A stretch of DNA of 64,000 bases, from contig JAMKCF010000001.1 in the NCBI GenBank assembly GCA_023634235.1, positions 9,116,758-9,180,757 on the forward strand. Reading direction: 5' to 3'. The DNA comes from Pisaster brevispinus (Eukaryota > Echinodermata > Asteroidea > Forcipulatida > Asteriidae). The position numbers and the translations under genes are program-made. Shown here piece after piece: positions 1 to 64,000 of this stretch; position 1 is the stretch's first letter; each line of letters starts with the position of its first letter. The notes beneath the pieces are model-generated. The model did not search any database. It had not been told where the DNA came from and saw only the letters and a program-made list of their open reading frames with translations.

Positions 1-787
1 AAGAAAACATACATTTTTACTTGGAAAGTTTCCTAACAAATGATAGCATATACACTGTGTTGAGTTTAGGATTCCAGAACTGTCACAACAGACAATATAC
101 AATTTTCAAGGAAACCATTAAAAACTAATGGGGGAAATGTTGTAGATATTTACAAGTCTCTAGGATAAGCTCAAGTTCTGCCCCTTGAACATCTCTTTGA
201 TTGATTTGGCGTATAATATTGCTTAATATTATTTCTTTAGTGTGGCAGTAGAATTTGGTTCTTCAACCAAGATGTTTTTTTAATACACCATTTGCACCAA
301 CTGAGGTCAAAGTATTTGGTTGGTTACAGGGTTACACAGTGATATTTTTGTTGTTTATGTTTTACTTCCAAACTGTCATTTGAAATATTTACATACCCAA
401 AGTTACCATTCATTTGTTTGGGTATTTTTAGTTAAGTAATTACTATAATAAACACAGCAACCAATAACTAACAATTTGTTTTTAAAAAGTCATTTTATAA
501 ACTCACAAACCATTGCTAAGGCGTTTCTTGTTGTCTTGCTTCAAATCTATAATACATATTAAAAACATTTTTTTAAATACATAATCTTGCCTAATTGACT
601 AGACAATTGATTGTTTATCGTAAAATCAACTTAGTCCAATGAACGCCTATTCCAGCAAGAGTTTCTTAGAAAATTTGCATTAAAAGTTTACTAAATAACA
701 AATGCATTTTCGTGTAGCATTTTCATATTAATATCTATTCAGTAATTTATTGTGTGCCTTGGGCTTTCTTACAACCACTCCACTTAC
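1..787. other. AT-rich non-coding stretch
   Basis: No ORF of note and no recognisable repeat on either strand. It lies downstream, on the minus strand, of the exon at 788-907, so it could be intron or 3' flank of that gene. Confidence 0.4.
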
Positions 788-907
788 CAACTTGCAGCCT
801 TGTTTTGCTGTAAATTGTTGGTTCATCTTGAAGATCAATGAACTCTTTCCATTCGTCATCGAAGTATTTAATGATCATTAGATCTGCTTGATTATCTGCC
901 AGAACAT
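788..907 (-). CDS. Isolated exon with PB1-like domain
   Basis: On the minus strand a 120-bp open stretch is bounded by an AG acceptor (just above 907) and a GTAAGTGG donor (just below 788). Read in the only open frame it contains LMIIKYFDDEWKEFIDLQDE, a pattern of two beta strands with an acidic/aromatic loop. This resembles the PB1/ubiquitin-like N-terminal domain of invertebrate and fish proteins annotated as SAM-domain-containing protein 3-like. Both edges are phase 1 or 2, so neighbouring coding exons are required; none was found with confidence. Family assignment is from memory of the pattern; the exon call rests on splice sites plus coding character. Confidence 0.45.
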
Positions 908-2814
908 CTTTGAAAGTGTATAACAAAACATTGCAGTCAAAACATATTTGTTTTTAATCAATAAATTGTAATCAACAAACTTACAAAAAATAGACACTAA
1001 CTAGTTTGCAGGAGACAAACATGTAACAAACTCATATTGAAAGAAAAACCACAGGACAAGTGTTGAAACGTGTCTTTAGTTCTTCTAAGAACCATCACTT
1101 CTTTCAGAGGAGATTGTTACATGGTTAATTGTCTCTCAAAGGCAGGGTGTAATTTTGCTTGGTAGTTACACCACATGTTAATAACCATAAAAAATGTACT
1201 TGATGAAGAGCACTGAAGAGCAGTTAATATTTTGAAACATTGTTAGAAACGACCCCTTTAAGTAATGGAGTTTTACCCCAACATTTGAATCTGAGAAAGG
1301 CTTCAGGCATGAAGCCTTTCTCAGGCATCTGAAAGCACACAATTCTATGCAACATTTATTTTCTTGCAACTTTGTTGACCAAGTGAGGTGAAATTTTCAC
1401 CAAGTGAGGATACTGCTCTTTGACAATTACCAAAAGTATACCCTGCCCTAAAAATAGTATCTTTATAACTTTCTATAACATAAGTAATTTGATAAAGACT
1501 GCGAACACTATTCTGGCACAAAAATAATTGGCCGTTCACATGTATGTCATATTGATTAAAGGTACACGTTGCCTTGGATCGGGCGAGTTGGTCTATAAAA
1601 AGCGTTTGTGACACTAGTGAATTTATACTGAATCATAAAATGTCTTTGACAAATCAATGTGCTGGGTCTACCATAAAAAACCCACTTAGCTTAGTTTTAA
1701 ACATATAAAAATTGCTTATGCAAATGAGGAAGGGCCTTTCTGGTGTGATCCAGAAAGGTAAACAGTACAGGCACTTTTTCCTCAGATTCAGAACAGTCCG
1801 ATTCTGAAGATATCTTATGATCTTGGATATAATACCTGGAAGTAAATTTTTACACTACTTAATAATATTATGACCAGTTCAGTGATAAAGATGTACACAT
1901 CATTGACATATTAGTACTAGTTTCCACCCATCACTGAAACTGAATCAATCTTTATGCGGTAATAAACAAACTATAAGAAATGTAGCTGTGATTAGAACCA
2001 CAAAAAGGTTCTCAGTAATTGGGACATTTTTTTCCAAGCAAAAATTATGAAACGGACAACTAATTTCCACACCTATTTCTGGGTCATCACTGATCAAACA
2101 AATCCTGGATCAACTGTTCTTGAAATAATTTTAACTATTGCTTAGAAATTGTTAAAGGAATATTTAGGCCTATCCACTTCAGAAAATTATAGATTGTTAA
2201 CACTGCATTATTAATTATTAGGTTTGGTGTGTGTGGGTCCTGTGGGTACTACTATTTCACTAAATTGATTTTTTGAATGTTCTGCCCCCCCCCCAATATC
2301 TCGTGGCCAGTAAAGTAATATTGATTTAACAAAACAACCGGGCAGAGATTTGCGCGAACGACGTGTTGAAGCTAAACAAATTATGTGAGCACCACCAGTC
2401 AATGCTAGTTACACACAATGGCCACCACACAGTTTACTTTTCATAATTATGTGACTGCAGTCATGGCATTATTTGAAAAATTGTTATTCAATGTTCATGC
2501 ACTCAGCTAAACAGTACATTTTTATTATGACAACATTGACATAACAATCACTAATACATCTTTCATTTCATTTGCATACTTTGTATTATAATGCAATGTT
2601 CATGCACTCAGCTCAGCATATAATGACCTGTGACAACTTACTGCTGACACACCATTTGAATCCTAAACTGTACAAATTTAGTCCAAACTTGTGTCAGTTG
2701 TACGTATTGATGAAGGAACCTCCATGGTTATACTAAGTATTGAACAGGATAATAACAGGAACCCTATTGTATAACAAGTTCAGGTTTGTCTAAAACTGAT
2801 CTTTACTTACTTAC
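908..2814. other. Probable intron or intergenic DNA
   Basis: AT-rich DNA with only short spurious ORFs. It contains a C-run near 2283-2294 and near-identical short repeats at about 2490-2515 and 2592-2615 (AATGTTCATGCACTCAGCT). It separates the PB1-like exon from the candidate first exon at 2815-3023. Confidence 0.4.
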
Positions 2815-3023
2815 CATGTTTGCAGTGTCTATACCGAGTATCTAGTCTCGACTGCCCCGAGGACTTTTGCAGTGTCTTCTGCGCGCGTTCCGGTACCCAG
2901 GCTTCCTCGTGGTGCGGGTATAGGGGAGGGAATTGCACGTACACGTACTAGACTAGTACTAGACTGGTACTTTGTACACAAAAAGGGTTGCGTCTTGCGT
3001 GTGGCGAATACCACATGTTCCAA
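2815..3023 (-). other. Candidate first exon / promoter-proximal region
   Basis: On the minus strand the sequence ends in ACATG|GTAAGTAAG, a strong splice donor directly after an ATG. The preceding 200 bp is more GC- and CpG-rich than its surroundings (CGCGCG, CCGG and several ACGT). It is open for 64 codons from 3023 but resembles nothing known. It could be the 5' exon of the gene containing the exon at 788-907. The phases do not join directly (this donor is phase 0, the other exon needs a partial codon), so at least one further exon would be needed. Confidence 0.25.
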
Positions 3024-3059
3024 ACGTGTCTGAACTTGCCAAAAAGAATGTATAACTTC

Positions 3060-3410
3060 AGATTATTTGTGTAAGTTGTCTTGGCGAGATAATTTTTCTC
3101 TGTAAGTCGACTTCCTAATTTGTGTTAGTTGTCTTGGTGAGATAATTTATCTTAGTAAGTTGACTTAGTACTCTCAGTAAGTCGACTTGGTGAGATAATT
3201 TATGTTAGTAAGTCGACTTATTATTTTATCTAAGTCGACTTGGCGAGCTAAATTATGTCAGTAAGTCGACTTATTATTTTAACTAAGTCGACTTGGTGAG
3301 ATAAATTATGTTAGTAAGTCGACTTATTATTTTATCTAAGTCGACTTAGCAAGATAAAATATGTCGGTAAGTTAACTTATACCACAAAATAAGTCGTCTT
3401 GATGAGATAA
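3060..3410. repeat. Palindromic GTCGAC minisatellite
   Basis: A diverged array built from AAGTCGACTT palindromes alternating with GGTGAGATAAATTATGTTAG and TTATTATTTTATCT spacers. The unit is roughly 50-60 bp and there are about six copies. It stops exactly where the DIRS left inverted terminal repeat begins. Confidence 0.7.
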
Positions 3411-3480
3411 ATTCCACCTCACCATCATGACGTCACTCCAGAGACCATGTGAGATAGCGCTTACCAGCCAGCAACCGTCA
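3411..3480. repeat. DIRS left inverted terminal repeat plus inner extension
   Basis: 3411-3450 is the inverted partner of 9091-9130. The following 3449-3480 (GTGAGATAGCGCTTACCAGC onward) is an exact inverted match to 9269-9300. This is the relation expected between the inner edge of a DIRS ITR and the internal complementary region. Confidence 0.85.
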
Positions 3481-3644
3481 TTGTGCGATCTAGCCAGCTT
3501 CAGAACGGACGTATCCGTCCTGCTCCGTCGTTAGTCAGTGCACGCAGGCAAAAGCTTGTGTATCCACTGTGCATGCTCTACTTGCAGTAACAAGTTGTTT
3601 AAAGGTAAAACATAGTAACTCTTTATTACTTCGCTGACAATATT

Positions 3645-5942
3645 ATGGCTGAAGCATTTATTGACAGCGTCCTAGAATTGGACAATTTATCCGATTTGTC
3701 GCCACACCCAACGCCATCACGGCAACGATGTGGTCGTAGTTTTTTTCGAGGCCGGGGAGCAATCTTCCGCAGAGCCTACAGAAGACAGCCCAATGGCTAT
3801 TTCTCCGACTCAAAAGTTAGTGTTCGTTTCCAGAAAAAACTCTGGTGAAGAAAACCAGGCCCCAAAACAGGACAAAAATGTCAAAAAAAGGGGGACAGGG
3901 CACAGCCCATAGATCCTTTGGCTAGCTCCACCCAACCGTGGCAGGAGCTTAGCGGTTGTTTAATACTGTAACGGACAGTGCATGATGTGTGTAGTAAGTT
4001 ATTTAGTTGTGAGCATGCGCGAGGAGATCGGTATGGTATTGCACCGATCTATGCGTGAGTTGTGCCGCATGGCATGCGGTACCAGACTGTACGAGGAGAG
4101 ATCGTCAGTTAGCAGCAAGATCTCGAGGAGTTTACAGGTATGTGAAATTACTGTGTATTACCCAGGTTTATGCTTTGCATTCTGCGTTGCGCGTGGTTGA
4201 CTCATTTTATCAGTGCATGTGAGCGGGTGTTTTGGGTAACCACAAGGTTGACTATAACGGAGGCTGGTTGACCGTGAGTTGAATCATTGTGTTTGTGGTC
4301 GGGATCGGCGATAGCTTAGTGCTTCGTCGTTCTTGTCAGGTTAACAGCTTGTCACTAGGCAATCGCGCCCACAAAGATGCGTGGTTGATCGGTAAGGCGA
4401 AGCTGTTGCTCGGGAATCTGTTGGCTGTTGTAGCCATTATTCAGGGGGCGCGCGTGTGTGTTGGACAGGATAGATTTGCCGTGTGCAGTCCGTCTCTGTG
4501 GAACACGTGGTTGCTGCGTGACTCGCCAGCTTGACAGCACAGGGTGCATGTCAAGGCTGGCTTATCGGGAGCCTACTAGGAGCTGTGTGCATGGCTGACT
4601 AGTAGATGAATTAGGGTTAATTGCGCGTTAAGTACAGGGGTAATCATAAAGGGTAAACCACATACATTTATGTTTATCGAGAGCTTGTATTGAGTTAAAG
4701 ACATTGTTGATTTGTTATTGATAAGGGTTGAATAAACCACATGGTTGATGCTTTTGTTCATGAATTAGTTGTCATTGTGAGTTCATTGAGCAATCTGTGT
4801 ACACTGATAGAGGTTTGTTTAGCAGTCAGTTATAATCGGCGGTATACTTCCTCCAAAACGAATCTCGTCTCTTAGCCTTTAGGTCGCTTAGTGACTTTTA
4901 GCTTGAGAAACCATTAGGCTCGTGATCAAGTTAATAATTAATAATTAACAACAGGGATTGAGGTCAGGCAGGCGTCCCCAAGTTGTTTCCCGCCACAATA
5001 CAAACAATGCAAGCTGGTTTTGCTGAATTGACCAGCGCATTCCTGACTGCAAACAAGAAGCAAGAAATGCAAATGAAATGGAATGTGCCTAGTACAAGTA
5101 CTAGTAACGCTGGTCCAATGGCCAAAAAGCTGAAATCAGCCATTATTGTGCCAGATTCTGCCACAAACGAATCTGATCTCCTTTCTGAGGGAGAAGTAGT
5201 CTCTGAAGATGATATGTTGGGCGATATTGAACAAGAATACGAAGCACTTGATAAGGTGGGCCCTAAAAAAAGAGACAAACTTGCAGTCATGACGAGTAAA
5301 ATACTCACTACCAAGTTGTCAGATGAGAAATTGATAGACAAACAGAAATTGTACTGTCGCCCGCAGAATTGCAAAGAACTGATCAAGACAACAGTTAACC
5401 CAGAGATCTGGGCATTACTAAAACCAAGCACTCGGTCTAGAGACCTGAAATTTATAAGGCTACAAAAGCTATTAATTTCTGCATTTGTTCCATTGCTTCA
5501 ACTGACGGACAAATTGTTGTCGAAAGATAATAACGCAAAAGAAGACGTTAAACTAGCTATGGACTCATTGACTTTGATGGCTAATGCCAATATTGAATTA
5601 AACCTTCGAAGAAGGGAACTCATGCGTCCTGATTTGAATGTCCAATACCAGCGCCTATGTGCGCCATCTGTTCCCATCACAAAGTTACTGTTTGGGGATG
5701 AATTGACCAAAAAAGTCAAGGACATTAATGCTACTAATAAAGTAGGGCACAACATTTGTCGAGGTGGTGATGCCTGAGGTTTGGGCCACCGTAGAGGCTT
5801 TGGCTACCATTACACAAGCACATATCATACACAGGCAAAAAAGTACGGAGTAACCCAGAACAACCAAAAGGGCCACTACCCCTCCAGAAGCTACGGCAGA
5901 AGACGACCGTACAACAGACGGGGCCAAAGCACTCAATCATAA
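3645..5942 (+). pseudogene. DIRS gag-like ORF, broken
   Basis: The body is the open frame 4983-5774 (264 codons). It has an acidic, low-complexity N-terminal third, then a helical region with KSAIIVPDSATNESDLLSEG and QNCKELIKTTVNPEIWALLK, typical of DIRS gag proteins. An in-frame TGA at 5775-5777 cuts off a basic Gly/Arg/Tyr-rich tail that continues open to TAA at 5940-5942; such tails are likely RNA-binding. A probable N-terminal piece starts at ATG 3645 (MAEAFIDSVLELDNLSD) and shifts frame near 3750. Between about 3960 and 4960 there is about 1 kb of unrelated sequence. It could be an insertion, or an intron (possible donor TTTACAG|GTATGTG at 4138, acceptor near 4953). Confidence 0.7.
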
Positions 5943-6010
5943 CTGCCCAAAGCACATCATTAGAGGGCAGCAAGGTCAGTAACTCTTGTGAAAGTAAAAT
6001 AAACTCATTC

Positions 6011-7800
6011 GTGGCAGGCAGAATCAAACATTATTTGCCCACTTGGAAAAGGCTCACTTCTGACCAAAATATTTTAAATATTGTAAAAGGACTCAATATT
6101 GAGTTTGAAACGCCACCAAGACAAGAATTCATACCAAAGCAGTATGCCCTAAGTGTTCACGAGGGAATGCTTGTGCAACAAGAAATTACAAAATTGTTGA
6201 CCAAAGGAGTGATTGAAGTCACAACTCATGAGCCTAAAGAATTTATTTCAAACATATTTCTTCGACCAAAGAAAGATGGATCGTACAGAATGATACTGAA
6301 TTTAAAGGCACTGAATAAACATGTCAAATATCATCATTTTAAGATGGAAACTTTGCAGTCTGCAGTACACATGATGACAAAAGATTGCCACATGGCATCT
6401 ATTGATTTACGTGATGCTTACTATTCAGTGCAAATTGCGTATGAACATAGAAAGTACCTTAAGTTTCAGTGGGGAACAAATGTTTATCAATACACATGCC
6501 TTCCAAATGGCCTTGCTTCAGCACCACGTGTATTTACAAAGGTATTAAAACCCATATAATCTGCCCTTAGAGGCCAAGGATTTCAATCAGTGGCTTATAT
6601 TGATGACTCCTTATTATACGGAGACACATTTGATGAATGTTGCAAAAACATAAAGGCAACTCTACAACTTTTATGACCCAAGCGGGGTTCATAATTCATG
6701 ACCAGAAATCAGTTTGCGTTCCCACACAAACAATAAACTTTCTTGGGTTTGAGCTTGCTTCCAGGGAAATGTCAGTCAGTTTGACACCAGAGAAATCAAG
6801 GAAATTAAAAATGACTTGTCAGTCCTTGAAAACAAAAGATACACCTTCAATTCGAGAAGTAGCCCAAGTTCTTGGCACGATAGTATCAACTTTTCCTGGT
6901 GTAATGTTTGGTCGACTTTTTTACCGAAATCTCGAAAAAGAGAAAACATAAGCACTGCAAGTAGAAGACAGTTCATACGATACTCAAATGAGTTTGTCAC
7001 AGGAGGCATTAAAGGACCTCACCTGGTGGATTGAAAACATTGAATCCCATGAAGCCATAAGTTATGTCCAAAAGATTAATTCAAAACCAATCATAACAAT
7101 TTATTCCGATGCATCCAAGACAGAATGGGGAGCAATATGCAAGAATACTGGCATGCGAACACGAGGTCATTGGACACGCCAAGAATCCAAAGCTCACATC
7201 AATTCCTTGGAACTACTGGCAGCATTCTTTGCATTAAAATCGTTTTGCAAAGATTGGAAAACTGACCATGTACGTTTATATATTGACAACACTACAGCTG
7301 TTGCATACATTAATATTATGGGTGGAGTGCACTCAGCAAGCTGTAATAAACTTACACAGCAAATGTGGATGTGGGCCAGAGCATAAAATGTGGCTCAGTG
7401 CTGCACATATCCCTGGTAAACAGAACACAATCGCAGATATTGAATCAAGGAATATAAATATAGATGCAGAGTGGATGCTTAGGCCACAAATATTTCAACG
7501 ATTAATTAAGTCGGCACTTTATCGAACCTGATATTGATCTATTTGCATCAAGATTGAATTATCAGATTAAGCCGTATGTTTCTTGGAAACATGACCCAGA
7601 AGCAATTGCCTTAGACGCATTTATGATTTCATGGGAAACTTATAAATTTTATGCTTTCCCACCTTTCAGCATAATCGGACGAGTTCTCCAGAAGATCGTG
7701 GACGACAACGCCGAAGGGCTTCTGATAGTGCCAAACTGGCCTACCCAATGTTGGTACCCAAGGCTGATGCACATGCTAGTGACAGACCCAGTGCTTATCC
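6011..7800 (+). pseudogene. DIRS reverse transcriptase-RNase H, broken
   Basis: RT fingers and palm are read from 6011 (FLRPKKDGSYRMILNLKALN, then DLRDAYYSVQI and the PNGLASAP turn). An in-frame TAA at 6557-6559 comes just before the catalytic YIDDSLLYGD motif, which is open in the same frame at about 6596-6625. A one-base shift near 6675 moves the frame to LGFELASREMSVSLTPEKSR. A second stop at 6949-6951 precedes RNase H (IYSDASKTEWGA, ELLAAFFALK, YIDNTTAV, then AAHIPGKQNTIAD after another shift near 7380). A DLFASRLNYQ segment follows a shift near 7530. All catalytic blocks are recognisable, but at least five lesions separate them. The downstream WPTQCWYP block marks the end before the recombinase. 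Confidence 0.85.
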
Positions 7801-8870
7801 CATCCTCCATGGCACCACTAGAATTGCCACAAGACAAGCAAGCAATACACCCGCTTCATCCCAAGATGTCACTGCTAGCTTGCCATTTATCCGGGAACGT
7901 CTTAAAGACAAGGGCCTTTCGGCCAGGGTGTCTGACCCTATTGTCTCCTCATGGAGAAGTGAGACCAAAAAGCAATATTCCTGCTACTTAAGGAAGTGGG
8001 AGTTATTTTGTTCTCGGGGAAATATCAACCCCATAAAACCAACCATAGGCAATGCCTTAAATTTCTTAGCAGAATTGTTTGATGCTGGACTAAGTTACAG
8101 CTCAATTAATACCGCCAGATCGGCAATTTCAGTAATTACTTTGCCCATAGATGGCACTCAATTAGGAAACCATGCACTTACCTCAAGGTTCATGAGGGGT
8201 GTTTTTTAATAGCAGACCAACTTTTCCACGTTACAAGTCTATTTGGGATGTTGGTATATTGTTAACTTATTTAAGTTCAATAGAATCTAATGAAAAAATC
8301 TTATTAAAAGTGCTCAGTAAAAAAGTGGTAACTTTACTAGCTCTACTGACGGCACAACGAGTGCAAACATTACATTTATTGCGTATACAAGATGTACATT
8401 TGTCAGACACAGGGTGTTGTTTAAGAGTACAATGTCTGTTAAAACAGACTCGTCCAGGAGTTCATCAGGCCGATATAAGTCTGCCTAGGTATCCCGAAAA
8501 CCAGAAACTGTGCATAGTTGATAATCTAAGAGAATATATTAAGCACACTCAGTTTGTGCGAGCTCAAGAAAGCAAATTATTTATAAGTTTTCAGAAACCA
8601 TACGGAGCACTGTCAAGAGACATTTTAAGAAGGTGGATCCGTGACACTCTACATGCTGCAGGGATTGATGTGTCAAAGTTCACACCGCACAGTATCAGAT
8701 CTGCATCGACCTCTGCAGCTGCAACTGCTGGAGTACCTATACAAACAATTTTGTTAACAGCAGGTTGGTCTGGAGCACAGACTTTTGCAAGGTTTTATAA
8801 TAAACCAACTATTACAACTCCTGGTTTTTCCACTACAGTTTTGCAAAGAAAGAAGTTATCCAATTTATAA
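7748..8870 (+). pseudogene. DIRS tyrosine recombinase
   Basis: The N-terminal core-binding half lies in 7748-8206 (SSWRSETKKQYSCYLRKWEL, LNFLAELFDAGLSYSSINTA). A frameshift at a T-run near 8202-8207 leads into an uninterrupted 223-codon frame to TAA at 8868-8870. That frame holds the full catalytic set of tyrosine recombinases, counting from its first codon: Arg54 in LTAQRVQTLHLL, His164-Ser-Ile-Arg167, Trp190 and the nucleophile Tyr200 in RFYNKP. The enzyme would insert the circular cDNA by site-specific recombination, so no target duplication is expected. Apart from the one slippage-type frameshift this domain looks well preserved. Confidence 0.85.
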
Positions 8871-9060
8871 GCAAAAAAAAAAATCAGTTTAAAGAATGTT
8901 AAGAAACGTATTGTATGAACAAATGTTCATTTCTTTGTTTTGGTTATATTAACCTATCGTAAACACAATTAATTTAATAAAGTTGTTTGAATCCTGTTGT
9001 TTAAACTGTGTTACAGAAGATGTTATTGAAATACTCAACTCTTTAGTGGTTCTCTTCGTT

Positions 9061-9130
9061 AAGTCAAGTTTCCGTTACTCTAAACATCTCACGTGGTCTC
9101 TGGAGTGACGTCATGATGGTGAGGTGGAAT
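9061..9130. repeat. DIRS right inverted terminal repeat
   Basis: 9091-9130 is the reverse complement of 3411-3450. The inner flank (AAGTTTCCGTT around 9066-9077) is complementary, with one inserted base, to AACGGAAACTTAGACTT at 9241-9257. Confidence 0.85.
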
Positions 9131-9387
9131 CCTAAAATAAACGAGTCTAATTTATTAGGCGAAGTTTGATTGGGATTCTACTGACCATCATGACGAACGA
9201 AAGAGATTACGTGCCCTCCCTTGGGACCCACCCTTGGGTCAACGGAAACTTAGACTTGCTGTAAAATATGACGGTTGCTGGCTGGTAAGCGCTATCTCAC
9301 GTAATCTCTTTCGTTCGTCATGATGGTCGGTAGAATCCCAATCAAACTTCGCCTAATAAATTAGACTCGTTTAATTTTAGGATTATG
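9128..9387. repeat. ITR-ICR-ITR palindrome (DIRS-derived)
   Basis: Arms at about 9128-9213 and 9299-9387 are near-perfect reverse complements (about 86 bp). They contain a diverged version of the DIRS end (ACCATCATGACG). The core between the arms is complementary to the inner edges of both ITRs of the neighbouring DIRS element: 9241-9257 matches the right end and 9269-9300 matches the left end. That is the signature of a DIRS internal complementary region, here enclosed by its own pair of termini. Confidence 0.75.
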
Positions 9388-9415
9388 TCGGTAACTCAAT
9401 ATGTGGAATTTTTGG

Positions 9416-11098
9416 GAAAGAAAAATAATAATAATAACTAGATGTAAGTGATTGTAACTTACAATCACACAGTTGTTCCGTTCTGCTGACCTAGAAAGTT
9501 CTGTTTTGATGCCCAAAATGTGAACTGATTCTATATTTTGTGTATATGACGTAATATTGTTCGAAATGAATGCTTGTTTTCCAGAGTGATAATCACAGTG
9601 TAAACTAGTTTATTTGAGTTCGGATCTCGTTTTAGACCGGAAGTTAAGGTCAAAGTGAGGTCATCTTTTTTGTTAAAATGTTTCAAGCGTGGTAAGCTAC
9701 AAAACAACTCAAACATAACGACTCTATGACATGTGGTTCAGGAGATATGATTTCTTAAAGTTTGAACTTCCTGTTTGGACCAGAAGTAAAAGTCAAAGTG
9801 AGGTCACGATTGTACATAAAATGTCGCAAATGTTGTAAGCTACTATACAACACAAACACTAGACTTTATGACATGTGGTTCAGGAGATATGATTTGTTAA
9901 AGTTTTGAGCTTCCTGTTTGGACCGGAAGTAAAGTTCAAATTGAGGTCATTACTTTACATGAAATGTCGCAAGTGTTGTCAGCTACAATACAACACAAAC
10001 ATTACGCCTTTATGACCTGTGGTTCAGGAGATATGATTTTTAAAAGAATTGAGCTTCCTGTTTGGACCGGAAGTAAAGGTCAAAGAGAGGTCATCCTAAA
10101 AAATAATATTGTGCAATTGTTGTAAGCTACAAAACAACACAAACACTACGACTTTACAACATGTGGTTCAGGAGTTATGGTTTTTTCAAGGAATAAGCTT
10201 TGAATTACCGTAATTCGACACCTGATGATGTCACAGTAAAAAAATTGTGTTTTTCATACTAATAAATGTTATAAGTAATACGATGGTAAAAAAAAATATT
10301 TCCGATCTAATGCATTCTAAAAAAAACAAACCTACATAGGAGTAACATGTACTGCTCATGTACAAATCGAATGGGCTGTGCACAACGCACAAAGGTCCTT
10401 TGTCGGTTAGTAATTTAATAATTAAGCTACGCATTTCACGGTCTTCTTCCTAGACCCACAGTCCAAATCTCATAAGGGTCCTCACAGTACAGCATGACTT
10501 ATAGAGAAGATCAATTCAGCGCACTGGTTACTGGGTGTAGTCTATGAGACTTACCTTTTTACCCACGGTTACAAGTTGTACCAATTAAATATTAATTATA
10601 TAGGTCCTTTGATTAGTTTTTTGGGCATGAAACATCTCCCGTCAAAAGCACTTAACTTTTCTAAACAAATACGTAAACTAGGAAACTAATTAGTGCATTT
10701 AATTGAAAATAATGTGTTTTGGACTGTCAAAACTTTTACACTTTTAGCACCATGTGTTTTGTACACAAAATGAAAACGTGCCAACAAATGATGTCATGAT
10801 GACGTGACGGAGAATGTTAGGCCAGAACTTACATTCACAATACAAGACAAGTCCATAACTGAAAACAATTTGAGAATCGGATGTATACTTCCTGAGATAT
10901 GATCCACACAAGATTGACTAATTAAATATTCATACTGCTGTCACGTGAGTAATTAATTAAGAATTTGTATTAACTTACATCTAAAATCTAGTTCAAGACA
11001 TAAGCTTTTATATGGTAAAACCATTGACTACAGTTTTGTTTTTCTAAAATTGACATTTGGCGGTTAGAATAGTCATGTGTTAAGCCAACAGGTTTTTT
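9416..11098 (+). mobile_element. Hairpin-ended non-autonomous repeat, copy A
   Basis: Starts with (AAT)n-ACTAGATGT and a perfect 10-bp-stem hairpin (GTGATTGTAA paired with TTACAATCAC). It then runs through a 144-bp satellite, a CGACACCTGATGATGTCACAG box (10209-10229), a CCTACATAGGAGTAACATG box (10331-10349), a GTTTTGTACAC/TGACGTGACGG box (10753-10811) and an AATCGGATGTATACTTC...GATTGACTAATTAAATATTC box (10873-10934). The same order recurs in the other copies of this window. No ORF of coding character. Superfamily not established. Confidence 0.6.
9590..10195 (+). repeat. 144-bp satellite array (T-type)
   Basis: Four tandem units. The anchor GGTTCAGGAGATATGATTT recurs at about 9735, 9877, 10021 and 10165, giving a 142-144-bp period. 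Each unit also contains CTTCCTGTTTGGACCGGAAG, AAAGGTCAAAGTGAGGTCA and TAAGCTACAAAACAACACAA. The same unit recurs at 30.2-31.6, 34.2-34.9 and 43.0-44.1 kb. Confidence 0.85.
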
Positions 11099-11105
11099 AG
11101 GAAAA

Positions 11106-13262
11106 AGAATAATTACTAGATGTAAGTGATTGTAACTTACAATCACACAGCTGTTCCGTTCTGCTGAACTAAGAAATTCTATTTTGTAGCCGAAGATATG
11201 AGCTGATTCTGTATTTTGTGCATGTTTTAGGAGGTATCATTTGTTTAACTTTTAAACTTCCTGTTAAGCGTAAAGGTCAACACGAGGTCACAGTAACCCA
11301 AGTTCAATCTTCAATGCTCAATGAGTCTATAACTGAAAAGAAATTGAAAATCGGTTGTGTAGTTCTTAAGATATTGTTCCATTTCCGGTTGACCCTGAAG
11401 TAAAGGTCAACATGGGGTCATTATAAACCAAGTTCAATCTTCAAAGCTCAAAGAGTCTATAACTGAAAAGAAATTAAATTGGCTGTGTAGTTCGTGAGAT
11501 ATGGTCCCACTTCCGGTTGACCCGGAAGTAAAGGTAAACACGGGTCATAGTAACCCAAGGCTAATCTTCAATGCACAAAAGGTTTTTAACTGAATAAAAT
11601 TGAAAATCGGGTGCGTAGTACTTGAGATTTGGTCCACTTCCGGTTGACCCGGAAGCTCAGGTCAATATATGGGGTCATTGTAACACAAGGCTAACATTCA
11701 ATGCCAAGAAGTATATAATTGAAAAAAGTTTGAATATCAGATGTGCACTTCTTTAGATATGGTTCAACTTCCGGTTAAACAGGAAGTTTAGGTCAACTTA
11801 GGTCAAGATAACCCAGGGTTAACATTTATGCCCAATGAGTCTATAACTGAAAAAAGGTTAAAAATCAGGTGTATATTTTTTGAGATATGGTCCCACTTCC
11901 GTTTGACCCCGAAGTAAAGGGCAACATAAGGTCACGATTTCCCAAGGCTAATTTCCGTTGCCCATGGAGTCTAGAACTGAAAAAAAGTTTGAAAGTCGGT
12001 TGTGTAGTTCTTGAGATATGGTCCCACTTCCGGTTGACCCCGAAGTAAAGGTCAACCTGGGGCCGTATTTTCCCGAGGCTAATCTCTAATGCCAAGGAGT
12101 CTAGAACTTAAAAAAGTTTGAGAATCGGTTGTGTACTTCTTCAGATATGGTCCCACTTCCGGTTGACCCCGAAGTAAAGGTCAACATGGGGTCACAGTTT
12201 CCTAAGGCTTATCTCCAATGCCCAAGGAGTCTAGAACTGAAAAAAGTTTGAAAATTGGTTGTGTAGTTCTTGAGATATCGTCCCACTTCCGGTTGACCCC
12301 GAAGTAAAGGTCAACATGGGGTCACAGTTTCCCAAGGCTTATCTCCAATGCCCAAGGAGTCTATAACTGAAAAAAGTTTGAAAATCGGCCCTGTTCTTCT
12401 TGAGATATGGTGCTGCAAAGATTAACTAATTAAATATTCAAATAAAGATCTTAATTAATTTAGAGTTAAGCTTATGGTCTAAGCTTCAATTCGATATATG
12501 ATATAATTCTTTCATCTTTACGCTTTAGAATATTAGGCTTAAAGAAACACTGTGTACAAACGCTAAGGGATTTTAGGCGAAAACAGAATAATTCTGCATT
12601 CTCACGAAAACCCTAAACCTACGTAGGAGTTACATGGACATGTGATGATCATGTACAAATCGAATGGGCTGTGCACAAAGCAATTGGTCCTCTAACCGGT
12701 TAGGAACCGAATATCACGGAAATCTCCAACGCCTTGCTGTGATTGCGCAATCAAAATGGCTAGCCATGGTGTCCGATTTGTCACTTAATCGTTAATTATT
12801 GTGGAAAGATTGTTCTTTGATTAGTTTTAATGACCAGGAACATCCATTATTAAAAGCAATTAATTTTTCAAAACAGTTCATGTAATTTAAGAAACTAATT
12901 AGTGATGTTAATTGAAAATCTCGTTTTTGACTGTCAAAACATTTACACTTTTAGCGCCATGTGTTTTGTACACAGAATGAAAACGCGCCAACAAATGGCG
13001 TCATGATGACGTGACGGAGAATGGTAGGCCAGAATGCACATCTAAAATACAAGACAAGTCCATAACTTAAAAAAGTTTGAGGATCGGATGTATACTTCTT
13101 TAGATATGGTGCTAACAAGATTGACTAATTAAATATTCACACCGCTCTCACTTGAATAATTAATTAAGAATTTTTTTCCAATTACATCTAAAATTTAAGT
13201 CAGTGTATAAGGTTCAATATGGTAAATGATTTGTCTACTTTTGATAATTTTAAGAGGAACAT
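11106..13262 (+). mobile_element. Hairpin-ended non-autonomous repeat, copy B
   Basis: Begins with the same ACTAGATGT hairpin end as copy A (11116-11160). It continues with a 130-bp satellite (11.25-12.42 kb), the ACCTACGTAGGAGTTACATG/GAATGGGCTGTGCACAAAGC box (12617-12681), a GTTTTGTACACA/TGATGACGTGACGG box (12964-13017) and the GGATCGGATGTATACTTC box (13080-13097) followed by CTAATTAAATATTCAC. Head-to-tail with copy A. No coding capacity seen. Confidence 0.6.
11250..12420 (+). repeat. 130-bp satellite array (Y-type)
   Basis: About nine tandem units with a period of 129-130 bp. The anchor CACTTCCGGTTGACCC recurs near 12025, 12155 and 12285. Each unit contains CGAAGTAAAGGTCAACATGG, GAGTCTATAACTGAAAAAAG and GTAGTTCTTGAGATATGGTC. 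The last unit runs without a break into the GAGATATGGTG...CTAATTAAATATTCAA box of the element. Confidence 0.85.
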
Positions 13263-13264
13263 GT

Positions 13265-13625
13265 GGGGTGTCGTGGCCGAGCGGATAAGAGCATCGGACT
13301 CAAGTTCTGGTGGTTAAGTTATCGGTATGTGGGTTCGAATCCCGGTCGTGGCACTTGTGTCCTTAAGCAAGACACTTAACAATAATTGCTTCTCTCCACC
13401 CAGGGGTAAAAATGGGTACCTGTGAGGGCAGAGATGGTTTATGTGAATGATTAGCTTGGAGCGCGGTAAACTCGCAGCACCGGCTGTATACTCCCCAGGT
13501 AGCTGAGATGGTTTAAGGAATGAAATATATGGCCCAGTGACCAGGGGTAATAATGTCAGAAGCGCTTTGATACGCCCCTCGAGCTGTGATAAAGCACTAT
13601 ATAAGAATCGATTATTATTATTTAT
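13265..13625 (+). mobile_element. tRNA-Leu-derived SINE
   Basis: The head folds like a class II tRNA. Box A is GTGGCCGAGCGGATAAGAGC, the anticodon region is GGACTCAAGTTC (CAA, Leu), and box B is GGGTTCGAATCCCGG. The tRNA-unrelated body includes TGCTTCTCTCCACCCAGGGG, GGCCCAGTGACCAGGGG and AGCGCTTTGATACG. The 3' end is TATATAAGAATCG followed by (ATT)n. The same family occurs inverted at 39786-40139. It would be transcribed by RNA polymerase III and mobilised by a LINE. Confidence 0.85.
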
Positions 13626-14056
13626 AATTAACATATATGGCTTCTGAAATAGACACAGGTTAAGTCAATACGATTTTATGGAAAGAACGAATAATAAACT
13701 AGACATTAGGTGTTTGTGAACAAACACAAAGCTGTTCCGTTTTGTTGTGCTTTAAAATTCAATGATCCAGTCATTTAAAGTGAGCCTATGTTCAAGATTG
13801 ATTCCACTTCCGGTTCTTCCGGTTGACCCGGAATTTAAAGCACAACAAAACGGAACAGCTTCGGTTTGTTCACAAACACCTAATGTATAGTTTATTATTC
13901 GTTCTTTCCATAAAATCGTATTGACTTAACCTGTGTCTATTTCAGAAGCCATATGTTAATAATAAATAATAATAATCGATTCTTATATAGCGCTTTATCA
14001 CAGCCCGAGGGGCGTATCAAAGCGCTTCTGACATTATTACCCCTGGTCACTGGGCC
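13531..14056. repeat. 226-bp-arm inverted repeat
   Basis: Left arm 13531-13756 and right arm 13834-14056 are reverse complements with only a few differences. A spacer of about 77 bp separates them. Each arm carries the 3' end of the SINE joined to a hairpin-type element end (GTGTTTG/CAAACAC, then AGCTGTTCCG). The right arm lacks the SINE head, so the palindrome formed after the SINE inserted. Confidence 0.9.
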
Positions 14057-14102
14057 ACCTGTATATACTGATGAGCGTAATGTGAGGCTGACTCTTTCTA
14101 GA

Positions 14103-14657
14103 TAGCTTTACAATAAATTGATGATTGCTGACAACAGATTCGCAAAGAGTACACAATACATATTTTATGCTCAATATCTGTCGGAAATTAAGCAAGTGAT
14201 TTCCAGTGTTTCTATTGCAATTCGAAAAGGTACAGGCAAGACAAGGGATGGTGTGAATGTCACAGCTAGTATGCTTAATGACAAGGACAAGTTGAAAAAT
14301 GTGTTAAAATCTGATAGTGGATATAAGTTTTTGAAGTCAATTAGATGTACACCCCCATACTGGCAATCAACTCAGAAAAATGTATTAGCGATGATTAGAC
14401 AACTGTGTATTCCCACGTGGTTTTGTTCATTTTCTGCAGCTGATATGAGATGGCCTGAACTTATGAATACAATTAAACAACAAGGTGATTCTAGAAGAGT
14501 AGATGATCTGGACTGGAATGAGAAATGTACAATACTGAGGAGTAATCCTGTAACTGTGGCTAGAATGTTTGACAAGCGATTCCAAACATTTTTGAAAGAT
14601 GTGATAATGTCAAAAGCAGCACCTATTGGAAAAGTGAAACGCTACTTTTATAGAGTT
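14103..14657 (+). pseudogene. Helitron-type Rep N-terminal domain, truncated
   Basis: An open frame with the conserved core of the Helitron_like_N domain: [68 protein letters not shown] and [12 protein letters not shown]. In the full family this leads into the RGxPHxH metal-binding motif and then the catalytic tyrosines of a rolling-circle endonuclease. Here the frame is cut right after FYRVD, where LINE sequence begins at about 14658. The HUH motif, the Tyr motif and the helicase are absent downstream. The fragment therefore cannot nick DNA. Its 5' side starts just after the palindrome at 13531-14056. Confidence 0.8.
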
Positions 14658-14693
14658 GACGTGGCAAGCGTGGAGGCGTTAAACAAAGGGTAA

Positions 14694-15480
14694 GACAGAC
14701 CCCCTCTTCCATGTCTAACTCTTGGAAACGTTTGTTCCATAAACAATAAAATGGATGAAATTTGTGCTCACACAAGATGCAACAATGACTTTAGAAACTC
14801 CAGTGTGTTATGCTTTACCGAAACATGGTTGCAGTCAATCATTCCTAATTACATTGTTGATATTGATGGTTTCAACTTAATCCAACTGGATCGCTCATAT
14901 GAAAACACTAATAAAAGATGCGGTGGTGGAGTCTGCATGTATGTTAATAATCAATGGTGCAGTAATTTCAAAGTAAGGACAACAGTTTGCAACTCAAACA
15001 TTGAACTACTTTGTGTGTCCTTCAGACCATATTATCTCCCAAGGGAATTCAATCAAGTTCACATCTTCCTTGTGTATTTTGCGCCAGATGCTGATGCAAA
15101 CGAGGCAGCAGGTGTGATATATGACATAGTTCAACGGATGGAGGACTCTTCGCCAGACTCACAAAATTCATTCTTGGTGACTTCAACCATTGCAACCTCA
15201 GCGGAACTATCCCCATTACTTTCAATATGTGGACGAGGCTACGAGGGGAAACAACATACTCGACCGCTGCTATGGTTCAGTGAAGGATGCCTACAAGTGA
15301 ATCATTAGACCAGGTAGTGGCCGGTCTGACCATAACATTGTCCATCTTTTGCCTAAATATAAACAAAAACTAAAAATGGAAAAACCTCGGGAAAAAGTCA
15401 TCAGAATATGGAACAAGAAATCAATTGAAAAACTGCAAACATGTTTTGAAATCACCGATTGGGTAAATACTTCTGAATGG
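14694..15480 (+). pseudogene. LINE endonuclease domain, broken
   Basis: The frame opens before the ATG at 14751 (TLGNVCSINNKMDEICAHTR). It carries VLCFTETWLQ (catalytic Glu), RCGGGVCMYVNNQWC and FRPYYLPREF. A frame change near 15170 obscures the expected D-x-N block. NILDRCYG, then the GRSDHNIVHLLP catalytic block, appear at about 15250-15350 in other frames, with stops between. The AP-endonuclease would nick target DNA to prime reverse transcription. Confidence 0.8.
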
Positions 15481-15824
15481 ATCGGAAAACATCGATGAGG
15501 CGACGGACATAATCAACGAATATGTAAATTTCTGTCAAGATCTACATATTCCAGTAAAGACGATTAAAATATATCCTAACAATAAGCCCTGGCTCTCAAA
15601 TGAACTAAAAGCTATCCTCGCTGAGAAGAAACAAGCTTTTCAAATGAAAGAACTTAAATCAAAACTGTCATCAACAATTAAGAAAGCCAAACAAAACTAC
15701 AAGGACAAAATGGAAAGCTGCTTTATAACAAATAATCCACGAGAGGCCTGGCAGGGCCTACAAAACATAACTGGTTTTTCTAAAAAGAAAAAAATATGAC
15801 CCATTTGCAAACTTAGAAAACCCT

Positions 15825-17245
15825 TTGTCTACAGCAAACGAACTGAATACATTCTACAGTCGCTTCGACACTCAAAGCTTCAGTGATCAGACGTCATCAC
15901 AATGCTGGGTTTTATCCACTGATATGGAAAGCCAGCGTATTGTCATCGAAGTCAGAGAAGTCGAAAAACTTTTCAACAACCTAAATCCCCGTAAAGCAGC
16001 TGGTCCGGATAAAATCTCTGGAAGGGTACTTAAACTATGTGCCAAACAACTCGCAGTTCCCTACTCTGTTATTTTCCAGCAGTCAACAGACTCCCACTTA
16101 ATTCCATTTTGTTGGAAATCTGCTACTGTTGTTCCAGTACCAAAGCGAGCTCGACCATCTGAGTTAAACGATTATCGACCAATTGCATTAACGTCACTGA
16201 CAATGAAGTGTATAGAGAGAATCATCATGCGATTTCTTCTACAGCCGCTACTCAACCACAATGATAAATTCCAATTCGCCTACCAACCGAACAAATCTGT
16301 AGATGATGCAGTTCTTTGTCTGGTCAATGCTATCCAGAAACATGTCGATAAGGCTGGCTGTTATGCTCGGGCAACGTTTATTGACTTTTCATCCGCATTC
16401 AATTCTATCCAACCTTGTCGACTACTAGAAAGGCTACAAAACCTGAATGTCAACCCATCTCTCAGCGTGTAGTGGTCAATAACACTTTATCTGTGTTCTT
16501 TCACCATTGCTTTTTTATTCTGTATACGAATGATTACATCAATAACTCTAACAATGTCAGTATTTTTAAATATGCTGATGATACTGTGATTGTTGGTTTT
16601 CTCAAAGATAGTGAACTGAATTATAGAAATACCATTCATAACTTTGTTACATGGTGTAGCGACAATTTTCTGAAGTTAAACACCAAGAAGACATAAGAGA
16701 TGATCTTTGACTTCAGAAAGTCCAAACCTCATTTAAATTGTATTGCAATTAACAACGATGATTTTGATATTGTCCATTCCTACAAGTATTTAGGAACAAC
16801 CATTGATAGTACCCTATCATGGTTTGACCATTGTAAATCTCTTGTTGCCAAAGGACAACAGCGTCTATACTTTCTTAGGCAACTGAAATCATTCAGGGTC
16901 GATAAAACTATGAGGCTTTTTTATACTTCAGTCATCGAGAGTGTCATCTTGTACAGCTGTTGTGTATGGTTTAGTAGTGCAAGAAAAGGGGATTTAGTGA
17001 AGATTCAGAGAGTTGCTAAGCGGGCGGGTAAGATGTTTGGTAGAGAACAGGACATAAGTGCAATCTGTCATGAACGTATCTTAACTAAGGCCAAGTCAAT
17101 TTTAACTAATAACACACATCCATTACATGAATGTTATGAGGAAATGAGGTCTGGTAGGAGGCTGAGAAGTCTAAAATGCAGAACCAGTAGATATTTAAAC
17201 TCTTTTTTACCGCACTCTATTCGTATTTTTAATGACAGTCAGTAA
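15825..17245 (+). pseudogene. LINE reverse transcriptase, broken
   Basis: RT blocks in order: NPRKAAGPDKISGRVLKLC, SATVVPVPKRARPSELNDYR, FIDFSSAFNSIQPCRLLERL, a damaged SPQGC region near 16490, then FKYADDTVIVGF with the catalytic Asp pair at about 16568-16590. After a stop at 16694-16696 the thumb and C-terminal part are open from 16700 to 17245 (HSYKYLGTTID, AKGQQRLYFLRQLKSFRVDK). At least three frame breaks. It closely resembles the second copy at 26.4-27.9 kb in motif order and linker sequence. Confidence 0.85.
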
Positions 17246-17528
17246 ATTCTATGGCAACAAAGTATACAAGCCGTAGGAAAAGGAGAGGGGTGGGGGGGGG
17301 GGGGGGGCATAGACCAGTTTTTAAAATCTCTAGTGTTAGGGTTTGCTGGACAAACCCATTCCTTAATCTGTGTTTTTATTGAGTTTTATATTTGTATGCC
17401 CTCATGTGGATGGATTTTATTTAATTGAGTGTTAGTTTGTTATTTGTAGTTTTAATTCTTTGTACACTATGAGCATGTTCGACAATGTAAATTTCCATTT
17501 TATGGACAATAAATAATGAATTGAATGA

Positions 17529-17947
17529 AAGTACTCTGGGATAAGTGTCCATACAACTCATTGCCAGTATTTAACACAAAATCCATATCATCACCAGACC
17601 ACATATTCAAGTCCTTCACATAACTATACATAATAGCACAAAAACTGTTCGGTATGCATTGTTTCCCACTGTTAGCCTGGTATCTATGATCACCTTGATG
17701 GAACTTACCCTGTACAACAAAACTCTGATTTCCTGATGTTATTACATCTACATGTACATGTCTTTTCTTTTGATTTAGTATTTGATTTAGTATTCTTTTG
17801 TTGCTTCTGTTGATCATCATTTTTACTTTTGATTTCTTTGCTCATCACACGTCTTTTCTCGTTTGTTTTTGCCGCACTCACATCTGGATTTTTTCCAGAG
17901 AGCTTATGTTTTCTTATTTCGCATGAAATATCCTCCACTTTGTTCAC
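17529..17947 (-). pseudogene. Putative C76/OTU-like cysteine protease fragment
   Basis: The minus-strand frame from 17820 reads FVVQGKFHQGDHRYQANSGK, then QCIPNSFCAIMYSYV and MWSGDDMDFVLNTGNELYG. This layout (GxFHQGD, a QCxxN segment with the likely nucleophile Cys, then W...DLD-x-VL..G..LY) matches the herpes-tegument-like peptidase C76 fold. I recall that fold N-terminal to PIF1-type helicases and Helitron-like proteins in animals. The domain is cut after GHLSQST by the 3' end of the LINE. A Lys/Asn-rich linker in another frame (17705-17947) lies upstream. The exact family is inference. Confidence 0.45.
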
Positions 17948-18000
17948 ACTCTTTCTTCATTTTCATTCGTGATAACCTTGCATTGTCCTGTTCTTTTTCT

Positions 18001-18621
18001 TTACACAAAAAAATCACTTACATGTCTTCTTTCTTTGTCTTGAGAGCATTTCACATCAACCAGTTCATTGGAGCAATGTTCCTCAACACTGTATAAATTC
18101 ATATCAAACCCATTCAGACCTGCAGAAATGCAAAAATCACATAACAGATTCACACAGTAGTTTAAATATCCACATTTGCAACACATCCATGAGACACTTT
18201 TATCAATCAAAAGACCCTTCATGCTCAATAGCTTAGTACAACTTAAATGAAAACAAACATTACATTTCTCACATTGTATTGCACTTTCAATATCTAAATC
18301 ATATACATGTTCATCATCTTCACAAATCCAACACTTATCATAGGCATTCTTGTGAGTCAATCCGTTAAGTGTATTACACTGAGTATGTTTCTTGGTACAT
18401 GTACGTTCCACTTTGCATCCTGCAGTAGTTACCTGTTTGGTCTTAAACCGCTTCTTCAAATATCTGTTAATATTCCCATTCTCACATTGCACTTTCTCAA
18501 ACAAATTATCCTTTCTGATCAGACAACCCAAATTCTTCACAACTGTAGAAAGTGTCCTTTTGGTATGATGAAAGATACTCTTTTGTGTATTGTCATGGAT
18601 CTTCTTGTCTTTCTTGGACAT
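18001..18621 (-). pseudogene. PHD-like zinc-finger ORF
   Basis: A 206-codon open frame. Residues about 95-165 contain CWIC, QCEKC, CFHLSC, WMCCKCG and a further C-x2-C (LLCDFCI). The Cys/His spacing is like a PHD or RING-type finger with an aromatic residue two before the seventh ligand. The first 90 residues are basic. It lies directly upstream of the protease-like fragment in the same direction and probably belonged to the same protein; the frames differ (one shift between 18000 and 17947). The upstream frame (18537-19145) overlaps its start. LINE ORF1 proteins can also carry PHD fingers, but no matching LINE is seen on this strand. Confidence 0.45.
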
Positions 18622-19495
18622 TCTATCACTTTACCATTCTTTTTATGATTAAAGTTCAATCTACTCTTTCCCTTCTTTGTGATATGTTTAGTTTGGGCTC
18701 TTGCAGTTTGACAAGTTAACCTATCAATTATCACATCATCTTCCGATACATTTAGCCCGTCCTGCTTTGTACAGCAATCACACTTTGCTTTAATGGTCTT
18801 AAGCATTCCAATTTTTCTCACAGATTTCTTGGGCATGATAGTTGTTCTTTTACTCTTGCCACAATAATACAATGTCAATACCTTTTTGTGTCTAGATAAT
18901 CTGTCTTTCCTCTTTTTCTTGCTACATTTCACATCAATTTTCTTCATACTTACAGAGACGGCTTGGCAATTTGAATCTATGACATTGCACATCATTATCA
19001 TTTCATTTCTACACACAGTTACTTCATTCAAGATGTCATTCAGTTCTGTCCACTTCATATCAATTGACCTCAACACTTCCTCTGTTCTTTCCTCCATATT
19101 ACAATGACACTTTACATCATTGATCTTCAAATTACTGGCCTTCAATGCACTTCATTTAGAAATGCTGAATCTCTGGTAGTTCTTTCATCAGGTATAGCAT
19201 CAATACCAGCAATACAGTCTTCGTCAACATCATGTACATGCTTCATGCTCCTCACTTTCATTAGCTTTACACTTATGTTCATTCTTTGTACTTTGGAATT
19301 CATACTTTCTACGCATGCTCCCGAAAGAGGCATTTTCATTACTCCCGACGGAGGCATTTTCATTACTCCTGAAGGAGGCATTTTCATTACTCCCGAATGA
19401 GGCATTACTCCTGAAGGAGGCATTACTCCTGAAGGAGGCATAAGTTGCTCGCCTAAAGAAAACATTGCATACAGAAAAATTAATAGTACCATCAC
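18537..19495 (-). pseudogene. Basic, Cys-rich N-terminal region with MPPSGV repeats
   Basis: Two overlapping minus-strand frames: 19142-19495 (117 codons) and 18537-19145 (202 codons). The first holds six MPPSGV-type repeats. The second is Lys/Cys-rich with recurring DVKC motifs (NDVKCH, IDVKCSKK; VDVKCSQ also occurs in the PHD ORF), which links the pieces. Together with 17529-18621 they look like the broken N-terminal part of one large protein. No function can be assigned. Confidence 0.35.
19325..19440. repeat. 24/18-bp minisatellite inside the ORF
   Basis: GGCATTTTCATTACTCC-type units of 24 bp (three copies) pass into 18-bp units GGCATTACTCCTGAAGGA. Both lengths are multiples of three, so the minus-strand frame stays open and encodes the MPPSGV repeats. 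Confidence 0.8.
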
Positions 19496-22400
19496 ATATT
19501 AATTAAGAAACACTGCAGTACCTTCCTCAGCTCATAAAAAGGATTTTCGCACCAGCACCCACTATACAAACATTGGATACATTCAGTGCATTGTCGCAGG
19601 ATAGATTCACAAGAAAAAATCTCAACTATTCAACTTCTCAAGGCGAATGGAAAAGCCAGATTACACCAAGTGACTACATTCTGCGAAAATGCTAAACGAA
19701 ATGCATTAAATATTTATTATAACTAACACACAGATCTTTGTCATTTGAAAATGTTCACATTAAACACAATAGACACATATACTCTCCACCCCACCCTCTG
19801 AAAATTATCAAAAATATTTGCTCTCTAACCATTATGAATAGTTATGACATCCTTTACAATTTTATCATCTTAATTTGCAGATGCACACAAAACATTCCAA
19901 TGTACACTCATTTAAATTAATTTACAGATTATTATTAAGATTTTAATTGAACCACCATCATTTAATACTTCTTCAAAGTATTTATTTCACAAATTCTTTA
20001 TACTGCATTTCTATGAAATTATACTTAACACTTTCAATAATTGTTAACACAAATATTTAATAAATAATGTAAGTTGTATTCTAATAAAAAGTACCCCGAA
20101 TCACTTCACCACCTCAGTTAGTATTGTCAGATAACAAAATGCCAGTTTGGCACAGCGACTTTTTTTTTACAGAAAATAACATTAAATCTAAATAAGTTGA
20201 AATGAAATTTCCATGAATAAAGTTAACACCAACAAGACAGTGGTATAAGTTAGTTAGTTTTAGCACTAACAGTACACCTCGAGTAGTGGAGTAAATCCTT
20301 GACAGTCAGAAAAAAAGCCAGTTCTTGAAAGAAACTGTAAAATATGTGTAAATAAAAAAGTCTATTAAATAGACGTTAAATTTGCATATAAGGAGATAAA
20401 ATAAAGAATGTTATTTGGTTTTACCCAAACACCGATGTGTGTACTAACATTAGTACAAAGCACTATACTTACTAATGAAGTTATTGGTGCAGTTACAAAA
20501 ATGGTAGTGAGTGCACTACTCCTAGAACTATGGCTATGCGGTTTGCTCCGCTATCGTATCCAGTTATATAAGTGCACTAGAATCGTAAATTTCCAGCAAA
20601 ACCACACAATATCTAATGAGCAATGACAATAACCATACTAAAGATAGTTCGTTCCCTGCCCATATGAAAGCAAATTAAACAAATCCGATATTTTACAGGT
20701 AAATAACAATTTCAATACCAGAGAGATTCTCACCACATGTTATTTCATTACTCACCACAAGAGATATATTTAGACTGGCCCCCACCCATATCATCATCGG
20801 TACGGCGGACAAGTAATAAACACCATAGGATTTCATTTTTAACCATGAGCTGCACTCCTCGCCAGAGTGAGGGCGCTCGTCATTCCCAGATGCCCGATTC
20901 GAAGTTTATGATTACGAAATGTTTACACAAATATTTACACAAACATGATCCCATTATTGACATTTCTTTCCTGTTCAAACAAAAACAAATTGTTCAACGT
21001 CATCAACTTACAAAAAAAACAATCGTAATTTTTAAACCCTGAAATGAGGCACATTGTCAGCACATTCTGACATTATTTACTATTTTCATTGTCTAAACCA
21101 CAACGTACACAACGTACGGTTATAGCTCATGCCAAAACAGCCTAGGCTGGACCATGCCACATCCTAGAGGGGGTCAATCAACATGGGATAACAATTTCGT
21201 TAGATGGGTCAGGACGATACTCTGCCCAGCATCTTTTGAATCTACAATTGCACTTGTGCATCATGGAGAAGTGGAGTCGCTCTTTTTATTTGTACAAACA
21301 ACTCAATTTCGGCGTTAATTTCCTTCCGATCAAACTGCAATAGTGAACAAATATTGTTTCAGGTCTACAGCATGTTGCAGAATTTCGAGGTTTTCTGTAT
21401 AGGTCCAAATGGTATTTTGGAGTTTTATCCAGTCAAATAAAATAATTCAGAATTTACACAAATGTTGAGTTTACAATTACTTTATTATAGAGTTGAAAAC
21501 AACTAGTAGTGTGGCATATTATTTTTAAGATCAAGCTAAGAGAAATGTGTCAAGTTCGGTGGTTAGAAATAAAGTGATTAAGAAAACTAATGAACATTGG
21601 TTTCGTAGGGGTTACTATCCAATTTAAAAGCAATCAAAAACTAGAAACAAGAAGAATGTTAATGGGCTTTTTACACTAATTGAAGAAATGTGGTCGGAAG
21701 TAGAAGGTAATAAAAGTCAACCTTGGTACAGTGAGAATCAATTAGGAGATTGCCAAAGGGTCAAATCTTGAACTTGAATGATGAATCATGGACTGTTGCT
21801 GGGGAAATGTACAAGGGATTTAAAGTTAACAAACTGTATTTATAATTATGTGGAAGAAAACGCTACAGTATCTTTCAAAATGTAGGTTTGATGACGTCAA
21901 CGTATATAAGAGCGCCCCATAGCAACATGTTTTAAAATGGCAAAACATTTAACTTTGTAATTTTTAAAATCACATTGGCAAATGTAACTGAAATCACAGC
22001 GGCGCGGCACAGCATGCAAACGAATGCACCCCACCCCTCCTTTTTTGCACTTCCTAATCTACCGAAAGCCGTACGACCGTTTCCGAAGTAACAACGCGCT
22101 CCCACAACCTTGCCCGGGCAAACGTACAAAGCAGCCCGCTCGGACTTCTTCTTCCTCGTCAAGCTGCTGGAGATTTAAGTAGCACGAGTCTATCACACCG
22201 TCTTAACTTGTCACCATGCATGCGCGCGCCACTTACATGCTTACTGTGTATACTCTAATTCATGAGAGGTTGGCGACACTGACTGCACTCTATAGCCGGC
22301 CTATCGACACACACTGCCTGCATGCTACACACGATGTACATGTGCGCGTCTAAAAAGTCAATACTCAATGTCATCAAGTTCGACCATGGTGTGACTGCTC

Positions 22401-23290
22401 AGTGCTAATCTGCTTCCTCCGTGGTTCCACCTCATCTAGTATAGCTGTCATTTCTAACCACTGTAAGTAGCCTCAAAATGAGATTTACTCATAGACCATT
22501 AATTATAACTTTATAATCGCAACAACTCCACTCTCCAGTACATATTATACAAAATTTGAAATGCCGTTTCCGACTGTCAGTTTATACCTCCATCTGTCCA
22601 TGCATGTAGTAACTACCATAAACGTGATGTAAACGTACATTGTAGAACCACTACCATGGAGGTCTACCTCCATGGTAGTTGTACATACTATTTCTACTTC
22701 CATAATACTATATAATAATATGTACAATTTATACATACATGTAGGATGTACATGTACTACTAGTACTTCACTTGTAATTTATGTATATAAATACATAAAA
22801 TGTAAATCTTTATGAATCATACATACAACTACAAAACTAGTCTACTGGCGTGTAGTTAATACTAGTATTACAATAGGCCCTACTATAGGACTAGGCATTT
22901 CAGTGACGTCACAAATTTGTTTGCACAACTTGCATTGAAAAGCATTCCACTCTATACAAAAATATATATTTAAAAAACCTGACCACCAACATACAAATTA
23001 TAACTTTTTCTCAATGTTTTTATAAACTCAAATATTTGCCCATGTGACGCCAAGTGCATTCCATTCTGCAAAAAACTCAACAAAACAATATTTTTATTTC
23101 CTATTACATTGAAAAAACATCAGGAAAGATAGCTGCATCAGATTGTTATTTTTGTATTTTCATGGTGAAGAATAAAAGGGTGGAATGATAGCCACTTCCT
23201 TTTTTTATATTGCAAAACATGACTATGACAAAACACTATAGATGTAGATACAAATGATCAGTGTTCCACAAAACTACCGTCACTTTTGTT
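19496..23290. other. Unassigned AT-rich region with one GC-rich patch
   Basis: Mostly AT-rich with no supported gene. A patch at about 21980-22330 is GC/CpG-rich, with CGGCGCGGC, ATGCGCGCGCC and an NRF1-like CATGCGCGCG. It carries a 76-codon minus-strand ORF (21932-22162) of unknown type. It could be a promoter, but no neighbouring exon was identified. An inverted pair CATGGAGGT/ACCTCCATGG at 22654-22674 forms a small hairpin. Confidence 0.35.
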
Positions 23291-23364
23291 AACATTTGCT
23301 CCTTAATATACACATTTTACAGGAAAAATTACGACTGCAAGTAAATTGTCATTTCATTCTACAG

Positions 23365-24546
23365 ATGGCCGAGTGTAAAATCTATTTTTTCGTCGAACCT
23401 CTTCAAAGAGGCAACTCGTACGCGCTCCGTGCCATCACAGACAGACAGAAAGTAGCAGTATACATGAGAGAGGAGCTCACGGCAAAGTTTACCGCCTTTG
23501 CCAGTACAATACTTTCACTCTTGGACCATCAGAAGAACATCCACGCCAAACTCTACACCTCGTAGTAACGGACACTGACACCAAGAGAGTTGCTATTAAC
23601 CTTTGGGGAAAAGCAGCACACCAACAAATACCAAAATACCGACATCATGAACATCGAGACATCACTTTACTCTGGTGAGGTAGCATTCAATACAGCTGAA
23701 GAATCTTACATACAGGTAGTGCAAACCTTTCCTTCTCCATACCAACACTCACAATAACCCAATTCGTCACTACTCTTATACATTACTTCTGTAAGACCAA
23801 CCTACTTCTAAATTTATATTTATTTCAACAGCCCATCACTACAGATGTCACTGAAGATGTTTGCTTTACTGCATACTCTGAGGAAAGGTAAAGTGCTAAC
23901 ACTAAAATCCCTTCTTCCAAAAATATCGATTAAAATAATGACAATTTGATGTGTCAAACTTTCCAGTATACTAACTGGTCAAATATTAGTATACCTTTGA
24001 TGCAACAAAATTATCCAAATTTCAGTAATTATGCTGCTGATGTATGTTTCCAACACACTCTAAAAGTACAATGTTTTCCATATATAAAACTGCCAAACAA
24101 CTTATTTTCTCAATTTTGGTTGCTAATATGCTACTTAAGTATAAAAGCATATAATTCATTCTTATCATACATGAAGGTTTTATCTTTTTTCAAAAACTTC
24201 ACTGCCATGACTGTTATATCAACAACCCAAAATATTCTTCTGTTCTACTTTCAGCTTGCAAAACATACACAAGTACCTACCTATTATATGTCCAACGTAA
24301 CATTTGTATTTGTGCACTCTCAAATGCATACACCTAATTCTCAAGAGACCTACATTATCTCCAATGACTATAAAATTAATTACACCAATACTTTTATTTG
24401 CTTAGCAAATTGCAACTAACATAGACCACTTAATAGAAAAAAACCCACATAATGTTTATACTTTCTTCCACAGATACCACATCAGCATGTTGACAGATGA
24501 AGGCACAGAATATTTCGTTCCATTGATGATATCATATTTCCCATAA
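23365..24546 (+). pseudogene. Three-exon gene remnant, possible OB-fold protein
   Basis: Exon 1 is 23365-23715: it starts at ATG after CAG and ends ACATACAG|GTAGTG. Exon 2 is 23832-23887 (CAACAG| ... GGAAAG|GTAAAG). Exon 3 is 24474-24546 (TTCCACAG| ... TAA). The phases join correctly: exon 1 ends on a whole codon, and exon 2 ends with two bases completed by exon 3. Exon 1 changes frame twice: after AKFTAFA near 23501, and near 23668. LHLVVTDTDTKRVAINLWGK in the middle resembles the strand-turn-strand LWG signature of RPA-like OB-folds, a weak resemblance. It could be a host pseudogene, a captured exon set of a Helitron (some carry RPA-like domains), or a gene with sequencing errors. Confidence 0.4.
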
Positions 24547-24915
24547 TTGCCACTGTGACCTATGACAAACACCCAAAGAACATCAGTTCTGCCAGTTTTA
24601 AAGTTGAATCTCTCCACTTGCTACCATACTTTTGTTCCATTAATTTTATTTCAAATTATGTACATTCAACAAAAACATCTATTTTGATATCACCTTACCA
24701 TCTACCAGAAGTTCTAGTATTATACTACTTATTTTCCAACACCTTACATATGCCATATTAACTTCTCACACACTTTACAAACATATCATACAAAAAACAC
24801 ACACCACATCCAACAGGCAACATACACACTATGTCAACACTATCTGAATAACCATCTTCATGTAAAAAAAACAACACTAGGCTTAACTGCTTTCTTTCTC
24901 AAACTAACTTCCAAA
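24547..24915. other. AT-rich spacer
   Basis: No gene or recognised repeat. An ORF of 68 codons at 24555-24761 has no coding character. Confidence 0.4.
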
Positions 24916-24963
24916 AATGTTAAATATTGCGCCGTCGATGGCGACGTGTTGGCTCGCACTCTG

Positions 24964-25860
24964 ATGTTTTTCCTTCTTTGTACCTTTATTCTTAACAGTA
25001 ATGTGTTGGCAATATATCAGTATGACAGGGAAGAACTCCTAAATGTTCGTAGTGATAACCGTGGATTAACTTGTCAGCCGACATTTGCGGATTTGGATGA
25101 GATTTCACAGACTATTCTAGTGAATGAGGGAATCAAAGATGGCGGAGCACAATCCCACACAAAATCATGTCGACGCAGGAAGAGAGGTAAGCGAGGTGGA
25201 CTGTTTGGTTAAATTCAGGCAACGTGGTCTTCGTCCTGCAGTTCCCAAATTGATTCTCTCAAATGTGCAGCGTCTCTATAATAAGATGGATGAACTAAAC
25301 ATTCGAATTCGAACCCAAAGAGATTTTTCAGACTGCTGTGGATTTATTTTAGTGAAACCTGGTTAGATGATACTCATCCTAATTCAGCAATGGAACCCCC
25401 TGGATTTAGCATTTACAGCCAGGATCGATCACCAGACATTACGGGAAAGAGTCAAGGGGGAGGTGTTTGCTTCTTGGTCAACAATTCATGGTGCAGCGAC
25501 GTCAAGATTTTGTCTTCCAGCTGCGCACCTGATCTTGAGCAAATTACTATTAAATATCGGCCATACTACTTGCCCCGTGAATTTAGCTGTGTGATAATGA
25601 CTGCTGTGTATATACACCCGAGAGCGAACATAGATACAGCCATCAAGGAACTTAGTACTGTAATTTCTCATTATGAATCGGTGTACCCAGATGCATTGAC
25701 TATTGTTGGAGCTGATTTTAATCAGGCTAATCTTCGCAAACAACAACTGAAGTATTACCAACAAGTTACGTGTCCGACCCGTGGACGATGACTCTGGACC
25801 ACTTGTTTTGCCAGTACAAGGGGGCATTCAAATCTTTAGAACGTGCCGACTTACAAGCAA
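24964..25860 (+). pseudogene. LINE endonuclease domain, broken
   Basis: Leader and basic region in 24946-25209. LILSNVQRLYNKMDELNIRI comes in a second frame. The main block is open at 25390-25791: GKSQGGGVCFLVNNSWCSDV, YRPYYLPREFSCVIM and ALTIVGADFNQANL, the last carrying the catalytic D-x-N. The expected TETWL segment is degraded to LVKPG before a stop at 25364-25366. Beyond 25791 the frame is lost and the SDH block is not clean. Confidence 0.75.
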
Positions 25861-25915
25861 CAACTTAAGCATTCCAAGCCTGTGACAAAAACAATTCGCA
25901 TTTGGTCTGAACTGA

Positions 25916-27866
25916 ATGAATGCTGATAAGCTGCGTGGGTGTTTTGAGGTCACTAATTGGGATGTTTTCAAGGACAGCGCATCTGATCTCGACGAGTACG
26001 CCGACACAGTGACTAGGTACATAGAGTTCTGTGAAGAACTATGTCTACCAACAAAAAGTATTACTCAATATCCAAATTCAAAACCTTGGTTCGATAACAG
26101 CATTCGCGCTAAAGTACGAGCAAAGGACCTTGCTTATAAACATAAATATGTGGACCCGGCTGCCTATAAAAGGGCGAAGTATGACTTGGAAAAGAGCATT
26201 AACGCTGCTAAACGTAAATATCGTCAGCTTTTAGAGAACAACTTGAACAGTAACAACTCTCGGGATCTCTGGGCGGGTGTTCAGAATATCACAAACTACA
26301 AGCAAAGTGCGCCAATCATAGACAATGGTGACATTACATTGCCTGATCGCCTAAACGAGTTTTCTTGCTCGCTTTGACCGCGACATTCTTGAGTCTGGGT
26401 CTCTGAGTGCAGCATCAGCTGACGTAACAGCAGGAGCCGCCATTCATAATGCAGCCTGAAGATGTTGAGCGAGTCATGTCAGGTCTGCACGTGCGCAAAG
26501 CTGCAGGGCCAGACCGGATCACGCCGCGGCTTTTGCGTAGCTGTTTGCGTCAACTCGCCGATATTCTTGCCAACATCTTCAACTGGTCGCTCAGCATAGC
26601 CAAACTGCCTAAGTCTTTCAAGAACTCGATCATCGTTCCAGTGCCGAAAAAGAAACTGATCAGTTCCCTGAATGATTATGGGCCAGTGGCCTTGACATCA
26701 CAGATTGCCAAGTGTTTTAACGTTTAGTAATGAATTTCTTGAAATCAATCTTGCCATGTGATTTGGACCCGTGTCAATTTGCGTATCGGACAAATCGATG
26801 CGTTGATGATGCTGTGAATTACTGTTTGCATTTTGTCCTAAAGCACCTTGAGCCTGGGAGACCAAATTCATCAAAATATGCTCGTATTTTATTCATTGAC
26901 CACTCATCTGCTTTTAACACTATAATCCCGTCAAAGCTTTATCAGAAGCTGATTAATCTTAATATACCAGAATCTCTATGCAAGTGGGTTTTAGATTTTT
27001 AATTAGAACGTAGACAAATTGTGAGAATAGGCTCAAATTTCTCAAAACCAATTGATCTGAGCACTGGATCACCGCAGGGCTGTGGTCTTTCTCCTCTATT
27101 GTATAGTTTATTTACACATGATTGTAAAGTGGTGGATCCATCTAGCGTGATTGTAACATTTGCTGATGATACCACCCTTAGTGGTTTAATTTGTAATGGC
27201 GATGAATCCAGTTATCGACGTCAAGTATCATCTCTTGTAAAATGGTCTGAATCGAACAATCTTGTCTTGAACGTTGACAAAACTAAGGAAATGATAATTG
27301 ACTTTCGGAAAAATAAGGGTCAAATTGAACCAATTGTCATCAACTGAATAGATGTGGAAATTGTACATTGTTTTAAGTTTCTCGGTACATTCATAATGAA
27401 CACCCTGTCTTGGTCAAATCAAGTATCTGAGAATTTGAAAAGGGCCCAACAACGTTTGTATTTTTTACGTAGACTTAAAACCTTTGGCGTGAGCAGACAT
27501 ATTTTGATTAATTATTATAGATGTGTAATTGAATCTTGCCTGACCAGCTCTATTATTGTCTGGTTCAATGTCACTCCTGAGTGTGAAATTTAAAAACTGA
27601 ATCGGGTGGCCAAAAATGCATCGCGCATAATTGGATTTAAGTTGGACGACATGAAAACAATCTATGATAAGAGAATGAGAAAGCGTGTCCAAAATATTGT
27701 TAATGATGAGCATCACCCAACTAATGAGTTCTTCCGCATGATGCCTTTAGGAAGAAGGATGAGATCAATACTGCTTAAAAAAAAAAAAAGTTTTCATATA
27801 TATCCCCCACAGGACTACTCTTGCACCATCTCCATAGACCACGCCAGGTACATTAGTGTACATTAG
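25916..27866 (+). pseudogene. LINE linker and reverse transcriptase, broken
   Basis: The linker is open at 25916-26377 (KPWFDNSIRAKVRAKDLAYK). RT starts at 26449: VRKAAGPDRITPRLLRSCLR, IIVPVPKKKLISSLNDYGPV (Arg of the usual NDYRPV is Gly). Stops at 26725-26727 and 27000-27002 are followed by LSTGSPQGCGLSPLLYSLF and VTFADDTTLSGL with the catalytic Asp pair at about 27160-27175. The C-terminal part continues to 27866 with further stops. It is homologous to the RT of LINE copy 1. Confidence 0.85.
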
Positions 27867-27880
27867 TGGTAAGCTGCCCA

Positions 27881-29280
27881 GACCCAGGACCTATCTTTGT
27901 ATACTCCTTCAAACTAAATTAATACCAATTATAAACGCATACTAATTTCCATCCTTTTGTCCATGCCCTTTACAATACTCATTTATTCCATAATTATAAC
28001 CTTTACATAATAATTTGTTCTTATAATTTGTATAGGACTTTTCACATAATATATCAATGCACTTTAAATTGTTATCCTTGGTCAGTATACCAAATAGCAT
28101 TTCCGTCATCTGTCTCAGCTCCCATGGGTGTACATCCCATGTACTGCCTATATCAAATTCATTATGCAGCAATTAAAGTGTGAGGATTTATGGCTGGCCG
28201 TTAATAATACAGTGCCCAGCCAACTACTACTTTCATTACCACTCGGTGAAAACCAATTTGTTGCACTCCTATTGCCATTAATAAATACCTTTACGAAAAC
28301 AAATGTTAAAAAATATAAGAATTTGTGATTTCTCTTTCGCCAATATGTTCAGCATGTTTGTATTCAACTGCAAAGGCCATTCTTTATGCTATTCGGTTTT
28401 TGCATGACACATAATCTCTTACACATTTAATTATTTTTGGTTATTTCCAAGAACCCGACTACATCTCATTTTTTTTACTCGCTTTACCTAAACCTAAATT
28501 ATATATTTGATTTTAATAATGATTATTTAGTACAATGATTATACAAAGAAATTTTTGCCATGACATGAGGGATGCCATTTTCCACACCAAATGGCCAAAC
28601 ATACCTTAATGGTAAACATATACATGTCATCTCTCAAGAATTTTTTTTTTTCTTTCCATATCAAAACACAGGGTTGCTACTTATGTTTGCAGTAAACACC
28701 ATAACAAGTGTTTGTGTGACTAAAAGGAACCACAAGCTATCATTGCACAGATTTTCACATGGTGTTACCGCAAACAGCCCCTTATTTTATCCACCCTGCA
28801 GAGCTTCCAGTATGATTGAAACATTATATTGTACTACAACTGCAATCTACTTGAGCATTATTTCAATGTGCAAAATACTTCACACATAACTATGCATAGT
28901 ACTAGCAAAAAAACAAATAAAATCATACTGTCTAGATTTCACCTTTTATATTTTAAAACATTTATTTCTTTGGCCTACATATATAATGATATTCTGAATC
29001 CTTATAATTATTGAAAATACATAATCGCACCCCTATAGATGCATACAATAATTGTTTATGTACTTGTAATTCATCATTTCCAATCAGTCTTTTAATAAGA
29101 AGACAATTAGTTACACTAATAAAAAAAATTCTTCACCAACATTCCTCAATTCAATTGTATGCCTCCTTTCTTTTCAGTACTTGCCACTAAAAATTATATA
29201 GCCAATCATTTTATCAAAAACTATTATAAACATCTGCAACCAATAGAAATGGAATAGTGCCTTCTGTATTCAAATGAGAG
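27881..29280. other. Unassigned AT-rich region
   Basis: No supported gene, RNA or known repeat. Short ORFs only. A T-run lies at 28642-28652. Confidence 0.4.
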
Positions 29281-29810
29281 CCTTTGCTCTAAACCTATAT
29301 CCAGCAGCAGTTTGACCTAGGGTTTTTAATCCTTTGTTGACGATATTAACGATTTAAAAACACGTATCGTCAACAAAGCACGATCGTCGTGTGTGTGTGT
29401 ACATCGCATACGGTCTCCACACCACACAGCCATTGCTTCCCACGCTAGGCTTCGTAACACGCTGCATACGGCCAGACCCACACATAGCCCATAGTCCACA
29501 TGCATGGCATCGTTCGACCTTTGTACCATTCATTTTGGTTCGCTGTTCGCTTCTACAGTTAACGTTGAGCCTGTATAGTGCCCTCTTGCCTGTGGAGAGT
29601 CCTCGAACTATTAAATACGGAAGCGTTTTGGGACATTATTACGGGTTTATTCTCAAGCAATTTTAATTAATTCTCCCACCACAATTTATTTCAAGGTCTG
29701 TGCGGTATAGCTTATTAATAGATTTAGCCTTGGTAATTTATTATTCACAATTTATTATTTCAAACTTTATATCGTCTGAACCATACGTAAAAGAGTTATA
29801 ATTTGTTGTA
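29281..29810. repeat. X block, copy 1
   Basis: About 530 bp that recurs directly at 30760-31340 and inverted at 41870-42440. Landmarks are TTTTTAATCCTTTGTTGACG, GCCATTGCTTCCCACGCTAG, AGAGTCCTCGAACTATTAAA and CACAATTTATTTCAAGGTCT. It contains a hairpin with CTTTGTTGACGATA at about 29331 pairing with TATCGTCAACAAAG near 29365. Confidence 0.8.
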
Positions 29811-30169
29811 CCATCTTGTAACTTACGGCACATTAAACATGTTTTTCCCCCACCCGTACAAAAGTTAATGCATATCACAATTAACTATTGTGTCAACATG
29901 GCTTAAGAATAAATCACATGTTACTTTGTATTCTTTAAGCTTTTTTGGAACTTTAATCACATGTTACATTATAGTGTGTAACGTGACCACACATCAACTT
30001 TTCCTTTTGATTCAAACAGGAAGGTCATGGTCTGTGTTAAAAAAAAAACTTCAAACATTGTGCGGCGCTTTGTGCTATTTTTGCATTCATTTTAACTTTA
30101 TTTTCTATGTTAATTTTGAAATCTCTGCAAAACCCAAGCTTACAGCTTTCAATTACTAATTATTATGAC

Positions 30170-30640
30170 GTCCCACATGTTACAGCGCCCTCTATGAATG
30201 TGTATAGAACACACGTTGACCTTTCCTTCCAGTCCAAACAGGAAGTTCAAATTAAAAAATATCATATGTCCTGAACCGCATGTCATAGAGTTATAATTCT
30301 TGTGCCGTTTTATAGCTTAATACAACACATGTAACATTTTATTTAGAAGCGTGACCCACTTTGACCTTTACTTCCGTTCCATACAGGTAGCTCTAAAACT
30401 GGTAGCTCCTGAATCAAATGTCATAAAGTCACAAATGTTTGTGCCATCTTGTAAGTCTTGACACAAGTGCATCTTTAAAAAAAAAGATCCAACTTTGACC
30501 TTTCCTTTCAATCCAAATAAGAAGTTCAAAGGGCTTACGTCAAAAATTTGCATTTTTTTATATGACACGTGATTTTGTCCATGAAGTGATGATTTTTTCT
30601 CATTTTGTTCCAAAACGGCCGAAACCTCGTGTGTCTGTTT
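30170..30640 (-). repeat. T-type satellite remnants
   Basis: About three diverged units of the 144-bp satellite in reverse orientation (CCAAACAGGAAGTTC, GACCTTTACTTCCGTTCC, TCCTGAACCGCATGTC). Further remnants lie at 31340-31560. Confidence 0.7.
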
Positions 30641-30699
30641 TATGAACACTTAATGTCTATTTTTTTCTGTTATTATTCTTCTTTCCGAAAAAGTATCAT

Positions 30700-31345
30700 A
30701 GCATTTACACATGAAATTTGTTAGCGTTCGATCTCAGGAACTACAGTCTTAAAAGACACAAACAATACATCAAATGAAAGCCTGTGATCTAACTTAGACC
30801 AACCAGCAGTTCGGCCGAGTGTTTTTAATCCTTTGTTGACGATAATAACGATTTAAAAACACAGACCGTAAACCCAGAACGATTGCCATGTGTGTACATT
30901 GCACGTAATTCACGCTGTACATCGCATACGGCCTTCACACCACACAGCCATTGCTTCCCACGCTAGGCATCGTAACACGCTGCATATGGCCAGACCCAAA
31001 CATAGCCTATTGTCTATACACATGGCATCGTTCACTACTTCGCTTCTACAGTAATGGTGAACCTGTATAGCGCCCTCTTGCTTGTGGAGAGTCCTCGAAC
31101 TATTAAATACGGAAGCGTTTTGGGATATTACTAGCGGTCTGTTCTCACGCAATTTCATTGAATTCTACCACCACAATTTATTTCAAGGTCTGTGCAGTAT
31201 GGCTTATTAATAACTTTAGCCTTGGCATGGTAGTTTATTATTTACAAATTATTATTTAAAAACTTTATATCGTCTGAACCATACGTAAAAGAGTTATAAT
31301 TTGTGTACCATCTTGTAACTGACGGCACATTAAATTTTAAAAATG
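30700..31345. repeat. X block, copy 2
   Basis: Same block as 29281-29810, in direct orientation, with an added left part (AAAAAGTATCATAGCATTTACAC...TCAGGAACTACAGTC) that is also present in the inverted copy at 41870-42500. It is therefore closer in extent to the inverted copy than to copy 1. Confidence 0.8.
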
Positions 31346-31639
31346 TCACCCTCTTTCACCTGTACTTCGGGTACAAACAGGAAGCTCTCAAATTTAAAGT
31401 CCATATCTCTTTGTGACGTCTTGGAGCTAATGATACATTTGTTTTTATTAAAAACATGACCCAACTTTGATCTTTTCGTCTGGTCCAAACAGAAAATTCA
31501 ATACAAAAATACATTTCCTTTTAACCACATGTCAAAAAGTCAAAAACTTTGTGTCGTCTTGTAGCTTATAACGAAGTTCGTACGAAAAACATGTTTTCAT
31601 CATCGTGTTGTCAAATGAATTATTACATTAATTCAACAT

Positions 31640-31790
31640 TGACAACGGCCGAAACCCCAGTGTTTGTTCGTTACAAACTCATTTCTAGTTAGCTGTTCCG
31701 ACGTAGGAGTCGGAACAGCTATTGTTTTCGTCAGGATTTTTATTTGTTTTTCTTATTATTATTCTTTGTTTCCACCAAAATGCCATAGGT
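31640..31790. repeat. Hairpin terminus junction
   Basis: Two hairpins side by side. GTGTTTGTTCG-TTACAAACTC is an imperfect stem at about 31660-31680. AGCTGTTCCGAC-GTAGGA-GTCGGAACAGCT is a 12-bp stem at 31691-31720. CAGGATTTTTATTTG and a TTATTATTATTC microsatellite follow. The same arrangement, reversed, occurs at 41700-41760 and 45545-45650. Confidence 0.8.
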
Positions 31791-32770
31791 TTTGTACATG
31801 CATTTTGTTATCTCCTAAAGTCATACTAGGCTCAGTATAAAATAGTCAGATCATATATCATATTAAAGCTTAGGTCATGAAGCTATAGTAAAATGTAATA
31901 AACTTAACTAAATTAAGTAATTTACTCAGTTATAATGACATGAATATTTAATTAGCCAATCTTGAGACCACCATATCTCAAAAAGTACACGTCCAATCGT
32001 CAAACTTTTTTCGATTTTATAAATGTTGGATACTGTAAAACTGTTTTCTGGCCTAAAATGCCGGACGAAAAATAGAGTGGCGAGCTTCTTCCATCCCTTC
32101 ATGGTCATTTCTTTGTTTCGACATGAGAGTTAATCAATAAAAAAGGGAAGGGTTTGAAATCTGTAAGATTCAGTAACGCGAGTTGCAAGATACAGCTGTA
32201 GAACACCACGTAGTTGGTTAATTAATCATCCTTTCCAATGCCCCCCCCCCCAGGGAAAAACAATGCAGGTTTATAAATTTTTGGTAACTTTTTAATTAGT
32301 TTTCAATAGATTGTAACATTTTGCTTTTTTTTCCATGTTTAATTTCAATAAGGAAATCTGGAAGACTGGATGAAGGATCGATCCATTAACAGCTGGACCA
32401 TCAAGTGCTGGACTCTCGATGACTGAACCCTCTACATCAACTGCACAAATGGATTGTTTATCGGAAACGTGCATTGGTTGTTCTTTGAGTCTGAATCAGT
32501 GTTTAGGATTTCATTTTAGGATTTTAAAACATCAACAGCTTCCCAACTCATGGGGTTTAGAAAATTGTATGATACCGAAGGCTAAAAAGACAAGCTAAAG
32601 GAATATGTACATTAATTATGAAACAAAGATATTTGGTTAACCAATACAAATGTTTATTTACTCTTTCAATTTATCATGAGTTGATGGTCAATTAAATGTT
32701 GATCACAACACTTTTACAAGCAACACTCTGGAATCAGTTTGACATAGGTTTGAAAAGTGTGCGTCAAGTA
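31790..32770. repeat. Left arm of a large inverted duplication
   Basis: 31790-32085 matches 41385-41700 inverted, and 32090-32770 matches 39215-40375 inverted. Landmarks are AAAATGCCATAGGTTTTGTA, TGATGAAGGATCGATCC-type sequence at about 32370, and GCCTTCGGTATCATACAA (reverse of 32560-32585). Relative to the right arm, about 1 kb (about 40380-41383) is missing here at the junction near 32086. This arm also lacks the SINE present at 39786-40139, so it represents the empty site. Confidence 0.8.
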
Positions 32771-33950
32771 CATGTTCAAAGTCCCATATTCAATGAGGAA
32801 TAGTAACATTTTGGCATGACCACCTCTGTGGGCCATCATAAAATTCAAGTAAATTTTAACCTTTGGAAACATATGTCAATAAGTTTCATACCCAGTATGA
32901 TATGATCACCTTTATTACAAGGCACAACGGTTCATTTCGTTGTTCCACTGTGTAAAAGTCCCCACAACTCTGGGTATGCCCACCCATTACTGTAAAAATG
33001 TAGTTATTGCAATGCTGTACAATAGCGTTCTTTATCATATTTATCTTTAATGTATTGTTACACCCCTATTAACATGTATTATGGATTTATGGAATTTCAT
33101 TCTGATGAGTAAAGCAAGAAAACAAAAAATTTATAAAACAGTTTGTAGTATTTTGGCATGATCATTTTCTGTGGCAGTTCAAAATCTAACTCTAAGTTAT
33201 GAAAGTGTAAATGGTGTAGAACTACTAAACATCTTTTGTACCAGTGTGTAGTTAACAAGCACAGTATAATTTGGTTTGTTTCAAGTTTGTAATGGCTTTA
33301 GAATCAATTTCAGTTGATAAAGACTATCATTTTAGAAATTCTTAACATCTTTTCTTTCTGCAGAGTTTTGCAGTAGTCAATAAACAGTGAAACAAAGTGC
33401 AGCGAAACGTTCCTTGTTTGTTTTTGTTGTCGTTAAAGGACCTGAATTTTGGTAAACATTTAAAAAATTCCCCTCTTATCTTGACTACCGAGGGTGCTGT
33501 TGCAGTGATGTCATCTCAGGGAGCCGCTTGTTTTATTTTTGTTTAAAAAAATGAATTGTGAATCCCCAAATTTGCTTGTTAGAAGAATTTGTGAGAAGAT
33601 TGCACTTTGGCTTGACATAATATGACAAATTAACAAATCATTATAGAAAAGAATGTTTATGGCAGAGAATAGCATTGTAAACTCTGTCCACTTTTTGTGC
33701 ATAAACTAATTGTAAAATACCCTTAAAAATGGCAACATGAAGGTTAGAAATAAGGTGAAATGGAACACAATGGTGCATCTCCAACGATTGCACTGAAAAA
33801 ATTTTTCTTGGACCTTTAAAATGTTTTTATGAAACCTGTTTGTTCTTAGTGTGACGATTAATGATAAATGTTCACCATAAAGAGAAATTTTTTCGCTTGT
33901 TTAAACATGTATTTGCAACACAATGGAATATATTAACATTCTATTAACAG
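32771..33950. other. Unassigned sequence between repeat blocks
   Basis: No supported gene. CAGAGTTTTGCAGTAGTCAATAAA near 33361 and GTGCAGCGAAACGTTCC near 33396 look like unique or old repeat DNA. No repeat partner was found elsewhere in the window. Confidence 0.35.
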
Positions 33951-33959
33951 AATGGGTTA

Positions 33960-35000
33960 ATACATATGCAATGCACTTCTGATCCTTGATATTCGATTCC
34001 TAACCAGTAGAGGACCCATTGCTTTGTGCACAGCCCATTCGATTTGTACATGAGCAACATGTAATTCCTACGTAGGTTTAGGGTTTTCGTGAAAATACAT
34101 TTGATGGAATTTGGTTTTTTACCATCGTGTTCTTTATGAAGTTTATTAGAATGAATAACACAATTGTTTTTACTGTGACGTCATCAGGTGTCGAATTATG
34201 ATAATTCGAAGCTTATTCCTTTAAAAAAACTATATCCACATGTCGTAAAGTCGTACAGTTAGTGTTGTTTTGTAGCTTACAACAAATGCAAAAATTTAAT
34301 TTTAAAGATGATGTCACTTCGACCTTTACTTCCGGTCCAAACAGGAAGCTCAAAACTTTAACAAATCATATCTCCTGAACCATAGTCATAAAGTCGTAAC
34401 GTTTGTGTTGTGTTTTGGCATACAACACTGGGGTCGTTTTATGTACAATACTGACCTTACTTTGACCTTTCCTTTTGGTCCAAACAGGAAGCTCAACAAT
34501 TTAACAGATGATTTCTCCCGAACCACATCTAATAAAGTCGTAATACTTCTGTTGTTTGAAACTTACAACAATTTCAAAATTTTAATAAAAAACAATGACC
34601 CACTTTGACCTCTACTTCCGGTCCAAACAGGAAGCTCAAAACTATAAAAAAAAACCCATATCACCTGAACAAAATGCCATTGTGTTGTGTTGTAGCTTAC
34701 AACAATTGCAACATTTTATTTAAAAACATGGCCTCATTTTGATCTTTACTTCCAGTCAAAATATGAAGTTCAAATACAAAATTAAAAATTCCTGACCCAC
34801 AAGTCGTTTGTGCCATATTGTATTACAGAGTCCATGTAACATTTGTTTAAAAAACACGACTACACTTAAGCTTTACGGTTTGGGATTAGTGCCTCAATTT
34901 CAGGGTTCATTTCAGGGTCTGGATCAAAGAGTGATATCCTAACACCGGAACAGCTTTGTGTTTGTTCACAGAATAAACACTTGACATCCAGTTTTTATTA
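33960..35000 (-). mobile_element. Hairpin-ended repeat, copy C (reverse)
   Basis: Reading from 35000 downwards: (AAT)n-ACTGGATGT, a stem GTGTTT...AAACAC (34950-34978), AGCTGTTCCGG, four to five T-type satellite units (34240-34860), the CACCTGATGACGTCACAG box (34167-34190) and the CCTACGTAGGAATTACATG / CAAATCGAATGGGCTGTGCA box (34010-34075). It ends near 33960. Same element order as copies A and D. Confidence 0.65.
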
Positions 35001-35019
35001 TTATTATTCTTTGTTTCCA

Positions 35020-35350
35020 CCTAAATCCCATAGCATTTGTACACATCCACTATTCTAATGTTTAAATGTGAAAGAGTTAGGTTATATATTAAGTTGAAGC
35101 TTAGTACATAAACTTAACATTTATTGTGATAATTGATAAAACTCTTAATTATTAGCCACTTTACAGCGAGGTGAATATTTAATTAGCCAACCTTGTTGAG
35201 ACCATATCTCAAAAAGCATACCTCCGATCGTCAAACTTTTTTTAGTTTTAGACTTATGAGATGCTGTAGATGTGCTTTCCGGCCTAAAATAACGGACGAC
35301 GTCACAATGACGTCATTTATTGCGCATTTTCGCCCGTGTACAAAACACAG
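35020..35350 (-). repeat. Partial copy of the hairpin family (Y end)
   Basis: Contains AATATTTAATTAGCCAACC, AAAAGCATACCTCCGATCGT (the GATCGGANGTATACTTTTT box reversed) and GACGTCACAATGACGTCATT. Colinear with 31790-32085 and inverted relative to 41340-41700 and 45230-45500. It ends at TTTTCGCCCGTGTACAAAAC. Confidence 0.7.
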
Positions 35351-37440
35351 AGATGGTGAAATCAAATCTGACTTCTAGAAACATAATTTTTTCATTAAGC
35401 TCAAATTTAATGTCCTAGATTGCACAAACCTTTCTTAAATCAAGACAGATTTTGACAGTCAGTTTAAAAGCATCAAAACTTTTTAAAACATTGTCAGTAA
35501 AAAAAACACAAAATTCTCAGGCAAACTTAACGCCAAGGGTACTCTGCCTACAATTTAATGACCCGTGGTGTTGCGTTTTTTGTATGCAGAGTATATTATA
35601 AAGAGTCATTCCTGCGCCGACTGACACAAGTCTACGTTCATTCACAAGAATCGAGAAGAATTTTTCTTGCTCTCAGCTAGCGCAGATCCTCGTGTCCGCT
35701 CAGATCTTGTCAGTATTCAGCGTGAACGTAGAAAATAGAACGCAGTGTTTGGGACGATGTTGCCCGCGTGGCAGACTTGTCTGCGCAATTGGGTCCCGTT
35801 CACCGGAAAACGATGTTTTAGGTTTCTTATGCAAACGCATTACTTGAAGCTGAATCGTGAAGGAATCAAGGCTACCCATTCGCCTGAAACCACGTTTTTA
35901 AGGTTCTTTTGCGAATGCATTACTTCGGGAAATCACTGTTGCAAACAACAAACCTGTTGGGGTTTGCAATAAGGTTAGAATTGTAGCTGAATGGGGAAAG
36001 GTGTAGAAGAAAATTAAAAATAATTTTTCATGGGTGTGCATGAACAGCCAAAATTAACAATAAAGTCATATCCAATATTTTAGCCCAACAGAAACATTCA
36101 GTATTAAAATGAAACAGCAAATGTTAGTACAATAGCATAGACCAAAATTAAAATCGTCTACCCAAAATTGTTGCGCTGCTAAAGCCCTGTTGTGGCATGC
36201 ACTGAGATGTTATCAGCGGAAAGCAGGCGTAGTAACGGATTATAATTCGTTTAGAATTAATAATTTGTTTCGAATTCATAATTCCTTGATAAGAGTGGTA
36301 GTTCGTGTAACAGACTAACTTATTAACTTAAACCGCATCTACTATTTTATCGCAACAAAAATTACCTACACGATATTAAACATTTTTTTTTTTAACAATT
36401 ACGATTTTAATACAACAGCATAGACCAATCTTTACTTACGAACTTGTGAGACATGTGATATGATCGCTTTACTTACTAAATTGTGAGACCTGTGGTGTGA
36501 TTGCTTTACGTACTAAATTGTGAGACCTATTCCATGATATTCAGTCTTGTGTGGTTTACGTACTAACTTGTGAGACCTGGACCCAATTTCATGACTCTGC
36601 ATACCGTAAGCAAAGAATCGACGCTTACGGAAGCAGAGAATTCCGTGCTTACGTCAAGCATATTTCAGGGGTTAGCAGAGAATTTTGGCTTGTGCGCTTG
36701 TGTACTCCATGTAACTCAGCATTCTTCGCTTACATAGCTTGCGCATTCGGTGTTTGCAAAATAAGCAGAGAATGGTGACCGTAAGCCTGGATTCGGCAGT
36801 AACGAGCCATGAAATTGGGCTCATTCGTTTAAATGAGGGGTAGTTCACTTTATATGCTAAGTTGTGAGACCCAGGCCCAAATTCTAGGCTCTGCTTACCA
36901 AAAGCAAAGAATCAACGCTTACGGAAGCAGCATAATGAAAACTAGGGCGCATCTGCTCACCCGGAAACGTCCACAGAGGCTTTAACACGTAGTTTATCAT
37001 GTTTTTAGCACGTTTTTTCCCGCTAAAACACATATATCTTTAGAACGGGTAATCGCCGCAAAAGGAGGTGAGCGGATTCTCAAAGTTCATTATTCTATCT
37101 TCATGATCATGTATGTTTTACTAAGTAAAGTCACAAAACCAGTGATCATTTTTCTTTCAAACTTGGGCATTCGATGGCAATTGTTTATGGAGAGAACAGA
37201 AATTTGACCCTAAATGTGCTACCCCGCATTGTTTATCCGGACGTGACTGGATAAATCGACGTCATGTCGCAAATGGGTGAACGGTTTTGGAAAGAAGATG
37301 AAATTCCACTCATATAAGATCCATGGTGATTGGTCAGAAACCCAGTGATCATTTTTTCTTCTAAGGTTTCTACCGATAAGCAGAATTGTTACAAAGGTCA
37401 ACCGGTGTGTGGCCACGTGACCTAAAGCCCTCATTGTGTT
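35351..37440. other. Mixed non-coding region with short tandem repeats
   Basis: No supported ORF. 36430-36580 is a minisatellite of about 43 bp (TACTAAATTGTGAGACCT, three to four units). Segments near 36560-36630 and 36850-36930 are diverged duplicates (AAGCAAAGAATC-ACGCTTACGGAAGCA). A TATATTATAAAGAG near 35590 looks like a TATA box, but nothing downstream supports a gene. Confidence 0.4.
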
Positions 37441-37449
37441 TAGTGCAAC

Positions 37450-37697
37450 ATTTGACCTTATTCTTGCTTGCTGGTGAATGTTTCGCTGTCCAAGCTGAGC
37501 ATCATCTGCTGATTTGTACCCTCATTTTACCACCATATCGACTGTGATTGCTTTTCTGGTATCTTGTTTTCATTTGGAATAACGTGACCAGAGTGATTTT
37601 GACAAAGGAGAAGGATCTATTTGAGAGAGTTTTTTAGATCGTCATCGCCTGAATTCTGAGGCATCGCGCGATTTTGGACTGTTCCACTAGCAACCAG
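37450..37697 (+). other. Probable non-coding 5' exon of the chromo-barrel-like gene
   Basis: Unique-looking sequence that ends in CAACCAG|GTACGTGAGTAAG, a near-ideal donor at 37698. The first compatible acceptor before a coding frame is at 38531 (T-run, then CAAG). The 5' limit is not visible. No ORF with a start upstream. Confidence 0.4.
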
Positions 37698-38531
37698 GTA
37701 CGTGAGTAAGTAGTATACTACAGGCACAGCACTAGCACACTGTATGTATGGAAATGCTGATTGTGCTGCCAATGCATGAGAATGTTCATGCATAGTATTC
37801 AGGTTTTTGTTGTCAAAATGAGCTCAGATATTAAAAACAATGGCGTTTTAATTTACAACTAAATTGAAATTGAAAATTTTTGCAAATTTATTTTAATTCA
37901 TTTGGCAGTCATGACAGTCCAGTCAGTGGGTATTTTTTTAATAAAAAAATGCTAGTTAATGAATTAGGCCTACAGCATAGCCACTCGCCTTCTGTGACTA
38001 GGTGAGAAAATTGTGTGTACCTTTTGTTGAGCACAGTCTATTTCAGATTTATGTAAAGTCATGTTAGTCATTTTCACAAGTGAAGTCTCAAGTCGCATTT
38101 TTTTCTCGAGTCACAAGTAATTTCTTGTTCAAAGTTGAAGTCATGTTTGCAGAATTGTGTTGATAACTAGTAGTATATGATTTACAGAGTGCATGCATCT
38201 GTGCATATGGCGGTGTTTTCCATATTTTATTTCCACATTTTTTCCAACTTTAGTTTTAGCTTAGGCGTTCTTGGCCTAAAGAAAGAAAAAAATAAAATTA
38301 TTTTAGTTTAACCAACCTTTCTTTTTACTGAGTCCAATCGAGTGACCCAAGTCTTCATTTCCATACAAGTCCATGCAAGTCAAGACAAGTCGCAAATCAA
38401 TTTCAATAAAATCGGACTCAAGATTAATTTAGTCCAGTCACAAATTTGAGTCACCAACACTAATAAATTTCCTACACAGGTGTGATGATTTTGTTCATGA
38501 TTTTTTCAAATTATAATTTTTTTTTTTCAAG

Positions 38532-38945
38532 GTGGCTTGTATGGCAGACCGGCCAAAAAGGTGCCAACATGGAATTGACTACAAGGCATTGGCAGAGGGA
38601 CCAGCATTCCACCGAGAGCGTCAAACGGCCACAAACTGGTCAACCAGCAAGCTGTACCCTCTGAACATTTTGGATTTCAAAACCGAACATGACACCGTGT
38701 ATGGCTTAGTTCACAACATTGGCTGGGACAAGCGTTACAATGAATGGCGGCCAGTAAATGAAATCGTTGATATTCCCAAAGAATTCTTAGAAACAACAGG
38801 AGAAGCCACATCCTTCTTTTATTTGCAACTGGCCACAAGAATCAAGGAGGCGCTTCACATACAGCGGAAAACGGACAGCTTTGTGGAGGTGCATCTTCCA
38901 ATGCCAAGGGATGCCTTCATATCATTTTCACCCAGTGCAACTCAC
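38532..38945 (+). CDS. Chromo-barrel/tudor-knot-like exon
   Basis: An exon preceded by a T-rich acceptor (TTTTTTTTTCAAG|GTGG). The first ATG is 38541, giving MADRPKRCQHGIDYKALAEG. The middle part, GLVHNIGWDKRYNEWRPVNE plus IVDIP, has the V-H-x2-GW-x3-Y-x-EW pattern of chromo-barrel/tudor-knot domains, which bind modified histone tails or nucleic acid. The last part, LATRIKEALHIQRKTDSFVE, matches the C-terminal segment of an uncharacterised family that I recall in cnidarians, fish and invertebrate deuterostomes. The frame is open to 39029, but from about 38979 the DNA belongs to a repeat arm, so the true C-terminus is lost. Intact within the domain. Confidence 0.55.
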
Positions 38946-39214
38946 ATCTTGTATTTTATTGACATTATGTATATATATGACGTCATTTATTGCGCGTTTT
39001 GTATCTGTGTACAAAACCCATGGCTGTAAGATTCTAAACTTGATCAAGTCCAAGCGATGTTGTTGCGTATTTTGTACATAATACACAGACTCTTCACGGT
39101 GGAAGACTTAGGGAAGTTTATTTTTTAACGCATATTGGACACATCCTTGCATGGAGGACTTATCCTTGCAAGCGTCTTTGAGTAATGAACTCGGGCTAGC
39201 GAATCACCTCAAAA

Positions 39215-40375
39215 TATTTGGTTAACCAATACAAATGTTTATTTACTCTTTTTAATTTATCATGAGTTGATGTTCTAATAAACATTTCACAAATTAATTG
39301 TAGATCACAACACTTTTACAAGCAACACTCTGGAATCAGTTTGCCATAGGTTTGAAAAGTGTACAAGTACAGTCGACACTCGTAAATAAACATTTGTATT
39401 GGTTAACCAAATATCTTTGTTTCATAATTAAAGTACATATTCCTTTAGCTTGTCTTTTTAGCCTTCGGTATCATACAATGTTCTAAACCCCATGAGTTGG
39501 GAAGCTGTTGATGTTTTTAAATCCTAAAATGAAATCCTAAACACTGATTCAGACTCAAAGAACAACCAATGCATGTTTCCGATAAACAATCCGTTTGTGC
39601 AGTTAATGTAGAGGGTTGTCACCAAGAGTCCAGCACTTGATGGTCCAGCTGTTGATGGATCAATCCTTCATCCAGTCTTCCAGATTTCCTTATAGAAATT
39701 AAACATGGAAAAAACCCGAAATGTTACAATCTATTGAAAACTAATTAAAAAGTTACCAAAAAAATCATAAACCCGCATTGTTTTTAATAATAATAATAAT
39801 AATAACTAGTTCTTATATAGCGCATTTCACAATAACGTCTCAATGCGCTTTACATTAGTGCCCTGGTCATTGGGCCAATAACATTCCTGTAATCTTTCTC
39901 AGCTCCCTGGGGAGTATACAGCCCGGGCTGCCGTGGCGCTCCGAAGGCTTTTTCAAACACAATATCAACCTCTACCCTAGCAGGTACCCATTTATACCCC
40001 TGGGTGAAGAGAAGCAATTATAGTAAAGTATCTTGCTCAAGGACACAAGTGTCATGACCGGGATTCGAACCCACACCCCGATGACTTAACCATCGAAACT
40101 TGAATTCGATGCTCTAAACCACTCGGCCACATGACACCCCTGGGGGGGGGGGGGGGGGGTGTATTGGAAAGGATGATCAATCAACTAACTACGTGGTGTT
40201 CTGTAGCTGTATCTCGCAACTCGCTTATTGAATCTTAAGTTAGGTTTTAATCTTGCACTCATGTTATCAAATCTCACAGATTTCAAACCCTTCCCTTTTT
40301 TATTGATTAACTCATGTCGAAACAAGGAAATGACCATGAAGGGATGGAAAAAGCTCGCCACTCTATTTTACAGAG
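39215..40375. repeat. Right arm of the large inverted duplication
   Basis: Inverted match of 32090-32770, interrupted by the SINE. It begins with a short direct repeat of the same segment (39209-39375 resembles 32630-32770 in direct orientation) before the inverted copy starts at about 39385 (AACATTTGTATTGGTTAACC). A small internal palindrome of this segment therefore exists. Confidence 0.75.
39786..40139 (-). mobile_element. tRNA-Leu-derived SINE, reverse copy
   Basis: Same family as 13265-13625, on the minus strand. The head is GTCATGTGGCCGAGTGG with anticodon region ATTCAAGTT (CAA) and box B GGGTTCGAATCCCGG. The body contains TGCTTCTCTTCACCCAGGGG and GGCCCAATGACCAGGGC, and it ends in AAGAACTAG(TTATTA)n. 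It sits in the right arm of the inverted duplication; the matching point in the left arm near 32255 has no SINE. Confidence 0.88.
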
Positions 40376-41699
40376 GGATTGATTAACATTGCTATTGTTC
40401 AATGACATGAGGGCGAACGTTGACACCTCAGATGCTCATTGTCTGGTAAAATGTACCCATAAGTTAATAAAACCCCCATAATTTTGTTGTTACGGGGAGG
40501 GGGGGGGGGTGTTGGAAAGGTGATTCATCTACTCACCTCTATTTCACTGTGACTAGAACCAATACTTAAACAGGAAATTTAAAATATTTCTTATGGGCAA
40601 GAAACAAAGATGGGAAAAATTCCGTAGCCACGAAAAGGGGATTTATTCAAGTTTTTTAATTGATGTTGAACTTCCTTTCTCTTGTACCTGTTTAAATATT
40701 CCTGGTGAGGAATTGGTAGCTGAAACGCTAAACTTGGATGAATGGAAAAACAAGTTGCAAGTGGATTTGTCACTCAGGAGTTTTTGTTTGTTTTTGGTCT
40801 GCAAAGAAAGGATCAATAAAGGGGTGGAACAAGCCCGCCACTATCTTAAACAGAGGGATTTATAGCATTGTCCTTGTTTAGTGACGTGACGGTGAACACC
40901 ATCATTGACATAGGCTCATGGTGTGTACATTCGGATCATTCGGTACTGCCCAATCGAGTTTGCCTAGTATCCGGACAAGGAGTTTCTGATCACAAGTCAC
41001 TTACCCGTGGAATTTTCCTTCTTATCGTCCATTTGGCCATTTCACTTTCTAGCTTTTAAGCTTGACTCCCTGACTACATTCTGGCAATTTTGGGGGCTTT
41101 CAGTGTTGACTAAACTAACTGAAACTGCACCCTTTTTGAGGTGATTCGCTAGCCTGAGTTCGTTGCTCAAAGACGCTTGCAAGGATAAGTCCTCCATGCA
41201 AGGATGTGTCCAATATGCGTTAAAAAATAAACTTCCCTAAGTCTTCCACCGTGAAGAGTCTGTGTATTATGTACAAAATACGCAACAACATCGCTCGTAT
41301 ACGGGACTGGGACTTGATCAAGTTTAGAATCTTACAGCCATGGGTTTTGTACACAGATACAAAACGCGCAATAAATGACGTCATGGTGACGTCGTCCGGC
41401 ATTTTAGGCCAGCAAACAGTCTTACAGTATCCAACAAGTATAAAACCGAAAAAAGTTTGGCGATCGGACGTATACTTTTTGAGATATGGTGGTCTCAAGA
41501 TTGGCTAATTAAATATTCATGTCATTATAACTGAGTAAATTAATTAAGTAAGTTGAGTTAATTACATTTTACTATAACTTCATGACCTAAGCTTTAATAT
41601 GATATATGATCCGACTATTTTATACTAGGCCTACTATGACTTTAGGAGATAACAAAATGCATGTACAAAACCTATGGCATTTTGGTGGAAATAAAGAAT

Positions 41700-41770
41700 A
41701 AAACTAAAAACAAACTAGAAACGAGTTTGTAACGAACAAACACTGGGGTTTCGGCTTTGTTGTCAATGTT
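41700..41770. repeat. Hairpin terminus, single
   Basis: ACTAGAAAC followed by the stem GAGTTTGTAAC/GAACAAACAC and GGGGTTTCGGC. This is the inverted counterpart of 31640-31680. AATTTGACACCTGATGACAT follows at 41787, as in the other copies. Confidence 0.7.
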
Positions 41771-41859
41771 GAATTAATGTAACAATTAATTTGACACCTG
41801 ATGACATCACGATGATGAAAACACGTTTTTCGTACGAACTTTGTTATAAGCAACAAGAC

Positions 41860-42510
41860 GGTACAAAAATTATAACTCTTTTACTTTATGGTTCAGACGA
41901 TATAAAGTTTTAAATAATTGTAAATAATAAACTACCATACCAATGATAAAGTAATTAATAAGCTATACCGCACAGACCTTGAAATAAATTGTGGTGGGAG
42001 AATGCAATGAAATTGTGCGAGAACAAACCGCTACTAATATCCCAAAACACTTCCGTATAAGGTTCGAGGACTCTCCACAAACAAGAGGGCGCTATACAGG
42101 TGCACCGTTAACTGTAGAAGCGAAGCAGCGAACCAAAATGAACGGTACAAAGGTCGAACGATGCCATGCGCGTGGACTAGGGGCTGTGTGGGTCTGGCCG
42201 TGTGCAGCGTGTTACGATGCCTAGCGTGAGAAGCAATGGCTGTGTGGAGTGATGGCCGTATGGGATGTACAGCGTAAATTACGTGCAATGTACACACACA
42301 CGACGATCATGCTTTGTTGACGATACGTGTTTTAAAATCGTTAATATCGTCATCAAAGGATTAAAAAATCCTTGATCGAACTACTGCTTGATCTAAGTTA
42401 GAGCACAGGCTTTCATTTGATGTATTGTTTGTGTCTTTTAAGACTGTAGTTCCTGAGATCGAGCGGTAACAAATTTCATGTGTAAATGCTATGAGACTTT
42501 TTCGGAAAGA
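41860..42510. repeat. X block, inverted copy
   Basis: Reverse complement of 30700-31345. Landmarks are TCCACAAACAAGAGGGCGCT, CGTTAATATCGTCATCAAAG and CTTTTAAGACTGTAGTTCCT. A 77-codon ORF at 41991-42224 spans it, but its sequence is not conserved as protein in the other two copies, so it is treated as chance. Confidence 0.8.
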
Positions 42511-42549
42511 AGAATAATAATAGTGAAAAAAAAATAAAAATCTCGACGA

Positions 42550-42700
42550 AAACAAAGGTGGTTTCGGCTGATGGCCGAAACCCCCAATAATAATCCTGAC
42601 GAAAACAATAGCTGTTTCGACTTCTACGTCGGAACAGCTAATAAAAATAATAAAAATCTTGACGAAAACAAACCTGAAACAAACACATAATAATAATAAT
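42550..42700. repeat. Tandem hairpin termini
   Basis: Three successive units of the form AATCCTGACGAAAACAA followed by a hairpin. The hairpins are GGTTTCGGC-TGAT-GGCCGAAACC, AGCTGTTTCGAC..GTCGGAACAGCT and a shortened CCTGAAACAAACAC. AATAATAAT spacers separate them. Same type as 45545-45650. Confidence 0.75.
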
Positions 42701-43099
42701 AATAACTAGATGTCAAGTGTTTGTTCTGGGAACAAACACAAAGCTGTTGCGAATTTAGGATATGACTGTTTGATCCAGACCCTGAAATGAACCCTGAAAT
42801 TGAGGCACTAGACATAAACTCTAAACATATCTCAAACCCTCTATTTGATTATAACGGTGCAAAAATCCAAAACCGTAAGGCTGAAGTGCGGGTCGTGTTT
42901 TTAAATAAGATGTTACGTGTGCTCTTTGCTACAATACGGCACAAAAATAATGATTTAACGACTTGTGGGTCAGGATTTTTATTTTATTTTATTGAACTTC
43001 TTATTTTGACTGGAAGGACAGATCAAAATGAGGCCATGTTTTTAAATAAAATGTTGCAACTGTTGTAGGCTACAACACACCACAAACATCAAAACTTTA

Positions 43100-44110
43100 T
43101 GGCATTTTGTTCAGGTGATATTTTTTTTTAGTTTTGAGCTTCCTGTTTTGACCGGAAGTAGAGGTCAAAGTGGGTCATTGTTTTTATTAAAATATTGAAA
43201 TTGTTGTAAGCTTCGAACAACAGAAATATTACGACTATTAAATGTGGATCAGGAGAAATCTGTCAAATTGTTGAGCTTCCTGTTTGGACCGAAAGGAAAG
43301 GTCAAAGTGAGGTCATCATTCTTCATAAAATGTCGTAAGTTTTGTTAGCTACAACAAAACACAGACGTTACAACTTTATGACATGTGGTTCAGGAGATAA
43401 AGTTTCGAGCTTCCTGTTTGGACCAGAAGTAATGGTAAAAGTGAGGTCGTCATTCTTCATAAAATGTACGTGTTGTTAGCTACAATAAAACACAAACGTT
43501 AAGACTTTATGACATGTGGTTCAGGAGATATAATTTGTTAAAGTTTTGAGCTTCCTGTTTGGACCGGAAGTAAAGGTCAAAGTGAGGTCATCATTCTTCA
43601 TAAAATGTCGTCAGTGTTGTTAGCTACAACAAAACACAGACGTTACAACTTTATGACATGTGGTTCAGGAGATAAAGTTTCGAGCTTCCTGTTTGGACCA
43701 GAAGTAACGGTCAAAGTGAGGTCGTCATTCTTCATAATATGTCGTACGTGTTGTTAGCTACAATAAAACACAAACGTTACGACTTTATGACATGTGGTTC
43801 AGGAGATATAATTTGTTAAAGTTTTGAGCTTCCTGTTTGGACCGGAAGTAAAGGTCAATTGAGGTCATCATTCTTCATAAAATGTCGTCAGTGTTGTTAG
43901 CTACAACAAAACACAGACGTTACAACTTTATGACATGTGGTTCAGGAGATAAAGTTTCGAGCTTCCTGTTTGGACCAGAAGTAACGGTCAAAGTGAGGTC
44001 ATCTTTAAATTTAAATTTTTGCATTTTTGTAAGCTACAAAACAACACTAACTATACAAATTTACGACATGTGGTTCAGGAGATATGATTTTCTAAAGGAA
44101 TAAGCTTCAA
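43100..44110 (+). repeat. T-type satellite with A/B dimer higher-order repeat
   Basis: The anchor ACATGTGGTTCAGGAGATA recurs near 43381, 43521, 43652, 43791, 43934 and 44068. Units alternate between an A form (GGAGATAAAGTTTCGAGC) and a longer B form (GGAGATATAATTTGTTAAAG). The A+B dimers of about 271-280 bp are far more alike than A is to B. Confidence 0.85.
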
Positions 44111-44433
44111 ATTACCGCAATTCGACACCTGATGACGTCACAGTAGAAACAAATTGTGTTATTCATACTAATAAATTTGATAAGGTACAAGATGGTATGT
44201 AAACTTATCCCCATACAAAGCCTTTTAACGAAAACCATAAACGTACGTACGTATTGTTCATGCATAAATCCAATGAGCTTATTTTATTTCCTTAAAAACC
44301 ATCGACAGCCACAAAATAGAAAAAAAAGAAAGTTTTTTATATCCATTGAGATACAGGAAACAATATTATATAAGTTAAAGACGAGTATTCTCTTTTGGGG
44401 GATGAACAAAAAAGAAGAAGTAATCAAACAGGA

Positions 44434-44505
44434 TTCGAACCGCTCACATTCTACATTAAAGGCAACGACCTTAACCATTGCGCCATTCGACCAATTGAGA
44501 ATTTT
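44434..44505 (-). tRNA. tRNA-like sequence (pseudogene or SINE head)
   Basis: On the minus strand the sequence has box A TGGCGCAATGGTTAAGG and box B GGTTCGAATCC at normal spacing. The acceptor arm does not pair cleanly and the anticodon loop is ambiguous. A pol III promoter relic is likely; a working tRNA is not. Confidence 0.4.
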
Positions 44506-45544
44506 AAATTATATACTTTTGGTCTGGGTAACGGGGTATTTATGCAACTATAAGTTTAGTTATAAATTATCGACATTTAATCATTTCGGGTTTTTTTGTG
44601 TATACGCTATTGTTTTATAATTGTATGTGTAACTTTTAGTCTGCGTGCTTCATAAATCTTGTCACTTTGTTGATATGTTAAAAACTTAACGACGGTACTA
44701 ATCGGTCACTTCAGCACATCGCAAACTCGGCACTTAACTTGCCCCTCTACCTAGGCCTCACAGTTCTACGAATTAAAGTAGAAATACTCAATACTAAATC
44801 GTCCAGTGTGGGGAAACACAGTAATGAGATTGTTTTTGCTCAGCTGGTCTGTGGTTATCGGGTGAATGTAGAATGGCATCAGGAGTTTCAACGATCACGG
44901 CCACAGTCACTTCGCGTGGTGGCCATGCAGATTATCGAATGGGTTCTATGCTGGGTCCTCTCTCGGTTAGGATTCCAATATCATTCAAGGTAATCTCTGA
45001 CGCCTTGCCGTGATTGCGCAATCAAAATGGCTAGCCGAGGTGTAAGATTTGTTACTTTATCTCTAATTATTGTGGGAATACATTGTTTTTTTATTAGTTT
45101 AATGGCCTGGAATCATTCTTAGTAGAAACATTTGTTTTTTTAAATGATTTGTGTATTATGGGTAACTAAAATTCAACCTTTTTTGAAAATTAATGGTTTT
45201 TGACCAACTAAAATACTTCCACTTTTCAGAGCCATGGGTTTTGTGCACAATAAGTATAAAATCGAAAAAAGTTTGACGATCGGACGTATACTTTTTGAGA
45301 TATAGTGGTCTCAAGATTGGCTAATTAAATATTCATGTCATTATAACTGAGTAAATTAATTATTTAAGTTAAGTTAATTACATTTTACTATAACTACATG
45401 ACCTAAGCTTTTAATATGATATATGATCTGACTATTTTATACTAAGCCTACTATGACTTTAGGGGATAACAAAATGCATGTACAAAACCTACAGCATTTT
45501 GGCGGAAATAAAGAATAATAAGAAAACAAATAAAAATCCTGACG

Positions 45545-45650
45545 AAAACAAAAGCTGTTCCGAATCCTACGTCGGAACAGCTAATAATAATATAAATAAT
45601 AATCCCAACAAAAACAAAACCTGTTCCGACTGCTAAGTCGGAACAGCTAA
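45545..45650. repeat. Tandem hairpin termini
   Basis: Two units. First AATCCTGACGAAAACAAA with AGCTGTTCCGA/TCGGAACAGCT, then AATCCCAACAAAAACAAAAC with CTGTTCCGACT/AGTCGGAACAG. They are separated by AATAATAATATAAATAAT. This marks the end of copy D. Confidence 0.8.
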
Positions 45651-45659
45651 TTAATTAAG

Positions 45660-46380
45660 ACAATCTGTAGACTTCATTAATTTATTGCTTGTACTTTGAT
45701 ATGAATTGAATAATTATAAACAGAAAAATATTTTACTTGATATAGCAAATGAAGTGTGTTTAGCTTTAAAGTTAATTTTACCGAAGTTAGAAGATTGCAC
45801 GTTTAATAGAGTTGGAAAGAAGAAATACACCGTGAAGTTGGTGAACAAAATGCTAAAATTAATAAAGTTTTAGGGGTTAATTATCAACTAAATGGATCTT
45901 GCCAAAATAAGGAACATACAGCTTTAGCTCTCATGCTCGTACACATTAAAGCAACTTTGCATATACTTAAAAGGTATATTGTTGTAAAATTACTGAAATA
46001 AAGGTGGACGTTGAAGAAACACAAGCACCCTATGCTGAAAAGCAGGTAGGTCTAATTACATAATGGATGTTTCCAAAATGGGTCTATCCATAAACCTCCT
46101 TGTTAATGTTTTTAAATTTGTTTTGATCACTCAAAATGATAACAACAACAAATCAATGTCACCCCGTAATTACGTTTTACACTGGGCAATTCCCATCACT
46201 TTGGATATATTAAAATTATTCTCAGAATAATATAATAACAAAAACAATATAATAACAAAAACATTACTTGACTTTTGGCGCAGCTTCAACTGCTTTTATT
46301 ACCAACAAGATCTGGTCAATTACCAGTTTGGTAAACATGTACGAGAATACAATAAAATGCAATACTTATTAAACTCATGA
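45660..46380. other. Unassigned AT-rich stretch
   Basis: No gene, RNA or recognised repeat. A direct ATAATAACAAAAAC duplication lies near 46231-46263. Confidence 0.4.
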
Positions 46381-46384
46381 CATA

Positions 46385-46640
46385 ATCATGACTTAATGAA
46401 GGGCAAATGCCCAAGGGCAGCTTGCCCATCAAAATGTACCGGGCCCGGATTACTTGGCAGCTTGCCATAGATAAAATGAGGGGGCAGCTTGCCCAGCCTC
46501 TATATATAACACTAATTAAACAACAGTGTTTTAAAATAATGAGATAAAAGCCTACCAGACTTATTGTCGATAACAGAGGTGGCAGCTTGCCCGCCCCTCT
46601 AAAACACTAACAGCAGTGTTTCTAAAATCAATGCTATAAA
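46385..46640. repeat. GGCAGCTTGCCC repeat cluster
   Basis: GGCAGCTTGCC occurs at about 46417, 46456, 46486 and 46582. The parts from 46480 and 46575 form a diverged tandem duplication of about 100 bp (GGGGCAGCTTGCCCAGCCTCTA...AACAGTGTTTTAAAAT versus GGTGGCAGCTTGCCCGCCCC...AGCAGTGTTTCTAAAAT). It lies just outside the 3' side of the Ngaro coding region and might be part of that element's terminal repeats; that link is not proven. Confidence 0.65.
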
Positions 46641-46908
46641 AACATAATCATACAATGTTTTAAAGTGATTCCAGCGCTGGCACATGCGGTTGGATTACAT
46701 GAACTAGCCCCACCTGAACAAGAGGGTGCTAGTGTTACCAAATAAACATTACAACGTTAACATTTCAGACAAACCCCCATTAATTTGTTTGACCCAAAGC
46801 AGTGGCAGTCCACTTCCTTAGAAAATATTGCCAAACGCGTGAAGCGCGCCCCATAAGGAAGAGCAGCCACAGCGGGGGGACAAATCAACATACTTTGCTA
46901 AATTTGAA

Positions 46909-47450
46909 CTACTGGGAGGCGGAATGCCCTAGGCATGTAAACACCTCCTCTATGCAAGAGCGGAGGTTGTCTAGAAAAAACCTGTTCCCAACATGGGATA
47001 AATGAACACCATCAAACCTGAATAAGGAGAAATCTGACCACTTAAATTGCGGATGGTGGAGGACAGCAGCCCCAATGCGTCCGCTAAAAGATCGCGCCCA
47101 CCGATTGATTGCCCGTCGCTTCATTTCCAAATTGCGCCAAAATAACAAGCTCGGGGTAGTATATCTGACCAGACTAATACGGCGGCCGGAAACCGATCAC
47201 GGCAATTTCGCATAAAAATGGAAATTCCCTGCCGCATGCAGAAATAATCTGTTACAACTAAATCATTGGTGCCCAAATGCACTATTATCAACCGGGGAGA
47301 CGGCCACCGAGAATTGAGTGTCCAACAGCTTATGGACATCAGGATAACGGGCGCCTCCAAAACCATTCCAATGAACCTCCGGCCGGCAACCGAGCCCCTG
47401 GGACGCTCTGCGCACGATAGAGTCGCCCACAATCCAAACACCACCTGTCG
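46909..47450 (-). pseudogene. SGNH/GDSL hydrolase of Ngaro, broken
   Basis: Three catalytic blocks are in the correct order on the minus strand but in three frames. GGVWIVGDSIVRRA carries the Ser nucleophile (about 47403-47440), RLIIVHLGTNDLVV the Asn (about 47255-47295) and FDGVHLSHVGN the Asp-His pair (about 46986-47020). In Ngaro elements this ORF encodes an esterase-like enzyme of unknown role in the life cycle. Shifts lie near 47380 and 47140. The start is unclear because the recombinase frame is directly upstream. Confidence 0.8.
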
Positions 47451-47510
47451 AAACACATGGGAAACGGTATATATAAAAACAAGCAAGCCAGACTAATTGT
47501 CTATCGTCGA

Positions 47511-47909
47511 TTACACAACCGGAAAATGGCATATTGCCGCAGGGCGAATATAACTGTTCACGGCATCCGACCGCCAACGACCCATGGATTGAATGTCCGC
47601 CCGGGGGATACCAGCTGCCGCCCCAGAAAGCCTCCGACAACCCTCCAGTAACTTAGACACCAAAAAATCTCTGGTAGGATCCGGCCAACCACGCAACTTG
47701 TGAACATAGCCCACCCCAGAAACATACGTGGCAATGGTAGCTGGAGCCAAATTCTGTATTGACAACGAGGCCACAAACTCACGAACGTCCTGCACCGACG
47801 CAGGGGAAACAAACTCGTAGGCGCCGCTCAGTTGTTTAAATTGACAAAACGCACACCAGCCAACCTGATATGTCTTATGAGTATTGGGCGCCAAAGCGGC
47901 AGTTAACAA
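47511..47909 (-). pseudogene. Ngaro tyrosine recombinase with catalytic core deleted
   Basis: The N-terminal SAM-like half is intact (APNTHKTYQVGWCAFCQFKQ, ASLSIQNLAPATIATYVSGV, LLEGCRRLSGAAAG). It then jumps straight to IPRADIQSMGRWRSDAVNSYI, the extreme C-terminal part with the catalytic Tyr. The roughly 170-200 residues normally between them, with the first Arg and the His-x-x-Arg, are missing without a break in the frame. A clean in-frame internal deletion, so no catalysis is possible. Confidence 0.8.
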
Positions 47910-47926
47910 GCGGGAAATCTCACCTT

Positions 47927-49338
47927 CTACAACATTGGCGGCAGGTTTGGAAGAGGTGTCATGGTTAAATCTGCTCGCGGCGCTGCCATCCGAAAACGGT
48001 CGACCTGGAAACGTGGAAGGGAATCAGCAATATCATTTCGCACCCCAGGTACATGAATTGCCTTGAACGCGATATTGCACCGCAAACATCGACACACAAA
48101 TAACCGAACCAAATGCATTATCATATCACAACGTGAAGTCTGCTTATTAATGATGTGTACGACAGCACTGTTGTCACATCGAAATCGAACCTTGTGGTTC
48201 GCCAGTAAATCGCCCCAGCAATACACAGCAAGTAGCCCCCAAAACCAATGCTGGCAGCTGCATCGGTGAACAAGTTAATACCCTCATTGCTCTGCCACTG
48301 ACGGTGTAGAAATGGGGAGACGCCATTAAAATTGCCCCAAAATTCCAGCCACATGACTAGGTCCATTTTTGCACCAGCAGAGATGCGGACTTTGTGATGT
48401 GGTTTACGCAAACCCAGCGTAAGGCCGATTAAACGACGTGTAAAAGCCCTACCGGGGGCAACCGCCCTGCACACAAAGTTAAGGGACCCGACCAGGGACT
48501 GGATTTCCCTCAGTGACAGTTTACTCTTCCCTAAAAACCTATTAATATGCTGGCGGAGTGCCAGTACTTTAACCGCAGGCACCCTTACTAGCTGCTGGAT
48601 AGTGTCTATTTCAAGCCCTAAATAAGTTATAACCTGGCTTGGTCCCATGGTCTTTTCTTCCGCAATTGGAACACCTAACTGATTGCAAATACTCCGAAAA
48701 GTCTGCAACAAAGCAGCACAATCCGACTGAGACTCGCCCACAAACAAAAAATCATCTAAATAATGGGTAACATAAACAGACTGGGAAACACGTTTAACTT
48801 GAAATTCGGCGAAAGTACTGAATGCTTCAAATAAGGAACACGATACAGAACAACCCATTGGTAAGCATTTATCATAGTAAAATTCACCCCGAAATACGAA
48901 CCCAAGAAGCTCATAATCGGAGGGGGCCACTGGAAGAAGTCGAAATGCAGATTTAATATCAGATTTTGCTACCCATGAGCGTTGGCCTGAAGACGCAACT
49001 AAGTCAACAGCCGTGTCGAACGAATTATAATGCACTGTACAAATATCCTTATCAATAAAATCATTAATTGAGCCACCAGACGGGAACGACAGATTGTGAA
49101 TAAGGCGAAACTCGCCTGGGTTGTGCTTGGGAACCAGTCCGATTGGCGAACACTGTAAATTAGCAAAAGGTCTATGCTTGAATGGGCCGGCAATCCTACC
49201 CAATTTAATCTCTTTGTGTAACTTAGCTAAAACTACGTTTGGCTGCTCAGTGGCTGAACTGAGGCAAACCGAGTCCCGACACAAGCGTGGGCCACGATAG
49301 CCAAGATGAAACCCCTCAGAAAACCCTGCACTTAACAA
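47927..49338 (-). pseudogene. Ngaro reverse transcriptase-RNase H
   Basis: The first 405 codons from 49338 are open. They contain CSPIGLVPKHNPGEFRLIHN, SFPSGGSINDFID, WVAKSDIKSAFRLLPVAPSD, CLPMGCSVSCSLFEAFS and the catalytic HYLDDFLFVG, then the LGLEID and SKLSLREIQSLVGSLNFV connection. RNase H begins with INLFTDAAASIGFGG. A frameshift near 48190-48220 moves to the frame 47927-48226 (RFRCDNSAVVHIINKQTSR, AIHVPGVRNDIADSL). RT itself looks undamaged, which is unusual in this window. Confidence 0.85.
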
Positions 49339-49383
49339 ATTAGCAATACGCTTGTCCGGATAAAAGGACAGCCAATGTTAATC

Positions 49384-50740
49384 TTAATTGGTGTTGGAGG
49401 GACGAAAATTACGTGCATAATTAACGGTCTTGTTGGACACAGGCTGAATCGCAGGTAAAGATGCGGTTGTTGCGCTAGCTACGCTAGCGCGAACAGTAGG
49501 CGCACCCCCCGGTTTTCGGGCCGCTGGGACACTCTGCTGAGCCGTTCTATAACCCTTGCTGCCGCCGAAGCCACCGGCTGGCAAGCCACCCTGCCTGCCC
49601 TTACCTATGCGACAAGTAGCTGCCCCATGCCCAAAGCGGGAGCAACTAGCGCAACGATGGGGATACTTGCTAGGGTTCCACCTACAACCCCCTGCATTAA
49701 ACGCATCACAGGCCAAGGTGCCACCCTTTGACATGGGCGAGGAAAATTGTTTGCCCGTGTAAGTAGCCGCAGCGACTGGCATATAACCAGTAGCGGTAGC
49801 AGCAGCAACAGTTACCCACAAATCGGTGTCAAGCATTGCCCAAGAGCGGGAGGGCTGCGTATCCTGACGCAAGCGAAATTGCTCGTCATAGCTACGCCAG
49901 CCCAACCCGGGGAACTGCGCAGCAGCTAGGCGAATGGTCTCCGCATACTTTAATAACTCACCAAAACGCATGGGATGGCGTACAGAGTAAACAGCCATAA
50001 ATGTATGAAATGCACTTGTCCAATGATCGATGGTCTGCAATTTTCGCGGTGGTGCTGAGGCCGGGCGAAAGACCACCGACCTTGCTCATCCACCATCATC
50101 GACAACCCAGTGCCACTGTCGGCCGAGGCCAACGAAAACACTGCGTTGTCACGGAACAACAAAGCCATGTCAACATACAAGGAATTCCAAATTTTTTCCT
50201 TCACGGCTTGAGTGACATGGAACCCTAGCCCACAACTATCTTGTACAGATGGAATAGGGGTGGGTCTCCCATACCCCTCTAGTAAATTAGAAAAAGGAGG
50301 AATGACAACCCCGGATAAGGCAGGTAAAACCCCTGCACCCTGTTGGTTATTAAACCCAATATCGGTTAACGTACCGGCATGCCCAACTGGTAGAGTGGCG
50401 ATGGTCCCGCTACTGACGGTCCGGCTACTGTTGGTCCTCCTGCTGACGGATGTCCTATCGGCAATGGTCCAGCCAGCAAAGGTCCGGCTGAAGACGCTGA
50501 CGACGGTGCGGATGTCCTCTCAATGATGCCCACAGATGGCTGTCCTGAGCTGCTGTCGTCAGCAGCAATGGCCGAGGAGGTGCTCTCATCCACCGGAACC
50601 TCCGCCGACGTCTGCTGGCCTATGGGCGGCTGCTGGCTCATCCGCGGCCGACCCTTTGATCCACGGCCACGGCCCCGCATTGGCAGCATCGGCGAGTCCA
50701 TTCTCCCCGGACGCGTCTTCTTCCGTACTGGACGAGGCAT
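49384..50740 (-). pseudogene. Ngaro gag with CCHC knuckle, broken
   Basis: The N-terminal part (50366-50740) is basic, then Ser/Pro/Gly-rich with PSAGGPTVAGPSVAGPSP repeats. The central part (49950-50204 and on) contains VKEKIWNSLYVDMALLFRD, characteristic of Ngaro gag. The C-terminal frame from 50076 has DHWTSAFHTFMAVYSVRHPM, FGELLKYAETIRLAAAQF and a zinc knuckle C-x2-C-x4-H-x4-C (CASCSRFGHGAATC). A Gly/Lys-rich tail ends 45 bp before the RT frame. Two shifts, near 50370 and 50060, break the gene. Confidence 0.8.
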
Positions 50741-51100
50741 TCCTCCTCCAGAAAAACCCGCGAGTTAAAAAGATCTTAAGGTTCTGCCGTAGATAACTTG
50801 TATATGAAGACCGAAAGTGCCGAAGAAAACCTCTGTCTCTATTATAGTGTTAGACCAAAATCTCCAACAATGGAATACCGCTCCACCGAAACTGGCCCGC
50901 AAATGATTGCGAAAAATTCAACAAATCCTTACGATTGAAAATTTAAAGTTGTCGAAGTAAATGTTACTCTCAGTGAAAGCTGAGCCGAAGTGATTAGCTT
51001 TCCCGCTACTCAGAAGTACCATGTTTTTGTTACGCAATCTAAAATAAAGGTCCATTTGACCACACACACTTTGCATAAAGGTCAGCCTTGCTACCCCGGG

Positions 51101-51600
51101 AAAGTTAGGTTACCTTTATGGCTTACGTCACCAAGGCAAGCCTAACAAAATTATTGCCCAACAACCATGCAGCAGAGGACGCCAATATCCAAACTGTCAG
51201 CACCGTGTATTGCAGCACGGCCTGGTACACTGCGGGGGTCTTCTGCGGCGAATGATGTATTTTATCGTTTATGCGATAAAATGAAATAACGTTGTTTTCT
51301 TTCAATGCCAAAAAGTAAATCCAAATGCAGGAAAATAAGGACGAAATATTTTCTACCCTCCAGAATTATTTGGTACACTCCGGTCACTACACAAAAATAC
51401 ACAACTCAGCCACGAGAGGGCGCTATTTAATGAAGGCAACAATGTGCTTTATGGGTGCATTTATTTATAAAACCCTTTCCACAAGATGATTATTAAAAAT
51501 GTAAAGTAAGGGCGAACGAGGTGACGTTCATTTATTGCATTGTCAATTTTACAATAGAAAAATGAATGCCGTGAGATTGATCGTGTATTGAAACAGAAAG
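51101..51600. other. Flank between Ngaro and the L2-like LINE
   Basis: May contain the Ngaro 5' terminal region. It holds a small hairpin (TTTATCGTTTATGCGATAAA near 51254-51273) and GAGAGGGCGCTATT at 51415. No gene. Confidence 0.35.
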
Positions 51601-53190
51601 CGGTGCAGGCTGGATACTTTCCATTTTTACATGCAATTTACGTATTTTGTTGCAAATCTGTCTCCAAGTTCCTTAGGGTCTTGAAAAGTGGGCAGAGATT
51701 TCGTAGACTTGGCAGCTGAAAGTTTATTAATTACTTGAAACAGATCTTTAGGTTTGGAGTCAGATATTTCCTTGCAATAATAAGTAGATTTTGTGGAATT
51801 GAGGTTTCTATAAACAACACACTGTTTTTTGTGATATTCCTTATGAACCACAAGACCCGTTTTAGACCATTTTCTCTCACGGCGGCGTTTTTCTTGTTTG
51901 GCTTCATGTAGCGAGTCTGAGTACCAGGGAGAATGCGGGCGTGTTATAATAGTCTTCTCAATCTCTGGAGCATAACGGTCAAGAGTCGCTTGAAGAACAT
52001 TATCATACTGACGGACAAGAGCTTCCAAATCATCAGCAGGATTCATAACTAAATTCGAATTAGAAATATCACGCTTAAATGAAACCATATCAATGGAGCA
52101 GAGTTTGTGGCTGCGAATGGTCTTAGTGGGAGCAGCCGGTCGAGCAACATTGATGAGGCACTTAACAGCAGCAGCATGGTCTGATGGAAGACCATGGTGA
52201 ACAGTAACAGAAAAATCAGGTCATCATTTGCATGGGATATTAGTAGATCCAAAGTATGCCCAGCGTTGTGGGTTTGGAACAGAGACATACTGCTCAAAAT
52301 TGCTACAATTCAGAAAATCATGAAAGAGCTCTGCTTCACGGTTACCTGGCACATCCACATGAATATTAAAATCTTCGGCCAGGAGAAACTTACCAGTGTT
52401 GGCAATAAGGAAATCCATAAGGCAACTGAAATCCTCATGAAACATGGCCATAGTAATCTTGTTTTTTGTTTGGTGGAGGCCTGTAAACTACTAGAAGTCG
52501 GAAAGTAGAAGCATTGACTGTTAACGAGAGGTGTATGGTTTCGAACGCTCTATATTTTTTACTTTTGTGGATTTTGATGTTAATGCCATCTCGCAGAAGA
52601 ACACCAACACCACTAGCTCTTGAGTGTAATCTTGGAGAGTGATGGAAAGTATAGTTTGGTAGCGTGTTTTTGATATCAGCTAGGGTCCGATTATTTCGAT
52701 CACTACCCGTGAGCCACGTTTCAGTTATCGCCATTATGTCTAACTGGTGGCTGATGACAAAGTCACATAGGGCAGTTGATTTGTCTTTAGACTTGACCGA
52801 ATGGGCATTCCACAAGGCAAACCGAAGGTGGGGGGGGGGGGGATAATCTTCTTTTTGTCGGTAGTTGGGAGCACAATATTGGTTCCAGCAGAGTAACATA
52901 GGTTAGCATTACTCTTCCGCTTGCGTGTTCCACCACGGAAACCTCTACGTGTTTTCGGTTTTGAGCAAATACTCAAGTTGTTCAGCATTTTCCATAGTGG
53001 TGGGGAAATAGAGAAAACAGTACAGGTTTTGCTTAGTTCCTGAAGTTGGTCATTGTCGTAGGAATACAGTTTATTTGTCGTTGTTTTTGAGATGAGCTCA
53101 TTACTGCAATTATTTAAAGGCCCAGGGTTGGGACAGATATCACCACAGATCAAAAGTTGAGTGTTGAAAGATGAAGTTGAGTTGGTAGAA
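51600..53190 (-). mobile_element. L2/CR1-group LINE lacking the RT
   Basis: Minus-strand non-LTR element with a CGDICPNPGP motif, endonuclease and linker, ending at about 51600 before any RT block. LINEs are normally truncated at the 5' end; loss of the 3' half implies a later deletion. Confidence 0.75.
51627..53170 (-). pseudogene. L2-like endonuclease and linker, broken
   Basis: NTQLLICGDICPNPGP near 53150-53100, then RRGFRGGTRKRKSNANLCYS. Endonuclease blocks: FALWNAHSVKSKDKSTALC, DIMAITETWLTGSDRNN (catalytic Glu), SRASGVGVLLRDGINIK, VVYRPPPNKK. After a shift: KFLLAEDFNIHVDVPGN, GHTLDLLISHANDDLI and, in another frame, GLPSDHAAAVKCL (catalytic Asp-His). The linker is open at 51627-52088 (RPHSPWYSDSLHEAKQEKRR, RERKWSKTGLVVHKEYHKKQ), a segment typical of the L2 clade. 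It ends at RFATKYVNCM and a stop, before the RT. Confidence 0.8.
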
Positions 53191-53199
53191 TGGGGAACA

Positions 53200-53830
53200 G
53201 GGGCCTTAAGATATCCCTTGGTTGTAATTTCCTTCCATTAAGCACACTGCAGATTCTTACTTAAAGTTGAAGTGTAGGCCAACATAGTGCACATGGCCAT
53301 GATTATTAGACAAGAGCCGAAGTGTACATAGAACAGCAACAGACATGAAACACCTCCATGTAAACTACAGAGTACTTGAGAACTACAGCAGGCTCATCCT
53401 ATTTGCCAAGGTAAGCATGACTGATAAACAGGAAGTCTGGCAACAGATGTGTATGCTAGCTGGGATGAGGTAAAGTCAGTATCAAGTTCGGTGATACTAA
53501 AAAAAAAAAACCAAGTATTTTCTTCCAAAATACCTTAAAATGCAGATAAAGAATCACAATCCAAAGTTACAGCGGCAAGGACTGAACATAGCACTTTCAG
53601 ATGATATCACATTGAGCACACAACTCGAGCTAGATCAGGTTAAAGTCCACAGGATAAGTAGGACAGACAGACATGTGTGTGCAGCCTGTTAGGCGCTCAA
53701 CTGTAGTAATCTGTTGTAACTGTTGTACTACTACATGATTTTGCATACTGTACAGTCATGTTGTGTTGTTTGTTCATTGCTGTTTGACTAAAATTGGGAC
53801 CGCACGTTAGAACAACTGCCGCCATAAAAT
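53200..53830. other. Unassigned spacer
   Basis: No recognisable gene. An A-run lies at 53500-53510. The 5' terminal inverted repeat of the hAT element should be in this region but was not identified. Confidence 0.35.
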
Positions 53831-53839
53831 CTTTAACAA

Positions 53840-55755
53840 TGGAAGATAATTTCCATGAAGAGATGTACAGTGATGATGGGTCGGAGCCTGAGGAACCCAG
53901 CAATAGTGCCAGTGGCGTCCCAAGAAAATGCAAGCGCTACGAACAACACTTTTTCGGATGGTAGGTTAACCAACTCTAAATTCAAAGATTGGATCCAGAA
54001 AAAGAGACATTGCGGGGACACAGTACCATATTGCCAGGTATTTAAAGTAAATATATCTTGCGCTAAAACTGCACTGTCAAGGCACAGTAAATGTTAGTCA
54101 CATACAGAGGCCATTAGTATGGCCAGTAAACTTGCACGGACACAACCAAGCATTCGAGAATGTTTCAGTTCTGCAGATGCTACAGCAAAAATGGAAATAA
54201 AGATTTGCAGTTACATTGCCGAGCACATTTTACCAATCAGTCATTGTGAAAACTTGGTCACTCTCCTAAGGAACTTATTCCCATCTGATGGTGCCCTGAA
54301 GAAAGTCGCCCTGGCTAAGCAGAAATCAACAAACACTATCCGCCAAGTTCTGGGGTTTCATTATGATAGAAGGAATTGAAAAATTACAGTCGCATCCGTT
54401 TTCACTTATAATAGATGAGACAACTGATCGATCAACCACAGCGCAGTTGGCAATTCTGGGTACCTACTTCGATGAAGAAAACTTCAGGATTTCAATTGTA
54501 TTTATCGACATGATCAAAATACCAGACGGAACAGCAGATACTATTTACTCCAGCGTTATTAAATGCCTCCAGGACAGTAGCATTCCAATGAAAAGGGTAA
54601 TTGGATTTTGTGCAGATACGTGTAACGTCATGTTTGGAAAGCACCATTCTGTCTCCCAAATGCTTGTAAGGGATCATACCTGGAACTTGCCAGTTAAGTG
54701 TTCGTGCCACATGATACATCTGTGTGCATCACACTCCAATGAAACTACCCAAATCACTTGAGGACCTCTGTAGGAACGTGTATTCACACTTTAGCTTATC
54801 CAGTCAGAGATGTGACGCATTTAGTGAGTTCCAGGATTTCCTAAAACTGGACAAACATAAGATTCTTATTAAGCCTGGCCAAATAAGATGGCTGTCAATG
54901 AAAGCCTGCGTTGACAGAATTCTTGAACAATTCGCAGCACTTAAACTGTACTTCCAAGGAATGGCTTTAGAAGACCCAACCCATACCACTGATGCCATTC
55001 TTAAAAGTCTCCGCAACAAATTCACCCAAAACCTGGAGTTCATGGCCTTCAATCTCAGCAGACTTACATCATTCAACAAGCTATTCCAAAGCAACCTGCC
55101 ACTCCTACATGTCCCGAGAAACTAAACACATTGCTGTCGCCCATTTTTTATCCACAGCATTGCCAACGACACGGGAATGGATCACCCCGATGTGGAGTTG
55201 TTTCACTCACATTGTAAGGCATTTCTCATCGAATGTGTCACACAGATCCAATCAAGATTTGACACTGCCAAGTTTGACTTCTTGTCATGCTTGTCTCCAG
55301 AAGTAGCGTTTAACCTGTTAATGCTGTCTTTGTCAGGACTTTATGCTCAACTGCCCTACCTCACTGAAGTTGCAGACTTGCCTCAAAGAAGTTGCAGACC
55401 TGCAAGAAGTTGACAATGGGTGGAAACAGCATCCATTGAATCAAGATCTGAATGAGCAGTTGACATGTGAGGAATATTGGAAAGCAGTCTTCAAGGCCAA
55501 AAACACCCTGACAGGTGCCCCCAAAACTCAAACTTATCAAGGGTGGTCGCTGTGTTGTTCTCTTTAACGTTTTCCCATGCCTCTGTTGAAGGGGTGTTCA
55601 GCCAGCTAAGGTTGATAAAGACTAATCCTAGAGCAACCCTCAAACAAGAAAGTTTGATAGGTCTAATAATGACAAAGCTCACTTTCCAAGACAAGGGCCC
55701 TGTTCAAGCTGCCAAATTAGATCCACCCAAGAAGATGATCAAACTGCATTCTTAA
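53840..55755 (+). pseudogene. hAT-superfamily transposase, broken
   Basis: A BED-type finger is at about 53960-54110 (KFKDWIQKKR, YCQVFKVNISCAKTALSRHS, then SHTEA after an in-frame TAG at 54095-54097). The next frame has RECFSSADATAKMEIKICSY. The catalytic region follows from 54363: FSLIIDETTDRSTTAQLAIL (first Asp), VIGFCADTCNVMFGKHHSV (second Asp) and VKCSCHMIHLCASHS (CxxH). IRWLSMKACVDRILEQFAAL lies in 54724-55125. The C-terminal dimerisation region, FSHASVEGVFSQLRLIKTNP, lies in 55477-55755. At least five frame changes or stops. It resembles ZBED/SCAND3/ZMYM6-like hAT proteins. Terminal inverted repeats were not found. It lies antisense within or beyond the minus-strand gene at 56173-60562. 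Confidence 0.85.
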
Positions 55756-56172
55756 AGAACATTAAAGCAAGTGCAGACAATGAGAAAGCAGCTGAACTGT
55801 GAAAATCCTTCCTTCAAGAACAAAACGATAAACAGGTATGACAATTTTCAACAATTACCATGGTTATTTTAAGTTATTTTATCAAAGGAAATTTTCAAAA
55901 TTAAGGAATTTTCTTTTAATCTAAGGAACAAAATATGTCAATCTAAGGAAATTCAATTTTGGGAAGTGGAAGCACTGCTTATTATCCAGGGATCACACAA
56001 AGATGACTTTGCATGCACAAATATACATGTGCTTTGTACAACTTTTGATTTTAATTCCTAAAATGAATACTGTACAGAAATGCTTTTGCCACATATCTTC
56101 TCAAGAAAGAAACAAGTAACCTAAAAACATTAGAATACTAATGATTTCGTGCAATAATTAAGAATGTCTTAC
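55756..56172. other. 3' flank of the hAT remnant
   Basis: AT-rich with three AAGGAA(A/T)TT-type short repeats at 55886-55950. No gene; probably intron of the minus-strand gene. Confidence 0.35.
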
Positions 56173-56353
56173 CTCAGAGGGTTTTTCAAGCAGAGCTGAA
56201 GTTGTGGTGGGTGGAGGTACAGCGGGAGTAGATGGGGGTGGAGTTGTCATTTGTAGAATGGAGGATGATGCTGGTGGAGATGAGATAGGCCGACTATGGT
56301 GAAGATGAATGGAGGTACAAGTTGAGGAAGAGGGAGGTGCTTTGGAGTTATGG
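56173..56353 (-). CDS. Exon 4: Pro/Ser/Thr-rich
   Basis: Acceptor CATGTTTTATAG|CCATAAC and donor CTGAG|GTAAGAC. The open frame is low complexity: SSPPASSSILQM then PPPSTPAVPPPTTTSALLEK. It requires a phase-2 entry, whereas exon 3 in its best frame leaves phase 1. Confidence 0.4.
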
Positions 56354-59300
56354 CTATAAAACATGTGGTATACATAAATGTTAATTTCAGTGAGCAGATC
56401 CTTGGTTTATAACCTACAATTATTGACTTACAGAGACCTGATGAGTTATGTGATTGGTGGGCTTTGAATTAACCCATGGAACTCACTGACTGTGGGTTTC
56501 ATGGCTGCCTTTTGCCATGGCGCACTTAAAAACCTTCATCACAAATAAAAAACTTTCTCTCTAGTACCCTTTACTTTAGCAAAATCACTGTGCTCTCTTG
56601 AAAACTGAAGTACGAGGCTTCAATTGGAGAATGAATGTACAAACTAAAATTTCTTTTCCTTATAGTTAAACTTGTCACAAAACATAATGGTGTGGAGTGT
56701 TAAAGAGTATGTGCTCTTCAGAGATTCACTTTTTAAAAGTTCTGTGAACAAAACCAATCCAATTAGATTTTTCCATAACAAATTTGAAAATGCAAGTTAT
56801 TAATTTTGTGCGGTAGCAGTAACACTAGAACGAGCTACTCTTCTTACCAACACTGAAGGGCTCAGCTGCAAAAGAGGTGGAAGTTGATTTTTGCTTTAGC
56901 AGCATTATTTCTTCTTTTTTGTCCACTTTATCCTGCAATGCACTCACTTGACGCTTTAATGAGGACACTTGGCCTCCAGGTTAGCTGTCCGAGGATCCAA
57001 CTCCTCCAATTCCATCAATTCCATGTCGCTTTCACTATCACTGTGTACTTGAGCTTTCTATGCAGGAGCATACATGTAAAAAAAAAACAATAAAAGCAAA
57101 ACACATTTAATATAATCTTGTACCATACTTTGGAAAACCATGCATTAAAACCCTGTGTTTCCCTAAAGGTCTGCAGCCAATAGATCGAAAACACATTTTT
57201 GTTAATTACTCGTTCAGTTTTTTTCAAAAACAGGTAAAACCCTTTAAGATATATCCTCAGACAGGCATGATTGACTTGGCCTATAACCCTTTATGCAAGT
57301 ATGACTCATGGACTCGAAATCTCCAGTTAGAAAACATGTTTACATGGGCTTGTGTACAAAAATCTGGCCCCATTGCTTTGTACATAGAATCAGATGTGCC
57401 ATTTATGGGGCTAGCAACCACAGGCCCCACCCATATGGACACTTATACGGAAATTGCTGACTGAGGGTGCATTTTTTGGCGAATCAGCAATCTTACAAGG
57501 GGGGGGTAGTGTTTATCACCACATGATCTTGTTATGGCTATTTTCACAGAGGATCCTTGTCCTTGAGTGTGTAAAAGTTCATCCACTTTACTTGAGATGT
57601 CTTGGTTTTATTTGAGGGGTGTAAAAACAAGAGCTACATGCAGAAATAAAGTCAATGTAAACATAAATTAATGTTACTTTAAATCTTACGGCAATAGACT
57701 GGCTACAAGTGCATGGGGGTATTTTTACCTCTCAATTCAATATGAATTATCAAAACTTAAGTGAAACACTGAGTTAGGATGGATGGGGGGGGGGGGTATT
57801 CATTTAGAAGAGGAAGCCCATGACCATGCACAGGGTAATTTTCTTGCGTTTGATCCCGCACTATGCAAAATTTCGTGGTTTCGCAGTGTAAAAAAAATAA
57901 TGAAAATAATAATAATATTTAAAATATTTATATATTTTTCTTTGCCAAATTATCTCTACAACGTCTGGAAAGGTTATCAGCTTTGAAAAAAATATGAAAT
58001 CAAGATTGCAAATGAGGTATATATACGTTTTCCCTGCAAAGTAACCTATGACATTCATGTAAATACTGCGGTTCCACAGTGTAAAAACATAATTATTACG
58101 AAAATATTTTTTAAAAATATCAATATTATTATTTTTTTTGCCATACTATCACTACAACGGTTACAAAGGTTAATAGCTTTGAAAAAAATATGAAATCAAC
58201 ATTGCAATTGAGGTATACACCTTTTCCCAACGTACTGCAGTGTACACGCTGCAGTAACCAATGGCACTCATGTATATCTGACAAGGGTGGGGCAAACACA
58301 GGGCCCAGTCTGAGCATCCAGGTCACATAAACATTCTGTTTTTGTATTTTTTTTTCAAAGAGGAGGGTAAGGGCCGCCTTATTAAATGGCTGCCAATGAC
58401 GGATTAAAAATACATTAAAAAGTTGTCTTCTTCAGAAAAGAAAAAAAAATAACAACTTTATTTTGGTGGAAACGGGCAGGGATGTTCTCAATCATCTCAA
58501 AAGTAACCCAGTGAGCCAAGACACAGGCTTTTGGCAAATTGAAAATGAAGAACATATTTGTGAACACTGAAAACAAGCAAGTCTGAAATTGATTGGTATG
58601 TGACTGCAGGGTTCACAGAGGCAACTGGCTAAAATAATTTGTAAAAAAATAAAAAGGGTGGACTTGTAGCTAGACCAGTCAGTGTCATCTGGTCCAAACT
58701 GGGGTTTGTATCACCTACCCTAAATATATATATTTTTAAATAGAAAGAAACAAATGAATAATAAAAGAATGAGTTAAGAAAATAAATAAAAATAAACAAA
58801 TAAATCAATCAATAAAATATTTCAAAAAACACTAATAAATAAGTCAGGAGCATACAAATAAAACAACAAACATTTAAAAGTTGAGAAGAAAAAAATAAAC
58901 AAACCAATTTATCAGCAAAAAAATTAAGCACTTGACTGTGCTGGAACTTAAAATTTTCAGCTGACACCTAAGTGTTTCCAGCTACAGCACTGGCTGTAGT
59001 TGGGTGTCAATTGTGTGCCGGTCGAATCAATTAAAAAAATGTCCCCTGCAGGGGTCCAGGTAAGAAGTACTCCCAGAAGCACAAGGATTTTGAAATATTT
59101 AAACCATCAAAGGCATTATGGAAACATTTGAATTGAATATGAAAAACAAAATCAGATATGAATCTTGGTGGGTTCTCTCGAGGGTAAAATCAGACATACC
59201 TTAGAGGCAAGCATCTCTTTACACAAGGCCTCCTGCACCTTTGCTTTGTCTAGAGTTGCTTTGAGTTTGTCCTCTTTGCTCTTTGTCTTTGCGGCAAGCG

Positions 59301-59683
59301 TAGATTTCACCTTGCCAGCCTTAGCTGGCTTGGGCTGTACTGCCTCTTCCTCCCGAGTGGCTATGAAGTCGGTCATCTTAGATGAATTCTTTCTGACACG
59401 TTTGGAGGATGAGGAAGACACTCCTTCACTGGTCGCTTGTAGTTGTACATCATCTGCCATTGAGCAGAGCACACGGTGTTGTTCCTCCAGCAGCAGTTGT
59501 TTGTTTTCTGCACAAGTAAATAAAAAAATGTTTATAGCCTAGATAAGATTCTTCCAGAGCTTTTAAATTGGTGTTAATGACGCATGTACACAATTAAAGC
59601 ATACAACTTTAACTTGCACTATCCAACTACGATGTTTGCTACACAAAGCCTGTCATCTTAATTATAGAAAAGCCCCCCCCAAA

Positions 59684-59715
<32 letters not shown>

Positions 59716-60562
59716 AAACAAACACCCCAACAAACAAAAACACACTGATGCACCGACTACCTCAAGTGTATTTTTTTTAACGAGAACTTCTAGGAAAAAA
59801 AGTCCAACTTCATCGGCAGCCATGACCATGATGACGTTTTTTGATACACTTGCAGTTGCACAATTATACTACCATGACTACTGGCTGCCGACGATTCAAT
59901 ATGCATGTTTGGTAACATGGGGGGATTGTTGAAATGGAAATAAAAGGTTTTTATATTCCAAAAGAAGTTAGAAAAACACAAATGTCTCTTTTCTTTTGTA
60001 TGTGCTTTTAATTGTAAAATGAAAAAACAAGTAACAACATGCGTTATGAACATGATGAATGTTACATGTATTTTCCATCTCATCTCAGATCTGTATAGAC
60101 TACCGGGTAATATTTTAGCAATAGGGAACGCAATTGCAAAAGCCCATTAGCCTACGGCTACGGTAAAATTCAAACAAATTAAGAGAACAATCGCGACCAA
60201 ACAACAAACTTTAAAGTAAGCTTACCATTAATTCGAAGGATTTTTCCGGGATACTTCTTGCCATCTTTAATCCGAATTTGTGACACGTCACTTTCCCTCC
60301 TTGCATTTTCACCAACACTGGTTAGGTTTACGATGATAACCTGTTTGTCGTCGATCATATAGACCAAACACCACACTTTTGACTTTACCCTTTGACTGGG
60401 TTCACTTGGTTTATTCACCTTTGGCCTATGAGCAAACTCCTTTACAGGGCCGCTGTGACCCATTGAAGATAAATGATGCTCAAAGAGTCCAAGTACATGT
60501 ACGTAACGGAGAATCACAATAGGAATAATGGCTGAGTTTTTCATTAAAATGGCGCGCAGCAT
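56173..60562 (-). CDS. Four-exon minus-strand gene, possibly BEND5-like
   Basis: Exons, in transcript order: 60562-60226, 59507-59200, 57057-56848 and 56353-56173, all with AG/GT borders on the minus strand. Exon 1 to 2 to 3 join in phase: the split codon between exons 1 and 2 becomes GAA, and exon 2 ends on a whole codon. The product would have a short folded N-terminal domain, a Ser/Lys-rich linker, an acidic coiled coil and a Pro/Ser/Thr-rich stretch. That architecture recalls the N-terminal half of BEN-domain proteins such as BEND5, but no BEN domain is in the window, so the family is a guess. Exon 3 carries a one-base frameshift. The exon 3-4 phases also disagree, so either the gene is decaying, an exon is missed, or the sequence has errors. 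Confidence 0.5.
56848..57057 (-). CDS. Exon 3: acidic coiled coil with frameshift
   Basis: Acceptor CCTGCATAG|AAAGC, donor AGTGTTG|GTAAG. It starts in the frame set by exon 2 (KAQVHSDSESDMELMELEEL, DPRTANLEAK). It meets a stop about 100 bp in, and the continuation LKRQVSALQDKVDKKEEIML is open one base out of frame. The 210-bp length fits loss of one base from a 211-bp exon. Confidence 0.5.
57070..59199. other. Intron of the minus-strand gene
   Basis: Contains G-runs (57500-57506, 57784-57796), the tandem duplication at 57878-58290 and simple AAATAAAT-type sequence at 58725-58930. No exon was recognised within it. Confidence 0.45.
57878..58290. repeat. Two-copy tandem duplication of about 195-220 bp
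   Basis: Copy 1 runs from GGTTTCGCAGTGTAAAAAAA (57878) and copy 2 from GGTTCCACAGTGTAAAAACA (58069). Both continue into TTTGCCA-AC-TCTCTACAACG, AGCTTTGAAAAAAATATGAA and AACCTATGGCATTCATGTA-type ends. Confidence 0.8.
59200..59507 (-). CDS. Exon 2: Glu/Lys/Ser-rich
   Basis: Acceptor TTTACTTGTGCAG|AAAAC and donor GCCTCTAAG|GTATG. Reads NKQLLLEEQHRVLCSMADDV, then a Ser-rich and basic SSSSSKRVRKNSSK and an Ala/Lys-rich coiled-coil-like end, EDKLKATLDKAKVQEALCKE. 102 whole codons after the split codon, no stops. The best-supported exon of the gene. Confidence 0.6.
60226..60562 (-). CDS. Exon 1: start and small folded domain
   Basis: Open from 60562. Two start candidates exist: ATG 60562 (MLRAILMKNSAIIPIV) and an ATG about 33 codons later (MGHSGPVKEFAHRPKVNKPS). 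The second looks more natural. The domain VWCLVYMIDDKQVIIVNLTS...IKDGKKYPGKILRIN has the W-x-V/I...KYPGKIL pattern seen at the N-terminus of several BEN-domain and coiled-coil proteins. It ends ATTAATG|GTAAGC. A short GC-rich AAAATGGCGCGC stretch just upstream (about 60546-60557) resembles a YY1-type promoter motif. Confidence 0.5.
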
Positions 60563-60569
60563 GGGGCCT

Positions 60570-61555
60570 TGCGCATAATCGTAGCATTGGAATTTTTACC
60601 ACCATACTTTGGGCAGGTGGTGAAACGTGCCTTCAGTCATGTGCGCAAATTGTGGATTGTTTGTAATGCTCGTGTCATATTTTATTTCAAAAAAACACAT
60701 ATTAAAAGTATATTTGGGCAAAGTTTTAAAAAATTAAAACTTTCGAGGAAGTAGTTGTTTTTAATATTGCATAAAACACACCCAATTTAAAGTGGTCGAT
60801 CCCAACAAACAATTTGTACAACAAAATAATTTGTACACGTTGGCAGAGGTAAAATACATGCCACGTTATTGCAAATAGTCTGGTTCCCAGACCGAAATAT
60901 GCAAAGATCTCTAGACACCTTGTATGAGAGTTCGGCAGTTATCGTTGTGGGAACCTGGCGAACCGGGGTAGGCTACCACACTGAGCTCGATGAAGAGATA
61001 AATACATACCCCAATTACCATGGCCATGCACTGATGTACGTACGACGCGTTCTATAATTAATAGCAGACCGATCAAAATTTTGTTGGCCAGAAGAGATTT
61101 TGTTCTTCTATGGTTTGTTCATGATCACTGTGATTGTCAACTGATCAGTGTGAGTTCTGCTGGAATCAGGATTCATTGAGATTGATGAATCAACTTCATC
61201 GCTTATTTACACACACTTGCAATAAAGTGACAATTGTCTCCAGTAGATAAACTAAATAAATTAAGTCTATACCACTAACACTTAACTACCTGCTAAATGC
61301 AAATAAATCAAGTAAATGTCAAGTAAATAATACAATTTATATACAAGTTGTGAAGGAAACACAAAAAGTCAAAAAGACTTGTAACGTATTCCCATGAGCC
61401 CTCCTAAGAAAACAAGTAACAAGAATCCCACTATCCCCCCAAACGATAGCAATATTTTCCCGTTCGCCCCCCCTTACCCCAACCCAAAGGAAGATAACAG
61501 TTACAATATAAAATAGTATTTTGCACAAGTTACTTTGGTGTGTCGAATAATAAGT
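60570..61555. other. Intergenic region
   Basis: 5' flank of the minus-strand gene, then AT-rich DNA and a C-rich patch at 61430-61490. No supported gene. Confidence 0.4.
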
Positions 61556-61557
61556 GA

Positions 61558-63000
61558 TTAAGTTTTATTTTCACCAATACCGAGAAAATGTTCATTGAAG
61601 AGTGATTTGAAAACTGTGAGAGATTTGGCAGATTTAATGTTGAACGGTAATTCATTCCCTTGATAACAAACACTTTGATGGAGAATTGTAGTTTTGCACC
61701 TGATTTTTTGCAATGTGTTCGACTTTTTACGTATGTTAAATTTATGACTATATGCTGGAAAGAAATTATCGAATATGGCTGGGAGGACTTTTTGTTGATA
61801 TTTATACATGAAAGTCGCTAGCTGTTAAGCGTAAATATCATAAACAAGTCCTGCAATATATCGTAAGACCCTTTTTTGCAAAATATTTATTTTATTTTAT
61901 TTAGTTGGGTAGGTACCTGCCCAAACACTTGCAATACGTTATATAAGGTAAGATTATAGTGTTATACAGAGTAAGTAAATATTTACGTGAGATAACTCTC
62001 CTAATGACCCCAACATTTTGGGATATTTTTTGAATTACTGAATCAATTTGTTTTTTCCATGCCAAATGTTCATCGATGCAGATACCAAGAAATTTAGTAT
62101 GATCAGCTTGCTGAACTTGTAAGCCATCAAGATAGATCTTAACTTCAGTTCTGTCATCTCTTTTGATTTGTACGAAAAGGGATAAACTTTGTTTTTGGGC
62201 ATTTAATGAAAGCTTGTTGGCAGAAAACCATTCAGATAAGTTACTTGAAACTCTGTTATTGAAACAGTGGTTTTGAGATCTGGATGACTAACAAACTGGT
62301 ATCATCTGCAAATAATGTTATGGAGGCACCTTCCATGACCAACTTCTTAAATCGTTTATATAAATAACAAAAAGAAGAGGTCCCAGGATAGACCCCTGGG
62401 GGATGCCTGTCTGAATTGTTCCGTAGGATGATTTAGTACCATTGTATTGGACATACTGCTGCCTGTTAGTAAGGTAATTAGCAAATAAGTTTAGCGGTGT
62501 ACCCCGTATGCCATAATGATTAAGCTTGTTAAGTAGGATCCCATGGTTTAGTGTATCAAATGCCTTTGATAGACTCTAAGAAAACACCGGATGTAAAGTT
62601 GCCTTTGTCAAATGCATTAGATATATCTTTAGTAATTTTAACAAGTGGCATGTAGGTTCAGTGCTTTGCACGGAACCCAAACTGATGGTTACTTAGTAAC
62701 TCATGTTTATTTTTAAATTTTAATAATATGATTATACACAGCTCTCTCGAAAAGTTTTGAGATAACTGGCAGAACAGAAATCGGCCTGTAATTGCTAAAT
62801 AATCTGGAATCGTCTCCTTTAAATATAGGAGTAACCCTGGCAATTTTAAATTGGTCAGAAACATTACCATGAATGGAACACTCATTAAAGATATGTACAA
62901 GGGGAAGTGATATCGACTGAATTATGAATTTAATTACGCTTGGGTCAAACTCGTCAAAGCCAGCACTTTTCCCTGAAGCCAGAGAGTTCAAGAAGTTCAA
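61558..63000 (-). mobile_element. Jockey/CR1-superfamily LINE, 5'-truncated
   Basis: Minus-strand RT and C-terminal region only. It starts at about 63000 with NFLNSLASGKSAGFDEFDPS and ends with a stop at 61558-61560. The endonuclease is missing, which is ordinary 5' truncation. No poly-A tail was identified at the 3' end. Confidence 0.8.
61558..63000 (-). pseudogene. LINE reverse transcriptase, broken
   Basis: Blocks in order: FKIARVTPIFKGDDSRLFSN and YRPISVLPVISKLFER (62713-63000), HELLSNHQFGFRAKH after a shift, then AFDTLNHGILLNKLNHYGIR, GIPQGSILGPLLFVIYINDL near 62400, and SITLFADDTSLLV with the catalytic Asp pair at about 62298-62320. The thumb has KFLGICIDEHLAWKKQID near 62080, and the C-terminal tail is open at 61558-61809 (PAIFDNFFPAYSHKFNIRKK). 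There are at least four shifts or stops; one stop after FGFRAKH is near 62655. Confidence 0.8.
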
Positions 63001-63280
63001 GATAGTTCAATAAGTTCTTGCACAGACCATAGAGGAAGGAAACACAAGGAGTTTGAACGACCCGCCTAATACCCACAGGGGTCTTAATGGTCAATTACAA
63101 GCCAATTAGCGAGCTTGCTGGCCAGTGGTAAGCTATGCTGACCATTGCTGACCAGCGTCTGTGTGAAAGATTTACGACCGCGAAAAGGACTATCTATGCA
63201 CAATGTCTGTTACCGCGGCCTGGTCAATCATTGGAGGAATGATTCGCTTTGCTCACGAACAAACAACCGACTGGAAAACA

Positions 63281-63296
63281 CATTTCGCATGCGCAG
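63281..63296. promoter_or_regulatory. NRF1-like site
   Basis: TTTCGCATGCGCAGTAG contains the palindromic GCATGCGCA core of the NRF1 site, common in animal housekeeping promoters. It overlaps the candidate start codon at 63289. Confidence 0.4.
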
Positions 63297-63399
63297 TAGC
63301 ACCCTAGTAGAGCAAGCTGTGCGCCATGCTTTTCATCGTAACTGCGATAGAATTCTGAATCAATTGAATTTTGAATGGTCAAAATCGGACTTCAGGAAG
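63289..63399 (+). CDS. Candidate first coding exon
   Basis: From ATG 63289 the frame reads 37 codons (MRSSTLVEQAVRHAFHRNCD, then RILNQLNFEWSKSDFRK). It ends at AGGAAG|GTAAGTAAA, a consensus donor, in phase 0. The same frame is open upstream to 63145, so the start could be earlier or the exon could be all UTR. No family recognised. The following intron runs off the window. Confidence 0.35.
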
Positions 63400-64000
63400 G
63401 TAAGTAAACACCAAAATAATGTGATCATTAAAGTGACGAAAACTGATAAATATGCTCCAACATTTTTCTGATTTTAGTGTTTTGGGGCTAATTTTGGCCG
63501 ATCCAAAGTTGGAGATGTGGAAAGCATTTATATACTGCTATGCATAGTGCATCGCAAGATGTGGTGCGGTGGTGTGCAGAAATTTTATGGAGGGTTTTTC
63601 GTTGTTGCTTTTTTATCTTTTTATACATTTTTGCTTGTTCCCACTCCTTGATGAATAAGGTTCTGAATACTTTGTGGGTTCTTTGAAGACTCAGCTAGTT
63701 ATCCGGTCATGATTTGTTGTCATTATTATTGATGCGAGAGTTGTGTGGACGTCCTCGAGAGATATTTGTTTAAAATTGTTCTCTTTTTGAGTCCGATTTT
63801 TCTAAATTGTTCTTGATTAGTAGTAAGATTTTGTGTTTTAGTAGTTTTTGAGGGTGAAGAGAATAAAAATTTGTGGCTGGAATCTTGGATTTTGGGAAAT
63901 CATTTTCTACAAAACGAGTGCTGAATGCTGTAGTTGTAGTACGGTACAGTCTACAGTGCACGGCAGCATGGACAGTGACGTCATTCAAGATGGCAGCCAG
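63400..64000. other. Probable intron, with promoter-like window end
   Basis: No gene seen. The last 15 bases contain CAAGATGGCAGCC, close to the YY1 initiator motif CAAGATGGCGGC often found at start codons of animal genes. They may mark another transcription start just beyond the window. Confidence 0.35.

Follow-up and report, generated by a model that had tools for sequence, protein, structure and literature searches.

A 64,000-nt window of the Pisaster brevispinus genome (assembly GCA_023634235.1, contig JAMKCF010000001.1, positions 9,116,758 to 9,180,757 of the forward strand) carries recurrent hairpins whose stems differ in sequence and still pair. A sequence-only reading of this window described them as the ends of one repeat family and left its superfamily nameless, which raises the questions of what kind of element ends in these hairpins and whether their pairing is preserved. 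We conclude, with a probability of about 0.92, that these hairpins form the 3' ends of rolling-circle transposons that are non-coding, non-autonomous and of the Helitron2/Helentron type (HINE, DINE-1-like).

The hairpins belong to a repeated frame

All five hairpins named in the sequence-only reading were found where it had placed them. Its claim that eight ends share one frame stands in part: a covariance model of such ends recovers eight in the window at E<=3.3e-6 (three of these, 31649, 34946 and 42704, were among the 19 sequences that built the model), but AGCTGTTCCG with <=1 mismatch is present at 6/8 and exact ACTAGATGT at 3/8, and the ends at 31649 and 41713 carry a different repeat, GCCGAAACCCC, instead of AGCTGTTCCG. 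A reading of these as chance hairpins in an AT-rich genome that share a short motif has in its favor that ACTAGATGT alone, with <=1 mismatch, is no commoner than chance in the window. That explanation is refuted by the whole exact frame, ACTAGATGT-N8..38-AGCTGTTCCG, which occurs 181 times genome-wide against 0 for a reversed-pattern control, by AGCTGTTCCG with <=1 mismatch (16 in the window against 1.86 expected), and by hairpins ahead of CTAGTT at 41/139 sites against 1/867 for control hexamers, a count taken in the window and in loci chosen for the motif. No Rfam family matched the window at gathering scores.

Terminal anatomy points to Helitron2/Helentron-type elements

The 5' and 3' ends were located by scan, and element strand was assigned by anatomy alone, without a coding partner. 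At the 5' end, TT is followed by AGCTGTTCCGAC-loop-GTCGGAACAGCT, so that the 5' repeat, 0-2 bp from the terminus, is held in a 5' hairpin; an (ATT)n stretch lies about 60 bp inside, and tandem repeats occupy the center of the elements. At the 3' end, the 3' repeat CGGAACAGCT is subterminal, directly upstream of the variable hairpin, which is followed after a few nt, mostly 5-8, by CTAG and then TT. Both ends are joined as CTAG-TT-AGCTG in evenly spaced head-to-tail copies of 2,252 bp. Read in this way, the hairpins are 3' ends of elements running opposite to the orientation first proposed, and the (AAT)n that had been taken as part of the element is variable flank, that is, target DNA, which in the window is the 5' interior of another copy. 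The possibility that AGCTGTTCCG is a lone palindrome shared by unrelated copies was rejected: at these ends it forms the 3' partner in an inverted repeat shared between the two ends of the element. Features of the window are listed in Table 1.

Table 1. Elements, element ends and related features of the window
Feature	Position	Strand	Details
3' end of E1	9436..9480	-	3' repeat CGGAACAACT, hairpin GTGATTGTAA/TTACAATCAC, CTAG then TT; E 4.2e-12
E1	9436..11114	-	Relative of the L009 array unit, matched in pieces; 143-bp tandem repeats 9631-10190
3' end of E2	11114..11158	-	Reads CTAGTA; sits in E1 5' interior; E 1.4e-11
E2	11115..13697	-	Matches array-unit positions 2251 down to 62; 130-bp tandem repeats 11270-12411
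3' end of E3	13697..13739	-	Stem GTGTTTGT/ACAAACAC; in (ATT)n of E2; E 1.6e-13
Second, inverted copy of E3 3' end	13851..13892	+	Within fold-back duplication; E 3.3e-7
Helitron_like_N (PF14214) Rep fragment	14106..14690	+	E 3.7e-24; outside any demonstrated element
3' end of class-d element	31649..31690	+	GGCCGAAACCCC repeat; TT joins to next 5' end
E4, complete class-a element	31691..34991	+	5' hairpin 31691-31720; 3' end 34946-34993, terminus CCAG
E8, complete 871-bp class-d element	41715..42585	-	GGGGGTTTCGGC 5' hairpin, GCCGAAACCCC 3' repeat; nested in E7
E8 3' end by covariance model	41713-41754	-	
5' hairpin end of class-a element E7	42610..42639	-	Broken in its (ATT)n by E8
E5, complete class-a element	42706..45582	-	5' hairpin 45582-45553; 134-bp tandem repeats 43046-44091; 3' end 42751-42704
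5' hairpin end of outer element hosting E5	45619..45648	-	

Several of these elements are interrupted or rearranged. E1 is broken by E2 at an AATAATT stretch (about 11100-11114), 30 bp of the flank beyond the E1 3' end agree with the 5' interior of other copies (L022/L023), and a tRNA-type SINE-like insert splits E2 between about 13260 and 13640. The stem named at 34955 in the sequence-only reading belongs to the 3' end of E4, and E5 lies within the (ATT)n belonging to the 5' end at 45648-45619. A candidate MITE with terminal inverted repeats at 13730-13860 was rejected, being a fold-back duplication of a 3' end with arms at 13530-13725 and 13864-14057.

Across a set of 20 elements (23 end pairs, minus two spanning >28 kb and therefore meaningless, minus three redundant copies, plus L059 and L062), the ends form the short asymmetric terminal inverted repeat (8-15 bp) of Helitron2. 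TT precedes the 5' end and AGTT closes the 3' end in 20/20, class d having TT plus one or two G; the terminus is CTAG in 19 of the 20 and CCAG in one. Insertion is into TT without further change to the target, as in Helentrons and HINEs, with the exception of two 3' ends that read CTAGTA (window 11119, and the outermost end of a nest of three elements described below). At the one empty site reconstructed, that of E8 in E7, rejoining the flanks gives an intact copy plus TT, the site differing by TT alone; these two bases at the junctions could also have arisen by a 2-bp duplication of the target and so lie outside the element. The 5' end DNA folds at -10.8 to -14 kcal/mol (z -5.4 to -6.7, four 5' ends), and the 3' hairpin, a stem-loop near the 3' end as in Helentrons and HINEs, has in several cases only a modest advantage in folding energy over shuffled sequence (z -0.93 to -3.09, six hairpins).

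By this terminal anatomy the superfamily is Helitron2/Helentron. In Helitron2 as described by Bao and Jurka (2013; PMC3627910), the 5' repeat lies at the 5' terminus in a 5' hairpin and the 3' repeat just upstream of the 3' hairpin, and targets are T-rich. The layout is shared here, although the spacing between the 3' repeat and the end of CTAG is about 28-41 nt in the forms listed, compared with about 20-30 nt in that description. Helentrons/HINEs and DINE-1 are described as non-coding, with end repeats and a TT target without other change (Thomas et al., 2014, PMC4067079; Yang and Barbash, 2008, PMC2374699); shared with these descriptions are the TT target, end repeats, 3' stem-loop, central tandem repeats, microsatellite near one end and lack of coding.

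Two other kinds of single-strand element share part of this anatomy. Canonical Helitrons (Helitron1) also end in a hairpin, a few nt and CTRR, which the CTAG terminus of 19/20 elements fits, but by the definitions given in PMC3627910 and PMC4067079 they start with 5'-TC and insert between A and T, whereas here there is no 5'-TC and the target is T and T, and they lack the 5' hairpin and end-to-end inverted repeat present here; we consider this assignment very improbable. Still less probable are IS200/IS605-like elements in a eukaryote, an alternative raised in the sequence-only reading, which would explain hairpins at both ends and the absence of a long target duplication: copies arranged head to tail, a TT target, tandem repeats at the center and an inverted repeat between the ends are in keeping with Helitron2/HINE, and no TnpA (Y1) gene was named in a scan that covered 10 of the 19 ORFs of 150 aa or more in the window.

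The two ends change together

Four classes of end repeat (a, b, c and d) coexist in this genome, and the 5' and 3' repeats change together. End pairs less than 5 kb apart are all of a single class (21/21: a 13, d 6, b 2), a count that includes three redundant copies. Over 200 positions in the 20 elements, the 5' repeat shows 3 mismatches to the 3' repeat and 11 to its own hairpin partner, both counts being best matches within a short search window. Class-c ends are paired in two of three loci examined; at the third, L060, 3' ends are present and no class-c 5' hairpin was seen. Exact 3'-end patterns match 1,458 times in the genome for class b and 1,498 times for class c. With four repeat classes, at least seven stem types and about 3,000 exact 3'-end matches in two classes alone, the genome allows the published proposal that Helitron2 elements need their 5' and 3' repeats to pair to be tested on a large natural sample within a single host. 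The coexistence of four classes in one genome and the absence of a linked RepHel protein set these elements apart from the Helitron2 elements as described in PMC3627910.

Stems covary between families

Seven stem types were found, each of them pairing, and the stems covary between families. Among 13 family-level units, 45 of 52 cells are paired against 31.8 when permuted, a value reached in 3/20,000 permutations and in 0/20,000 on a recount; the permutation count took in only four class-b forms of the places listed and eight class-a and class-d forms. In a covariation test, 5 of 9 pairs show double changes against 2.2 in shuffled data (score 0.264 versus 0.098); further standard pair types were no higher than in shuffles (9 versus 8.0; 150/500). 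Among the 100 class-c matches listed, of 1,498, the four outer stem positions are all paired in 80, 12 fall short of this and 8 are without the TTGT..ACAA core.

The observation that the stem varies yet pairs is therefore borne out by this covariation. The sequence-only reading had named independent mutation of the two arms as evidence against itself: one-sided changes do occur in stray copies within families, as expected of dead copies, and the class-d 3' stem is imperfect, but stem types covary between families. Together with the position of the hairpin between the 3' repeat and CTAG, and with the partner 5' hairpin end, this upholds the view of a Helitron/Helentron 3' hairpin kept paired by selection, which may be recognized during transposition. 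Compensatory changes were noted in two related Helitron2 elements (PMC3627910), and the 3' stem-loops of DINE-1, with stems of 7-11 nt, differ between species in a way taken as compensatory change (PMC2374699); here, the variation lies between families in one genome. We observed the anatomy, pairing, covariation, TT junctions and nesting in this genome; stems with compensatory change, insertion at TT, end repeats that pair and the presence of more than one 5' end have each been published before for the Helitron2/Helentron group, as set out in the parts of PMC2374699, PMC3627910, PMC4067079 and PMC5148889 drawn on here, and the elements do not open a new kind of element.

A proposed route of mobilization

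We infer mobilization by a Helitron2-type protein, and with it every catalytic step. In this scheme the 5' end would be nicked between TT and AGCTG by a Rep-helicase whose gene lies elsewhere, and this protein would peel off one strand until the 3' end, where the 3' repeat CGGAACAGCT, the hairpin and CTAG would act together as terminator, and the freed strand would be inserted at a TT. The 5' repeat could pair either with the strand just behind it, as the 5' hairpin, or with the 3' repeat, and therefore the two ends would have to stay complementary. The 3' stem would likewise have to stay paired. From family to family, stem and end repeats each change by compensated steps. The DNA examined showed no Rep-helicase bounded by such ends, and the only Rep coding in it was the fragment in Table 1; Rep scans of L063 and L064 found none, and a PDB sequence search with the fragment returned nothing at E<=0.1. 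The endonuclease-bearing Helentron partner (Rep/helicase fused to AP endonuclease; PMC4067079) was likewise not seen here.

Copies nest in older copies

The (ATT)n about 60 bp inside each 5' end would serve as a target, and therefore new copies would nest in old ones. Such nesting is observed, with 107 exact 3' ends located inside the (ATT)n-CTTTGTTTCC stretch of another copy. On C1, 14 of 18 such 3' ends (a set in which two members look like a single duplicated segment) have a 5' motif on the same strand within 12 kb, against 0 on the other strand and 0.35 at random. The microsatellite-like (ATT)n is a landing site for other copies, which distinguishes these elements from Helentrons/HINEs and DINE-1 as described in the works cited above. 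The locus C1:17412500-17424500 shows a run of three 5' ends and, after it, the three 3' ends that match them in order, and the remnant bodies resume about 60 bp inside. Classes a and d also occur together in stacks, at L044 and at window 42639/42585.

Runs of 7-8 short 5' ends at L005, L029 and L052, some with near-uniform units, could instead come from aberrant rolling-circle replication, in which the terminator is lost and the 5' part amplified in tandem, a model proposed for plant Helitrons, for arrays in which many 5' ends accompany a single 3' end (PMC12628747). As an account of the runs we regard it as unlikely, since it is opposed by the ordered match of three 5' with three 3' ends, by the mixing of classes in stacks and by the 107 3' ends in the (ATT)n of other copies. 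The longest runs may be composites moved as one unit. It is conceivable, though unlikely, that selection keeps the (ATT)n as a self-landing site: by directing new copies into old ones the family would spare host genes and build nests in which an outer 5' end could be mobilized with an inner 3' end. In that case the four classes of end repeat would be separate compatibility groups deciding which ends move together.

FoHeli of Fusarium oxysporum, described as having copies with a single 3' terminus and several short 5' ones, for which self-insertion is the proposed cause (PMC5148889), shares end repeats, hairpins and copies with several 5' termini. In comparison with that description, a matched nest of depth three is intact here and runs reach 7-8 5' ends, and this one intact nest shows how multiple 5' termini can arise.

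Hairpins at the 3' ends of Helentron-like elements

We report that the hairpin which the sequence-only reading placed beside (AAT)n is the 3' hairpin of elements lying on the strand opposite to the one it had assumed. The hairpins are all present where it had put them (9440, 11126, 13711, 34955 and 42719); element strand was set by terminal anatomy, not by a gene. On this opposite strand, the 5' terminus is TT/AGCTGTTCCGAC (slash, element boundary) with a fold-back through GTCGGAACAGCT, an (ATT)n stretch lies ~60 bp inside the 5' end, tandem repeats occupy the centre, and the 3' terminus comprises, in order, CGGAACAGCT, ~2 nt, the variable hairpin, a spacer of mostly 5 to 8 nt (range 3 to 12) and CTAG/TT. 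With both termini and the element layout reading this way, the hairpin belongs to the 3' end, and AGCTGTTCCG forms the 3' partner in an asymmetric end repeat. Bao and Jurka (PMC3627910) give this anatomy for Helitron2, and that of Helentrons and their non-coding relatives (HINEs), according to Thomas et al. (PMC4067079), is close to it. Mechanism beyond anatomy would follow by analogy with these described families. A literature search conducted mostly outside subscription journals returned no description that we recognised as these elements.

The genome contains 181 exact matches to the frame ACTAGATGT-N8..38-AGCTGTTCCG, versus 0 to a reversed control. With up to one mismatch, AGCTGTTCCG occurs 16 times in the window (1.86 expected), and ACTAGATGT, counted likewise in the window, shows no excess over chance. 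A covariance model of 3' ends built on 19 sequences finds eight window ends at E<=3.3e-6, three of which are training sequences. In the array at locus L009, copies lie head-to-tail with a period of 2,252 bp and both termini visible. Even head-to-tail spacing is also seen at C10:7017842-7026044, where four 3' ends stand 2,725 bp apart; such spacing at the two sites suggests recent tandem growth.

Features of the window (9.12-9.18 Mb of contig C1, JAMKCF010000001.1; genome 550 Mb)
Position	Feature	Strand	Remarks
9441, 11119	3' ends		flanks match interiors at L022 and L023 over 30 bp and 116 bp
13702, mirror 13892	3' end		flanks match array-unit position 62
31685	3' end		5' end immediately past CTAGTT
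34988	3' end		adjoins CTTTGTTTCCACC interior (by reading)
41718	3' end		inside another copy (rejoined flanks)
42709	3' end		adjoins (ATT)n, then 5' end ~70 nt on (by reading)
42585-41715	class-d element, 871 bp		inside class-a element
9631-10190, 11270-12411, 34246-34641, 43046-44091	central tandem repeats
13530-13636/13951-14057	fold-back arms		97%
13635-13725/13864-13954	fold-back arms		99%
8199-8867	ORF, Phage_integrase (PF00589) match		E 1e-9
14106-14690	Rep fragment, Helitron_like_N	+	adjoins fold-back
15825-16469	reverse-transcriptase coding		downstream of Rep fragment
48124-49338	reverse-transcriptase ORF

The 3' stems covary

Paired changes in the stem, proposed from sequence, were borne out: stem types pair across families above shuffled or permuted expectation. 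In the 19-sequence alignment, 94.1% of stem cells are paired (shuffled mean 83.3%), double changes occur at five of nine stem pairs (shuffled 2.2), and covariation scores 0.264, against 0.098 when shuffled and <=0.047 in slid versions; the count of further pair types in this alignment is no higher than in shuffles. For a second test, ends of classes b and c (end-repeat types defined below) were gathered by end repeat and CTAGTT only, with no hairpin required, and anchored on the conserved TTGT..ACAA core; the sample held all 100 class-c matches that were listed (1,498 genome-wide) and four class-b forms, with class-a and class-d forms added. GTGT/ACAC, GTTT/AAAC, ATTT/AAAT, GAAT/ATTC, GAGT/ACTC, GTGA/TCAC and GCAT/ATGC all occur as pairing stems. 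Across thirteen family-level units, 45 of 52 cells are paired (permuted mean 31.8), a value reached by 3 of 20,000 permutations and, on recount, by 0 of 20,000. Among the 100 class-c matches listed of 1,498 genome-wide, 80 pair at each of the four outer positions, 12 fail to pair at one or more of them and 8 lack the core, as decaying copies should look.

Stem variation of this kind has precedent. In Yang and Barbash 2008 (PMC2374699), DINE-1 3' stem-loops have stems of 7-11 nt that differ between species, compensatory mutation is inferred, the stem-loop is suggested to be a rolling-circle terminator, and insertion is at TT. For two related Helitron2 elements, Bao and Jurka (PMC3627910) likewise describe compensatory changes.

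Both ends of an element share one repeat

End repeats fall into classes a (AGCTGTTCCG), b (AGCTGTTTCG), c (AGGTGTTCGG) and d (GGGGTTTCGG). Each 3' end in the fetched loci and window was joined to the open 5' end closest to it. In all 23 resulting pairs both ends are of the same class; two pairs are longer than 28 kb and carry no meaning, and another three are redundant. At three class-c loci inspected, the ends are a matched pair in L059 and L062 and 3' ends only in L060. Of 200 positions compared over 20 elements (the pairs kept, plus L059 and L062), 3 are mismatched between the 5' and 3' repeats and 11 between the 5' repeat and its partner in the 5' hairpin, the partner being in each case the best match within a short search window. 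Such joint change of the two ends fits, without proving, the pairing of both end repeats during replication that is suggested for Helitron2 (PMC3627910). In L020, L022, L023, L043, L048, L059 and the window element at 42585, a 5'-hairpin mismatch falls at base pair 2 or 3 of the compared 10-bp repeat, and the 5' and 3' end repeats match at those sites.

Insertion at TT and nesting of copies

TT precedes the 5' end in the 20 elements, with one or two G added in class d, and their 3' ends read CTAGTT except for one CCAGTT. CTAGTA stands at two further 3' ends, one at window 11119 and the other outermost in the nest at C1:17412500-17424500. When the flanks of the 871-bp class-d element are rejoined, they align with two intact relatives; relative to the closer (31691), the junction has the intact site and two extra Ts, with a few substitutions alongside.

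Each of the eight 3' ends in the window borders another copy, either in its 5' interior or at its 5' end. Genome-wide, an (ATT)n-CTTTGTTTCC stretch abuts 107 exact 3' ends. For 14 of the 18 that were listed on the first 20 Mb of C1, a 5' motif stands on the same strand no more than 12 kb upstream (0.35 expected), and for none does one stand on the opposite strand; the ends at 0.64 and 0.71 Mb resemble one duplicated segment. The nest at C1:17412500-17424500 consists of three 5' ends and, after them, three 3' ends; its middle and outer bodies pick up again at roughly position 59-69, counted on the inner body. Longer runs of 7-8 5' ends are present in fetched loci. These may be composites, as proposed for FoHeli, for which self-insertion and multiple 5' termini are already described (PMC5148889); replication errors are a possible alternative source of the same runs.

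Neighboring sequences

The Rep fragment lies outside any demonstrated element; its database relatives carry PF14214 in 47 of 47 cases, and no Rep coding was found elsewhere in the fetched DNA (L001-L064 and the rest of the window). The integrase-like ORF may encode a tyrosine recombinase from a DIRS- or Crypton-like element.

At 13260-13640, a SINE-like repeat ending ATTATTATT is inserted in the 5' part of the element at 11115-13697; judged by eye, it is presumably tRNA-derived, and ARAGORN called no tRNA in this interval. The near-perfect fold-back at 13530-14057 mirrors part of this repeat together with an element 3' end and the (ATT)n flanking that end, so placing two 3' ends face to face ~110 bp apart. 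A further inverted repeat (9134-9377; 80-bp arms, 98%, 84-bp gap) adjoins the 3' end of the element at 9436-11114.
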